A stretch of DNA of 64,000 nt from Dacryopinax spathularia (lineage: Eukaryota; Basidiomycota; Dacrymycetes; Dacrymycetales; Dacrymycetaceae): assembly GCA_037974965.1 (NCBI GenBank), contig JBBPFI010000009.1, positions 1 through 64,000 of the forward strand, given 5' to 3'. Positions 1 to 64,000 of the stretch are shown in pieces. The notes below the pieces were generated by a model. It ran no database searches, was not told the DNA's origin, and saw only the letters and a list, made by a program, of their open reading frames with translations. Position 1 is the first letter of the stretch. The number at the start of each line of letters is the position of its first letter. Both the position numbers and the translations under genes were made by a program.

Positions 1-147
1 ACCCTAACCCCTAACCCTAACCCTAACCCTAACCCCTAACCCTAACCCTAACCCTAACCCTAACCCTAACCCTAACCCTAACCCTAACCCTAACCCTAAC
101 CCTAACCCTAACCCTAACCCTAACCCTAACCCTAACCCTAACCCTAA
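1..147. repeat. Telomeric repeat array (CCCTAA)n
   Basis: About 24 head-to-tail copies of CCCTAA run from the first base to about 147. The C-rich strand reads inward, so this is the physical left end of a chromosome (TTAGGG-type telomere). Two CCCCTAA variants lie near the distal end (about 8-14 and 33-39); the rest is very regular. The array stops abruptly at AAAACTGGCAT. The repeat is open in several frames, but it is not coding. Confidence 0.98.
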
Positions 148-164
148 AACTGGCATACCTAGGG

Positions 165-632
165 ATGGAAGCCGTCCAGGACCGGACCGCGACGACCGCC
201 GGTTCTTGGTCGTGGTTCGGTTCACTCCCGGGACTGACAACAGAAACAGGACCGGTCAAGCCGGAAGATGCAGAACCGGAGACTGTCTTCAACCGGAGCT
301 CAACCGGTCCTACCAATGCATGACAAAATATCTGGAATTCATATGAATAATGTAAATATACACTCGAAAATTCATGCCGGTACAAAAAAAAGCTGTGGGT
401 GGTTCATCTTGTTCTCTGTGGAGCGCGTTAATTATCTCGTCAAGGCGGCTTGCAATGAGTGGCAGACATCGCCCAACCCTTGGGCGCCTCAAAAGGGCAC
501 AACAAGAAGATCGTCTCTACTATTCTCAGCCCAAGCAAACTGTTGACCGGACCGAAACACTGAAGGTCCAAAGACCGGGTTTGCTCAAAGCCTGGAACCG
601 GTCCGGGACTGAACCGGACTGAACCGGGCCGG
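165..632 (+). repeat. Subtelomeric inverted repeat, left arm
   Basis: This segment matches the reverse complement of about 2505-2945 along its whole length, in the same order and at clearly diverged identity. Anchors include CGTCTTCAACCGG versus TGTCTTCAACCGG (near 280-292), ATATACA followed by a GTGGG block (355-400), and GACACTGAAGG versus AACACTGAAGG (near 555-570). It is rich in the words ACCGG and CCGGT. No convincing protein is encoded. It may be a remnant of a dispersed subtelomeric or transposon-derived repeat. Confidence 0.65.
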
Positions 633-2504
633 ACCCATCCCTCATTGCGGAGCAAGTGTGTGAGGAGAAGAGGGAACAACTAGAATGTTGGATACTTTTC
701 CGCCTGTTCTCCCGCAGCCAACATCAGTTTGGAGACAGGACGGTGTCCCCACCCTGCGACGATTCGGCCTAGACATCGGTAAATTACATGTCCGGCAACA
801 TACAGGCCTACGGGCGGTCTTCTGGAACGATGGCCCTAAAACGCGCGGTGATATGGCCGTAGTATGGTCTGTTTGGCAGGAAGGAAAGCCAGAATTACCT
901 CGGTGTTGTGGCCTCGGTCTGGGTGCATTGGGGTACTCCACCGGGAGGTGCTTCCTTTCAGAGATCCGAGAGGAGGTATCCACAACACGTCTAAGCGGTT
1001 TGCAAAGTTGACTGTGTCCAACCGCTCTAAGCCAGAGAACAGACAGCAGGGGACAAGCATGACTCGCGGTTATCACCTAACCGGATTGACCTTGTTTATT
1101 GCTCAAGTGTCAATAGATTACCGAAGCGTAACCGAAACCATAGCCGCCTGTTCCACATTTCTAAAAGCGATCCGCACCGGTATCAACCGGTCATCGCAGT
1201 TCTCATAGCACGCGACAGGGAACTGCCGACTTCTCCTTAACAAGGCTTCCTCAGCGTAATTGGACGGACCCCCAAGCATGAGAGGGAAGAATTCAGTTAC
1301 GAGCGAAATTAATCACTGTTACAAATGGGAGATTCAACTGATTGGCTAGATTGTTATATGCCTTCCCGTGGCTGAACCCTCGCCACATACGCCAGCCAAA
1401 CTTCAAACCAACCAAGCAAAGCTAGCCAAGGAAAACTGGTTCAAACCGGTTCTGAGCAGGTCACTGAACAAAACCTGACTTTCCAGGGAGGTGATGACTG
1501 TTGATAATGGGGCCGAATCATGGCCGACGTAATCCATCCCTAGGTGCACATCGAGTATGGCGAGGGGGCGGCAAATTCTTACAGGATGGTTATGGGCAGG
1601 AGACACGTTTCGCATCCCTTGCCTATCAACGCGGTGTATTTTGTATATTCAAGCAATTGTTGTCAAAGTAGTCTAGTCGAGCTGGGTGCACGAATACAAC
1701 GATGCGCAGCGAATACAATTCGAAAGGAAAAGCGGTCTGAAGCAAACAATAGGGCGGCAAGTATGCGTCCCATGGTCGACGCCGTGGGCCACGATGCTTG
1801 CATTCCAGGACAATTACCGAAGGAGGACCGGGAGTTCCGCAGCTTGTAGAAAGAGGCGGTCCATGGAAGCGTCGTAAGTTAACAGAGAGCGGTCCAGTCG
1901 GTTAAGGATTCCGGCATGTCCTCGCACGAACAATGCCTCTCGGCAAGCAATGGAGAAGGTATAGTGCCAGCAGTCGAACCGTGACAGCTCTTCCAGCGAC
2001 GGTGTGGGACCGTCTTCTTCAGCCCGCTGTTGCGCCCTGGAGACAAATCGGAGGCGGAGAAGTGAAAGCATTTTTAACATCGCCTTGGACGATCGGTGAG
2101 GCAGAGTGCGGCGAACTACTAGGACGAGGCGACGCCAAATCAAATGATGGGCGGTAGCTAGGTAGCACCACGCTAAATACATACTCAGCAGAGGAAGGCA
2201 AGGTGAGGGTGGAAGGCATAACTCACAGATGGTTGAACGACGTCGGGAAGGCATGGTCCCAGGTCAGACAGGTGAAGGGAGGAATCGGATTGTGTCGGGA
2301 AGGTGAACTTCACTGGTTGTATGCCACAGAATGGTCTCCACGGCTGCAGAAGTAAAGGGTCCCCAATATGTAGGTAACAGCCGACCGGCCCCTTCCGCAC
2401 TGTCCGCTTGGGCCCATCTTTGCTTCGCCCCCTTCCTCTGAAAGCCCGGAGATGAACACCTCTGAACCTTGACCAGCTCCGTCTAGGCTACGTATGGCAT
2501 CGGT
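633..2504. other. Gene-free spacer between the two inverted-repeat arms
   Basis: About 1.9 kb. Open frames here reach about 146 codons on either strand, but none has a recognisable motif, splice-supported extension or paralogue in the window. Scattered ACCGG/CCGGT words continue, for example near 1077, 1172-1185 and 1437-1450. It could be the body of an old element whose terminal inverted repeats are the flanking arms, or unrelated sequence between two independent copies. Confidence 0.4.
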
Positions 2505-2945
2505 CGTCTTCTGTCCGGTCCAGCAACGAACCGGTTCTTGTTTTCCAGCAAAACGGGTACATGGTCCTTCAGTGTCTCGGTCCCGGTTGGGTCCGGTGTT
2601 GGACCGGTCCCGGTTTCGTCCCTTCCACATTGTGTTTGCCCCACCAAGATTGAGATACTCCTGCAAGTAAACGAGGACCGAAGAGAGTATAATGCTGCTC
2701 CGCAAAGAACAGCATGAGCCGTCCCACAACTTGTTGTTGCAGCGGCATCAAGCCTCGATTGTATATTACGTCATCCACGTGCATTCCATACAATTGGGCA
2801 CGTGTTGTTGAGACCCGTCCTGGACCGGTTGAAGACGGTGCTGCCCTTACAGAACCGATAGGTCCTGGTTCGCTGGTCGGTCCCTCGGCTGAACGAAACC
2901 ATCACCACCGACCAATGATCGCGGCAGTCTGGTCCCAGAGCAATT
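2505..2945 (-). repeat. Subtelomeric inverted repeat, right arm
   Basis: Reverse-complement partner of 165-632. Reading this arm on the minus strand gives the same succession of blocks as the left arm: the CCGGT-rich outer block, the CGTCTTCAACCGGTCC block, the AATATACAA...TTGTGGG block, then GACACTGAAGG and the CCGGTTC inner block. Minus-strand 2569-2793 carries a 74-codon open frame with a hydrophobic middle, but the left arm has no equivalent intact frame, so I do not call a gene. Confidence 0.65.
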
Positions 2946-3646
2946 TCATGCCCTAGCTCCGGTGTGCCTCCGGGTGTCTCCGGAGAGTCGAGACACCCGC
3001 TTCTCACTGTTGGAAATGAGCTGTGCGCCTCGGCGGCCTCCTAAGACAAACAAAGAAGGCTATGTTGTCTTCGAGACCACTGCAAACCTAGACTTAAACG
3101 TATTTGTTCTCATCGACTTATGCGCCACCCGCCAATTTCTCTTTCTATACCGCAGTGTCGAAACAACAATTGGATTTAGTCCGAAGTTGCCGTTTCCACT
3201 TCAGCCCGTGCGACCCGCTGAGGTCTGTCTTCACCCCTGGCTCACTTGTGCTCCTTCCGCCTCCGTATACGCTAGGGATGAACTGAGGGCGACACCAGGT
3301 CCAGTCGCTCATTAATACAAACAAATTACTCCACCACGTTCTTCACATGTGATCAGGGCTGCGCCATCAAAAGTTGGTACATTCCTGCTCCGTTCCTGCC
3401 ATCAGCGCCTTTCCGCCGTCCAACACAGAACATGCCCAGTTTCCCGTCCTCACCAAACTCAAGCCAGGAACGTTGCTCAACAAGGCGGGGCCGACAATTT
3501 CCACCTCCGCCGCCGTGATCTTCTTGACAGGATTGAGATATAGAACCCGGATTGGCCCAAGCCGGGCCAACATTGTTCCCAGTGACTTCGACTGGAGGTC
3601 TGCCCGAGACTGAGTCACGTGAGCATGAGTGCTGTGGCATGTCAAA
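2946..3646. other. No gene recognised
   Basis: About 700 bases between the right repeat arm and the 3' end of the F-box gene. Overlapping open frames of 60-117 codons occur on both strands, none with a recognisable domain. Nothing else is seen. Confidence 0.4.
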
Positions 3647-4423
3647 TCAACCATCACCTACAGACGCACCCCATTCCATAATGACCAACCTGAGGCATCG
3701 CAGTCGCGGAAATCGAGAAGGAAAGAGCTTCGCGGAATGACGTAGGAAGCTGCTCGGTTTCGAAACAGTGACTGAGAGATCTTCCACCAGGTCCGCGAAG
3801 TTTCTCTCCAGGGGGGTCGCGGCTCGGCCGATGTGTCCGCCGGATGATATCAAATCGGTGAGCATCAAGTCACGAGCACTCCATACAGAGAGTAGCTCTC
3901 GGGCTACATCCAATGGCCCCAAGAACTGCTCCAGAGCGTGTTGCTTCTGGATTGCATGCTTCACAAGTTGCTTCGCAGCACCGGGTCTGAAGTCGCAATC
4001 GATCGACAGCTGCCAAAGACAAGGTAGAGATCCGAGGACGACCGCACAGTCTTCCAGATAGGCCCATCCGTTCTCCCCATTCGCTCCGAAGTCATGCGGA
4101 AGCATGATGTTGAACTGCTGGACGAGTCTTCTCAATTCATCACCGTTTGGTCCCAAAAGGGCCCGGAACAGTTTCCACAGCCGCATGGTCCTCGGCGGCC
4201 GTCCCAGAAAACGACCGGGGTCACGATAGAGCTCCTTCCTTGCAACATAACAACCAAGCGACCAGGCCCTGCATAACGTACAGAGGGTTTCCCCTTTCAC
4301 CTTGTCGCTTGCTGCCATCTCCATGATGTGCAACAGGATCTCATTTGGAAGACTGGTGCCGCCGATAGCGACCTTTCGCCTTCGCATGAAATGCCGGTCG
4401 GAATGATGCTGTTGTCGTTGCAT
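3647..4423 (-). CDS. F-box protein, most telomere-proximal gene
   Basis: An uninterrupted minus-strand frame encodes an F-box-like protein. Shortly after the chosen start comes SLPNEILLHIMEMA, then a Cys/Leu/Trp-rich stretch (TLCTLCRAW) typical of the degenerate F-boxes of basidiomycete proteins, then a leucine-rich C-terminal part with motifs such as LPCLWQLSIDCDF and FPRLRCLRLV. F-box proteins normally dock Skp1 in SCF ubiquitin ligases; that role here is inference. The frame stays open to an upstream ATG at 4603. I prefer the ATG at 4423 (about 258 residues), because the upstream 60 residues look non-conserved and the F-box then sits near the N-terminus. No intron is needed. The protein is short for the family and could be a truncated copy. 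Confidence 0.6.
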   Translation of the reverse strand: MQRQQHHSDRHFMRRRKVAIGGTSLPNEILLHIMEMAASDKVKGETLCTLCRAWSLGCYVARKELYRDPGRFLGRPPRTMRLWKLFRALLGPNGDELRRLVQQFNIMLPHDFGANGENGWAYLEDCAVVLGSLPCLWQLSIDCDFRPGAAKQLVKHAIQKQHALEQFLGPLDVARELLSVWSARDLMLTDLISSGGHIGRAATPLERNFADLVEDLSVTVSKPSSFLRHSAKLFPSRFPRLRCLRLVIMEWGASVGDG

Positions 4424-4859
4424 AGTTTGTTGCCTGGGAGAAGAAAAAACTTCCACAGAAAAGCGAGAGAAAGGCGGGAAAACTGCAGGAGTGATAAAAA
4501 GGAGAGCTCCGGGGGAGGCCCTAGAGTTCCTCTGACAAGCTTCCTCTCGTTCGCTCACGTGATACTCCAGTTGCGACCCACCTGCCACCTCCCGACACAG
4601 CACATGTACCGGTCAACAAAGTACTCAATAGGGACCGGCCAGCCGTGCTTGATGTCGGCCACCGCTTTGTTCCACTTTCTAGAAAAACCCGATTACATTG
4701 AAGTTACTTACATGGGTGGTGTTAGACTGGATCGCCGAAACCGTTTCCAACTGCCCGTGCGCACCGGGCCCAAATCCTTATGTTGAGCATTGCCCCCTCA
4801 CATGGGCAACAGCGTGCTTCCTTCTTATCGCTCATACCATCAAGGGCCTCTTGGCTACA

Positions 4860-5650
4860 ATTCACGGAGTTATCTCCCCTCCTGCTCTTCGGGTGGCCCT
4901 GGTTGGCCTGTCTACATATACCGATTGCCGTTCGCCGGTGCCTGTCGCGGGCCGCTGGTTGCCGCTCGGCAACTGCAAGTCGCGGGTTCATGATTGCCGC
5001 TCTGCGATGGGCAGCCTGCGCGCGGGGAACGGTCTCCGGCTCAGCCGGCAGCTTCCGGCGTTTCGTCTCCGGCCTCCGGTCTCCCGTCCCCGGCCTCCCT
5101 TCCCGTCCACGACCCCCCGCGCCCGGCCCGCAGGCCTGCGGCCTGCGGCCGCCGGTCTCTCGTCCCCGGCGTCTGCTCTTCGATCTGTAGCCTCTGCCCA
5201 TGAGGCTTCCATTCCAGTCACCAATCGACATGGCCCTTCTTCGGCCGGTACCCTTCAACCCCGCACCTCACCTGCCCTCTTCATTCAGCTCAGAGTCCGC
5301 TGCCTGGAATTCCCCGAGTTATCTGGCCTCCCACCCTGCTGACCGCCCTGTTGACCGGTCCACGTCGACCGATTACCGACTGCCGTGCAGTTAGCAGGCC
5401 GGCGGTCCCCGACCGCCAACTGCAACCAGCAAATGACCGTTGATTCCAGGTACGCCGCTGAGGACCGGGGTCGCCCTTCTTCGGCCGCGGCCTGAGTTCT
5501 GCGGCCTCCGGTCTGTGCTCCCCGGCCCCTGGTCTGGCATCTCCAGCCTCTGGTCCAAATTCTCCAGCTTATGCCCATGAGGCTTCCGTCCCTGCTCACC
5601 GCTCGACGTCGCCGTCACTCCGCCCGCAGGCTTTCAACCCACAGCTCCCG
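4860..5650. repeat. Diverged two-unit tandem duplication, GC- and pyrimidine-rich
   Basis: Two imperfect direct copies. GAGTTATCT occurs at 4867 and 5316, each followed by a CCTCC...CCTG...CCGATT(G/A)CC block. GCCCATGAGGCTTCC recurs exactly at 5196-5210 and 5573-5587. The offset falls from 449 to 377 bases because unit 1 carries an extra C/G-rich stretch around 5060-5160. Each unit contains micro-repeats of the type CCTCCGGTCTCCCGTCCCC. The long open frames across it in several phases reflect composition, not coding. Confidence 0.55.
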
Positions 5651-6301
5651 GTTTCACGTGCCGCGTCATTTTCCTTCGTCACCGGCCCTCCACGCACGTC
5701 CGACCCTTGCCCGAGTCTGGTGGGCCTTGATGACCGGTACATGCTGACCGGATCGCAGTTCGGCCCCACATGAGTTTCCTCTGTACGCCGCCTCCTACTC
5801 TCTTTGCCCGAGTTAGCATAAAAGGCTGTCCGACCGGCCCTGCTTCCCCTCCCGTTCAGCCGGCTTCTTTGGCCATTGGCCCCTGGTCCCATATTGGTCT
5901 TGTTCAAAAATAAACGCTCTTTCCTCCGACTGTCCGTCCCACCTATAAGGTTCTCCCGCCGGCCTATTCCCACATACTGTGCCAACCGTAGCCCGCCGGC
6001 CCCGATGCGCTGCTTGTTCTTCGTTCCGACCTTCCCGGTCCGCCGCAATCTTTTGATTCACCCCGGAGTGGATGTCTACCTCCGCGGGTATTCAAACTTG
6101 CCCGGTCACGACTATCAAGACGACTCATACATTCAAAAAGCAAAACTCCCTTTGACATCGATTCAGTCGTGGTGACCAGACACACACTGACGGTCCACTT
6201 ATTACCGTGGACACAGGGACCTCCGGGTCCCCGGACAGCTCCGTCCTCCGCAGGAGGAAGCGCGTCAGTGGCGTGGGCGTATTCCACATTTAAATGGAAG
6301 G
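5651..6301. other. No gene recognised
   Basis: About 650 bases with further ACCGG words (for example around 5731-5755) and open frames of up to 150 codons on the minus strand that show no recognisable domain. Nothing else is seen. Confidence 0.35.
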
Positions 6302-6398
6302 AAACCCCTGCAGCGGGAATTGAACAAACAACCTCCGCTCTATCGATTACAAGACTTCTGCAAGTCGAGCGTCAACCAACTGAACCAAACTGCCAAAG
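6302..6398 (-). other. tRNA-like sequence with pol III A- and B-box matches (tRNA relic or SINE head)
   Basis: On the minus strand, TGGTTCAGTTGG (plus 6376-6387) fits the A-box consensus and GTTCAATTCC (plus 6316-6325) fits the B-box, about 50 bases apart. The segment between contains CTTGTAA, which resembles a Thr(UGU) anticodon loop. It does not fold into a clean cloverleaf: the T-stem has mismatches and the acceptor pairing GGCAGTT/TGCAGGG fails. A degenerate tRNA or the head of a tRNA-derived SINE is more likely than a working tRNA. No clear T-run terminator follows. Confidence 0.3.
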
Positions 6399-6811
6399 GT
6401 GAAAGTCTTTTGGCCATATCCCCCATGATTCATCAGTATCGCCCCCGCGCAGATCCTCATTTCAGTTGCTTGCCTCTCCTTTAACATGTTTCCTTCTGAA
6501 GCATGGCTAGGTAATCATGTTCATATGACTTACAATGTGGTGTAAATCTAATTCAACATGTTTTCTTTCTGCCTCTCGCTGTGCTCCAGCGATTTCCTTC
6601 TCTGGCCTCCTTATTTATATGCGCACTTTCATATGAGGGGAAAGACGTTGTTTGCTTGTTTCCCAAACCCTAGTTCCTTTTAAATCATGGAACTATATCC
6701 CTTGCTTTCACTTATGGGCCCTTTCAGACCGTTTGGAAACATTTCTTGAAAATGTGTAATGGTACTACCGCTCACCAGACTATATTATTAGCTTTTTTGC
6801 TTAGCACAGCC

Positions 6812-6990
6812 CCTTCACGTGCGAGCTCGTGATGGGTTGGCATGCGTTTAAACCCATCACGAGCTCGCGCGCGAGAAGGTGATGGGTTCGTAAGCATTTT
6901 TCCATCACCTTGTCGCGTGCGAGCTCGTGATGGGTTCAAATGCGTGCCAACCCATTACGAGCTCGCCTGCGGGGAGGTGATGGGTGTTAC
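6812..6990. repeat. Tandem array of palindromes, about 49-50 bp period
   Basis: The octamer GTGATGGG and its complement alternate at starts 6829(+), 6853(-), 6879(+), 6901(-), 6927(+), 6951(-) and 6977(+), every 22-26 bases. GCGAGCTCGTGATGGGTT at 6821-6838 pairs exactly with 6851-6868 around a 12-nt loop. The same 18-mer at 6919-6936 pairs with 6949-6966 with one mismatch. A middle hairpin pairs 6876-6885 with 6902-6911. The loops of the first and third hairpins are themselves near reverse complements, so the whole array is also palindromic at large scale. Confidence 0.85.
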
Positions 6991-7087
6991 AGATAGGGAG
7001 ATAGGGAGGTTTCGGGCCGCATTTTCGGCGTACCCTACCCTCAACCCCTATCCGTACTCACCCATAGACCCCTGTAGGATGTGCTGA

Positions 7088-7439
7088 TAGAGCAATTCTA
7101 AGTGTGCCAAAAGTCTTGCGCAAGACTTTTGGCAGGCAACAGAGCATTATGATATAAGTCTAAGGACTATGTTTAGGTGGGTAAGTTATCACTCTGGGTA
7201 AATTGCTGTGCCTTTGAGCGCACAACACGTTAAGCATTACAAAGTAGAACATTTGAGGCACCTTGATGCATCTAACTGGGACTAATCTTGGGTTTATGGT
7301 GTACGATGACATTGTCACAAGCGAGATATAGACCAGTTTTACTCCCTGGTAACTTAAGGACCACAATATGACAGGCATGCATGGCAATATTGCTTGCCAA
7401 AAGTCTTCCATGAGACTTTTAGCACCACATCTTGCTCTA
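7088..7439. mobile_element. Probable MITE with palindromic terminal inverted repeats and TA flanks
   Basis: The element spans 7090-7437 (348 bp), flanked by TA dinucleotides at 7088-7089 and 7438-7439. Its ends are inverted repeats of about 50 bp (7090-7141 and about 7388-7437), both starting GAGCAA and roughly 80% identical. Each terminal repeat contains its own palindrome: a perfect 30-bp one at 7105-7134 (TGCCAAAAGTCTTGC and its complement) and an imperfect one at 7395-7424. There is no transposase-like frame inside. TA duplication would suggest mobilisation by a Tc1/mariner-type transposase; that is inference. Confidence 0.6.
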
Positions 7440-7805
7440 TTCCAGTGAAGGATTAGTTGTCATCTTGTGTGCCAATGGTGTCTATGTGACCTGGCAGATC
7501 GAAATATACCGAAAAATGACTCTAATCATGCCAAAAACCTATATTAGATCAGCCTGTGAGGCCAGAAAGGGCAGTCATCAATCATGCCGGCAATCTGCGC
7601 AAGCTCTGGCGAGGGTTATCAACCCAACATGTTGAGCTCCACCCTGGACGAGTGGTTGGTCCCAGCTATGTGGGCCGGTCAGCACAACAGGGAAGCTTGC
7701 AACAGAAGCAAGTGTGGGATGACGACACAGCCGATCTGATGCGTGCCAGGAGGGAGGATGAGAACGATTTGTGGTAGGCCACCAAAAGCTATGGATCACA
7801 AGGGT

Positions 7806-7931
7806 CACAAAAGAAATGTAGATAAAGACTGCGATTAGAACAAACCACAAAAGCCCAAAAAAAGAATGGTAGATACAGAATGTCTCTAGAAAAGCTACAA
7901 AAATCCAAAAAAAGAATTGTATATAACCGCG
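7806..7931. repeat. Degenerate A-rich tandem repeat, about 40-50 bp units
   Basis: ACAAAAG...AAATGTAGATA (from 7806), ACAAAAGCCCAAAAAAAGAA (from 7847) and ACAAAAATCCAAAAAAAGAA (from 7897) are three related units ending in TAGATA or TATATA. The last two are 50 bp apart. Confidence 0.6.
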
Positions 7932-8164
7932 AGCCAGGGGATGCAGTAGCGCCGCACACTGCAAAGGAGATCACAAGCAACACTTTTACAAGATGTGACT
8001 ATGGTCCATAAACAATGCATGCAGTGCCTGCATCCTATAAACTGAAAGAAAGCGGGGAAAAATGGTGCACAAAACTCGCATGGTGAATACCATGTTGGTC
8101 CAGGGCTAGTCAGCCGCAAACATGGTGGCTGCCCCATGCATACAAGTGCACAACACATACTAAC

Positions 8165-8262
8165 GGTGTCTGCGCAACGTATACTAATGCATAGCCACCG
8201 TTAGTATCCGTCGCCACGGATACTAACGGTGGCTGTGCGTTAGTATAGGTATGCGCAGCCAC
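8165..8262. repeat. Extended hairpin or nested palindrome
   Basis: AGCCACCGTTAGTATCCGT at 8193-8211 pairs perfectly with 8216-8234 around the 4-nt loop CGCC. Similarity continues outward on both sides (TGCGCA..TATACTAA(T/C)GCA), giving arms of about 47 bp. The word TACTAACGGTG recurs in direct and inverted orientation, including just outside at 8158-8168. It looks like a foldback or MITE remnant. No coding content. Confidence 0.75.
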
Positions 8263-8664
8263 TGGCCCATAGTGGGCTGAGCGGCTATGGCAAATGTCGT
8301 CAGGGTCCAGACCTAGCCCTAACCCTGGCCTGAACCCAGCCTCAAAGGGGTATAGATATGCACAAGTCTGCACCAGGATGAACGACCTTGCCTGATAGAT
8401 GGAAATGTCCTCAGAGTTTGCCTTGACAAGGCACATGGTGAGGAAGGTAGAAGGAGGAAGTCCACCAAGCGTCGTCCCAGATGCGGTGCCTCAGGGCCGT
8501 GCCTTGAAAGGGCCGCATAGCAGTGCGCCGAGCGGCTTTGTGCGAAGTTGCAGGGTGGCCTAACGGTTTGTTCGCGATATGCTGACATGAGCAACTGCAC
8601 CATGTCCGTGAACGGGAAAGGCCGCTTTTTGGATTAGAGTATATCTACATCACAGACACATGTC

Positions 8665-10472
8665 CTAGAAATTTATTGGCTTGTCATATGAGGCGAGAGC
8701 GGCCTCCTTGAAGGCTTCGCTGAGCGTAGGCTATGAGAGCGAGTTAGTGGATAATCAACGGACGTAAGGAGCGCGACATACATGGGCATGGCAGGTCCGC
8801 GCAATATCCTCCGCACTTGCGCTGTACTCGATAGCAAGGGTAGCGCTCGCAATCATCTCACCAGCATTGGGACCTGGTGAAGGGGGGTGAGACGACGAGA
8901 GATGAGCGGAGGAAGAGGGACTGACCGATGATGTGCACGCCGAGCACGCGATCTGTCTCCTTCTCAACAATGAACTTCACGAAACCCTCCGTATCCAGGT
9001 TCGTCTTGGCGCGGGAGTTCGCCGCGAAGGGATACTTGCCGATCTTGTATTCCACGCCGGCCTTCTTCAGCTCCTGCTCGTTCTTGCCGACCCATGCAAC
9101 CTCCGGGTGCGTATAGATGACCGAGGGAATAGCTTGGTAGTTGACATGTCCATATCCGTTCTTGATGTACTCCACAGCTGCGATGCCCTCCTCTTCAGCC
9201 TTGTGCGCAAGCATAGGGCCGAAGGTGACGTCGCCGATGCACTTTACACCCTGAACAGAGGTGTTGAACTGGTCATCGATCACGATCCGTCCCTTATTGT
9301 CCACCTCGACGCCGATCTTCTCGAGGTTGAGCCCCTTCGTGTATGGGCGTCGGCCGATAGCGACAAGGAGGACGTCCGCCTCGAGCGTCTCCTCCTTGCC
9401 GCCCTTGGCAGCCTCGACCTTGACGTTGACCTTGCCGTCGGACTTCTCTGCAGAAATAACCTTCGTGCTGAGCTTGAACTTGATGCCCTGCTTCTGGAGT
9501 ATGCGGAGGAACGATTTCCTACACAGATATGATCAGTAGTCCGGCAGGCAGGGTTCATCCCACTCACGCAGTCTCCTCATCCATACCAGCACCAATGGAT
9601 GGCATAAACTCGACAACGGTAACTTCTGCTCCCAACCTAGCCCAGACACTGCCCAGCTCGAGCCCGATCACGCCGCCGCCGATGACAATCATCTTCTCCG
9701 GCACCTTTTCCAGCTCCAAAGCGCCGGTGGAACTGACGATCTGCTTCTCGTCGATTTCAATACCAGGGAACGGCGTGACCTCAGAACCGGTGGCGATAAT
9801 GACGTTCTTAGCTTCAATCTCCGTTTCGCCGCCGTCGGCTAACTGAACGGCGATGCGGTTTGGACTGATGAAAGACCCGGTGCCGCGAATCCAATCGACT
9901 TTGTTCTTCTTGAACAGGCCCTCAACACCTTTCGTAAGGGAGCCGACGGCCTGCTGCTTAGCCTTGAGCATTTGAGGCAGGTTCAGAGAGACCTCGCCGA
10001 CTGGAGAGCGGAAGAACATTAGTCCTACTTCCAGCGCAACGAAGAGGCCGAACGCACTTTCTACACCACGGTTCTTCATATCATGCTGAGCTGCGGCGTA
10101 CGCTTGCGAGTTGTTCAACATAGCCTTGGAGGGAATGCAGCCGACGTTCAAGCAAGTACCCCCTAAGGTCTTGTCCTTCTCGATGCAAGCGGTCTGCGAG
10201 TGCTGTAAGAATCCACAGGTTACTAGCGTAAGAGGATGGTACGTACCCGAAGACCAAGTTGGGCGGCCTTGATGGCTGCGACATACCCACCAGGGCCTGT
10301 GTACAGAAATGAGCGGTCGAGTAGCGATAACTTGAATATGACCAAGCTTACCACTACCGATGACTACGGTGTCGTAAGGTCCCTGAGCTGTGGCGAGTCC
10401 ACGTACGCACTGTAGCCGTGCATAACGAGCGAGTAGACGAGATGAAGATGGTCTGAGTGCTACCCTCAACAT
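8665..10472 (-). CDS. LPD1: Dihydrolipoamide dehydrogenase, mitochondrial (E3 subunit)
   Basis: Flavoenzyme that reoxidises dihydrolipoamide with NAD+ in the pyruvate and 2-oxoglutarate dehydrogenase complexes and the glycine cleavage system in the mitochondrial matrix. Seven exons close in frame: 10352-10472, 10247-10296, 10058-10193, 9568-10000, 8926-9518, 8782-8873 and 8665-8730, giving about 496 residues, normal for the family. An Arg-rich presequence ([20 protein letters not shown]) is followed by the FAD-binding [20 protein letters not shown], the redox-active disulfide [13 protein letters not shown], the NAD-binding [15 protein letters not shown], the second FAD motif [19 protein letters not shown], and the C-terminal HAHPTLSEAF with the catalytic His-Glu. 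Introns are 49-57 nt; the 57-nt one (10001-10057) has no in-frame stop and would escape ORF-based prediction. It lies head-to-head with a repeated-family gene, 323 bp apart. Confidence 0.97.
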
Positions 10473-10795
10473 TGTTGTTGTCGAGAGGGAGGTGTCGAGG
10501 GCGAAGGAAGAGATGGTGAGGAGAGTGAGTAAGTCGATGAGCTGCCGCTGTTTCGGTTGATGAGCCCTTTCGTCGGATCTCTGTCGGACGCATTTTCGCT
10601 GACGTCAATCGCTGACTAAGCCGCTAAGCCGCTTCACGAGTATCTCCCGGCTGCGGGACGCGCCCTTCCGGTTTCTTCCCAGTCACCAACTCCATCCCCG
10701 CGCGGTCCTTTGTAAGTAACAGGACTGTTCAACTTTAAAATAGATGCACATGATTACTAACTCGGATTTTCGTGACTGACCAGGGAGCCGCTTAC
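10473..10795. promoter_or_regulatory. Shared divergent promoter region, LPD1 and repeated-family copy 1
   Basis: The 323 bp between the two start codons must hold both promoters and 5' UTRs. No specific factor site is identified with confidence. A pyrimidine-rich stretch (10651-10690) precedes the family gene. Confidence 0.5.
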
Positions 10796-12446
10796 ATGGG
10801 CAAGAGGAAAGCGTCCGGCCCTGTTTATCCGCCTTCGGATGCGCCTGCCGCCCTGTCCTCAGATGAGGTTATCCGACTGTCACCCTCCCAATTCGCGCTG
10901 CGCACATCCGACTTCGCCCTGTACTGCGAGTGCATTCAAGTGATAAAGGACTATGAAAACGACACAACTCTCTCTTACTTGAGTCAGCGACCCAGTTATG
11001 TACTCGAAGAAGTGCACAACTTGCTACCCCAAGGAAGGCCTTACCTGCCGAAAGCTCTCCGCGAAGTGCGTCTTTCTCTTGATCTTGGAGCAGGCATGGG
11101 CTCACCTCAAGGCAGTGGGCGCATGGCGCAGCTTTCCGTGGTCAGCGAGAGGCAGAATTCGCCGCCGACCTCTGCGCTATTCCAGACGAACTCTTCAAGG
11201 ACGAGGTGGATCATGCGGAAGACATTCCTGTCAGCGAGTACCTGCAATTTCTGATTCCCGCGTACGGTCACATTCAGAGCTTCGCACGATTCGACAAGCG
11301 CGAGACGGGAGAGGCCGACACCAGGGCACCCATAGACAGCCTGATCGAGAGTTTTGGTGCAGACCAGTTTTCTCAGTCTCTCGATGTCGAGGCAGAACCT
11401 CGAGTGATCTTTCGGTGAGCATGGTGACCGTATTGCAATGCGCTCCTCATTTTCGAAACAGACGAGAGAGGTCGCTGCATTTGTGCAAGCTATTTGACAT
11501 CAGTCACGGGGTGCCGAACGCACTGCCAACGGCAAGGACAAACGTGGATTCTATGCTTCTTCTCCTACCAAGCAGGGAGCAATGGTTTCGCATCAGCCGG
11601 GCTACCGCGGATCTGCCCTTTGCTGCGAAAAGGGAACTACGTTGGCAGGAGGACCCGGTAGCGCACTTTTCGACCATATTGCTCTCGGTTGAGCACACGG
11701 GGAACCCTCCCATTACCGACCAGATTGTGTACAGTCTTGCTACGAATCAACGACATCGTCAGGCCATCGGGCTTCCTTCCAACGTTCAGTACGGGTTGGC
11801 TTGCGACGAGGGACATACGCATGTGATTGCCTCGTTCCTGGACGCTGCCGGGGACGTATGTCCTCCCTGCCAATGTATGAGATTCTCCGGCTGACTTGCT
11901 TTCTAGAAAATAACGTTGGTGAAGGTCGCAGTCATACATCACACGCAGTTGGTGGATCTCCTAAGGTTCTGCCACTTTCTGGATGCCATCCGACGGCGTG
12001 GCCATATAGAGGCTCTCCAACTGGCAGAGCGCCTCGCGCAGCCCACCTCCGTCCCCTTGAACCGCTACTGGAGACATCGCGGACTGTCTGTACACCAGCA
12101 GGTTCATGCTGCCGAAGGAAGGAAGAAATCGCGCCACGCTTCGCAAAACAGGCCAACTGCGAGTAACGCGCGTCTGCGCCCCAATGCACGTCAGGAGGCA
12201 AACGCCGCGCTAGATCACATACATTACATGGATCCTACCCTGTTTATATTGTTGTCCCACCTCGATTCGGGTGAGCTCATCTTGAGTCGAGAGGAGGAAG
12301 AAAGCTATCAGCGTGCCTTAGCCGACCTGGACGACCCAGGACCCCCAGAGGGTACGAGCTATCGACACGCCGAAAATCCTGTTCAGGCCTGGGTAGAGAA
12401 CTTACGAACTCCTGATGTCCCGGCGAGGAGTATGGACAACCCTTGA
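10796..12446 (+). CDS. Uncharacterised repeated gene family, copy 1 (apparently intact)
   Basis: I do not recognise this family by name. Four exons close in frame: 10796-11065, 11116-11414, 11462-11855 and 11907-12446, encoding 500 residues. Introns are 47-51 nt with good GT-AG ends. Conserved blocks shared with the other copies: residues ~28-90, with SPSQFALRTSDFALYCECI and a terminal LPKALRE; residues ~91-190, with EADTRAPIDSLIE; residues ~190-321, with ELRWQED, LATNQRHRQAIGLP and THVIAS; residues ~322-380, with LLRFCHFLDAIRRRGH; then a variable basic linker and an acidic tail with YMDPTLFIL, LDSGELILS and YQRAL. No signal peptide or membrane segment is seen. The basic linker (GRKKSRH) could be a nuclear signal. 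The start begins MGKRKAS, close to MPKRRAS of copy 4. Function is unknown. Confidence 0.8.
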
Positions 12447-13203
12447 TGATCATCAACAGCGCCTCCCCCACCAAGTCACCATGTGCCACGTCCCGGGAGT
12501 GGCGTGAGGTGGATCCCTTTGGGTAGAACCAGCAAAACGCCAAACACGCCCAGCCCCGCAGGGGAGCACCTCCTCCGAATCACAATAGTGAATGATATCC
12601 TCTTGGCGAAACGGACAGCAGGGCATCTCGCGTGATTGAGATGTTTCCTGATTGGCGCGCAGCCCGGCTCTGGCAAGACGGAATGTTCTCCGTCGCGTAT
12701 CTACTTGACTACTGCTACTTGGTCCATACGCAGCTGCTTACTTTACCTGCCTTGCTGCAAGTAGTAGGGGAAGTTAATCCATGCGTTTGGACACAGCTTG
12801 GAAGGTGAAAGTATAATCGTAATTGCCCATAACTTCTGGAGCCAATCAGCACGATATCAATCATTTCGGCATCATCAAAGCTCATTTTTATTTATCGTAC
12901 AGTATTCATTTTAGGTCCGTCACAGTCACGTGGTGACGAGCACCGGAGGAATTTACTCCATGCAGTCTCCCCATCCAACCCAGCACCCATTATTGGACTA
13001 CTTGATTGTGGATGGGACAACTCAACCTTTGCCCACCAGTATTGAACCCCATTAAAGCACCACCAATAACAACCAACCGCTCGAATGCTCTCATGCACCC
13101 CATCGCTGCCTCGACCTCCTCGACTCCTCCCAACTTCCTCGAAGGCTTTGTTTAGGGTCACGCCACCCAATTCTAACCGGCTCCTGGCTCAATAATAACG
13201 GCA
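12447..13203. other. Intergenic, nothing recognised
   Basis: About 757 bases between the first two repeated-family copies. Short overlapping open frames only. It holds the 3' flank of copy 1 and the promoter of copy 2. Confidence 0.5.
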
Positions 13204-14877
13204 ATGGCACAGTCCGCATTGAGTTCTGGATTCCCGCCCTCTGCTGTGCTTCCCACAGGCTTCTCCACTGTATCAACTTCCAAATACGTGCTGCGAAAAG
13301 ACGACTTTACTCGTTACTGCAAGTGCATTGGAGTGATTCAAGACTATCAAAAGGATGACGCAATATCTCCAATGGATCACCATCCCGACCATGTACTCGC
13401 TGAAGTTAAAGCAATGCTGCCCGAAGGAAGACCTTACCTGCCAAAAGGCCTTCGCGAGGTGTGCTCCTCCTCTCTCCTTGAATTGGACATGGGGCTCATC
13501 GCAAGGCAGTGGGCGCACAGCGAGATGTTCAATAATCAGCTAGAGTCACATTTCGCCGCGGAACTCCGCGCTATACCACCCGAGCTTTTCAAGGACGAGC
13601 TAGATCATACGACAGATATTCCTGTCTGCGACTACCTACGGTACTTGCTGCCCGCATACGAGCGCATCCAGAGGATCTCCGGATTCCGGGAGTATGAGCT
13701 GTCGGAGGCGGACACGAGGGCACCCCTGGACAGCTTAATTGAGGGGTTTGGTACAGACCATGTGTCACCCACCCTCTGCCTCTGTCAAGCAAGATGCCGA
13801 AGTAATCATTCGGTGAGCAAGGCGCCGCATTTCAAGGGTCTGCTCACCTCTGCACTAGACGAGAGAGGCCGCTGCATGTATGCAAGTTATTTGACATCGG
13901 TGTCGATGCGCCGAAGGTGCTGCCGGAGCCATCAACAGACGTGGATACGTTGCTCCTTCTCCGACCAAGCAGGCTGCAATGGTCCGACGCCAAGAAATCG
14001 ACCATCGATCTGCCCTTTGATGCCGAAGCGGAACTGCGTTGGCAGGAGGACCAGACGGCCGAGATATCAACAATCTTGCTTTCGGTCGAGCACAAGGCAA
14101 AGATTGCCGTCACCGACCAGATTGTATTCAGTCTTGCCACAAATCAAAGGCATCGTCGGGCCATGGGGCTTCCCCCAAGCGTACAGTACGGCTTAGCCTC
14201 GGACAAAGGAAGGACGCATGTCATCGCTTCGTTTTGGGAGAGCGCGATGGAGGCACGTATGTATCAATTTGTGAGATATTGAAACTGACTTGCCACCTAG
14301 ATGTTAATCCTGGTGCAAGTTGCCGTTATACAGCACACCAACTTGGCGCACCTTCTCAGGTTATGCCACTTCCTGGACTCTATTCGGCGACATGGACACG
14401 CTGAGGTGATCCAACTCACGGAGCGGTTTGCACAGCCCATTTCCATCGCCCAGGACCGTTACTGGCGGTTCCGCCGTTCCCCCACATTCCCACCCTCCGG
14501 CCTCTATCGCGCTACCAGGAAAAAGGACAGGTGAGCACGAGGAAAACCCAAAACCGAGGAAGAAATCGCGGCACCTGCTGCAAGAAACGACCGCAGCTCC
14601 CACCTGGAAGGTTTCTCCAAGTGGCGCTCTCCTCACTTCCGGTCAGAAGGCTGGAGCTGCTCACGATCACGTTCAGTATATCGATCCCCAATTGTTCCTC
14701 CTTCTTCTCGAGATGGAATCGGGCGAGCTTATTCTGAGCCCAGGTGTGAAAGAGAGATATCAGCGTGCTTTGGATGAGGGGATGTACGAACTGGGACCTC
14801 AAATGGGTACGAGTTACCTAGATTCTGACAACGATCCGATCGAGAGATGGGTACAACATCTAGAGCCGACTGCGTAG
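13204..14877 (+). pseudogene. Uncharacterised repeated gene family, copy 2 (frame-disrupted)
   Basis: Same architecture as copy 1 and tandem to it, but broken in three places relative to copies 1, 3 and 4. Exon 1 (13204-13458) and the first intron (13459-13509, 51 nt) are normal. Exon 2, starting at 13510, gains one base near 13771-13780, after GFGTDHVS, so the conserved VIIR end lies in another frame. Exon 3 ends four bases longer than in the intact copies near 14253-14256, so the usual GTATGT donor no longer joins in frame to exon 4 (from about 14301). A further shift within the basic linker near 14505-14530, beside a short A-run, separates RYWRFRR from the KPRKKSRH frame. The rest is well conserved (SLATNQRHRRAMGLP; tail GTSYLDSDNDPIERW), so decay is recent or some shifts are sequencing errors. 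Confidence 0.75.
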
Positions 14878-15500
14878 TCATAGTTTCATTGTTTCAGCGC
14901 GGGCTGTTGCGTAGGAATCGATGAAAAGCAGACAATCGTCAGTTTCATCCAGCTGCTTTCGAGCTCGAGAGGCGTGGGAGAAGATGATCGTCCTCCAACA
15001 AAGCATGTTCTCCCTCGCATATCTTCGGCTCAGCACATAACTCAGATGCAAGGTAATGCGTGACCTTACATTTGTTAAGAGGTCTACCGTTTACAGTTGT
15101 CCTCCAGGGTGAAGCCGCTGGATTCCGTTTCCAAGGCCTTGGGATCAACACTCCACGACAAGCCATTGTTGTATATAGCGCGAGTTTGGGCAAGTTCGCC
15201 CACAACGTACCTGTCTACTTACTTCAGTATCGGTTGAGAGCGAACCCAGCAGGATGTAACTGTGGCATCACTGGAAAAGTGAGGAAGGCGCCTGGATCTG
15301 AGGCACGTTGCACATGTTGCCTAGCTCACAGGAGCGACTCAATACGGGAGCAGGTAACTGGTAGAGTCGGCGCCTTTTCCTGACTTTAAGCCCTGGAAAG
15401 GCCGTGCGTGATACAATTAACCATAACTCAACGTGGAATGCAGGAGGAGAATTGAAAACTAGCTGTCGTGGTACCTTCGTGAACTTGGGGCATGTGCGAA
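14878..15500. other. Intergenic, nothing recognised
   Basis: About 620 bases between convergent copy 2 and the sterol glucosyltransferase. A 107-codon open frame (15060-15383) shows no recognisable domain or splice context. Confidence 0.45.
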
Positions 15501-18500
15501 TTACTGCTTTGACGGGGGTCGCGCTGAGACGTTCTCAACTTCAGCATCCGAATCTTGAAGCTCTTCTTCAGGATTAAGGACCTTGGTATGCTTCGAGAGC
15601 TTGGTCCGATCGTGTGCGGCTCTCGGAAGATAGGTATAAAGTGCATCGATGGCTCGGTCTACGCCAGGCTCAGCACGAATCTTCTCGCCAATCTGGGCAG
15701 CCTTTTCCTTCATGACTCTGCAACCTGGTGTGAGTGTTGGTCCACGGCAAAAATGCGTAACCCACCGATCAGTAGTGGCTTTGATCAGCGCCTCGGCTAA
15801 TGTCTCACTCTTCAAACTGTTGACTCTTAGTCCGGCACCAAGTTTCTGTACTCGGCTAGCCCAGAAGAATTGATCACTGAAGGACCATTCAATTTAGATT
15901 CTGATGATCCAGCTAGCGTAACTCACCCGAACCATGGTTTGATAAGTGTTGGCACCCCGCAGCGCAAGCTCGCCCCCGTAGTTCCAGCGCCTCCGTGATG
16001 GACAGCTGCGTCTAAACGGGGAAACAGCCAGTCATGAGGGATCTTGTCGACCTTGTAGATCTCCGGTGGCAGAGGAATAGCGGACCGCGTATCATTCTTC
16101 TCATTCAATCGTGCCGCCCAGCCTTCGGACAATATGGCTCGCACATCGGCTTGGGGAGACTCAGTAGGATACTTTGTTAAAGTGTGCAGAGGAGTACCTT
16201 TCAGGACGGCTTTGACGATGGACTTGGTCATTGCAGAAGGATCGGGGACAACAATCGAGCCAAATCCTATGTAGACGAGAGGTTTCTTGTCTTTCTTGGC
16301 GTTCTCCAAAAAGATGCTCAGCTCTTCGGTCGGTTTCCAGTCTGGGTCCGCGTCATCTAGGAACCAGCTATACGGACGACATCAGCACCCTTGTGAACCC
16401 TGCCGGAAGTAGCACATACTAGCCTGTGATGATGATCGAGTCATCCCAGTCTAGAGGCTTGGGAACGACAGAGGGCGAGAAATTGTACAAGAAAGGAACC
16501 TTGGTCTGCGCTAAGGCACGGACGTCGGTGGTAGGCAAATTGAGGTGTTCCTGACGCCATCGATTGATTTGCCGCGAGGTGGCCTTCCAGAAGATGTTGT
16601 CGAAGAGGACGTACCTAGTACGCGTTATAATGGTGCAATTTAGGAAGACAACATGCTCACGTGTAGTAGTTAACCGGCCCAGATACCTCCAGTGGTGGAT
16701 TCATGAATGCGTGTGGGTATTGTTTTGTGCGCGTCCAAGGCATAGTAAAAGCTCGGAAGCTACCGAGGTCGTGTTAGAAACGGACCTCTCTTTGCTCACG
16801 GCCCAACGTACTATGGTATGTCTATACCTCTGTGAGCCGTCTGCGAGGGCAAGCAAAGACAGCAAACTCACCGAGAGCTTCGGCGATGTGTATTCCAGCC
16901 ATTGCAGAAGGGCTTTCAATGAGGACGTCGGCGTCCTTGCAACCCTCCCAAGACTGGATAAGCACTATTTGACAGTTAATGCAAGGCCGACGTCTTAGTA
17001 TTAACAGACGCGTACATTCATCCAGCCACTCGCGAAACTGCGGTGAATCAGGACATGACGCTACCAACCTCAGATGACTACGTACCTTGGTTAGAGTCTC
17101 CTTGAAGAACTGCGGGGAGAACATCTGGAATATCTGAGTACAAGAGACGGCCAGGGGGGACAAGCTCACCTTGTGTTCTACACTGAGTTTCATCAGCGCA
17201 GCGGCATCTCCGCCGGCTGTGCGATGTCGGACGCCCCACTTCTCTATCCAGTCCTTATACTCTTGGTGAGTTACAATTGTGACCGAGTGTCCTTCATTGA
17301 TTAGCCCTATAAAGGTCCATCAGCATCCCCGTACGATATTGTTGCTGGGTACCGGACCTTTCGCTAAGGCGATATAGGGCTGCACGTCTCCACGGGAACC
17401 GATACTGAGACAGACGAAATGGCGAGGTTTGATAGCATACCGAAGCGTTTGCGGCATGTTGATCGGTTTGGGCAGTCGGGCAAGCACAGAGGGCGGAAAC
17501 GCCCTCTCGTACTTCTCCGCCACTGGCTGGACTTCGGCCAAAGGCGAAGGCTCGATAACCGAGCTCTCTTCCCCCACAATCCTCTCTTCCCGTTTTCGCC
17601 TTCTCGCTCCTTCAGCTGCATCTCTCAGTCGCTGTAGGAAATCGTCCCTCCAAGCCATCTTGCGGAACTCAAAGTGGAGTTCGTCGTGTCCCGTGATAAC
17701 TACGCCCATGCCGTGCCAACCTGGTCCTTGACATTTCTCCACGTGGGCATCTTCGACATTGTGAAGGGGGAAACGCAGTTGGACGTCCTTCACGAACACC
17801 GATCGGCTCCAGAAGCACAGGAAATGACCTGTGACGACGATCAGGCCGTAGCTGGGCCACATCTTGTCGCGCCGTATGCAATGCTGATAGAAAACGTCGC
17901 CCTCGACGATACCGAAACGAGCTCTCAGAGCTTGGATAGTGTTCGGGTCGCCTGTGGGGTTATTCTTGAAGCCCTCCTGAACCTCCTCTTCATCAAAACC
18001 GGCACCCTTCAGAACGACATGTTCCGTCCCGTATTCCTCCTGACGTCGTTGTCTCCACGCGTCCTGAAGAGCATTTCCGAAGGTATCTTCATCTCCTACC
18101 AACCCAAACTGAATAACCGTCTTGGTATCGTGCGGATTCTGCTTTCGTTTCGGGGAATCACTGTGGTCTTGTACAATAGGTGGTGGTAAAGCTGCAGTGG
18201 TATCGTCTTGAACGAGATCAAGTGAGAGAATAAATGCGAGAGGTTGCCAGACGCGGCTGTCGACGTGCCGAATACGAGAGAGTGGTATGGAAAGCTTGAG
18301 GTCGGGACATTGACCGGGTTTCACTTGAATCTTCTGTCGATGACGGTATTGTAAGAGCGCACTCCTTATTTCTCGGACCCATGCTAGAGCGGCTTCTTCG
18401 GCACCGACCTCGAAATAGGCGGTAAAACGTCCGGATTGTGTTCGAAAGGTGATGGAGAATACGTTCGGCTCTCGTGCGCGAGGGGAGTTGACGTATTCTA

Positions 18501-19367
18501 TGGTCGAGACTGCGCCACAATCAGCCAGGTTGATGACACATGACGAGTTGGCTCACGTTTATAGGATCTCAGTGGACGAACCCTTCCTTCCTCGGTCGAG
18601 TTAGGATATGTTGTGAGCATATCTGGCGTCAACTCGCACCAAGCCGTCCTCGGCCGAAGCAGGTTGCGACGACGTCCTACCTTCACAGCCCCAGCATGTA
18701 GGACGCTGTCAATTGCTGATGTCGTGGTTGCAGCTGGTGGCAGGCTGGCGTGGAAAGCAACGCGGTAGGAAGTGAGTCGGAGCACGCCGAGAATTATGGC
18801 GCCTTCCGTGACGATGCCGGAGTCGATTTCGGCCTTCAGAACCTCTGACTTCTCGCCGGAACCAAGTTTGCCAAAGTCTTCTTCGATGAGCGCAATCTTC
18901 TCCTCATCCGATAGATCATAAACCGGCTCCTCCTCTTCGGAGCCCTCCGATGCGATGTCCGACGGTGGGACCTGCACATGCCGATGCAGCTCATCGGCAT
19001 CCCGTCCATCCAAACCTCCCTTTCCACCGGCAATCTGATTGGAAACGGCCTGATCCAGTTGAAGTTCTTCTTCCGTGTGTGCTTCCTTCTCTCGGCCTAT
19101 GGACGGAGGTCTTGACGAAGGAAGGTCGTCATTATCCTGTGCAGCAGCTTCGAGAAGTCGGAATAAAGGTTCAGCGCCAGCAGTCGTCAAGGCACTATCG
19201 GGTGGTTGCTCCTCGAATGAGGCCCGAGAGGGCCCTGCTGCTTCGTTCGCGAAGCCGGTTTCGATTCTTGGAGAAGCGCTTCCATTGTGATCCTTTCCTT
19301 CGGTCGTGCGTACGTCGTGGGGCATTCCCAGTGCTGCGAATTGACGACGTGTTGGTGCGGCAGCCAA
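15501..19367 (-). CDS. ATG26: UDP-glucose:sterol 3-beta-glucosyltransferase (GRAM-PH-GRAM-GT1)
   Basis: Transfers glucose from UDP-glucose to ergosterol and other sterols; in some fungi it is needed for pexophagy. The gene is split by many short introns, and coding segments alternate frames from 19367 down to the TAA at 15501-15503. The first exon (18557-19367) carries an acidic N-terminal region and a GRAM domain ([18 protein letters not shown]...[15 protein letters not shown]). A PH domain ([18 protein letters not shown]...[15 protein letters not shown]) and a second GRAM ([18 protein letters not shown]...[13 protein letters not shown]) follow. The catalytic GT-B part begins with [17 protein letters not shown] and ends with the donor-binding [19 protein letters not shown] and KPWFG. 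The domain order is diagnostic. The last coding exon ends in a short acidic tail. I estimate about 1050-1100 residues. The start could also be the downstream ATG at 19325. Confidence 0.93.
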
Positions 19368-19831
19368 GACGACTAATGCAGGAGTCGAAACCTAGGCAGG
19401 TAGACGGTTGTCGAGTCTGTTTGTGTAGTGGCAGAGAGTAGAGGGCGCGGGGTGCCTCTGCAATGGCCTCATAGCCGCGAGGATGCCTTCGTCAAAGTAC
19501 TGAGTCGGTCGACAACGTTCTCGACCCCTGAACCACCAGAAAACGCGGGTGATCCCTGAACAGATGGGGTGACGTCACAAGCCTCGATCGGCATCGCGAG
19601 AGGGCAGACCCTATGGTTACATAATTACTCCACGCGGGAAGAGCAAATCGCAGCATTAAGTATGCGGGGGATCGAGCCCATCTCTTAGTAACTTTCCCCT
19701 CGAGTCCTGTATGCAAACATCTTCTGCGGAAGGAGTCGAATATTAGGAATGATCGTAACATTATGTTACAGTTGTGATAGAATACAATCATCCTCAGTAT
19801 ACAGATGCGGATCATAGCGTTGCACAGTGTT
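19368..19831. promoter_or_regulatory. ATG26 promoter and TFC4 3' flank
   Basis: 464 bp between two genes on the same strand. A minus-strand stretch near 19650-19690 contains GGCTCGATCCCC, superficially B-box-like, but no A-box partner exists. No other site is identified. Confidence 0.4.
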
Positions 19832-22800
19832 CTAGATAGTCAGCCATTCTTCGTACAGAGCTTGGGCAATATCCGCCCCGCCAGTCGTTGCATAAATGAG
19901 CGATAGGTTGTAAGCAGCCTCTTTGACCGGGGCGTGAGCAGGTATGGTCTCTCCAGACTGCAAGCGTTTGCGGGCAATATCCAGTGCGCGGCGATAGTGT
20001 TTCGAGGCCAGATGCAGGATGTTGAGATGGTGGAAGTATCGTCCAAAGTTATACTCGATCTCTTCTGCATATTCGTTCAGGGATTGCCGGAGGTTGCGAT
20101 AGCGGGTAAGGAAGGCGAGACCTTGAACGATCTGGTGATGTCGGTTGTCAGATTGACGCTGCATGGATCTGCCCACGTAGGACACCGCCAGACAGAGACA
20201 CGACAACGGGTCATACGGGTCGACGTCATATGCGTGCATGAAATAAACTGGAGAAGCAGTCAGAAGGTGACGTTATTTCGAGGAGGTAGACATACAGAGT
20301 GAGGATTGGTAGCTTTTCGACGACATCAGCATCTGTCCGTAGGTCGCATACAGCACCGGATTTGGCTTGGTGGGCAAAGCACCTTTCCGCAGTCCTGGCC
20401 TCTCCTTCAAGATCTGCCTCCGAACATTCTGCATGGACACGCTTGTTCCGCGTTGCTGCTCGGCTTCCTCGCCTGACGACGCGTCATTCATGTCGGCGTC
20501 TTCATTCTCCATGGCGATAGGGAGTCTCGAATTAGCCGTCCACCGTCCTTGCTTGTGCCAAACCATTCGCTCCCCTCGGAGGGCAGCTTGCGTAGTCTTG
20601 ACCTCCCGGTTGAGGAACTTGGCGAGGGAGGTATCGATGAAGGCAAGATATCCTTCAATATTGGTACCGAAAGCAGCAAGCATAATTCGATACGCGTCGT
20701 TGTTGAACTGGTTCTGGTACATGATCCTCCGGCACAATGCCCTTATACTCGGGTAATCTCCGTCGTGAACGGCGATAGCTACTTTGCGTGTGAATACGTG
20801 TGTAACAAACGATAGTGCACAACTGACCGAGTAAGGCCAGGTTGAGCGTATCCTGATCTTTGGAAGAGTTGTAAACGACAGAGTAGCTGACATGGCGAAG
20901 TATGTTCGTGGCTTCGAAGGAATCGCCTCGACGGACAAGCCGAAAACTAAACTACATCATGGCGTCAGATACACGAAGGGCCGTGGTGAAGACGGCACGC
21001 ACTGTAACGAAGAGTTGAAGCCATTCCTGGAAGGTGATGCCTCGAAAGGAGGTGGTATCCAGCTTAACTGATGGCTGTGACTCCTCGGCGTCTTCTATTG
21101 ACTCTTGCAGCCTAGCAGAGATATCGGCTACGTCCTGATCGATGTTCGCACTCCTCTTCTGATTCTGCCGATTCAGAGCCGGAAACTTTCCCCACCACCC
21201 TGTATATTCTCTAGTCTGTTGTTCGGTGAGACCATGAGGAAAGCGGAAGAATTGAGGGCACTGACGGGATCTGAAAGGAACAGCGCACGAGACTGTCGGA
21301 ACATGTCCACCAGACGCCTGGCTTGGAACATCCACTCTTCCAATGCAAGCGTGTCTCCCGCCTCCGCTCTCTCTTCGAAGCTTTTCAGACGTTGGTAAAT
21401 TGCTTGCGCGATCTCCGTCCGTTGCTCTTCCAGGGCTAGCTTCTCCTCTGCTGTCGCAGCCCTTCTGGTCGTCGCGCGAGCTTCTTGGAATACCGTGTTC
21501 TCACTACTCTCCTGCTCGCCTTGCGTCTCGGCGTCTCTCTCTTGCTGTCTTGACCGCTTGACTGGAGGAAATCAGTGGGCGATCACACAGTCAATCGATG
21601 TACCCACTCTGCAGCACCAGCTCATACGCGCGTTCCAGCTGTCCACTCGCCTCCAACAACTCGACAAGATCCAGTTTCGCTTCCAAACTATCAGGAGCAG
21701 CTTCGATGACTACATGCACTTCAGTTCTTGCCCGGCAGACTTCCAAAAAAGCAGCAGCACGTACCTTGTTCCAGCACTTGGATGGCATCGGCAAGTCTGC
21801 CGAGATTTCGGAGACATCGGCCCATCTGCATGAGAAGATGCCGGCTGACGATCTGGGAACGGATCATGCTCAGAGCGAGATACGCGGCCAGCACTGTTGG
21901 CACGCACCTCTGCCGTCCCGTGCACATCGTCATACGCGGCGTATGCTTCCTCCCACAGCCCTCTCTCGAAGTAGGCATCGCCGATCTCCATCATGTACTC
22001 CGAGTACTCGGGATGCAGCCCACGGTCCATCGAGCGGATGACGTCCACGTGGATCTGCACGACGCGTAAGGAGTGGCCTTCGTTGCGGGCAGCTGAAGAG
22101 CCTACCTGAGCCTCGGCATCATCACCCGTCTTGAGCCTAGCAACGGCCAGTCTGTGCCTGAGCTCGTACGGCAGAGGATGAAATCCAGGCGCGACCTCCT
22201 GATCTTCTTCATCTTGACCCTCCAAGGCCTCCCTCACAAACCCCTGCGGATCGTACTCCCGATCATCCTCCACCATATCCCAGAACGTCTCCGCCGACCG
22301 ATACTGCAGCCACCGCGTGCCCGACTTGACCGTCTGGATCGCGAGATCGGGAGTGCCGGTGCTGATGTGCAAGTCGGCGAGGATGGAGAGGGACGGGATA
22401 CCGAAGAGATCCTCGTTCGGCGGGAACTGGCGGTAGAAGTCGAATGCGGCTTGATATAGCTGGAGCGCGCGCGGGAGGTCGTTCAGCTCGAGACAGATCT
22501 GGTAGATCTGGAGCAGGACGTTCGGGTTGTGCGGATGGAGCTCGAGCAGATCTGTGAATCCTTTCAGGGCCTGCGGTTGGGTCAGAGAACATTCCACTCC
22601 CGGGCAATACGACGCGACGAACAGGCTCGTAGTCGCCTAGGCCTTTCAGCAGGAACGCTCGGTCCCAGATCGCATCCTCATCTGTGCGATCTATCTGGAT
22701 CGCCTTCCTGTAGCAATACAGCGCTTGACGTGGAAGGTTCAGTTGCCTACAATCCATCAGCATTCAGTTGTGGAGCAAAGCGAACACCCGCATACAAAGA

Positions 22801-23648
22801 CTCGGCAGCCAGCTGCTTCCACGTCTCAGCCTCGTTCGTCATATGCGCCTTGACGATCCTAAACTTCAGCGCGGCGTCCTCGTCCCCCATGTCAGAGTAA
22901 ACACCGGCAAGCACGCTGTATCCCTCCGCCGCGCGGGGCTCGATCCGCACAGCTTCTTGGGCGCAGCGGATCGCCTCCTCCAAGTTTTGCTCGACGAACG
23001 CGGTCTGAGCTGCGCTGAGCAGGTTGCGCACTTCTTCCGAGTATTGCGTGCGGCCTCTCTGTGGCGTACTGTCAGCGTGCACTCGAAGGACACGGAGCGA
23101 AGGGACGCACTCGACGGCCACTCTTCCTGGGCTTTCCGATCCTCGCTGCCGCACGGAGATGTTGCCGGAGGTCCATCTCCTGCTCCGCCATGCTTCGCTC
23201 CTTCTGGTTCGTACCGTCACCAGTCTCATCCGCTTGATTCATCTCATTCACGAGAGCCCTGCTCAATGTCAGCACGATGGCAATGTATAGTAGGCTCAAG
23301 AGCGTACTGAAAGTCATCCTGGATGTCGTCTTCTCCCTCTTCTCCGGCTGGCGCTCTCCCAGTAAGAGCAGGATCGATCGCCATCCCTTCCTCTTGCTCG
23401 CTCTCCTCATCCGTATAGTCCTCATCCTCGCCATAGTCCGACCCTCCTGCCACAAACTATCAGCCAATAGAACCGCTCCAGCTCGCCCTGGTCCACTCAC
23501 CACCGGAAATGTCGCTCTCCGTTAGGACGTCCTCCTCGTCCATATCCGGGAACAGCTCCGCCACCTCCTGCCAACTAAGCGCACCATCATTGTACCTTTC
23601 AGGAGGTTTTGGCTGTCGTGTCGAGCTTCGTGTTACGCGCTGTGACAT
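19832..23648 (-). CDS. TFC4: Transcription factor IIIC TPR subunit (tau131/Sfc4-like)
   Basis: TFIIIC binds the A and B boxes of tRNA genes and recruits TFIIIB for RNA polymerase III; this TPR subunit is the assembly scaffold. The product starts MSQRVTRSSTRQPKPPERYN at 23648 (an upstream in-frame ATG at 23798 is possible). It continues with a long acidic stretch (DYGEDEDYTDEESEQEE), a basic NQKERSMAEQEMDLRQHLRA region, then TPR arrays: LEEAIRCAQEAVRIEPRAAE, QALYCYRKAIQIDRTDEDAI, ALQLYQAAFDFYRQFP, YFERGLWEEAYAAYDDV, LEAKLDLVELLEASGQLERA. The last exon (from 20239) has HYRRALDIARKRL and ends ALYEEWLTI. Many introns of about 50 nt interrupt it. It lies divergent to the IML2-like gene. Confidence 0.85.
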
Positions 23649-24153
23649 GGTCACCGCTGCTGCAGTGAGCAGTCGACGAGCACCTGCACCGCGACCTTTC
23701 CTTTCAGGGCAGCCCAAACTCGTGCGCGTGGCGTTGCGAGATTTCAGAGATGGGGCGGAACCGACGAAACCCGTGCCGGGGAAAAGGGAAGGGTTCATAG
23801 GAGGGTAAGAGGGTGTGTCATGTATGCTTAGTCAAGCTATTTTTGTGCGCCGGCCGAATTCGCACGCGCCCCAAATGAAGCGTGGATTCCGAGTTGGGCG
23901 GTTATGGGCGTTGGCGGGTGTGGACGTAAGAACATCGAACACAAAACGTAGTAAAGAGCAATCTGTACTACATCCAGCAACATTGGTCGCCTACTGCTGC
24001 TTTACAATTATCTAGTGCTATAATCTTGGCTGTCTAGTGAACAGGTCGTCATCTATCATTCCTGTCCATCACCCGACCATACGGAGCATCTTCCCGGGAT
24101 ATTCCATTGCATAGGAGCAGCCGAACAACCCCTACCCCCTGATTTAGCCCAAA
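23649..24153. promoter_or_regulatory. Divergent promoter region, TFC4 and IML2-like gene
   Basis: 505 bp between two divergent start codons. It contains a possible N-terminal extension frame of TFC4 up to 23798. No factor site is assigned. Confidence 0.45.
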
Positions 24154-26704
24154 ATGGCCGCACCAAAACCCACCGAGCGGCAGGACGGCGACAGCGGCAG
24201 TGACGAAGGATACGAGACGCCCATCGAGGACGCGCCCGCCACGCCATACAGCGAGATCTCCGACTTTACGAGCACGACCCGCTCATTCGGGACGACACCG
24301 TCCACCGCAACGAGCATGAGCAGCATGCGGAGCGAGATCTCCAATCTGTCCACGTCGAGCTACTCGAAAGAGGACGCGCTGGAGGACCTGCCGTACGTGC
24401 ATCATATCCTCCAGCTGTTCCTGTCGAGCAAGATGGTCGAGGCGGAGGAGCTGGTCAGGGAGGGCGACCCGAGGAAGGAGAGGCTGTATTTCTCCACGGC
24501 GTGGTCTATCATCCAGGCTATCAAGGCTATGATGTCTTTCGACGATCAAGTGAGCTCTCATCTGCCTCGCATACCATAGAAGACCGTCAGCTAACCTTGC
24601 TGATCAGGAACTCGCTTCCGCAATAGAAGACGCGAGGCATACGACCGAAGTCGCCCAGCGACATCGAAAGCCCGCGCCAGGAATCGCTTCCCGAGTAGCA
24701 GGACTAGTGACGGGCGGCACCGGCGTCCCATTCGTGAAGAGCATGACGGACGTAGAGCGGCACGCTGAGCTCGTGTACGCAGAGACATTGCTCATCAAGG
24801 CCGTGCTGGGCATAGTGAGCAGCGGCGACTGGCTGGCATTTGTCAAGGAAGCGTACGCCCCAATACCCCCACTCCGTTCTGCGGCACATGATCTCACATC
24901 ATACGTCTCTAAAGGTTGCATATGCGCTCCGCACTGAATATCTACAAAAGCCTGGACCAGTTCGTCCAGCAGATGGACAAGGAAGCGGCTGCACGAGGCG
25001 AAGGACCAGAGGACGAGGACATCGACCAGGATTTCCGGTCGGGCGTCCTTCTCGGCATGGGGATCAACGCGCTCGTACTTTCCTTACTCCCAAGCAAGGT
25101 CATCACGGTCCGTACAACTTCCTTCCACGCAGCGTTAGATGAAGCGGAAGCGCTGATAGCGATATGCCCCAGATCGTCGAGCTGTTCGGCTACAAGTCGG
25201 ATCGACAGCACGCACTCAAGTTGCTGGCCAAACCGGGCGGGTGGAGCAAAGACAAGGACGAGCCCGCGATCGACGCCGAGCACGAAGGGATCCGCCGCTG
25301 TGTCTGCGATATGGTGCTCATCCTGTTCCATCTCGTGCTCAACTCGATCACATTCGCGGGCGTGGATGTAAAGTTTGCGGAGAAGATGTTGAACTGGAAT
25401 TTGAAGCGGTTTCCGGAAGGTGCGCCGAGCCTCTCTCTACCGCGGCTCCGCGGCGGGTGCTGACACGAGCGAAATAGGCGTGTTCTACCTCTTCATGCAA
25501 GGGCGGCTACACGTCTCCCAGTCCCAGCCCAAGCTCGCCATCGCCGCATACGACCGCGCCGCCCAGATCCAGAAAGAGTACGTGCAGCTACAGCATGTTG
25601 CCTACTGGGAACAGGGCCTCCTGTGGATGTCGATGGGCGACCTGGACGCTGCCATCTCCTGCTGGCGAAAGCTGGTCAACAACTCGTCCTGGAGCAAAGC
25701 GGTCTACACGTATGCCCTGGCAAGCTGTCTCGTCCAGACGGGCGACGCGGGCAAGATCGCCGAAGCGGACAAACTGATGAAGCTCGTCCCGACGTACAAG
25801 CAACGCATAGCGGGCAAGTCCATCCCCGTCGAGAAGTTCACAGCGCGCAAAGCGCGCAAGTTCCAGTCGCAGGGGAACCGCCTTCTGCTCCCGGCGTTCG
25901 AGTTTGTGCTCATTATGCAGGTGCTGGGACATATCCCGCCCAAGATCTTGAATGATAACGTCCTCCCGCTTGTGCGGAAGGAGATCGAAGCGCTGAGGAG
26001 TAGTAATCCGAAGAAATGGGGAAATGGGACCGGATACTGGGATGACCTGTGCTTGGCTCGGTGGATGGAGGGTGTCTGCTTGCGGTATATCGCTTACCCC
26101 GTACGTCACTCTTCCCTTCGAAGAGGAACATATCGACCTGACTGATGTGATGTAGGACCCGGACGCCGTGCTTGGGGAGGACGACAAGGTGGATATCTCG
26201 CAGCAAGAGACAGGAAAGGCAGCGCTCGCGGCCTATCTAGAGGTCTTGGAGAACGGACCAAAGATCGAGCTTGATCATTATATTGTGTATTACACCCGTG
26301 CGTCCTCTTTTCTCTTCACAATTGCAACCGAGGCGCTGACGTCCTCTCGTAGACTACGACCTAGGTCGATTATACGCCTGCATGGGGAATATCCCGGAGG
26401 CGAAGAAGCATCTTGAGTTGGTCATGTCGGGAAAGACGCTTGAAGTGAACCCGAGCGGTAAGAAGGTATGTACGCTCGTTGCTGGACGGGAGGTACAGGA
26501 CTGACCTATATCGTAGGGCAAATACAGTCTCGAGGTGATTCATTCTCGTATTCCTTTCCGCTCGTCAACCGTCGCTTACTATTTCTTGTAGAATGCTCTC
26601 ATGGTTCGGACACATGCAGCGGCCGTACGTCTTACTCCGCACCTTCTAACAGCAGCGACTAACGCATTCCACAGGAGGCCCTCGATCAAGGACGTGCTGT
26701 ATAA
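24154..26704 (+). CDS. IML2: IML2/TTC39 family TPR protein (inclusion body clearance)
   Basis: Homologue of yeast Iml2, a protein linked to lipid-droplet-dependent clearance of inclusion bodies, and of metazoan TTC39. The first exon encodes a Ser/Thr-rich acidic leader (MAAPKPTERQDGDSGSDEG), then DLPYVHHILQLFLSSKMVEA and TAWSIIQAIKAMMSFDDQ. Later segments carry SRVAGLVTGG, HAELVYAETLLIKAVLGI, RSGVLLGMGINALVLSLLP, IVELFGYKSDRQHALKLL, WNLKRFPEG, FYLFMQGRLHVSQSQPKLAI, QLQHVAYWEQGLLWMSMGDL and a C-terminal HYDLGRLYACMGNIPEAKKH. These landmarks appear in the order expected for the family. About nine short introns separate them. The final tiny exon encodes EALDQGRAV and ends with TAA at 26702-26704. 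Confidence 0.9.
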
Positions 26705-27637
26705 TCACCAATTCTACTACAACTGCATCGGTTCAGTGCCGCCCGGTCTTCTCAATGCTGTGACCGTCCGGGCCCCACCATGGGCCCCACCTGGCTTCGG
26801 GCCAGAACATCAAACTCGCCTCCGTCCCAGCTATTCGACGACTTTTTTCCATCTCACGTCACACTGCATCTGTCACAAGTCTGTTATTTTATGCTGCACC
26901 TTGCACCGCACTTTATTTTGTATACTAATGTCATAGAGCTTGCAGACTTGTTGTTTCGAACGTTAGACTTTAGGGGAGTGATTGTTAGGGTACTGGTCAC
27001 GAAAGTTCAATGCGATCAATCCTTGCGATTCCGAGACAAATATAAGGATCGGGGGCCATCTGAGACCCCGAATTGGTTGTGGTCCTTGATATTTTTGACT
27101 CGACGAAGCAACCCCAATAGGTTGTACGAAGAAACAAGATTTTCTAGATAGAGTTGCGATGCGAGGACCCGCCACAGCTCCGCTCTGCCGCCGGCATTTG
27201 CCTTCTGTAGCTTCCACTCTGCTTTTCGCATCACTTCTTTAACTTACCGCTATCGGTATAACAGAGACATGGTCATTCTGCTCTCATGACTGTGACGTGG
27301 GAAACCCGTGCAAATGGAAGGCGTTTCGTCGAACTCGAAGAGGCAGATGCCGGCAAATTGGAAGGCTGCCATGGTCTCGGACACTGAAGCGGCCGTCGCG
27401 GTGGAGCAGACTGCATTTAGGCCAACGAAGGAGCTACTCTGCGTTGAAGTCGAGAAGACTGTTCGCGCCTTGTCGGGTAGCCGCCCTGCGTGGGTATCAC
27501 GACTGCCAGAGACGGGCAAGATGTCCTCCCCTTTGGTGACTGTTCGATGACTGTCCACCGCCGCTGACCGCATGTCACGGTTATTTTTGCCGCAACTCAT
27601 CTGATCATTCGTGCCCGAATTCGTCCCTCCTGCTCAG
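26705..27637. other. Intergenic; possible unrecognised 5' exon of the following F-box gene
   Basis: About 930 bases. An 80-codon plus-strand frame (27308-27550) contains several ATGs but no recognisable domain. It might hold the start of the following F-box gene if another intron ends at the CAG at 27635-27637. Nothing else is seen. Confidence 0.35.
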
Positions 27638-28845
27638 ATACGTCGGAGCACCCGCAGTTCACCGGGAGGTATACCTACGACAGTTTCGAAACTGTGCCGG
27701 ACCAAGCTAGAGACATGGGTGAGCTTACTGATTACACCTGACGGACAAAACCGATCCTGAGTCAGGCATTAGATCCAGCCGATATCCCCCTTCCGCCTTC
27801 CGCATCTACCTCACAATCTCTTTCCTCTCAATGGTCGTCGAGCCTTTCCGTCTACTTCGACGCACAAGACTGGTCATCTTTGCCCGAATTGCCTCCTTCT
27901 CCTCCATGGGAAGACGACGACGCAGGATCGGAAGAGCCCGCTGCGACATTGCCCTCGCTGCAGACCGAAGCTCTCGCTTCATGCCCGGATGCCCCGCTTA
28001 TCTGTAGGGCAGCCGGCCCTGGTCCAGAAGACATAGCGAGCGCAGCCCTTCGTATTGATGGTCGTTCCTTCCCATGGTGGTCACCTCCCCTCTCGCCAAC
28101 CTCCTCGTTGGTCCCAGACGGCCAGAACATCCAAGCTGGTGCCGAACCCAGCCTCGAAAACGATAACGATTGCCTCGAACTCCGGACTGGAGCTGTATCA
28201 CCGAATCGTCCATCAGAACAACCCGGGCAATGCAGAACGTTGATGTTCAGCAGTCCATCCTGCCTCGAAACAAGCCGTCTTCCTAACGAGATGTGCTTCA
28301 TGGTACTATCACAATTAAGTCCTAGGGACGCTTTCCAATGCAGGCTTGTCTGCAAGGCCTGGTACAACGAATTTTGGTCCACCCTAGTGAAGTTCCGTTG
28401 GATTCGAGATATCAAGATATTTATCCGCGATCCTGAAGCATGGATTTTTGAGGAGTACTCACCGCTCACCTACCGCGGCCAGGAATTTGTACCGAAAGTT
28501 ATTCAGGAGGTCCCAACCGAGTCCGGGATGAAGTTCATGTGCCGCTTTCGCAGCGAGAGCCTCCCCGTGGTAGCCGGACATCCTCCGACCGCTTGGCTAA
28601 CACGCTCCGAGCCTGTGCAAGTCTTGTTCGATTTCATGGGGCAGCGCTACTGGGATGTCACAATACCTCTGCATCTGGATCGCGACGCCATGGAGCTCTC
28701 ACTCGACCTCAGAAGACTTATATGCTCGCTTCTTGGTCGAGACGAAGCCGCGTGGCCACGTGCGTACGAAATGCCGCAATGGATCTGGATTCCGCCACGT
28801 TATGCAAACACTACTGTGGGCGCATTCCGCCCTTATGTTTCGTGA
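27638..28845 (+). CDS. F-box protein (5' end uncertain)
   Basis: A long plus-strand frame ends with TGA at 28843-28845. Its middle carries a good F-box: LPNEMCFMVLSQLSPRDAFQ followed by CRLVCKAWYNEFWSTL. The C-terminal part (PVQVLFDFMGQRYWDVTIP; LSLDLRRLICSLLG) has no recognised repeat. Substrate recognition for an SCF ubiquitin ligase is the usual role of such proteins. A 47-nt intron at 27719-27765 (GTGAGC...TCAG) joins the main exon in frame to an upstream open segment that reaches at least 27638, but this segment has no ATG. The first in-frame ATG of the main exon is 28243, just before the F-box. So either an upstream first exon is missing here, or translation starts at 28243 (about 200 residues). 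Confidence 0.6.
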
Positions 28846-31132
28846 GGCTCTACCATACGTCGATGTCGCGTTGGAGCAACCTATTTACACCTTATGGAAC
28901 TGAGTGTTTTCTCTTGAGGGAAACCTTATGGAGAGTGTGGGCGAAGGGAAACTAGAGATCTTGAGATCAGGCATCTAGTGCAAGCAGTATGGGACAGCCG
29001 TGGAAGTGTGGCACACGCCTATTTCTCAACATGGTCAGTAGTAAGAGCAAGTTTCCCATGTCGGAGTGGATTGTCTGGGCACCTCCTCGATCAGACAGCT
29101 GGACCCGTTTGCTGCCCGCATCAGACCTGTCGTCCGCAGGCAATCACCCGATCGTGGATGGCTCCATGTGGCGTCACGTCAGCAGGCTTACGATCCAGAG
29201 CGTCGCCGCTTTGGACCCCTGCGGTCCCTTCGGATCTGCTCCCACTGAATCACCATGCATTTATATAGATTGATTGGATGAATGGACACGGAGGTAAGGA
29301 AGGAACGACTGAACGGGCTTTCAGCCAGGAATTCCGCACCTGCGGAAATAATGATAGCGTAATTCGAAACGAGTCCAGTCACAAGTCCCCTCCGCCAAAG
29401 GGTGATATCACAGTAGTACTTGGAATGAATTTGGTGGGTAAGGTAAGCGATGCAAAGAGGGCCGGGTGCAATGAGGTCGTTCCACATCTGCGGACTTGTG
29501 TGTTCCCGTGAAGTGGAACCATTGAGCAAGATCCCTTGGTGTGGAAATAGCAAGATCAGGTGGGATGATCAATATCTGTCACCGGAATTGTATTTTTTGA
29601 TGCAGCTGGGAACCCAACCTTCGCCTGTCAATCACTTATTGCGGGCTCCCCCTTGGTAGAAGTTCAAAGTCAGCTCGCGGGTGCCGGCCACGCAGCCGTG
29701 CGGTGTAAGGCGCGATGCCTCACAGATATGTCGAAGCCGTAAGATGGATGATGATCAGCATGCCGCGGAAGGCAGTGATGAGCTTCCTTTGTGCCGAGAA
29801 GCACGGAGAAGAGTCGGTCTTCTGATATCTAGATAGCTGGTCGGCAGTAACCGAATCACGGGCAGAACTATCAGAAATGGAGCGCACGAGTTGGTGCAAT
29901 ACATGCAGAGGAAGGGAAGACGATGGCAACGAGGAGCTGGGCGAAAGATAAGAATGAATGGAGCACCCCGAGGCTTCCGTGTCAACCACTAGACCGAAGA
30001 AGGGAAGGACGGCCCAAATTGTTATTTGTTTCCATGTTGGCTGACCCTTGATGACCCGGGGCGCACGGCGGGGAAGACTAGAGAACCATTGGGACGACGG
30101 AGGGAACGATGGGAATCTCAAAATACGGAAGAATATTCTGACAGGTCGACGACTGGGGTCCTTCCATCTTGCTTCCTGTCCAAGTTGGAGTCCCGCTTGG
30201 GAATTTATGTCGCGTTCTCGTTTCGGATGGGATAACGGGGCAAGGCACGCAGCAGACGGTGCGCTCTTCGAGGACGGTGATTGGTTCGCTTTCTCTGCTG
30301 ATCCCTTCGTCGTGACTTGCAGCGGTTTCCCATCTGACTCGTGGGCGAATCCTATCTGGGGCTGGGTTTGTTGCGGATCCAGGGATCCATGGGGGGGAAC
30401 CATTCCAGCTCTGACAACGAGTCTCATGAGGGCCAGCCATCGCGGATCAGCTGCGCGAATGGAATGAGGAGAATGGAAGGCGGGGTTTCGCTCTGGCCGC
30501 GCGCATCTTTCCGCCTTCGGGAATTCAAGGCACATCCGCATGGCGCTCGGGCCATTTTGTTTCCACCATAGCACGCCCGCAATCTCCTGCCGTTCCACTA
30601 TCGGCCTCCTGTCCTGCCCACACACCCCCGCACGCGTCATTTTTGGACGCATCCAGGGAAAGTCCCAATATCACCGCCTTCATGAAAGGCATGGAAGTAT
30701 TTGGGGGTCTCTCGCAGCACGGCCCTTACCAGTCCGGCCAAGGGAGCTAGCTGTGTCCAAATCGTTGTTATCCTTCTCAGCCCCCGCACATCGGAGACGG
30801 TGTGCTCACCAAACTGGTGGTGCCTGCTTCTTCCCTGGACTCCTCGGCTCCAGAAATGGATAGGGCACGCAGGTGCATTTAAACTCGACTGGCAACGGGA
30901 ACCTGGCCATCACAGGCTCGACCCCTCCCGTTTGACTCGCCACTGGTCTTCGCCCTGGTCCTAACTTCCCATTGTTCTGTCCTGCACCGCCGCCCATCGA
31001 AGCTCGTCAACACACTCACATATATCGCATCCCTTCTAGCGTTTGGCGCGTTGTCACCCTCGGAGGATCGCCGCTGCCTGTGAATCTTCCTGCTTACCTG
31101 GTTCTGGGATATTTGCAGCAAGAGCACTCACT
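28846..31132. promoter_or_regulatory. Long non-coding upstream region of the WOPR regulator
   Basis: About 2.3 kb with no supported gene. The plus strand at 28989-29273 has a 94-codon frame and the minus strand at 29720-30652 a 310-codon frame. Neither contains a recognisable domain; the minus one is Ser/Pro/Arg-rich and compositionally driven. Pyrimidine-rich sequence and the last few hundred bases before 31133 are suited to a long 5' leader. Master regulators of the WOPR class often have very long upstream regions, but this reading is inference. Confidence 0.4.
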
Positions 31133-32607
31133 ATGCATATGCAAAAGCCGACGCATTCCAACCTGCGTGGGTCTTTTTCGTCTCCTCCACGCGGCGACGA
31201 TCCGAGCTGAACTATCCAGAAATTCGAAATGCCCATGAAGCGCATATAGTAATGGAAGCCGTGCGTCGAGGGTGCGAGTTCTGCAGCTCCCCGAGATATT
31301 GCGTGCTGACGCGCTTTGGAAAACGATCAGGCAGCTACCTCTGATCTCCCGCCGGCTGAGCACGAGGGAGCGCCAAGAATTGATCAAACATGGCGCTGTC
31401 TTCGTCTGGGAGGAGTCCGATTACCGTGGGGGCATCGACCGAGGAGGAATCGAGCGCTGGACGGATGGATGCAAATGGTCTCAGTCGCGTATGCATGAAC
31501 CGTTTCTGCTCTATGAGCAGAAGGCGGAAATACCCAAGGAGGAAGCAGAGAAGCTATCCGGGGAGAAAAAGTACGCTGCAAGCGGGCTCGGGTCTTTAAA
31601 CACCTATAAGCTAACGGAGTCGCAGGGGGGACGCTGCCTCTAGGGCCCGCCGCCAAAATAGGCCGAATAAGCCGGACGGATTGACCAAACAGACCTATTC
31701 TGCCTTGCTTAATCCTGAAACCACCCCGCCTGGTCAAAAGCCTGCGAAGTGGCATCTTACCTGTTACTTCCTCAGGCCAAGTCTGACGGCACTCCCGATT
31801 GTGGAGAAGGATCCAATGCTAGCCAACATACGACCCGAACCAGGAACATTCGTAACCGCCAAAGGCCTCACTCGCCGAAAGAGCTCAGCTGCCTCATTGG
31901 ATCCCGCTGACAATGCATTATCTCGCCTGCACCCCGGCGGCAGCCAAAACGGCAGTACCATCTCCTTGCGCGGCTCCAACAGCAGCATCGCCGAAAACGA
32001 GAGCGACCTATCTATCTCCCCGAGTGTGAGCGCAAGCCCCCAATCACCATACGACCTACGTTATCCGGGGCACAGCCCTTGGTCGGGAGCCTCATCTCTC
32101 ACTGCCAACTCCCCACACACTCCACCGGCTCAATATGCTCTGCCACACTCGCCGCAGGCGGTACCAACACAATATCAGCAAGGTGTTCTACCTTCGTATC
32201 AATATCCTACACAGCAGACCGCCAGCTATTCGAATTCCGGACCACAAGTCCACCTCAGTCCGTCAATGTCGACCCATGCCAATTATCACATGTTCCAAGG
32301 TTCACCGCGGGAGAGCGTATCTCTTCCCCCCATTAGGACAATGCACTCCTCCGACCGTTCACGCCTGCCATCCGTGCAAATGGGTGCCTGGTGTGCTGCG
32401 GATACAGCCGGTCTGGGTGTACAGATGCCATTGCCGGTCATGAGTCATGGAGTGACTTACGGGGATGCGCAAGGTCTGGCCGACGGCCACGGTGTTGCCC
32501 ATGGCGCGAGATCACTCTATTACACGGAGACGACACTCTCTTCTCGGTCTCCGTACGAAGATGATCATCGCGTCTGGAACGGGAGTGTTGGTATCAAGCA
32601 CGAATGA
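31133..32607 (+). CDS. Gti1/Pac2 (WOPR) family transcription factor
   Basis: Fungal-specific DNA-binding regulator related to Wor1, Ryp1, Pac2 and Gti1, which govern morphological switching, development or effector expression. Four exons close in frame: 31133-31166, 31220-31271, 31331-31570 and 31626-32607 (435 residues). The first two tiny exons encode MHMQKPTHSNLQIRNAHEAH and EAVRRG. Exon 3 carries the first half of the WOPR box, LPLISRRLSTRERQELIKHG then AVFVWEE and ERWTDGCKWSQSR. Exon 4 opens with the second half, LTKQTYSALLN, KPAKWHLTCYF. The rest is a long Ser/Pro/Gln/Tyr-rich tail. The domain sits at the extreme N-terminus, normal for the family. The third intron contains CTAAC 18 nt before its acceptor. 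The first two coding exons are too small to be seen as ORFs. Confidence 0.92.
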
Positions 32608-33736
32608 GCCAAAAGATCGGCGGGATCACACCTCGACCTGACACGAGTCCTTGTCTCCTTCGGCGGCAGTAGAGCAAGAATCGTTATTGTCGCTTGAACA
32701 CACATTTCATCTCTATGGCGCCCATCGTCGAAAGGGCGAGCTCTCGACTTCCACGTGCATGTGCAGTTTCTCTTTTCGGTTGTTTCGGCCGGGACGTTTC
32801 ATCCATTTCAGGTATTCGATTCTATCTGGTCGCTAGAGCCCGTGTTTCTGAACTTGTATGTATTTTTGGTTTCGATTTTACCCTGCTCTCCGGTTGATCG
32901 ATATCCATCGCTTCTAGCGACTTGCACTCGTAAGGCAGGTGTGTGTTGGCAGCTCGATATAGACGGCACGGTTCGACAGCAAGAGATCGATTACCAGAAG
33001 ATATCGATTCATGCAGCCCTTCCTTTCACCATTTTGCGACATCGTGGAAGTATTAGAACGAAGGAGGGGCTAGGTTGACGACAGCACGAATGGAGAAAGG
33101 AAGCGAACGGGTGCAGCCGAGAACTCCACTCTTGCCCAAATTGTGTCTCGAAGTCCGGCCGGTGCCGTGTTTTGCTCTCTTGAGCCGAGTGTCGCAGCTC
33201 GCATGGCCCCCAAATACCCATGGTTGAGAGGAGAAAGTCAGGCTCCCGGCTAGCATGAACGCACTTGGTCCATGGAGGTGAGTGATCTAGCAGGGGATGC
33301 CCGAACCCGGGAGGGTAGGTAACACACTTTTTTTTTCCTTTCTGAACCTGCCAATCTCCCGAAGGGGTTTCGCTCTTCCCGCTTGAAGGAAGGGCCGAGA
33401 CAATAGCCGGGTTTGCTGGCGCGGAAGCTGGCTTCATACATGCGGCCAAGCTGCGCGTCGTTAAGCTGCAACCTATATGACGTAGCCCGCTAGCCACCTG
33501 TACCACATGCCGTGCGATGCGAACCTGAGCCGCCGGCAAAACACGGCCGATCACCAGTCGAACTCCCTTACCGGCGGGTACATTATCCTGAAGTAGCAAG
33601 GCCTTCTACCATAACAAACAGCCAGCTGCTCATCACCCACGGAGATCCTGATGAAGCAGGTGAAGGACTTCTCGAATTACATGCGTTCAGGCACAAGCTT
33701 TCTCAGGACACTGATACAACGAAGTTTCGGTTGAAA
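32608..33736. other. Intergenic between convergent genes
   Basis: About 1.1 kb of 3' flanks. The minus strand at 33009-33599 has a 196-codon frame without recognisable domain or splice support. A T-run of ten lies at about 33330-33340. Nothing else is seen. Confidence 0.45.
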
Positions 33737-36700
33737 TCAGAGACCGGACCAGGTAAAGCCTTTCTCCAGGACCAGTCTCTCGCTCAGAGGAAGCTGGCTT
33801 GAAGACGGTCCAACACGGATTGTATACTCACCGGCATCAGCCCTCCATTTCTCTAGGCGGTCATCGAAGTATGATATCGCGTATTTATCCAGGACAAGGG
33901 TTACTGTCTTTTGCTCCCCACTGCCGAGATCGTGAACTTTTGCGAACGCCTTCAACGCCAACGGCGGATGGGTGATACTGCCGGACGGGAGCGTTGTGTA
34001 TAGCTGAACGACTTCTGAACCACTAATCCTGCCGACGTTCTTCACAGTTACTAGCACGGTTGCCTTGAAAGTAACGTCTTGGGAAGAAAGATTAGAAATC
34101 TCGAGATCGGAGTAGGCAAACGTCGTGAAGGAGAGACCGAAGCTGGAATGGTTCAATGCCGCATCTTCAACAAGTTGTTGAATATCTCACCCAAATGCAA
34201 ATAGAGGGTCAATCATACGAGCATGATAGTGTTTATAGCCGACAAATAGATCCTCTGCATACCGGACTTTGCCATTTTGGTTGCCGTAGTTCAAGTATGA
34301 CGGTACGTCCTCAATGCGCTTCGGGAAGGTCATCGATAATTTGCCTGAAGGATTAACCTTGCCGAAAAGAATATCTGAGATGGCATGCCCGGTCTCGTTA
34401 CCGAGATACCAAGTGTGCAGTAGTGCATTCACACAATTGACCCACGGCATTGTGAACGCGGAGCCCTGCAAGATACACCTTCAGCTGCGTCAAAGATCCT
34501 AGTTGGGCAAACCACTCACAGCCTGAGTAACAACCACGGTATTGCTATTCGCCTTAGCGATAGCTGCGACCAGATCATTGGTTCGCCGCGGCAGCTCCAG
34601 ACTCTTCCTATCATACCCCTCACTCTCCCAGTCCCCATTCAGGCCTACCACAAGGACCACAGCGTCCGCAGCTTTCGCTATCGTCACAGCTTCGTTGATG
34701 CCTTCTTCTTCATCCAGTAGTGGAAAGCCGCCCAGTCTGACGCCAGCATTGGGGCTTGGACCGTCATCTTTCCCCTCCTCAATTGCGCGGCGCAGGTTGC
34801 TGTATTCGAGTCGAATGTCGGCTTCGGTGGCAGCTGGCAGGGTGACGTCGCCGATGACTTCTCCATTTGGGTCCCATAATCCACTCCCACTACTAGTTCC
34901 CCAAGACCAGTTGTCCACGATCAGCTGGTCATTCACGAACAGCTTGGCACGTCCAGCGACGGTTACACCAAATCGGTAGGTGGTTCTTGTCTCTCGAGAG
35001 CGGAGTTTGCCGCGAAGTACGAGATACCACTCTCGCTGGGAGAAAAATAGATCGGTATCCGTCATGAGCGCATTCATGTCATCCAGTACGACCTCCTCTA
35101 CAGGGCTGGAGTATTGCCCGCTGGGATCGCGTTTGAGGTAGAAGACGCCCTGCAAGCCGGGTTTGCCGTCGGGCGTGTGCACATCGCGCCCAGTCAAAGT
35201 TGGAGTATTACCATGCGCTAAGGACGACATTGTGTTGAGGGGCAGACACGTTGGTCGAAGAACTGCACGCACCTTGACAGCCCTGAGCATACAATATCTC
35301 GACGCCTTTGGGTACGGCTTCCACAATTCCGTCGTAAGGAGTAATGACGTAGGACGCCTTCAACGACGCAGAGCCGCCCCCAGCATAGTAGGCACCTTTC
35401 GCATTTGGGCCGATGATGGCAAGTGTCCTCAACTTGTCAGCTTTCAGGGGCAGAATGTTGCCTTCGTTCTTCAGAAGGACGATTGCGCTAGTGGCAACTT
35501 GGCGCATCAGAGTCCGTTCTTCAGGCGTGTCGTGGGTGCGCTCCTTCTGATCACCGTCTATGATCTCGAGAAGAGGGTAGGTCATTCATCGCAAACGACT
35601 GACGGTTGCCTTACCTCGGGGGCTCCCTGAGCAACCTTTTTGACAAGGTCAATGACCGCCCTGGCCCGAGCCTTCACCACGTCCAGAGTCAGCTTCTTTG
35701 CTTCCATGCTGCGGATTACTTTTGAAGTCTGTCGCCAGCCGTCCGTGCCAGGCATTTCCAGATCCAATCCGGCATTATATGCCTCGGGTACACCATACGT
35801 TCCACTCCTAGATACATCGATGAGGCTCCCACTACTGAGCATGAGAATAGTTCAACTGACCAGTCCGACATGATCATTCCGTCGAAACCCCATTCTTTGC
35901 GCAGAACGTCCGTAAGCAGCCAAGGATTCTCTGAGCAATGCACGCCATTGATTCGGTTGTACCTGGTTGCTCATCAGAACAGAGTTGCAGTGTGGCATAC
36001 GAGAACATACGCGGTCATGTACGCCCACGGCTTCGCGTATTTTTGTGCGAGCATGAATGGGTAGAGATAGACCTCGCGTAGAGCACGTTCGGTAATTAAA
36101 GAGTCGGACCCACGCCGTTCTTGTTCTTGCTCGTTTCCGCTATTCTGCTGTTAGGAAGGATGCGAGGAAGAATGTAGCAGGACGAACACAAAATGTTTGA
36201 TGCAAGCGGAGATCCCTTCTTCTTGAAGCCTCGAGATATACGAAGCTGCCATCATACCATTCAGGAATGGATCTTCAGAGAAGCTCTCGAAACTACGTCC
36301 ACCCAGAGGGTTCTAGGGAATCTCAGTTAGCTTTAACGCCCTGATCATGCCAGAAGGTCGAACGCACCCGCTGGATGTTGCAAGTCGGGCCCAGGAGGAC
36401 GCTGGCTGCTTTCAGCTTGCACTCTGGAGCAAGTATCTTCGCCGCTGCTTCTCCGATCAAATCCGTATCCCACGTCGCTGCAAGGGCAGTTGCACACTGT
36501 CAAATCATAGTTCAGACAGTAGTATACACGGCAGAGTCGTCGAGCGTACCGGAAGACATTTGGCAGGAGTGCTCATGAAGTACCTCCTTCCCCTCGCACC
36601 ATTGGGCCCATCGGTTACCTTATAGCTCGTCAGGACCATCGCTCTCATAGTCACCTAAGTTGGCTGACATTGATGCTGGGAATGCCCAGCCTCGGAACTG

Positions 36701-36815
36701 CAGCGGTGAACCACTTCCCCACGCCTAGGGTCAGCGAGATTGCCTCCTCAGTAGACAGAGCCGCCACGAGCTCGTCGACGTTCGCATTCTGGATGTCCGA
36801 TGGTTTTCCAGGCAT
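33737..36815 (-). CDS. Beta-glucosidase, GH3 with PA14 insertion (paralogue 1)
   Basis: Hydrolyses terminal beta-glucosides such as cellobiose. Translation starts at 36815 (MPGKPSDIQNANVDELVAAL), aligned with the start of paralogue 2. There is no signal peptide, so an intracellular enzyme is likely. In order: GH3 N-domain with ...TDGPNGARGRR, HCSENPWLL and WGFDGMIMSDW (the Asp codon at 35863-35865 is the expected nucleophile); NEGNILPLK; a PA14 domain (YLKRDPSGQYSSPVEEVVL... TTYRFGVTVAGRAKLFVNDQ); the GH3 C-domain (AVVLVVGLNGDWESEGYDR, PRRTNDLV, FTMPWVNCVNALLHTWYLGN); and a fibronectin-III-like end with GLSFTTF. About ten short introns. One 50-nt intron (36619-36668) between Asn and Val of INVTDGPNG is absent from paralogue 2. 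Tandem to paralogue 2, with 414 bp between. Confidence 0.9.
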
Positions 36816-37229
36816 TGATTGGGGCTCAATATGCTCAAGACGTGGTGGTTGAGCGGGGCGAGATATTAAGTATCTGAATAGCTCGATGCGCTGGCCGCCG
36901 TTGGAGGGCCTCGGCGCGGTGGGCCGGATTGTGGAGGTTGCAGCGCGTGCATCCGTGCGTTGACTATTGTTGGACTTTTTGCAAGGAACTCGATCTTCGA
37001 GGGTGCAGAGCCCAGGTATATCATGATCAGTTAATTGTAGAGGACCATTTTGGCGAGTCAAGAGGAGGAGAAGCGCGATAGACCATCAACAATTGCACGG
37101 ACGCGCGCGACACGACCCTAACGACAGTCGTGGAGAACTGAGGGAATAAGGAACACGACGGTAGAAGCTACATGTACTAACTATAGTGTTGTACATGCAT
37201 GCAACCACAGCCTCTTTGTCGCGCAGGCA
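36816..37229. promoter_or_regulatory. Promoter of GH3 paralogue 1 and 3' flank of paralogue 2
   Basis: 414 bp between tandem genes. The frame of paralogue 1 stays open upstream to an ATG at 37061, but the aligned start is 36815. No specific site is identified. Confidence 0.4.
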
Positions 37230-40113
37230 TTATAGGCCTGACCAAGTGAAGGCGCTCTGGATGTCGACCTCACCTTGCAGCAACATCCTGTCACTAGAAG
37301 GGCCGACAAGGATACTATACGTCCCCGCGTCGGCCCGCCACCTATCGAGCCGATCATCGAAGTACGATACAGCATACTTATCAAGCGATAGGACGGCCTG
37401 CGCGCTCTTGCCTGGTTCGAGGTCAAGAACCTTGGTGAACGCTTTGAGTGCACGGGCTGGATGGGTAAGGTTGCTTTGTGGAAGGGAGACGTATAACTGC
37501 ACGACTTCGGAGCCGGTGACTTTTCCAGTGTTGGTGATCGTGATTTTGACGGTAGCCGCGAAGTCGACCCCATTACCAGATACTCCAGAGATATCCAGGT
37601 TGGAGTACTGGAATGTCGTGTAGGACAAGCCAAATCTGCATAGGGATGAGTACGGGACGGAGTGGAAGTCGGGATGCACGCACCCGAACGCGAACAGCGG
37701 CTCAATCTTTCTGGCCTGGTAGTGCTTATATCCAACAAAGAGGTCTTCTGCATACCTCACTCGGCCGTTCTGGTTTCCGTAATGCAGATAGGACGGTACA
37801 TCCTCGATACGCTTCGGGAACGTGAGCGACATCTTCCCGGATGGGTTGACCTTCCCGAAAAGGACATCGGCAATCGCATTGCCCGTCTCGTTCCCAAGGT
37901 ACCAAGTGTGAAGCAGAGCGTTGACAGAGTCAACCCACGGCATCGTGAAAGCAGATCCCTAGCTTTTCTGTAAGCCTCGCACCAACATGCATAAGGAGCA
38001 CGACTTACCGCCTGAGTGACGACGATTGCCTTCGCGTTTGCCTTTACGACTGCCGCAACGAGATCGTTCGTCCTCCTAGGCAGGTCCAAGCTCCTCCGAT
38101 CATACCCCTCACTCTCCCAGTCCCCGTTCAGTCCAACAACCACAATCACCGCATCCGCCTGCTTGGCCAGATCAACAGCCTCGGCGATTCCTTGCTCCTC
38201 ATCCAGCAGAGGGTAGCCGCCAAGCCTCATCCCCGCATGCGGGTTTGGGACACCCTTCTCATCCCCGTCGGCGGGCCCCGTGATATTGCTGTACTCGACA
38301 CGGATATCATACGCTTTTCCCGGGAGCATCTCGAACTCTCCCATCTCCTCCTCCGTTCCGTCGCCAAAGAAACTATCTCCGCGTCTCTGCCAGGTCCAAT
38401 TGTCGATAATCAGCTGGTTGTCGACAAAGAGCTTTGCGCGTCCAGCGACAGACAGACCAAAGCGATAGGTCGTCTTGCGCTCTTGAGGGCGTAGTTTACC
38501 CCGGAGGACGAGGTACCACTCGTCGGAGGAGAAGAAGATGTCGCTGTCGTTCATGAGCGTGTCAGTGTTGTCCAACAAGAAGTTCTCGACGGGTGCGGAG
38601 TATGCCTCGGAGCTGTCCCGCTTGTGATAGAAAGTTGCGTCGAGTCCCGGGCGCCCGTCGTCCGTGACGAGCTCACGACCAGTTAAAGGCGGAGCACGGC
38701 GATGGCCTGGGTCTCTCTCAGCACCGGCCGAATTATCGAATGAAGTCGAGAGGGATCGCACCTTGGCACCCTTCGGCATACAGAACTTTCGCATCCTTCG
38801 GCAGCGCGGCTACAATCCCCTCAAACGGGGTGACAACATAGCTGGCCTTGAGGCTCGCACTCCCGCCTCCAGCAAAACAAGCAGCCTTTGCACTCGGTCC
38901 TACAATCGCGATCGTTTGGAGACTATCAGGCTTGAGAGGCAGGACGTTGCCCTCGTTCTTCAGGAGGACAATCCCGCTCGCAGCAACCTTGCGCATCAAA
39001 GCCTTTTCCTCTTTCGTATCATGCGTTCGTTCCTGCTGGTCGCCATCGAGGATTTCCGGAGCGCCCGCCGCGCACTTGCGCACTAACTCCAGGACGGCTT
39101 TGGCGCGTGCGCGAACAACGGGTAGGGTGAGCTTCTTCGCTTCGATCGAGCGGAGGACCTTGCTCGCCGTGCGCCAGCCGTCTGTACCCGGCATCTCCAG
39201 GTCGAGGCCGGCATGATATGCTTCAGGCACGCTGTACGTGCCTCGCCTACACCATAGCCACATCAGTCTAGCTCGCAAACAAAAAAGGGTGGATAAGACG
39301 CACCAGTCACTCATCACACAACCGTCAAACCCCCACTCCTCTCGCAGCACGCTGGTCAACAGCCACGGATTCTCGGAGCAGTGGGTCCCGTTGATCCGGT
39401 TGTACGCTGTCATGTAGCTCCAAGGCTTGGCATACTTCTGGGCGAGCATGAATGGGTACAGGTAGATCTCCCTCAGTGCGCGAGGGGTGATGAGCGAGTC
39501 AGAGCCTTTGCGTTCTTGTTCCTGCTCATTCCCGCTATAATCCTTTGTTAGCAGGTAGTCCCAATGCACACAGGAGTAAAAGAGGAGGCGTACACGAAGT
39601 GCTTGATACATGCGCTGATTCCCTCCCCCTGCAGCCGCGCAATATAGCTCGCAGCCATCATCCCACTCAGGTGCGGATCCTCCGAAAAGCTCTCAAAGCT
39701 CCTTCCTCCCAGCGGGTTGCGCTGGATGTTCACTGTCGGTCCGAGGAGGACGCTAGCAGACTTGAGCTTGCATTCCGGCGCCAAGATGAGCGCGGCCGCC
39801 TCGCCGATCAGCTGGGTATCCCAAGTCGCAGCCAGGGCTGTTGCACACTGTCCATATTTGCTCAGCTAAGGTACCTCTTTCATAGGGCAGCAGTGCGCAC
39901 TGGTAGGCATTTCGCCGGCGTTCCCAGGAAGTACTTCCTTCCTCTTGCGCCGTTCGGTCCGTCAGTGACGTTGATGCCCGGAACGCCTAGACGGGGAACA
40001 GGCGCGGTGAACCAGTTGCCCACTCCGGTGGTAAGCGCGATTGCTTCCTCCGACGAGAGCTGAGCGACGAGGGCGTCGATGTCTGTGCTGGCGAAGTCGG
40101 ATGGCTTGGGCAT
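37230..40113 (-). CDS. Beta-glucosidase, GH3 with PA14 insertion (paralogue 2)
   Basis: Same enzyme family and architecture as its neighbour. It starts MPKPSDFASTDIDALVAQL at 40113 with no signal peptide. The first exon includes ITDG-type sequence GINVTDGPNGARGRKYFLG without interruption. WGFDGCVMSDW carries the predicted nucleophile (Asp codon 39306-39308). PA14 landmarks are FYHKRDSSEAYSAPVENF and TYRFGLSVAGRAKLFVDNQ. The C-domain has AVIVVVGLNGDWESEGYDR, then FTMPWVDSVNALLHTWYLGN and GLSYTTF, and the protein ends SAFTWSGL, as in paralogue 1 (FTWSGL). Introns are about 50-75 nt, some without in-frame stops, so exons appear merged. It lies head-to-head with repeated-family copy 3, 542 bp apart. 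I see no frame defect. Confidence 0.9.
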
Positions 40114-40655
40114 GGTTGGGGCGGAGACCGTCGTTGTCGTTGTCCCTGAGAGTGGACAGCGCCTAAATAGGCTGCTTTATCCAGTCTTCACAATCATCCA
40201 TCTTTTGCCAAGGTGGCAAGGTGGAACAAGGTGGTGTTTGACCTTGAGGGGAACGTGACCTGAATCGGCAGTCCGGGACGATGACCGGGTGGTGGCATCG
40301 CGGAGGATCATCGGTAGGGTGAATGTGGAGGAGTGCGAAGGTCGAGGAGCGCGGAGTAGATGTTCTGGTTATTCCTGCTCGTTGCCAGCAGCAGCAGTTT
40401 CTTCGTGCAGTTTCTTCGTGTTGTTGTTTCGTGTTGTTGTTTATGGGATAGTTCGTCACTTGACACTCTAGCTCATACGCTCTTGCCTTATCTGCACAAC
40501 CGGGCCAGTAGTCAGTAGTTAGGTTGTATCGATTAGTAGGCCAGGGCGGGCAGAGTAGGGGTCCTCACCAACCCCGTTGAGCTCGTTAGTCGCAACCATA
40601 TTCGGCAACATCTATAATGGCGAAGTGAAGAGCGTCCAAACTGGGCTCTTCACCT
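40114..40655. promoter_or_regulatory. Divergent promoter region, GH3 paralogue 2 and family copy 3
   Basis: 542 bp. Around 40386-40443 there are short direct repeats (GCAGTTTCTTCGT twice; GTTGTTGTTTCGT-like twice). No known factor site is assigned. Confidence 0.45.
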
Positions 40656-42314
40656 ATGTCCTCTGCTTTCCCTGTCGCCAATGCTTTTATCGTATCGCCC
40701 TCAGAGTATGTGCAGCGCACAGGCGACTTCTCTGAATACTGCCGCTGTATTGGAGTGATACAGGACTACTACGGCCAGGACTCCGCCCTATCATATCTCG
40801 ACGAACTGCCCGATCATGTGCGCAATGATATCCGCACGATGCTGCCCGGCGAAGGAAAAGGGTTCCTGCCGAAAGCCCTGCACGAAGTGCGTTGTGTCTT
40901 TCTACATTGAAATGGACGCATGCTCATCTCTCAGCAGTGGGCGCACGGAACGACTTTCGATGATGACCAGGACAGGGAGTTTGCGGCCGAACTCTGCGCC
41001 ATACCAGACGAGCTCTACAAGGATGAGGTCGATCACGTCGAAGATATTCCTCTCAGCAAGTACCTACGATGCCTGCTCCCGGCATACGAGCGCATTCGAA
41101 AACTCAACCAAATCGTGAGATACGAGATCGGGGAGGCGGACAGCAGGGCGCCCATAGACAGTCTCATAGAAGGGTTTGGTACGGACCGCTTTTCGCGCTC
41201 TGCCAACGCACATAAAGATCCTGAAGTAATCTTTCGGTGAGCAAGGCGACCACCTTTGAGGTCACCACTCACATCTGCAACAGACGAGAGCCCCGGCTGC
41301 GATTATGCAACCTACTCGACATCAGGCGCGGTGTGCCGAGCACGCTGCCAAGTGGAAGCACATCCGTGAATTCCATGCTCCTTTTACGACCGAGCATGTC
41401 GCAATGGTCCCATATTTCGAAAGCTACCGCAGACTTGCCGTTCGCTGCCCTACCTCAACTACAATGGCAAGAGGACAGGGCAGCCCGTTTGTCCTTAATA
41501 TTGCTTTCGGCCGAGCACAAAGGGAAGACCGAGGCGACCGACCGGATTGTATACAGCCTCGCAACAAACCAACGGCAACGTCAGGCGATTGGCCTCCCCC
41601 GGAGCGTTCAGTACGGATTGGCGTGCGAGGAGAGGATGACCCATGTGATCGCCTCGTTTTTCGACAGTCTCGGAAAGGTATGTCCTGGGCGCCATTTAAG
41701 AAATCTTTGTAGCCCTTTTGACCTATAAGCGGTAGATGATAACCATGGTGAAAGTTGCGGTTATAAGCCACTCCAGCTTGGCGGATCTCCTTAAATTCTG
41801 CCACTTCCTGGACGCTATCCGCCGCCGTGGGCATATGGAGATGACTCAGCTCACAGAGCGCTTTGCCGAACCCATTACCGTCCCGGAGGATCGGTACTGG
41901 CGACACCGCGATGCTTCCCTATTCCAACCTACGCAACCGGTCCGCATCGCAGAAAGAAGGGATGGCGAGCACGATGATGATCCAGAACCCAGGAAGAGGC
42001 GACGGCTCGACCGGCAAAGAACAGCGAAACTCACGCATGCGAAGCCTACTGCAAGTGGCAGACGCCGCACTTCCCGCCAGGAGGACGGAGCGCCTCAGGA
42101 TCACATTCAGTACATGGATCCCAGCCTATTCATCTTGTTCTCGAGATTGGACTCGGGTGAACTCGTCCTGAGTCCAGATGAAGAAGAGCAGTATCAGCGT
42201 GCTTTGGCCGGAGGGGGGCACGACGTTGGACCTCAAATGGGTACGAGTTACCTTGATTCCGACAAAGATCCGATCGGAGCATGGCTACAACAGCTAGAGG
42301 AGACCGCGCCGTAG
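40656..42314 (+). CDS. Uncharacterised repeated gene family, copy 3 (apparently intact)
   Basis: Four exons close in frame: 40656-40886, 40938-41236, 41284-41677 and 41736-42314, encoding 500 residues. Exons 2 and 3 have exactly the lengths of copy 1 (299 and 394 nt). Conserved landmarks: SPSEYVQRTGDFSEYCRCIG, FAAELCAIPDELYKDEVDHV, EADSRAPIDSLIEGFG, LLSAEHKGK, SLATNQRQRQAIGLP, SVQYGLAC, THVIASFF, LLKFCHFLDAIRRRGH, HIQYMDPSLFILFSRLDSGE, YQRAL and GTSYLDSDKDPIGAWL. The linker is strongly basic (PRKRRRLDRQ), a plausible nuclear signal. It starts at MSSAFPV, shorter than copies 1 and 4, lacking the MxKRxAS leader. The first-intron acceptor is TCAGCAG, so alternative use would add one Gln. Function unknown. 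Confidence 0.8.
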
Positions 42315-43342
42315 TCTCGCAAGCGAAACATACTGGACTGTACTTCTTCCTATGCAGCATCAGCCGCCCGGCGCTCGAACGTCGATTGACGAGTCGGTGG
42401 AACGTCCCATTGGACGGCTCGGCGCGTCTTTTCTCCCGATACGTGGTCTTCTTCACTCTCACTCGGAACCGAAGCACAAGTCCGTGCGCAGGTGGAGTGA
42501 TCCCTGCACCAGCTTCGAGCCCTGGACACCTTGCTTTGCAGCAAGCAGGCGACTCTGAGCCTTTGAAGCAACTTCAATCGCTTCCCGACCCCGCTCTCCC
42601 GCACTGGTGAATGATACGGCCCCACTCTCAATCAACTTTTACGCTCCACGATGACCGAAAATGGCGAGCTCACTGCGGCAGACCTCACAGACAATTCGCA
42701 TGGAGGCGCTCGTTGCATTGATCGATGACTGACCATTCGGTGGCATGCAAAGTCCACGATTCTTGGCAAGCATACTCTCTTGATAGCTGGGTTCCCTGTT
42801 CTCTTGGCTTCGCAGCACGCCTACGGTATGGACTAAAGGAGCAGCAACGCGCTGTAGTCGGGCATGGACCCGCGAAGTGGTGCGGCGCCAAATCATGCGT
42901 CAAGAATTCCATTTTCAGATTATCGGTACTCTGCCACTCATCCCAGGATGTTCCACTTCGTCCCTACGCGAACCGCTCCTGTCAATTACCGCTCTCCACT
43001 GCCTCACCAAATTCGGACTGAACCCCGAAAATTATCATCGCGGCCTTTCATATCACGTGATGCCGTATGACACCTTCGCGCCTTCTTTTGGCGTAAAACA
43101 ATGCTTCTTCTCGCCAACATGGGAACGAATGCACACGCTCCGCCGCACTACTCATCACACACAAGAATGGTGCGAGACGGCCGTAATGAGCTGGATATTG
43201 CAGCGTATGTATGTCTTCGAAGCGTGGGAGCGATGTTGCAATAATGATGCTGCAGGCAGTGATTGTCTGCGCTTGTGCCTGTATACCACTTCTCCACCGG
43301 CCCTTGTGCCTGGTTGATTGCGCTTATATATGAGGCAAACAC
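42315..43342. other. Intergenic between family copy 3 and MFS permease 1
   Basis: About 1 kb. A 146-codon plus-strand frame at 42877-43317 has no recognisable domain. It presumably contains the permease promoter. Nothing else is seen. Confidence 0.4.
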
Positions 43343-45722
43343 ATGAAGTACGAACTCTTGCAGCACCGCTCAAGCGAGTCTACCGACAGCCTGCGAAGCC
43401 AGCCAGACATGGACCTGATCAACGAAATAACCCCGGTCTCGCCCGTCGAAGAGGAGAAGATTGCCCATGAGCAGAACGTGGATGCCGAACTCGCTCAGAG
43501 CGCTGGATCATCCATCAATTTGAAGAACGTTGATCGTCAGGGACTGGTGAATGACCCGAACCCATTCCTAGATGAGGACTTGGCACCGTACCTGGCGCCA
43601 ATCAAGCAGTATGAAGGTTACCACCGGTTTGACCCTAAGGCTACCTGGACGGAGAAAGAAGAGCAGAAGATTGTGCGCAAGATCGACGCCCGGATTATGG
43701 TACGCTTGTCTTCTTGTCCTCTATGAGGCTCCGCTCAATGGCTATTATAGGTCTGGACTTGCATCATGTTCTTTGCGTTGCAACTGGATCGCGGCAACTT
43801 GTCATTCGCTTTGACGGACAACATGCTCAACGATCTAAAGGTAGGTCTTCGCCACCGTCCTAATGTGATCTCCTGACGCATATCTTCTTCTGCAGCTTAC
43901 AACTGACGACTATAATAATGGCAACATGATCTTCTATCTTACGTTCCTGAGTGCTGAGGTTCGTGCGCTCTCGGTCGTTCGCGCGCTCTGCGCTCATTCG
44001 TGATACAGATTCCCTCCCAACTGGTATCGAAACGTTTAGGGCCAGACCGGTGGCTTCCAATGTAGGAGAGTTATCTTCATTCACGGCTGCTTAGTGACCC
44101 TGGTTCACAGTCAAATGACGGCTTGGTCCATCGTCGCGATGTCACAAGCTGCCTTAAGCGGAAAAGCGAGTTTCTTCATCACACGCGCTTTGCTCGGCAT
44201 CATGGAGGGAGGGTAGGTGCATAAATGCTTTTTTGCGACTTATAATTCACGCAGTGAATTCCTGTAGGTTCATACCTGATATGGTCCTCTTCCTGAGTTA
44301 CTTCTACAAGGGAAAGTAAGTGCACTCGTAGAGCCCGCCGGAAAGATCACTCACGACTCTTACGTAGGGAGCTGCCCGTTCGGCTGAGCTTCTTCTGGAC
44401 GTCAAGCACTCTCAGTACGCACGTCCATCGTTCCCCTTTTCGCCCACTAATATCACTGCAGCCACCATAGCAAGCGCATTCATGGCATACGGTATTCTTC
44501 ATCTGCGGGGTGTACATGGACTTGCCGGTTGGCGCTACCTCTTCCTTATCGAAGGCGGTATCACCCTTGTGCGTACTCCGTACTCCGCTCCTAATCCTCT
44601 CTTCCCACTTTCGACGAAACCTAGCTAATCCGCGTTGCAGGTCGTGGGTTTGCTCTCCTTTGGTCTGATGCCCCCTTCCAACCCAAACGGCATCATGGTT
44701 CCGCGGCCGAAACGGCTGGTTCACACCGCGTGAAGAAACGATCATGGTTAACCGGATTCTGCGGGATGACCCAACTAAAGGAGATATGCATAACCGGCAG
44801 GCGATCACTCCAGGGTTGATCTGGCAGTGTTTCACGGATTATCATTCCTGGCCCATATACCTGGTACGTCTCTCCCAGCTGTTGCCGCAGACGAGGATTG
44901 GAAGTTGACAGGCTCTTCTGAAATAGATTGGTTTGACTGGCTATATCCCGACGAGCCCGCCTGGCGCGTACCTCACACTTACGTTGAAGAACCTCGGCTT
45001 CGGTACTTTCAACTCTAACCTGCTTACCATCCCCAACAGCGTGCTGTTCATCATTAACGTGAGTCGTATCAGAGTCTTTCTGCATCTTGGGCTCATGTTG
45101 TGTGCAGCTGTTACTCGTCACCCAGCTCAGCCGGCGGGTCAACGAGCGTTCTTTCGTTGGGTAAGTCCTTTAAAAAGCTGCCAAAGATGAGCGTTACTCA
45201 CATACTTGCAGCGCTATCGGCAATCTTTGGTCCATCCCTTTGCTCATTGCCCTCGTTGTCCTACCCGATACCGCCAACGCGTGGACGAGATATGCAATCT
45301 TGACCCTTCTGCTGGGCTATCCCTACGTTCACGCCATCGTCGTCGGCTGGGCATCCTGGACATCAGGTTCCGTCCGCCTACGCACCGTCAGTGCAGCCTG
45401 CTACAACGTCTGTGTCCAAGCCGGCAACGTCATCTCCAGTCATATCTATCAGTCAGGGGATGCACCGTACTACCACAAGGGAAACAAGGTGCTGCTCGGG
45501 ATCGCCTGCTATAATGTGGCGCTGTTTGTAGGGACGAAGTTTTTCTACATGTGGGTGAATAGAAAGAGGGCAGAGAAGTGGGACAAGATGACGGGAGAGG
45601 AGAGAGCACATTATCTGGCTACGACGACAGACAAGGTGGGTTCCGTTCATTCGTCTCACGCCATACACCGCTAACTTGCAGTGCAGGGTAACAAGAGGCT
45701 GGATTTCCGTTTCGTGCATTGA
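43343..45722 (+). pseudogene. Dal5-type MFS permease 1 (allantoate/organic anion), broken by a 2-bp deletion
   Basis: Thirteen exons, each of the same length as in permease 2 from exon 2 onward except exon 9: 43343-43699, 43751-43840, 43896-43958, 44009-44061, 44111-44212, 44268-44315, 44368-44414, 44462-44568, 44641-44863, 44927-45058, 45108-45160, 45212-45635, 45687-45722. Family marks: [103 protein letters not shown]. Exon 9 is 223 nt instead of 225: near 44676-44680 two C residues are missing in the stretch for the conserved PSPTQ, and the frame then stops at TGA 14 codons later. Everything downstream stays conserved, so loss is very recent or a sequencing error. The start may instead be the ATG at 43409 (MDLINEI), which matches permease 2. 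Confidence 0.85.
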
Positions 45723-46093
45723 GAGGTCACTCGTCTCCCGCGCGATCGCTTAGAAGCTTGGCTGAGGGGAGTTGGGGCGCTGTGGCTGTACCTGGTTAGT
45801 CAGCGACGCTGTCGAACATGTTCCTTGCGAGACACACCTTCTTCCATCGGATGACTGATATTAAACGTGGAGAGTGTCCTTCTCGGTCTATCGCACTAGG
45901 GCGAGTACGACTTGCTATGGGCTTTGAGGGGGTGACCCTTCGCGTTGCCATCCGGACAAAAGACCCTGCGTGCGTGGTCTGGCCGTACGAGCCATCCGTG
46001 TGCATAGAGTTGAAATTGCGCAGACATTCCTCAGGAGGATGGGATCTCGGCCTAGCCAAAAAAAAAAACAAGCTGGATGATGCCCGTCAAGTC
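45723..46093. other. Intergenic between convergent permease 1 and family copy 4
   Basis: 371 bp of shared 3' flank. An A-run lies at about 46060-46070. Nothing else is seen. Confidence 0.45.
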
Positions 46094-47817
46094 TCAAGTC
46101 TGATCCATAGTCGTATCCGGGACACCATGAGCGCGCAGCTCCTCTATCCAGCCCCGGACAGGATGCTCGGCATGTCGATAGCTTGTGCCCTCTCGAGGTC
46201 CGAGCTCATCCCGCTGTGCCAGAACACGCTGATAGTTCTCCTCCTCCTCTGGAGTCAGTTTGAGCCGACCCGAGTCCAGGTTGGAGAACAGGATGAACAG
46301 CGCTGGGCCGAGGTACTGGACATGGTGGTCCCAGGGTGGTGCTCTTGTCTTGTGGTGCGGACTGCGGCGGGAGCCGGTTGCAGGAGGACTAGGTTTGGGG
46401 GCGGCGATCGCTCGACTTGGTCTTTGCGGCGGCAAGTGGCGCGCCTTCTTCCTGGGTCCTGCATCGGCGTCCTGCCCGTGTGCCGAAGGACCGCGCTCAG
46501 GCTGTCGCCAGTAGCTGGTCGTGGGGATAGCGAGCGGCTGTGCGAATCGCTCCATGACGTCTACCATCTCCTCGTGCCCACGACGTCGTATAGCATTCAG
46601 GAAATGGCAGAACCGGAGTAGGTCCACCAAACTAGTGTGCTGAATAACGGCCACTTTCACCATGTTTATCATCTACAATGCAAAAAAAACAGTTGGGGGG
46701 ATGTCGCAGATTGGCAGACGGGACATACATACCTCCCCACCGGCGTCCAAAATGGAAGCGATCACATGCGTCCTTTCTTCCTCGCAGGCCAGTCCGTACT
46801 GAACGCTCGGCGGAAGCCCGAGCGCCTGCCGGTGCCGCTGGTTCGTAGCGAGACTATAAACGATCCGATCGGCTCCTTTTTTGGTCTCCGAGTCGTGCGT
46901 TGCCGAAAGCAACATTGTGGAGAACTTTGCTTCTCCGTTCTCTTGCCAGCGTAGTTCTGCTCCTGCGGCGCCAGGAAGGCGAGCGAGATTAGCCATGATG
47001 TCGGTTGATTGCGCCTTGCTGGGACACAGAAGGATCGTGCAGTCCACGGTCGTTTTGTGGCTAGGCAGTGTGTCGGGTACACCGTGGTTGACATCGATCA
47101 ACTTGCATAAACGCAGCTCTCTATCCCGGCTATCCCATACGACCCGATGAGCAGGCAGCTCCAACGTGGTCACCCCCGCGCTCACCGAAAGATCACTCGC
47201 GGGTCAGTCATCAGATCCGCAGAGCGGGAAAACTGGTCCGTGCCAAACCCTTCTATGAGACCGTCTATGCTCGCTCTGCCGTCCGCGGCGCTCAACTCGT
47301 ACTTCCCAAATTGAGTCCGGGCCCGAATTTTGTCGTACGCGGGGAGCAAGAAACGTAAGTACTGACTGACGGGAATGTCTTGTGAGGCGTCCGGCTCTTG
47401 CTTGTAGAGCTCGGCCGGTATGGCGCGGAGTTCTGCGGCGAAATCGGCCTCTTGCTCGTCTATGAATGTCGTGCCTTGTGCCCACTGTTCTCAAGCTCAG
47501 CGATCGTCAACTTCAAGGAAGAAAAAGCGCACTTCTCGGAGTGATTTCGGCAGGAAAGCGTTTCCCCGGGCCTTTGGTAGCATCGCGTGCACCTCAGCCA
47601 GTGCGTAATCGGGCAGTCTACCGAGATAAGACAGAGTGTTATCATTCTCGTAGTTCTTAAGCACACGAATGCAGCGGCAGTAGGCCAGGAAGTCGGCGGT
47701 TCGGGAGACGTATTGGGAGGGCGACAGGGTCGGGAAGTTGGCGGTAGGGAAAGCGGTACTAGTAGGCGTAGCTATAGGTGCAGCACCTGCCGATCTGGAC
47801 GCTCTTCTCTTCGGCAT
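46094..47817 (-). CDS. Uncharacterised repeated gene family, copy 4 (apparently intact)
   Basis: Four exons close in frame: 47533-47817, 47186-47484, 46733-47129 and 46094-46672, encoding 519 residues. It starts MPKRRASRSAGAAPIATPTS, like the leader of copy 1, followed by SPSQYVSRTADFLAYCRCI and LPKSLRE. Exon 2 is again 299 nt and ends in VIFR. Exon 3 has RLCKLIDVNHGVPDTLPS, AELRWQEN, SLATNQRHRQALGLP, SVQYGLACEE and THVIAS. Exon 4 starts MINMVKVAVIQHTSLVDLLR and has FCHFLNAIRRRGHEE, a basic PRKKARH linker, LFILFSNLDSGRLKL and REGTSYRHAEHPVRGWIEEL. The position occupied by EHK in copies 2 and 3 is THD here. It is divergent from the hydrolase-like gene, 473 bp apart. Confidence 0.8.
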
Positions 47818-48290
47818 TGTGTATTTGGGACTGTGGAACGCGCTAGGCCGCTGGGCGGATGGCTCAGGACGTGTCCAAGGTCATAGTCGATGACTGGAAA
47901 AGGAAACAGTTGTATATAGTTGACGCGGGTGGTGACTGGTCGGGCGCGGAGACAAGAAAGTCCGAAGCGCCCGTGATTCTTCTGATGACGCGCTTCCCCC
48001 TCTCTCGGCGCTTCCCGTTCTCGCCACTCATCACACACGCACGCACGCAGCAAGGCCCGGCGGAGGGACAGGAGCCTGGCACTGCGACGGTGTCCCCAAC
48101 TGAAAGTATACAACGTGCGCATATATCCATCTACCCCAACAAACTTATTGTCCCTATTCTATCATTCCTTTGTACTGAACAACCTGCTGGCTACGCGTAC
48201 TGCGGGCTAGATATCGGCCCCTTGCCGACCGTTGTCTGTTGTGTGGACGAACGACCGGCCTATCGACTCTTGTCGACTACGGAACGGTCC
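47818..48290. promoter_or_regulatory. Divergent promoter region, family copy 4 and hydrolase-like gene
   Basis: 473 bp. The plus-strand frame of the hydrolase-like gene stays open through this region up to 47859, but this part has non-conserved composition and overlaps the copy 4 promoter, so I treat it as non-coding. Confidence 0.4.
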
Positions 48291-51200
48291 ATGCCTCCGA
48301 TCCCGCACAGAGAAGCGAGCACGTCGACCTCCTCAGCTCGTTCCTCGACCTCATCATCTTCAAGCTCAACACCTTCCCCGTCGACCAGCACCAGCACCAC
48401 CCGTCCGCCTCTCCTGCCCTCGCAGAGCAAACCCGAGCCGCCAGCCCTGACGCGCGTGTTCGCGAGGGGTCAGCAGAGAAGAGGGACCAAGTCCGCAATG
48501 GGGAGCTTGCCCCGCCCAAGTCCACTAAGGAAGCAAGTCAGCTTTGGGGATGGGCTCGGGAATGGCAACGGGAATGGGAATGGGAATGGGAAGGAAGAGG
48601 ACAAGGGCAAGAAACGCGCTGTCGAGCAGGAGGTCTATACTGCAGGTGTAGGTGCGGGCGAAGGCGGTGGAAGTGACGAGCCGAACAAACGGGCGAAGAT
48701 CGTTGCGTCGGACGCTGCGTCCGTCTTGTCTAGCGCGTCGTCCAATCTCGCGCCGTCTGCGTCTATGCCTGTTGCTGCTGCTCCTGCTCTGCCCGCACTG
48801 GCGAGCGCCGCGAGTGGGAGTGGGAATAACGCCGCAAGGTCCTGGTGGTCCTGGTCTTCTCCTAATCTCGCTGCCCCTCCTGCATCCGAACAACAAGCCA
48901 GTATGAGTACTCTGCCGCCTAATCCGACCTCATCTGAAGAACCCCAAGGACCCGACTCCGCAGGGGAAGCAGCCTCCGCCGCAGGACACATTTCCCCACC
49001 AGCAACGAGCGCCGCGTCTTCCCTCCTCGCAGCTTCCTCCTCCACCACTCCATCAGCATCATCGTCAGCAGGAGACGCACCCCCATCAAGAGAAGACCCG
49101 ACCTCACCCAGCAGCGGCAGCTCCCAGCGGACCGTCAAGGGCAAAAGAAGCTGGTTCGGGAGTTGGGGAAGGGCGAAAGCTCGCCAACAGCTGGCTGACA
49201 ATGAGGGCGGAAGTGTTGCGCCGCCCGTACCGCCGCTCCCGGCTGGGATTACGACTTTCTCCTCCTCCTCTGGGTCTGGTCCGACGTCTGCCGGAAGCAT
49301 AGAAGCACCAGGAATAGCACGCATGTCATCTGAGGCATCGGCAGCTTCTGCACCTCCTAATCTCCAATCTTCTTCCACTTCCTCCCCAACACCAACGCCA
49401 ACGCCAGCGCCACCATCACCTCAGCCAGCCCTCCCCCGCCGGCCCTCCTCCCCCATCCCCATCCCCATCCCCTCCTCCTCCTCCACCCTCACGCCCCCTC
49501 GTCAGCCCCAACAACAACCCTCCCGTCCCACCCACTCGCGTCAACACTCCACCGCTAGCCGACTCACTGCCTGTGCCGCCGGGGGATCATCAGCGCCCAG
49601 CACCCCCGCTGGCAGAAGTAGCAGTATAATGACCCTCGAGTCACCGGATACGAGAGTCCCCACGCCTGCATTCCTTCGCGCGGGTTCGCCAGTCTCCGTT
49701 AGCTCGCTGCCTGCTTCTGGCAATGGGGTGGGTGAGCAGGGCAACCCAGCCTCGGGCGGAGGGAATTATGAAGGAGTACAAGGAACAGGGAGAGCAGGGG
49801 GAGCAGGGGTGGTTAGTAGGCTCGTGCCTGCTCCTTCTGGGGGGTTGGCGAGTCTTAATGCGGGTGCGTTGAGGTATACGCTGAGTCTGCCGTTGCTTGG
49901 TGGGAGGCCGAAACGGATGGAGGTGGTTACCCTTGGCGAAGGCGAGGGAGAGGTGAACGGCAAAGGCGGGCGCAGCCAGAGGGAGGGGGCGGCGGGGGAG
50001 GGCGGGGGGGTCGTCATAGCTAGCGGTGAGGGTGTGGGGAGGGAAGATGGGAGGAGGGAGGAAAGGGTGGAGGTTATGGTTGTTCCTCCTACGCCTGGAC
50101 AGGGAGGGGGAAAGGAAGCGGAGAAGGGGAAGTCGGAGGTGGATCCTACTGCAGGTATGACATTCCCACAGCTTGAGGAACAGTATACTGACGCACGTTT
50201 CTGGTAGAACAAGCGGCCGCAGAAGCCGCCTGGTGGTGGTCCTACCTCGGTTTCTCCAACCCCTCCAAACCGCCCCCAAGTGCCTCCGATCCCGTCGCGC
50301 CTGCCCCTCCCGCCGCGCCATCGGATAGTGAAGCAGCAGACATACTTCCCCCTCTCTCCCCCTCCTTCCCCTCCCATCATTCTCCGCAACTGCAACTGCA
50401 ACAGCAACAGCAGTCCGACACGCCCCGCCCGTCATCCGCCTCGGTCTTTTCGGGTGAAACGAGCAAGACGAAGGGCGGGAGCGTGTGGTATCAGCCTTGG
50501 TATTGGTACACCGCGCCTGCCGCACCTGCTCAAGAAGAGGACCGGGACGAAGAGGGCAAGACAGAAGCCGAGAGGGTGAAAGACGAGGCTCTCGCTCGTG
50601 CTTCCCAAGCCGACCCTCCGCCTGCCGACTCGACATCGCAAGCGAAATCGGACGAATCCCCACAGCAGCCACAGCAGGATAAGGATCAGGATCAGGATAC
50701 GGCTGGAGTACCCGCTAACCCGCTCACAAGCGCGAGCAACATGCCTATGTGGATCAACTTCTTTTCCGCTGGCCGGAACCCGGCTCGAGCAGCGGTCAAT
50801 CAGCACGAAGAGATGGAAGTGATGACTATCGACGAGGACGGACCGTCCGATTCCGCTTCGCCCAGTTCGTCCGCCACCGCTGCGGCTGCTCCGGGCGTTG
50901 GCAGTCCCGGATCTGCCGTGGTCGTCGTTTCTCCTCCCGTCGTGGAGGAGAGCAGCAAGGATCGGAAGAAGAATGCCGCTAAGGAAGCTGCCAAGTTGGC
51001 CGGGCAGGCGAAGGAGGCCGTCCGGGCAAGGAGGAGCCAGTCGCGCGATGGCCTGAAAGCGGCCGCGCCTACCGCTCCTGCTGCAGGAGACGTGTCGAAG
51101 CTGGGCTCGAGCTTGCCAAAGGATGGATTGAAGCCTGGCAGCGTGCCGTCCAGCAAACCAGGGAGCATCAAAGCTGGCACTTCGCCCTCCAGCTCTACGC

Positions 51201-52998
51201 TTCCTGCACCAACGGCCACCAGCGCAACAGGATCAAACCCATCCGGAAAGCCCTCTGAGCCACCGAAAGACGCTCCTGCCCCGCCACTCACCATAAATCC
51301 AAAACCCAAGAAAGCGTTAGAGAACAAGCGCGCCGCGTCTATCAATTCAAAGAAAGACAAGTCCGAACCCGCTCCGCCCGTGCCCAATTTCCTCCTCCCG
51401 ACGTTTCAGGACGTGTTCTACCATCCACCACTGTCTATCCGTCCACCTGAGCCGGAGAACAAGCCCTCAGGCGCTCTCAAGAAGATGGGTCGGTATGTCA
51501 ACAAGTTCCTGGGACAGCCGCCGACTTACGGGCCCGTGTTGGTCGACCCTGAGCTGGCGGAGTATCAGCGCCGGCTGGCGAAGGGTAAAGGCAGAGAAGG
51601 GGAAGAGGTTGCACCTGGTACAAGTCCGACGAGTGAAAAACGGCAGCAGGAACGCATGAAGCTCGAAGGCATGCCAGCTCTGATGCCACGGAGCTGGGCG
51701 GTGATGGGCATGGACCGACTCGGTGAGATGCGGCACGTTAAGCGAGCCGTTATCATCGGTGTGCATGGGTGGTTTCCTGGAGCGATGATCCGCAGTGTGC
51801 TTGGTGAGCCAACGGGTACAAGTGGGAAGTTCGTACAGATGCAGCGGGATGCCTTGCTGGATTATCTTCGTAAGTCTTCCGTGTCACTCTGAGAGGAAGT
51901 TCTCACACAGCGTCAACAGAAAAGCACGACATCAAGCTGGACTCTGTGACAGAAATTCCGCTTGAGGGCGAAGGAACTATCCAACACAGGCTCGACAAGC
52001 TGTACGGGGACCTCACGGCGAACGAGGCTTGGATGAGCGCCATCCACGAGGCGGATATCATTCTGTTTGCCACCCACTCTCAGGGTTCCATTGTCACCTG
52101 TCACATCATGGATCGCCTACTGGGTGAAGGGCACATACACACTGGGACGCCTGCGCCCAGTGCTGGTGAAGCGATCATCAAGATGGAAACGGAAGGACCA
52201 TCACCACCCCGGAAGGTTCAACGAGTTGTTTGCCTGGCCCTTTGCGGCATCCATCTGGGACCTCTGCTTTACCTCAATACCAGTGTTCTCACACAACCAT
52301 GGATCCGATACCTCGAATCGCAAGCTGCACTGGAACTGTTCGAATTTCAGGACACGGAGAGCGAGGTCTCGAAGCGCTACGTTACCGCCCTGGCGAGGGT
52401 ACTCGACCATGGCTGCAAATTCGTCTATATCGCGTCACTGAACGACCAAGTCGTGCCAATCTATTCCGGAGCATTCGTCAACGCGTCACATCCACTGATC
52501 TTGCGTGCTCTGTATATCGATGGGGACGCATACAGCTCAAGCGACTTCCTCACCAATCTGCTCGTCCTCTGCCTTCGTCTCCGTAATGCTGGCCTAACCG
52601 ACGGCGGTCTAGTGGTTCATCTATCCGAAGCGACGGCCGGGTCGCTAAACGGAGTTGGCCACAGCACAGCATACGAGGAAATGGCCTGTTATACGCTCGC
52701 CGTCCGATACCTGTTCGAGACCAATCACAGCCCGGGAGCTCTACCCCCGCTCGAGCTCGAACCTTTCTCCGCTCGAGAATCACGAAACGACTACGAGATC
52801 CCTTGGATCCTGAACGAGCTCGTGACCCATCCAGCTGTGCAAGAATGGTTCCTCTCGGAGATTGAGGAACTGCGCGCAGCGTTCGATGACTGGAAGCCAA
52901 AGACCGCCGCCTTACGGGATATTCGGAGGAAACTGGAGCCGATCAAACGCAAGGGAAGGGGGCTGAACAGGATTGTAATTGGACCCAGTAGGCTGTAA
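48291..52998 (+). CDS. Large alpha/beta-hydrolase-like protein with low-complexity N-terminal half (YML020W-like)
   Basis: Starts MPPIPHREASTSTSSARSS at 48291; the frame is open further upstream but without conserved features. The N-terminal half is Ser/Pro/Ala/Gly-rich, with a GN repeat at about 48564-48600 and a PIPIPIP run near 49455-49480. A first intron follows DPTA near 50155-50210. Next come Trp-rich QPWYWYT, a long linker, then the conserved FLLPTFQDVFYHPP and AVIIGVHGWFPGAMIRSVLG. A second intron follows LLDYL near 51870-51920. The last exon carries DIILFATHSQGSIVTCHI, with Ser in a GxSxG-like setting, LALCGIHLGPL, NDQVVPIYSG with a candidate Asp, and GVGHSTAYEE with a candidate His. 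This arrangement matches a conserved fungal family of unknown function that I associate with yeast YML020W. Hydrolase activity is inference. Confidence 0.8.
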
Positions 52999-53657
52999 GC
53001 ATGTAAGACTTCTCACAAGCATAATTATTCCAGGAGCGTATAGGTGTATAGGTTCTTTCCATCATTATGGCTTCTGTCCTAGCCTAGGGGCGCTCATGAT
53101 TCCACTTGTAGCAATTGTAATATGATGTACTCACGCAATCGGAATGCAAGAAAGGAACGCGATGATAGGCGTTGACGTTCACATACCTTGTAATATCTCC
53201 GCTGCAAAGGTTTGGTGTGCTTGGTTTCATGGTCAGTCCCACGTCGGACGCCGACCAGGGCACACCCCGCCGAGTCATGTCCCCTCGAGCGAACGAACTG
53301 GTAGAAAATCGTCCTCGCCTACGCGGCCCGTCCTCAAATCCGGTACAATATAGCGCCCATATCAAAGAAGCAAGCAACCTAGGAAGGCTTATGAGTAGCC
53401 AACAATAATGCCGATGCCAGTGGCATGACGCTCACGCAGGTGCTGGCAGACATTCAGGAGCAGTACTAGACACGTAGAGCAGCAACAACCATGTGCATTT
53501 CCCGCAGTTATGCCTATGAACATATCATACATCCCAAAAACGATTTCATATCCCAATCCCACCCTGATCGTAAAGAAATCCAAAGCAGACTGACCCCAAG
53601 CCTCGGACAATAGACACACTTCACTCCAAGTCTGCCCCGCTGCGGGCCCGCACACAC
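52999..53657. other. Intergenic between convergent genes
   Basis: About 660 bases. Open frames of 60-113 codons lack features. Nothing else is seen. Confidence 0.5.
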
Positions 53658-56317
53658 TCATGACCTCCTCGCGAGCGCAAAGATCCCCTCGTACCCGTCC
53701 TGCGTCTTCTCCGTGAACGTGTCCCTCCATCTTCCCACTAGGTAGTTATCCCCCACCAGGTATCCGCGGTAGAGCCATGTCCCCCTCGCCGCTGGCTATC
53801 AGACAAAAACAAGACTCCAGTCAGCTTATTTGCAGACAGAGGAAGACGGGAGGAAGAGGAAGAGAACGAGGAAGAGGCGGACGCACCGTATACTCTTTCC
53901 GGAGACTGACGAGCCCGTCCCACGTCCTCACTTTCCCCACAAGATTAAATTCCCCCCAGGCACTATGTCCGCTCCCCTCGAGCACGACTTCCTCCTCCGG
54001 CCATCCCCAGCCCGAGCCCGAGCCCGACTCCGCCCCGGCGTCCTCAAGCACGCTAGCGACGCCCGTCATCTCCCCTTCTGTTGAGGCGCGCTCGCGCCGC
54101 TCAGAGAGGATCTGACGTTTTGCGCTGGAGGGGATGGGAAGTCGACGGGAGGTGATGCGCCAAACTTGGGGCTGCTCGGCGAAGGCGCCTTCGTAGACTG
54201 AGCGGGCGGAGCCGGTGAGCATGTCCCGGTAGGAGTCAAAGTCCATAAACTGGGGCAAAAGTCAGGATCAGCATGTATCCCAAACAAGCACTAAACCGAG
54301 CGAAGTGACATGCGAGATACCATCAATAAAGGACAAGAGGTCGGCCAAAGACCGAAGAAGCCAGAAGACGCAAGAAGACCTCAGAAGATGCAAAGGGCAG
54401 AAGGCAGAAAGCAGAAGGAAGAAAGAAGCACCCACCGTAAACTTGCCCTCCCAAACCCCCTCCACCCCCACCTCCCCCACCCCCAGCCCCCTCCCCCGGA
54501 ACAAATCCCAGCACCCGACCATCCTCCTCCAATCCCCGTCCCACGCCTCACTTCCCCTTTCCCTCGCCAGCTCATGCGCGAATGGAGGTCTTACTAGCTC
54601 TAGGTGTCTGGCTGGGTTTGCTTGCGGGGATGTTGGGCCTGGGGCTGTGGGGTGCGCGGGGGCGGAGCTGGAGTGGGACGGGTGAGGAGCGGAGGAGCGG
54701 AATGAGGTGCGCAGGGAGAAGAGCATGATTGCTGCTAGCCCCGCAGGAGGAGGGGAGATGGGGAGCAAGCTTCCAAAATAGGATATCCGAGCGGGCGGCT
54801 CGGGTGTGCTAGGAGGGGGGGAGTCGCCGAATAGGGCGTCGATGGAGTTGGACCGTTGTCTGCTGCTGGGAGTGGAGTGCGTGCTTGATTCAGGTTGGGA
54901 GTGGGGAGTGGAGGGGTGCGGGGCGGGCTGAGGTGGCGGGGGAGGGAGGAGCGGCATAACGCTCTCCCACCACGGAGCGGCGAAGATGTCGTATCTGTGC
55001 GCGGCGAACGCATATGGTCTGAGGGCGTGTAGGGCCGCGTGTTGGATCAGGGGGGGTTCGGTGGTGAGCTGGCCTGTGTGGGAGGAGGGGTCAGCATCAG
55101 TTGTGCCATTGACTTCGGACTCGGCTGTATGTGAACGACGTAGGGCTGAAAGAGGTTGTCGGGAAGCAAGATGGGGTGCGAAGAGTGGGCGCATATATCC
55201 AGAGCGGACAAGCACTGGGTGGAGGACACCTGGCACAACACCAAGCTCGTATCGGCCACGCTCTTCCTGCAGCAAAGCATATATGCCGAAAAAGAAGAGG
55301 AACGAGGGAAGGATGGAAAGAAACGGGAAAACAGAGGAAGGAGAGAAAGGCGGACTCACGTTCCTCACAAACCATCCACATAACCCACAACCCCAGCCTC
55401 CTCTCCACCGTCTCCTCCGGCAGCTCCCCCACTTCCTCCTCCTCCCCATCTCCGCCAAACGAACCCGACAAGAGCCTCTCCCTCCAAAACACGCCCACAT
55501 ACTCGTCCACCCTCGCATACTCCTTCAGTTGCCTGGTATTACGCGACTCGGAGTCGGATTCGAGCAGGAGGAGGAGGGCGACCCAGAGGTCTGTCTCTCT
55601 TTCCCCTTGTGTGAGGTGGGATCGCGTGCGGTGCGTGAGGGCGCACCGCCGGATGCGGGTAAGGGACGTCCAGCGGTGTTTGAGCTCGTGGATCACCCGC
55701 TCTGGGGGGTGGAACAGATCCCCAGACTCTCCGTCCAAGGCGTACTCCTCACCCGCTTCGCGCGCTTTTGCCCATCTCCGCTTAGGCGCACGGGTGTCGA
55801 ATGCCTGCGCGAAGAGTTCTACGTAGAGAGGCGCGTTGGCGCGGAGGGAGAGGACGTCGTTGAACGCTCTGCAGGTGAGGCACAATCTTCTCGCTTCGAC
55901 CGGAGGGCCGGTAGGGTGTGTAGAGCACGCGAAGAGCGTTATCAGGCTGAGCAGCTCGGGCGGGAGGGTCAGGATGGGCGGTTGAACTCTTCGCCTGGGT
56001 GTGGGCTGCGGAGGTGGGGAGGCGGAGAGATAGCCCGAGCTGCTGCTGGTGGATGTGGATGTCGTTGATCCTGGTGTGGCAGCGGCGAGAGGAGGGGAGA
56101 AGGAGTCGGTCGGAGAAAGCGGTGTGTGGAAGGAGGCTTCGGTTGTTGTTGTCGAGGGTGTTGAGGCGGTTGCATAGGGCGATGAGTGGGAGGTGTATGC
56201 GTCGCCGGTTGGGGCTCCTGCCTGTGTTGCGGGAGGAGATGTCGTGGTGGATGAGGATGAGGAAGGGAGGAAAGCCCAATCAGGCTGCCAGTCTGTACTG
56301 GTGAGCATTGTCGACAT
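53658..56317 (-). CDS. F-box protein with conserved basidiomycete C-terminal region
   Basis: Starts MSTMLTSTDWQPDWAFLP at 56317, followed by a long Ser/Thr/Pro-rich leader, then an F-box-like segment: ILTLPPELLSLITLFACSTH and EARRLCLTCRAFNDVLSLRA. Further segments include LKHRWTSLTRIRRCALTHR and FWRERLLSG, then, after an intron near 55330-55360, RHDIFAAPWW-type sequence, a low-complexity loop and GDWRRMVGCWDLFRGRGL. The last segments are FMDFDSYRDMLTGSARSVYE, AWGEFNLVGKVRTWDGLVSL and, in the final exon, TWLYRGYLVGDNYLVGRWRD ending GYEGIFALARRS (TGA at 53658-53660). The ending WRDTFT...GYEG is typical of a large family of basidiomycete F-box proteins. Predicted role: SCF adaptor; substrate unknown. 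Confidence 0.75.
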
Positions 56318-57253
56318 CGTTCACTTCTGCTCGTTCTCGTTCTCGTTCTCGTTCCTTATAAGCCGTGGAAGGGTGTAGGGTAGATATATGCGCGTGCTTG
56401 CTCGGTTGGTTGACGATATGTACCTCCTACTGGGGATGCAGTCGATCCGCGTGTTGAACGGGCCAACGTCAGGAACGAGAACTTGAAAGCAAGCCAAGCA
56501 TTAACCAAAACCCAAGAGCCAACGTCTGAGAGTAACCAGCAAGCAAGCAAGCAAGCAAGTAACACACGACCGGAAGACGATGAGCTGGCAACAGTGAGTG
56601 ACAACCACTCGCGGGGCCCCTCACCGACTGTCGCTCTCTTTGTACGGGGACGAGAGACGGATGGGGTGAGGCGTCTGTGTGATACCGACCCACGAGGACG
56701 GAGGAATGGGGGATGGGAACACGGGGACAGCGGGGGACAAGGGGCGGGTGAATGGGAAGGGTCTGATTATCGATCGGGCTTAATTCCAACACCTGGGGGA
56801 TGGGGGCAGTGCTGCATTTCTGGGGATTAGGACTGGGCGAGCTTGGCTTGTCTTTCGTTTAATTACCTGGCTGCGTGATGCAACGTTTTCTGGAGTTTAT
56901 TATACTTTGTTCTCTTGGGGCGGAAGTGCGACTCTGTGGATGATATGCCAGATACGAGATTATTGGAGGCGCACTACTACTCACTCCAGACCGGGGGGGA
57001 ACCTAAAACGGGCAATGAGGACGATCGATATCGATCCTCCATCGATCGTTCCCTCTTCTGGACTTCTGGACGTTTCGCGGGGAAGGGGGGGGGATAACGG
57101 CTCAGCCAACCACATACGCGGCATTATACTTCCATACATACAGTGTTGTCCTGAATCGAGAGCTTGAAAGGACTCCTCAGGGAATGTAACAAAGACAGCA
57201 TCTCTGCAAAAAGTCCGAAGCTGAAGAAAGTCGCAACTTACCCGATCACTCAC
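56318..57253. other. Intergenic with simple repeats
   Basis: About 936 bases between the F-box gene start and the 3' end of family copy 5. It contains a (CGTTCT)n run near 56330-56356 and an (AGCA)n run at 56538-56559. No gene is seen. Confidence 0.5.
56538..56559. repeat. (AGCA)n microsatellite
   Basis: About five and a half perfect copies of a 4-bp unit, AGCAAGCAAGCAAGC and onward, upstream of the F-box gene. Confidence 0.9.
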
Positions 57254-58928
57254 TCAAGGTCTGGTTCGGACCTCCTCCAACCAGGCTTCTACGGCCTCTT
57301 GACCCTCCTGATCGAGATAACTCTCCCCCTCCTGCGGCCCGCGATCCCCCATCCTCGGCCTTTTCCTCTTCCTCTTCCTTTCTCCAAGCCGTTCGCCCTT
57401 CGGACCTCCATTCCGAGCCCGAGTCCGCACCCATACTCCTCCATCCCTAGTATTCCCAGCCCGCCAACACCTTTCCTCAACCCCCTTCAAGTCCTTCAAT
57501 CCCCTCGCCAGCCTCTCTGCCTCCTCCGGCCCGCGGCGCCGTATCGAGTCCATAAAATAACACAACCTGAGCAGGTCCTCCAAGCTCTCATTCGCCCACA
57601 TCGCCACTTTCCAGAGCGTTATTTCCTTCACCGGGGCATATCCCGCTTCAGGTCAGATCTCTCTCTGGAAGGTAGTGCTAGAGGGGGGAACGTACTTACC
57701 TCCGTGGATTCATCCAGATCGGAAGCGATCACACACGTCACTTCGTCGTTGCAGGCCAAGCCGTACTGCACGCTCCCTGGCAACCCCAACGCACGCCGCT
57801 GTCGCTGGTTCGTAGCCATCGAAAAGCCTATTCCGCGGGGCAACGCTCTACTCCTCCCGGCCCCCCACACGCCCGGCGCCGGCCCAGGTCGGTATTCCTT
57901 CGTACACATCAGAAGCGTTATATACGCCGTCTGATCCTCCGGACCGGGCCTGGCCTGCCAGTACAGCTCCCTCTGCGCCGCGAGGGGGACGTGCTGCCGC
58001 GCGAGGCGGATATGCAGTGCGGAGAGGTCGGCTGCGCTCGGTCGGAGGAAGAGCATTGACTGGACGGTGTGCGCTGCGGGGTTTGGGAGTGTGCAGGGGA
58101 GACTGTCGGTGCCGGTACTACTAGAGAAGAGCGAGTCGAGCGGACGAAGAAGCTTGGGCAGGCGGATGGGTCTTTCTCTCCTGCTCGACTCGTCAACACT
58201 CAACACAGCACAGCACCGGACGACGACGGCATCCAATCCGCGAAATTGTTTTGCAAGGCTCAGGCTCATACTCACCGAAACACAACCCCGCAATCCCTCA
58301 TCTCCTCCGCCGACCTCGGCTCCCGGTCCGCCCCAAACCCCCACATGAGCCCATCCACCCCGGCCCTCTTATCCGCCTCTCCCAGCTCGAGCTTCACCCC
58401 CGCCGGCACCGAAGGGGACAAGAACGCCCGCAGCTGGGAATAAGCGGGGAGGAGATGGTGGATGTATTTCTCTAGCTGTATGTCCTCTTCTGGGTGATGT
58501 TGGAGTTTGTAGAGGTTTGCGGGGAGGGCGAGGAGTGAGCTGGCGAATTCTTGCTGCGAGGCGCCGAGGAAGGGGCCGGAGTGTGCCCACTACTCACTGT
58601 CATGCTAAGTTGATATGCTTGTGATGATGCGTGGAAGGGAACAACGCACGTCGGACAGCGCCTTGGGCAAGAACCGCTCTTTCCCCGGAGCTAACCGGGT
58701 GAAATCGTCCTGGATGTGTTTGGGTGCATCGTCGAGCAGGGGAGGGAAGAGATTGTTGTCCATGTACATCCGCCTTAGCTTGATGGCTTCACAGTAGAAG
58801 TCAAAGTCAAAGTCGTCTTGTGCCACATTCTCCACAAACTCGGTCGAGGGTACGAAGGGGATGAAGTACTCGGAGTATGAGTCACAAGTGGATGAGGATG
58901 GGCTGCCCGAGGGGGGGCGACCTTCCAT
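57254..58928 (-). CDS. Uncharacterised repeated gene family, copy 5 (divergent, apparently intact)
   Basis: Four exons close in frame: 58650-58928, 58276-58589, 57700-58180 and 57254-57625, encoding about 481 residues. The intron positions and phases match copies 1, 3 and 4. Sequence is clearly more diverged: exon 1 has FYCEAIKLRRMYMDNNLFP and RFLPKALSD; exon 2 (314 nt, not 299) has LGEADKRAGVDGLMWGFG and ends VVFR; exon 3 is enlarged to 481 nt, with ELYWQAR, an inserted Gly/Pro/Arg stretch, SMATNQRQRRALGLP and SVQYGLACND. Exon 4 is shortened to 372 nt, with DLLRLCYFMDSIRRRG and a basic RKRKRKRPR linker, ending soon after GESYLDQEGQEAVEAWLEEV, so the acidic YxDPxLFIL block is missing. The start ATG is at 58928; an upstream in-frame ATG at 59078 is possible. 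Confidence 0.75.
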
Positions 58929-59188
58929 CGTTATGCCTGGATCTAGAAGACTTCGCTGGCACAGCAGGCCGCTAAACCAGCAGCTAGGTAGCAGGTTACT
59001 TTCGAGACCAAAAGAGGGCTGGGAATGGAGTGCAGCGCGGTTTAGAATGAACCGAACACGAGGGGGATCTAAGGGCAACGGCTCTCAATGTCTCGGGTAC
59101 AACCTAGCGCGGGACTTCCTCCGGCCGACACCTCATGCCGCAGGCGTCTACCTATCCCGAACACAACATGGACTTGTTTTGCAAAGTT

Positions 59189-61525
59189 CTAATGAACGAA
59201 GCGGAAGTCGAGTCTTTTGTTCCCCTGTGTACAGAGAACTCAGCCTTGCAGTTCCGCAAGCCAGTATCCAAGCGAATCTGAATCACCCACCTTATCTTTC
59301 GTAGTGGCTAAATAACGTGCCCTCTCCTGCCCAGTCATAGCGTCCCACTTCCTCGCCCTTCGGCGATTGACCCACATATAGAAGAGCTTCGTCCCTACAA
59401 ATAGGAACACGTTATACACCGCTATGCCCACGAGGACCCGATTGCCAGTATGGTAATACGGCGCATCCCCCGACTGGTAGATATGGCTCGATATGACAGT
59501 ACCCGCTTGCACGCAGACGTTGTAGCACGCTGCGCTGACCGTTCGGAGTCGGACGGAGCCGGATGTCCAGCTCGTCCAGCCGACCACGATGGCGTGCACG
59601 TAGGGGTAGCCGAGAAGGAGGGTGAGCAGCGTGTATCGAGTCCAGGGGTTGGCGTCGTCGGGTAGGACGGCGAGAGCGACTAGGAGCGGGATCGACCAGA
59701 GATTCCCGATTGCCCTTCGAGAATAAACGGTCAGCGTGCCCCACCAAAGGGACAATGTAAGCGCCCGTACCCGACCAGCGAGCGCTCATCCAGCCTTCTG
59801 CTCAGCTGCGTCACCAACAGTAGCTGAATAGCCCTCAATATCGATGCTCGAAGGTAATCGAGGAAAAGGAACGCACATTGATGATAAACAGCACATTGCT
59901 CGGGATCGTCAGCAAGTTCGAGTTGAACGTGCCAAACCCAAGGTTCTTCAGCGTCAACGTCAAATACGCGGTCGGCGGCGCTTGCGGGATATATGCCGTC
60001 AACCCAATCTACTCCATCACGTCAGCGCATCAGCAATGCCACGTCTACAGTAGCAGCAAGGGCGAAGATGAGGTGAGTCATCAACGCACGAGATATATAG
60101 GCCAAGAATGATAGTCCTTGAAACACTGCCAGATCAGCCCAGGGGTGATGGCTTGCCGGTTGTGCATGTCCCCTTTGGAGGGGTCGTCCCTCAAGATCCG
60201 GTTGACCATGATGGTCTCTTCGCGTGGTGTGAACCATCCTTTTTTGCCGCGGAACCAGGATGCAGTTTGCGTTGGCGAGGCGGGCATGAGGCCGAAGGAG
60301 AGAAGGCCGACTACCTACGTGCGGATTTCCCAGTCAGCACAAAAGTTATAGGGCGGCAAGGCCAGAGCACGGACCAGGGTGATTGCGCCTTCGATGAGGA
60401 AGAGGTAACGCCAGCCCGCAAGACCGCGTACGCCACGTAAGCGGAGCGTGCCATAAGCCATGAAAGCACTTAGGATCGTCGCTAGGCGAGGATCAGTTAG
60501 CGTTGCAGCACGGCGCGGATGGAGACGTACTAGCCGTATCAGATGTCCAGAAGAAGCTGAGGCGGACGGGCAACTCTCTGAGCAAAGATACATGAGGATG
60601 CACGTCAACGGAAGGGATATTGATGCCCTTACTTTCCCTTATAAAAGTAGCTCAGGAAGAGCACCATGTCCGGGATGAACCTACGCAGCCAACTCCTGTC
60701 AACCCATGGCGACTGCTGGAACCAAAGGCCGTCTCCGACCTACCCTCCTTCCATCGCACCGAGCAGAGCGCGCGTGACGAAAAAGCTTGCGCGGCCGCTC
60801 AATGCGGCTTGTGACATGGCGACGAACGACCATGTCGTCATCTGACTGCGGCTCGTTAGCAGATTGCGAGTAGTCTCTGGACTATCGGCATACATTGGCA
60901 GCCAGCGATCTGGTCCTAGTCTTTTCGATACCAGCTGAGAGGGGATCTGCAGGAGAGATATGAGGTGCTGTCCGCTAGGAGAGGTATTACGCACCTCGGC
61001 GGCAAGAAAGCAGAGGTAGAAGATCATGTTGCCGTTGTTGTAGTCGTCCGTCGTTAGCTATCACAGAGATATGAGCGGGCTGCGAGCTGATTTAGAGAGG
61101 GTTGAACGCACACCCAGGTCATCGAGCATGTTGTCCGTCAGTGCGAAAGAGAGGTTTCCCCTATCCAGCTGTAGCGCGAAGAACATGATGCATGTCCAGA
61201 GCTTGCACAGACTTATAAGCGGATTCGGACACGAGTGGGTATACGAGAGGCGGCGTACCATAATCCTAAAGTCGATCTTGCGGACAATCCTCCTCTCCTC
61301 CTCCTCAGTCCAAGTGGCCTTAGGGTCAAACCGATGATAACCCTCATACTCCTTGATAGGCTCGAAATACTCGGCCAAGTCCGGGTCGGCGAATGGGTTG
61401 GGATCATTGACGAGGTCGGAGGCGGAAGAAAGAGCGCTCTGGCCTAGTTCGACGTCGAGTTTCTCCCGCGCGGCTTCCTTCTCGTCGATGGGGGTGATGG
61501 GTGGTATCTCGTTGATCAAGTCCAT
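59189..61525 (-). CDS. Dal5-type MFS permease 2 (allantoate/organic anion), intact
   Basis: Plasma-membrane proton symporter of the anion:cation symporter (Dal5/Seo1/Tna1) family; the substrate is probably an organic acid or ureide such as allantoate. Thirteen exons close in frame: 61259-61525, 61112-61201, 60995-61057, 60894-60946, 60744-60845, 60633-60680, 60531-60577, 60375-60481, 60090-60314, 59877-60008, 59771-59823, 59291-59714 and 59189-59224, giving 548 residues. A cytosolic N-terminus ([20 protein letters not shown]) ends in [20 protein letters not shown]. Family marks: [101 protein letters not shown] and [17 protein letters not shown]. It ends [10 protein letters not shown]. About 12 membrane spans are expected. 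It is flanked by family copy 5 downstream and a family relic upstream. Confidence 0.93.
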
Positions 61526-61889
61526 TTTGAACCCACACTAGTCTGAACGAATGCAATAGCGCAAGTATACAGAGGGTTGGCAGGAGGTTGTGCACGCCCT
61601 GCTCCAGAGGTACTTAAGTCCTAATATGTTGTACGAGCTGGCGGCTCTGGCATGCTGGAGCCCGGCAGCACCATCATCAGTATGGCGTACTCCAGCCAGC
61701 GCCCATATTTCAGACCATGCGTTCCAATAGACCTGATATCGCCTAGTCAAGTAGGTTGCACCATCCCTGTGGAGTATGAGTTGAGCGTTTGACCAACGCG
61801 CAAGAAAGAGCCAGTTTGGGAAGCACGATCGATTGACGCGAGAAGAAGACTGGAAGGTGTCATATCGCAGTTTGAAAGATAAGCCGTGC
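61526..61889. other. Permease 2 upstream region
   Basis: About 360 bases separating permease 2 from the family relic. Only short frames are present. It presumably holds the permease promoter. Confidence 0.4.
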
Positions 61890-62150
61890 TTGCCGCGCTT
61901 CTGATGTACAAGGAGACACCATCCAAGAAGTTGAGAAGAGCCAGGGCCACGACCACCTGCACGCAGCGTGAGGAGCAAGCAGCCCGAGACACCCAAGGAC
62001 GCGGCCGAAGAGGAAATGGTCGATGCCAAAGTCTTTGCCATGCTCGACCATCTCAGCGAGTCGAATGACCTCGATCTGCCTCCAGAGGTGGAAGAAGCGT
62101 ACGAACAGGCGCTGGCTGAAGGTCAGTATGAGTCCGGACCGGGATGCTAC
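61890..62150 (+). pseudogene. Relic fragment of the repeated gene family (copy 6)
   Basis: Two short pieces resemble the family. Near 61893-61930, ALLMYKETP recalls TLLMCTKEY of copy 5 exon 3. Then 61990-62147 encodes DAKVFAMLDHL...LDLPPEVEEAYEQALAEGQY followed by ESGPG, matching the C-terminal DPxLFILxSxLDSGELxLSxEEExxYQRALA block that copy 5 has lost. The material between these blocks is missing, there are stops upstream, and no other exon can be found, so this is a deleted relic. Confidence 0.5.
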
Positions 62151-62510
62151 GGGCAAAGAACCGTTGCATGCTTGAACAGAGGAAATACGGCGAGCTGCCG
62201 TTTGACTTGACTCATGTACTTGCTCAGCCCACTGTCATTTACCTATATTGGCTTGAATGTAATTAAGCTATCTTATCCTTTTTTTTAACAGAGGGAGGTG
62301 TCTAAAAATCCGTCGTCGGTAAGTTGGCAACCAGCTTGCGTGCGCCGACAATTCCGACACAACCACCGGCGTTCCGCTCACCCTCTCAGACTGTGACCTT
62401 CAACCCACCTCCCTCCCCTGTCAGCTAATAACTACTCTTTACTACTTGAACTCTTCGTGTTCTCACACACCAGCTCGGCTTGCTCCCCACAATTCCCCCA
62501 AGCAGAGGCC

Positions 62511-63287
62511 ATGTCAACCTCCCTATCCCCCTCTCCCTCCAACCCCTCCGCCCACCACCGTCATCCCCACCGACCGAAACACACGTACCACAACCACCGA
62601 CGCGAATCCTTCATAGCGACCGACATCCCCGAGCAGATCGAGATCCGCGCCCGGCTACGGACGTTCGAGGGCGCTTATTCAAGGACGGCGCTCGCTAGTT
62701 TGGGGTATAGCGTGCTCGTGCTGAAGCTGTTCGATAGGCGGTTTTATCGGAGTGAGTGCATGCATTCTATTTACACCACATACTTCCTTCCTCTACTATT
62801 TCACTCACATTGCTCTCTATTTCTTCTGCTTCGAGGGATCTTCATTCTCTCCTGAATTGTATGGGACCTGGCTGACAACTACTGCTAAACGGCAGTCGGC
62901 CTCCTATACGTGATCCTCTCCCTCCTCCTCCTCCTCGTCCAATTCCAACGCCGCCGTCACGCCCGCCACGACTTTGCCGACCAGTTCCGCACCCCCGGCG
63001 ACCCCGGTGTCCCAAGCGTCCCAACCGATCCGAGTGCTCCAAGCGTGCCTCCCAGTCCCCGTACTGCCTCACCAGCGCCTCTCCTTTCTCCTGGCGACGC
63101 AAACGCACACTCTGCTGCACCCAGGCCCGGAGAACAGCCCAGGCCCGACGCAGCAGCTCAGAAGAGCCAGAAACAGGAGAGAGTATGGGGCAGAGAGTTC
63201 AAGACGGCCGGATGGAGCGTCGTGCTCGTTACGCTTATAGTGGGGGCAGTGGAGATCGCCTTGTTTGGGTTGGTGTGCGCGCTTTGA
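62511..63287 (+). CDS. Small DUF202-type membrane protein
   Basis: Two exons, 62511-62751 and 62896-63287, close in frame to 210 residues. The intron (144 nt) is long for this locus. After a His/Pro-rich leader comes ARLRTFEGAYSRTALASLG and then SVLVLKLFDRRFYRIGLLYV and ILSLLLLLVQFQRRRH. This is the arrangement of fungal DUF202 proteins (RTFEGAYxRTxL followed by two membrane spans). A Pro/Ser-rich linker leads to a third hydrophobic segment, WSVVLVTLIVGAVEIALFGL, at the C-terminus. In related proteins the domain occurs in vacuolar and other small membrane proteins of poorly known role. Start: the ATG at 62511 is the first in frame. Confidence 0.75.
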
Positions 63288-64000
63288 GTCTCTCTTTCCT
63301 TCTCTCTCTCTCTCTAGGGCTGGGAGACGGGGAGGAAGGGGAAGGAGGATGACGGACGGGATGAGGAGGAAGCTGGAAGGTGAGGGCGAGTTGTACAGGA
63401 GGATGACTTGCTCAAGGCTGAGGAAGGGGAGGGTGAACTCGCACTACACATCGCTGAGCCAATGGCGCGCACGTCGTCCTTCCTCCTTGCCCTCCGCCCG
63501 TGAGGCCAACCAAACTCCCCGAAGAAACAAACCATCCGCCAGCCCGACGGTCGCTCTACATAGGTGCACACGTACACGCCTAAGCGCAACGCTACCAAAC
63601 GCAGGCAGCCCGTCCCCGGAGCCCTCACTGTTGCTCTCCAGCGGATCGCCACACGACTGACCCGGCTCGTTCAGGTCAAACGAGAACGACCCCGCTCATG
63701 CCGAACCAGACGGAGCGGGTTGGGGAATGATCAGCTGTCGCCGTCTCAACCCTGGCTGCGCTATGCTGCATATGTCTGCCAAGGCGTGAGCGGGAGGGGA
63801 AGGGAGCGAGGTGGAAGTCTCGGCCGGGTGGGGTTGAGTCTACAGCTGGAGATGAGCTGATTGATAGTGATACGGTTTGCTTTTCTATCCCTTATGATGT
63901 TGGATGTACTATACTGTACTCTTTTGTTCTCTTCCCTCCTTGAGAAATATATCCCATCGTGCACATACACACGGCATACGATCCTCGCACGCTGCCCATT
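63288..64000. other. No gene recognised
   Basis: About 713 bases to the window end. It begins with a CT microsatellite (63293-63317). Frames of 98-131 codons at 63265-63860 are Arg/Ser-rich without domains. It is probably 3' flank of the DUF202 gene plus the promoter of a gene beyond the window. Confidence 0.4.

Follow-up and report, generated by a model that had tools for sequence, protein, structure and literature searches.

The first 64,000 nucleotides of contig 9 (JBBPFI010000009.1) of Dacryopinax spathularia, an edible, wood-decay jelly fungus, very probably hold an old, local group of gene duplicates, relatives of which are absent from the libraries searched. Four of the copies, with products of 481–519 aa, are apparently still working genes. 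The family appears to be uncatalogued; its duplication at one subtelomere is old, and selection seems to have retained it there. As it stands this is a modest annotation result; were the guess at its fold discussed below true, a decayed nuclease-like nuclear family would be added to fungal biology. The whole 64-kb stretch is referred to as the window.

Gene models in the window

The features on which the analysis rests are as follows (exons of each intact copy in order of transcription).

2..147, no strand: CCCTAA telomere repeats that open the contig (direct reading)
10796..12446, plus strand: copy c1, intact, 500 aa; exons 10796-11065, 11116-11414, 11462-11855, 11907-12446
13204..14877, plus strand: copy c2, broken; 4 extra nt in exon 2, exon 3/4 junction out of phase, frameshift in the exon 4 linker
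40656..42314, plus strand: copy c3, intact, 500 aa; exons 40656-40886, 40938-41236, 41284-41677, 41736-42314
46094..47817, minus strand: copy c4, intact, 519 aa; exons 47533-47817, 47186-47484, 46733-47129, 46094-46672
57254..58928, minus strand: copy c5, intact, 481 aa; exons 58650-58928, 58276-58589, 57700-58180, 57254-57625
62013..62141, plus strand: probable relic of about 43 codons, resembling the C-terminal tail only; best E 6e-4 within the window

The original prediction of a genuine multicopy family was confirmed: its members lie on both strands and close to a chromosome end, with telomere repeats at the start of the contig. The five gene-length copies of that prediction all lie where it had placed them; because c2 is unreadable, they amount to four intact genes and one broken one. 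Each intact copy (c1, c3, c4 and c5) has a full four-exon frame that opens with ATG, closes with a stop at its listed end and is interrupted by GT..AG introns, while the broken copy can be aligned to all exons yet yields no readable frame. Intron positions match among the four intact copies (phases 0, 2 and 0), so that the shared architecture claimed for all copies holds for these and fails at the out-of-phase exon 3/4 junction of c2. Exon lengths in the spliced models were 270/299/394/540 nt (c1), 231/299/394/579 nt (c3), 285/299/397/579 nt (c4) and 279/314/481/372 nt (c5), which bears out the 299-nt exon 2 and the 394-, 394- and 397-nt exon 3 reported earlier for c1, c3 and c4. The most diverged intact copy is c5, with 38% identity to c1 and a C-terminal tail that lacks the LFILxSxLDSGELxLS..EEExYQRALA segment.

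A relic had been placed at about 61890-62150. Scanning of the 64-kb window with eight exon queries did return a weak match there, limited to the C-terminal tail, at E 6e-4; beyond the copies, the strongest match, apparently a chance one, had E 0.014. The relic is probable, short of certain.

Genomic distribution

The telomere repeats reach about bp 147, and the copies sit 11–62 kb from the telomere. Searches of the 29.2 Mb assembly returned matches almost exclusively from the window, at the start of contig 9: 4/4 with c1 DNA (which missed c5), 16/16 with the c4 protein, 14/15 with the c5 protein and 10/10 with a core segment. The sole outlier, a contig 1 match to the c5 protein (E 0.136), looks like noise. 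The c4 protein found c1 at a best E of 1e-94, c3 at 1e-54 and c5 at 2e-19. Since c5, only 38% identical to c1, was recovered in this way, protein searches should detect copies that have diverged to that degree; weaker remnants could escape, because only the best first-look candidates are scored.

At least eight apparent telomeric ends, also with the CCCTAA repeat, occur on contigs 1–8, and no credible copy was found at other chromosome ends with c1 DNA, the c4 and c5 proteins or the core as queries. The mapping of copies over the genome, proposed as a check, therefore does not support the original prediction of subtelomeric expansion with many members biased towards telomeres: it gave a single locus, from which telomere enrichment cannot be claimed. 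A telomere-biased expansion across many chromosome ends would agree with the subtelomeric position of the cluster; given the lack of any credible copy elsewhere, it is largely refuted for this assembly and we regard it as highly improbable. With credible copies confined to the window, the family looks like one local subtelomeric cluster. Heterozygosity of this fungus has been estimated at 5.09% (PMC11066560), so that copy number on the second haplotype may differ. Lineage-restricted (orphan) paralogue clusters occur at fungal subtelomeres, and the present cluster is like them in its local duplicates, broken copy, probable relic and telomere proximity; it differs in being restricted here to one locus.

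Divergence and selection

Third codon positions carried the most frequent differences in all ten pairs among c1–c5; p values lay between 1e-6 and 4e-13 in the six pairs within c1–c4 and between 5e-5 and 1e-9 in the four pairs that include c5. Selection could be measured well for three copies, c1, c3 and c4, among which dN/dS was 0.21–0.30; these values are rough because dS is high and intron identity among c1–c4 comes close to exon identity (0.57–0.65 versus 0.61–0.68, over ∼145 aligned intron bases). The low ratios suggest that c1, c3 and c4 are old paralogues under purifying selection.

Searches for known relatives

The original prediction had been unable to place the proteins in a known family, and the searches agree with it. 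Pfam scans of full c1, c3 and c4 up to E 10 gave nothing credible, no kinase and no PD-(D/E)XK family; scans of six pieces, including the cores of c1, c3 and c5 and a blended core, likewise gave no PD-(D/E)XK family at E ≤ 10. The weak matches that did appear were below cut-offs and were taken as chance (Gemini_AL2, E 0.037 and 0.079; DGKD_4H, 0.036; DRMBL, 0.13 and 0.047; UIM, 0.21). Nothing credible was obtained from NCBIfam with c1 and c3, from PHROGs with all four intact copies, or from the PDB, where no solved structure was credibly matched by sequence. Two short peptide patterns gave 78 matches in prokaryote genome contigs and 80 in viral contigs, none confirmed as a relative. A literature search on FunK1, subtelomeric families, PDDEXK and Dacrymycetes orphan genes returned no title on the family, a weak test for a family that is nameless.

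Conserved core and possible fold

WQE, ATNQRxRxAxGLP, VQYGLAC, VIAS and IRRRG are invariant core residues in the four intact copies. Among the signatures earlier described as nearly invariant, ATNQRxRxAxGLP stood, while SVQYGLA becomes NVQYGLA in c1 and THVIAS becomes TCVIAS in c5. The linker varies but is basic in all four, from RKKSRH (c1) to ERKRKRKRPR (c5), and no N-terminal hydrophobic start was seen by eye. From these two features, the basic residues kept in a variable linker and the lack of a hydrophobic start, we infer that the proteins would remain intracellular and enter the nucleus.

Two readings of the core were weighed in detail. In one, the proteins are intracellular regulators or scaffolds with a lineage-specific fold of no nuclease ancestry, and the ATNQR..VQYGLAC core is a protein-binding module. 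This is quite possible, if somewhat short of probable: no described family, nor any solved structure by sequence, was credibly matched, and the catalytic-like positions are not conserved. Against it stands a strand/helix alternation like that of a nuclease core, seen solely in low-confidence models.

The other reading, in which the protein is nuclear and its PD-(D/E)XK-like core has decayed, is our best functional guess and a doubtful one; it is drawn from the order of the structural elements and a partial motif. Under it, the conserved core, from the end of exon 2 to the start of exon 4, would be a nucleic acid-binding fold of a decayed PD-(D/E)XK type. Its elements are proposed to run as a helix at (E/A)ADxRAx(I/V)D..L, a strand at VDSMLLL, a helix, strands at ELRWQE and ILLSVEH, a helix around ATNQR and then paired strands at VQYGLAC and THVIAS. 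The family is like the PD-(D/E)XK superfamily in its apparent helix/strand order and in a VD..L / (I/L)xVExK-like pattern in some copies; it is unlike it in matching no Pfam profile and in its varying catalytic positions. From c1 to c5 the would-be catalytic positions read D, D, N, D, Q at the first, E, E, E, T, E at the second and T, K, K, D, R at the third. The broken c2 has a full D..E-x-K-like pattern (VD...EHK), part of which is retained in the other copies; across the five copies compared, conserved catalytic D, E and K were not found, and every intact copy lacks at least one of them. A role in binding or regulation would therefore be more likely than that of an active enzyme.

AlphaFold models of two halves had mean pLDDT values of 36.9 and 37.8 with no residue at or above 70, too low for the models to serve as evidence of fold. 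In these low-confidence models the C-half shows E26-34 H38-48 E58-60 E69-78 H97-102 E110-116 E119-127 H145-163, and the N-half a helix (H184-192) over IDGLIEGFG, just past the AAD motif; at those pLDDT values, the order of elements is compatible with an alpha-beta-beta-beta-alpha-beta core. A Foldseek search of the PDB with the C-half alone returned 629 matches at E ≤ 10, none of them at E ≤ 0.001 and with mostly ribosomal proteins at the top. Within the superfamily, the resemblance would be in particular to the fungal PDDEXK_12 (PF20516); the PDDEXK_12 profile matched neither this genome nor any control genome, and for want of a control match the negative says nothing either way. An extended version, in which a dead nuclease fold was recruited into a nuclear or genome-conflict role in a new fungal family, its subtelomeric block perhaps strain-variable, would be a long shot.

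Kinase, mobile-element and selfish-gene alternatives

Derivation from the N-terminal region of the FunK1 kinases (Pkinase_fungal, PF17667) is quite improbable. The two share duplicated genes on the same contig, where most FunK1 matches lie, and a motif order that is similar by eye. They differ in that c1, c3 and c4 have no kinase match and in that profile similarity is lacking (probability 0.1%). Eight FunK1 loci were examined and seven aligned with the core over their N-terminal regions, C9:431792 being omitted because a stop interrupted its match; 27 of 28 pairs gave z ≤ 0.8, and the best (c5 versus one FunK1) z 2.1, equalled by 10/300 shuffles. Neither profile nor shuffled alignments thus support FunK1 ancestry.

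A domesticated or decaying mobile element might leave several copies on both strands, one broken and one a probable relic. We consider this very improbable, given three introns at conserved positions, dN/dS below 1, confinement to one locus and 1-kb flanks that are not common to the copies (best match 20 nt, upstream versus upstream and downstream versus downstream).

According to PMC6660238, killing by SPOK proteins requires their PD-(D/E)XK domain, and resistance requires the kinase domain that the same proteins carry. Spok-kind selfish or incompatibility genes with a nuclease-like killing domain would fit a local paralogue block with a possible nuclease-like core, and are extremely improbable here, since full c1, c3 and c4 lack a kinase match and PF17667 has none in the window among the 33 matches listed.

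As a separate observation, contig 9 also bears STE3 pheromone-receptor genes, along with the bulk of the genome's FunK1 kinase matches.

Gene models of the family copies

The copies belong to an apparently uncatalogued gene family and form one genuine, old cluster at a single subtelomeric locus:

10796–12446, forward strand: copy c1, intact
13204–14877, forward strand: copy c2, broken
40656–42314, forward strand: copy c3, intact
46094–47817, reverse strand: copy c4, intact
57254–58928, reverse strand: copy c5, intact
62013–62141, forward strand: probable relic

Splicing each copy from the window confirmed all five predicted loci. Models of c1, c3, c4 and c5 encoded uninterrupted proteins of 500, 500, 519 and 481 aa, respectively, with introns of 47–95 nt (GT..AG) in matching places. 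The shared intron positions and phases of the original prediction were borne out in these four intact copies (phases 0, 2, 0), as were the lengths given for c1, c3 and c4 of exon 2 (299 nt in each) and exon 3 (394, 394 and 397 nt); the corresponding c5 exons measured 314 and 481 nt. In an alignment of the intact copies, the signatures named in that prediction were invariant or nearly so. Five gene-length copies had been claimed, and all five are present by similarity, but only four are intact: c2 retains every exon by similarity yet has no readable frame: exon 2 carries four additional bases, the exon 3/4 junction falls out of phase and the linker of exon 4 contains a frameshift. The probable relic, placed at 61.9–62.15 kb, matches the family only over ∼43 codons of the C-terminal tail (best E 6e-4; eight exon queries against the 64 kb). 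The next matches outside the copies in the same scan (E 0.014 at 691–891; E 0.040 at 50452–50619) look like chance.

Distribution in the genome

Contig 9 (1,371,616 bp) begins with the window, whose opening CCCTAA repeats extend to about bp 147. The genome searched comprised 29,246,034 bases in 24 contigs, with contig 1 at 3,152,500; the Dacryopinax spathularia assembly is reported to have 29,247,333 bases in 24 scaffolds, the longest 3,153,799, and an N50 of 1,925,452, corresponding to the sixth scaffold (PMC11066560). The telomere match on contig 6 has 1,925,452 as its last base.

Of the whole-genome matches, those inside the window were 4 of 4 for c1 DNA (c5 not detected), 16 of 16 for the c4 protein, 14 of 15 for the c5 protein and 10 of 10 for a core segment. 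The lone outlier (E 0.136) looks like noise. The c4 protein finds c5, which is only 38% identical to c1, at E 2e-19, so similar stragglers elsewhere should have shown, although the search scores only the best first-look candidates and could miss weaker remnants. Among the 100 telomere-repeat matches listed of 437, at least eight apparent telomeric ends were seen, on contigs 1–8, so other subtelomeres are present in the assembly, and whole-genome DNA and protein searches found no family copies there. The proposed subtelomeric expansion family is thus mostly not supported: the cluster is subtelomeric, but every credible copy lies at one locus.

Selection and age

Among c1, c3 and c4, dN/dS (NG86) was 0.21–0.30, a ratio that is itself rough, at dS of 1.15–1.55; our reading is that the copies are old and have mostly been retained by selection. 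For pairs involving c5, dS lay beyond NG86 in two, and the third gave dS 2.75 and dN/dS 0.25. Third codon positions were the most frequent differences in all ten copy pairs. Counting against a working-gene reading, intron identity among c1–c4 (0.57–0.65, over only ∼145 aligned intron bases) was near that of exons (0.61–0.68). A small tree paired c1 with c2 (support 0.95), with c5 by far the longest branch.

Known relatives and possible function

That no known family could be assigned was upheld, with no credible match in Pfam (c1, c3 and c4 in full, plus pieces), NCBIfam (c1, c3), PHROGs (four copies) or PDB sequences (two profiles). Peptide-pattern scans of contigs from prokaryotes and viruses yielded no confirmed relative. 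The apparent novelty of the family is set by those four databases and could fall with one fungal-proteome profile search.

AlphaFold models of two halves (exon pieces, introns read through) had mean pLDDT of 36.9 and 37.8, and the C-half model had no PDB match reaching E 0.001. Element order in these low-confidence models, together with a VD...(V/A)EHK-like pattern that some copies carry, may recall a PD-(D/E)XK core, especially that of fungal PDDEXK_12 (PF20516), as a lead only. From c1 to c5, the would-be catalytic residues are D, D, N, D, Q; E, E, E, T, E; and T, K, K, D, R. All three occur together only in broken c2, making an active nuclease unlikely. Basic runs in the variable linker, kept in all four intact copies, suggest that the proteins are nuclear.

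Neighbouring genes and other features of contig 9

Pfam scans of 30 open frames in the window, together with sequence reading, gave the following neighbours.

Neighbouring genes in the window
8.9–10.6 kb: dihydrolipoamide-dehydrogenase-like gene (Pfam)
17–19 kb: sub-threshold matches to PH, GRAM and glycosyltransferase (Pfam)
21–26 kb: TPR and Iml2 proteins (Pfam)
27.7 kb: F-box protein (Pfam)
34188–36781 and 37681–40082: GH3 beta-glucosidase tandem pair (Pfam frames)
43544–45641 and 59285–61414: transporter-like genes, inverted pair (sequence reading)

Three frames from the transporter-like pair (68.8% identical over 2.2 kb) were scanned and matched nothing in Pfam. Identity in the longest stretches of this pair and the GH3 pair (∼68–69%) was similar to that of the family copies. 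The copies do not look like pieces of recently copied larger blocks, since their 1 kb flanks (upstream vs upstream, downstream vs downstream) shared no stretch >20 nt. An 81-nt inverted match (78%) links 9681–9756, in the dehydrogenase-like gene beside c1, with 14916–14995, just after c2; it may reflect an ancient joint duplication, which a protein-level scan did not confirm. Short, repeated, near-palindromic units of ∼65–73 bp occupy 6815–6985.

Profile comparison and shuffled alignments gave no support for descent from FunK1 (Pkinase_fungal, PF17667) kinases. Most FunK1 matches share contig 9. Among the matches listed, 28 of 33, and 20 of the 24 over cut-off, are concentrated at 348293–574151 of that contig, outside the window; six of the 14 control genomes also gave matches to this model (two over cut-off). 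All seven STE3 pheromone-receptor matches fall, in two groups (379.5–380.5 and 390.3–391.3 kb), in the same interval, which may represent clustered kinases within or close to the P/R mating-type region. Homeobox_KN gave two matches, on contigs 2 and 12.
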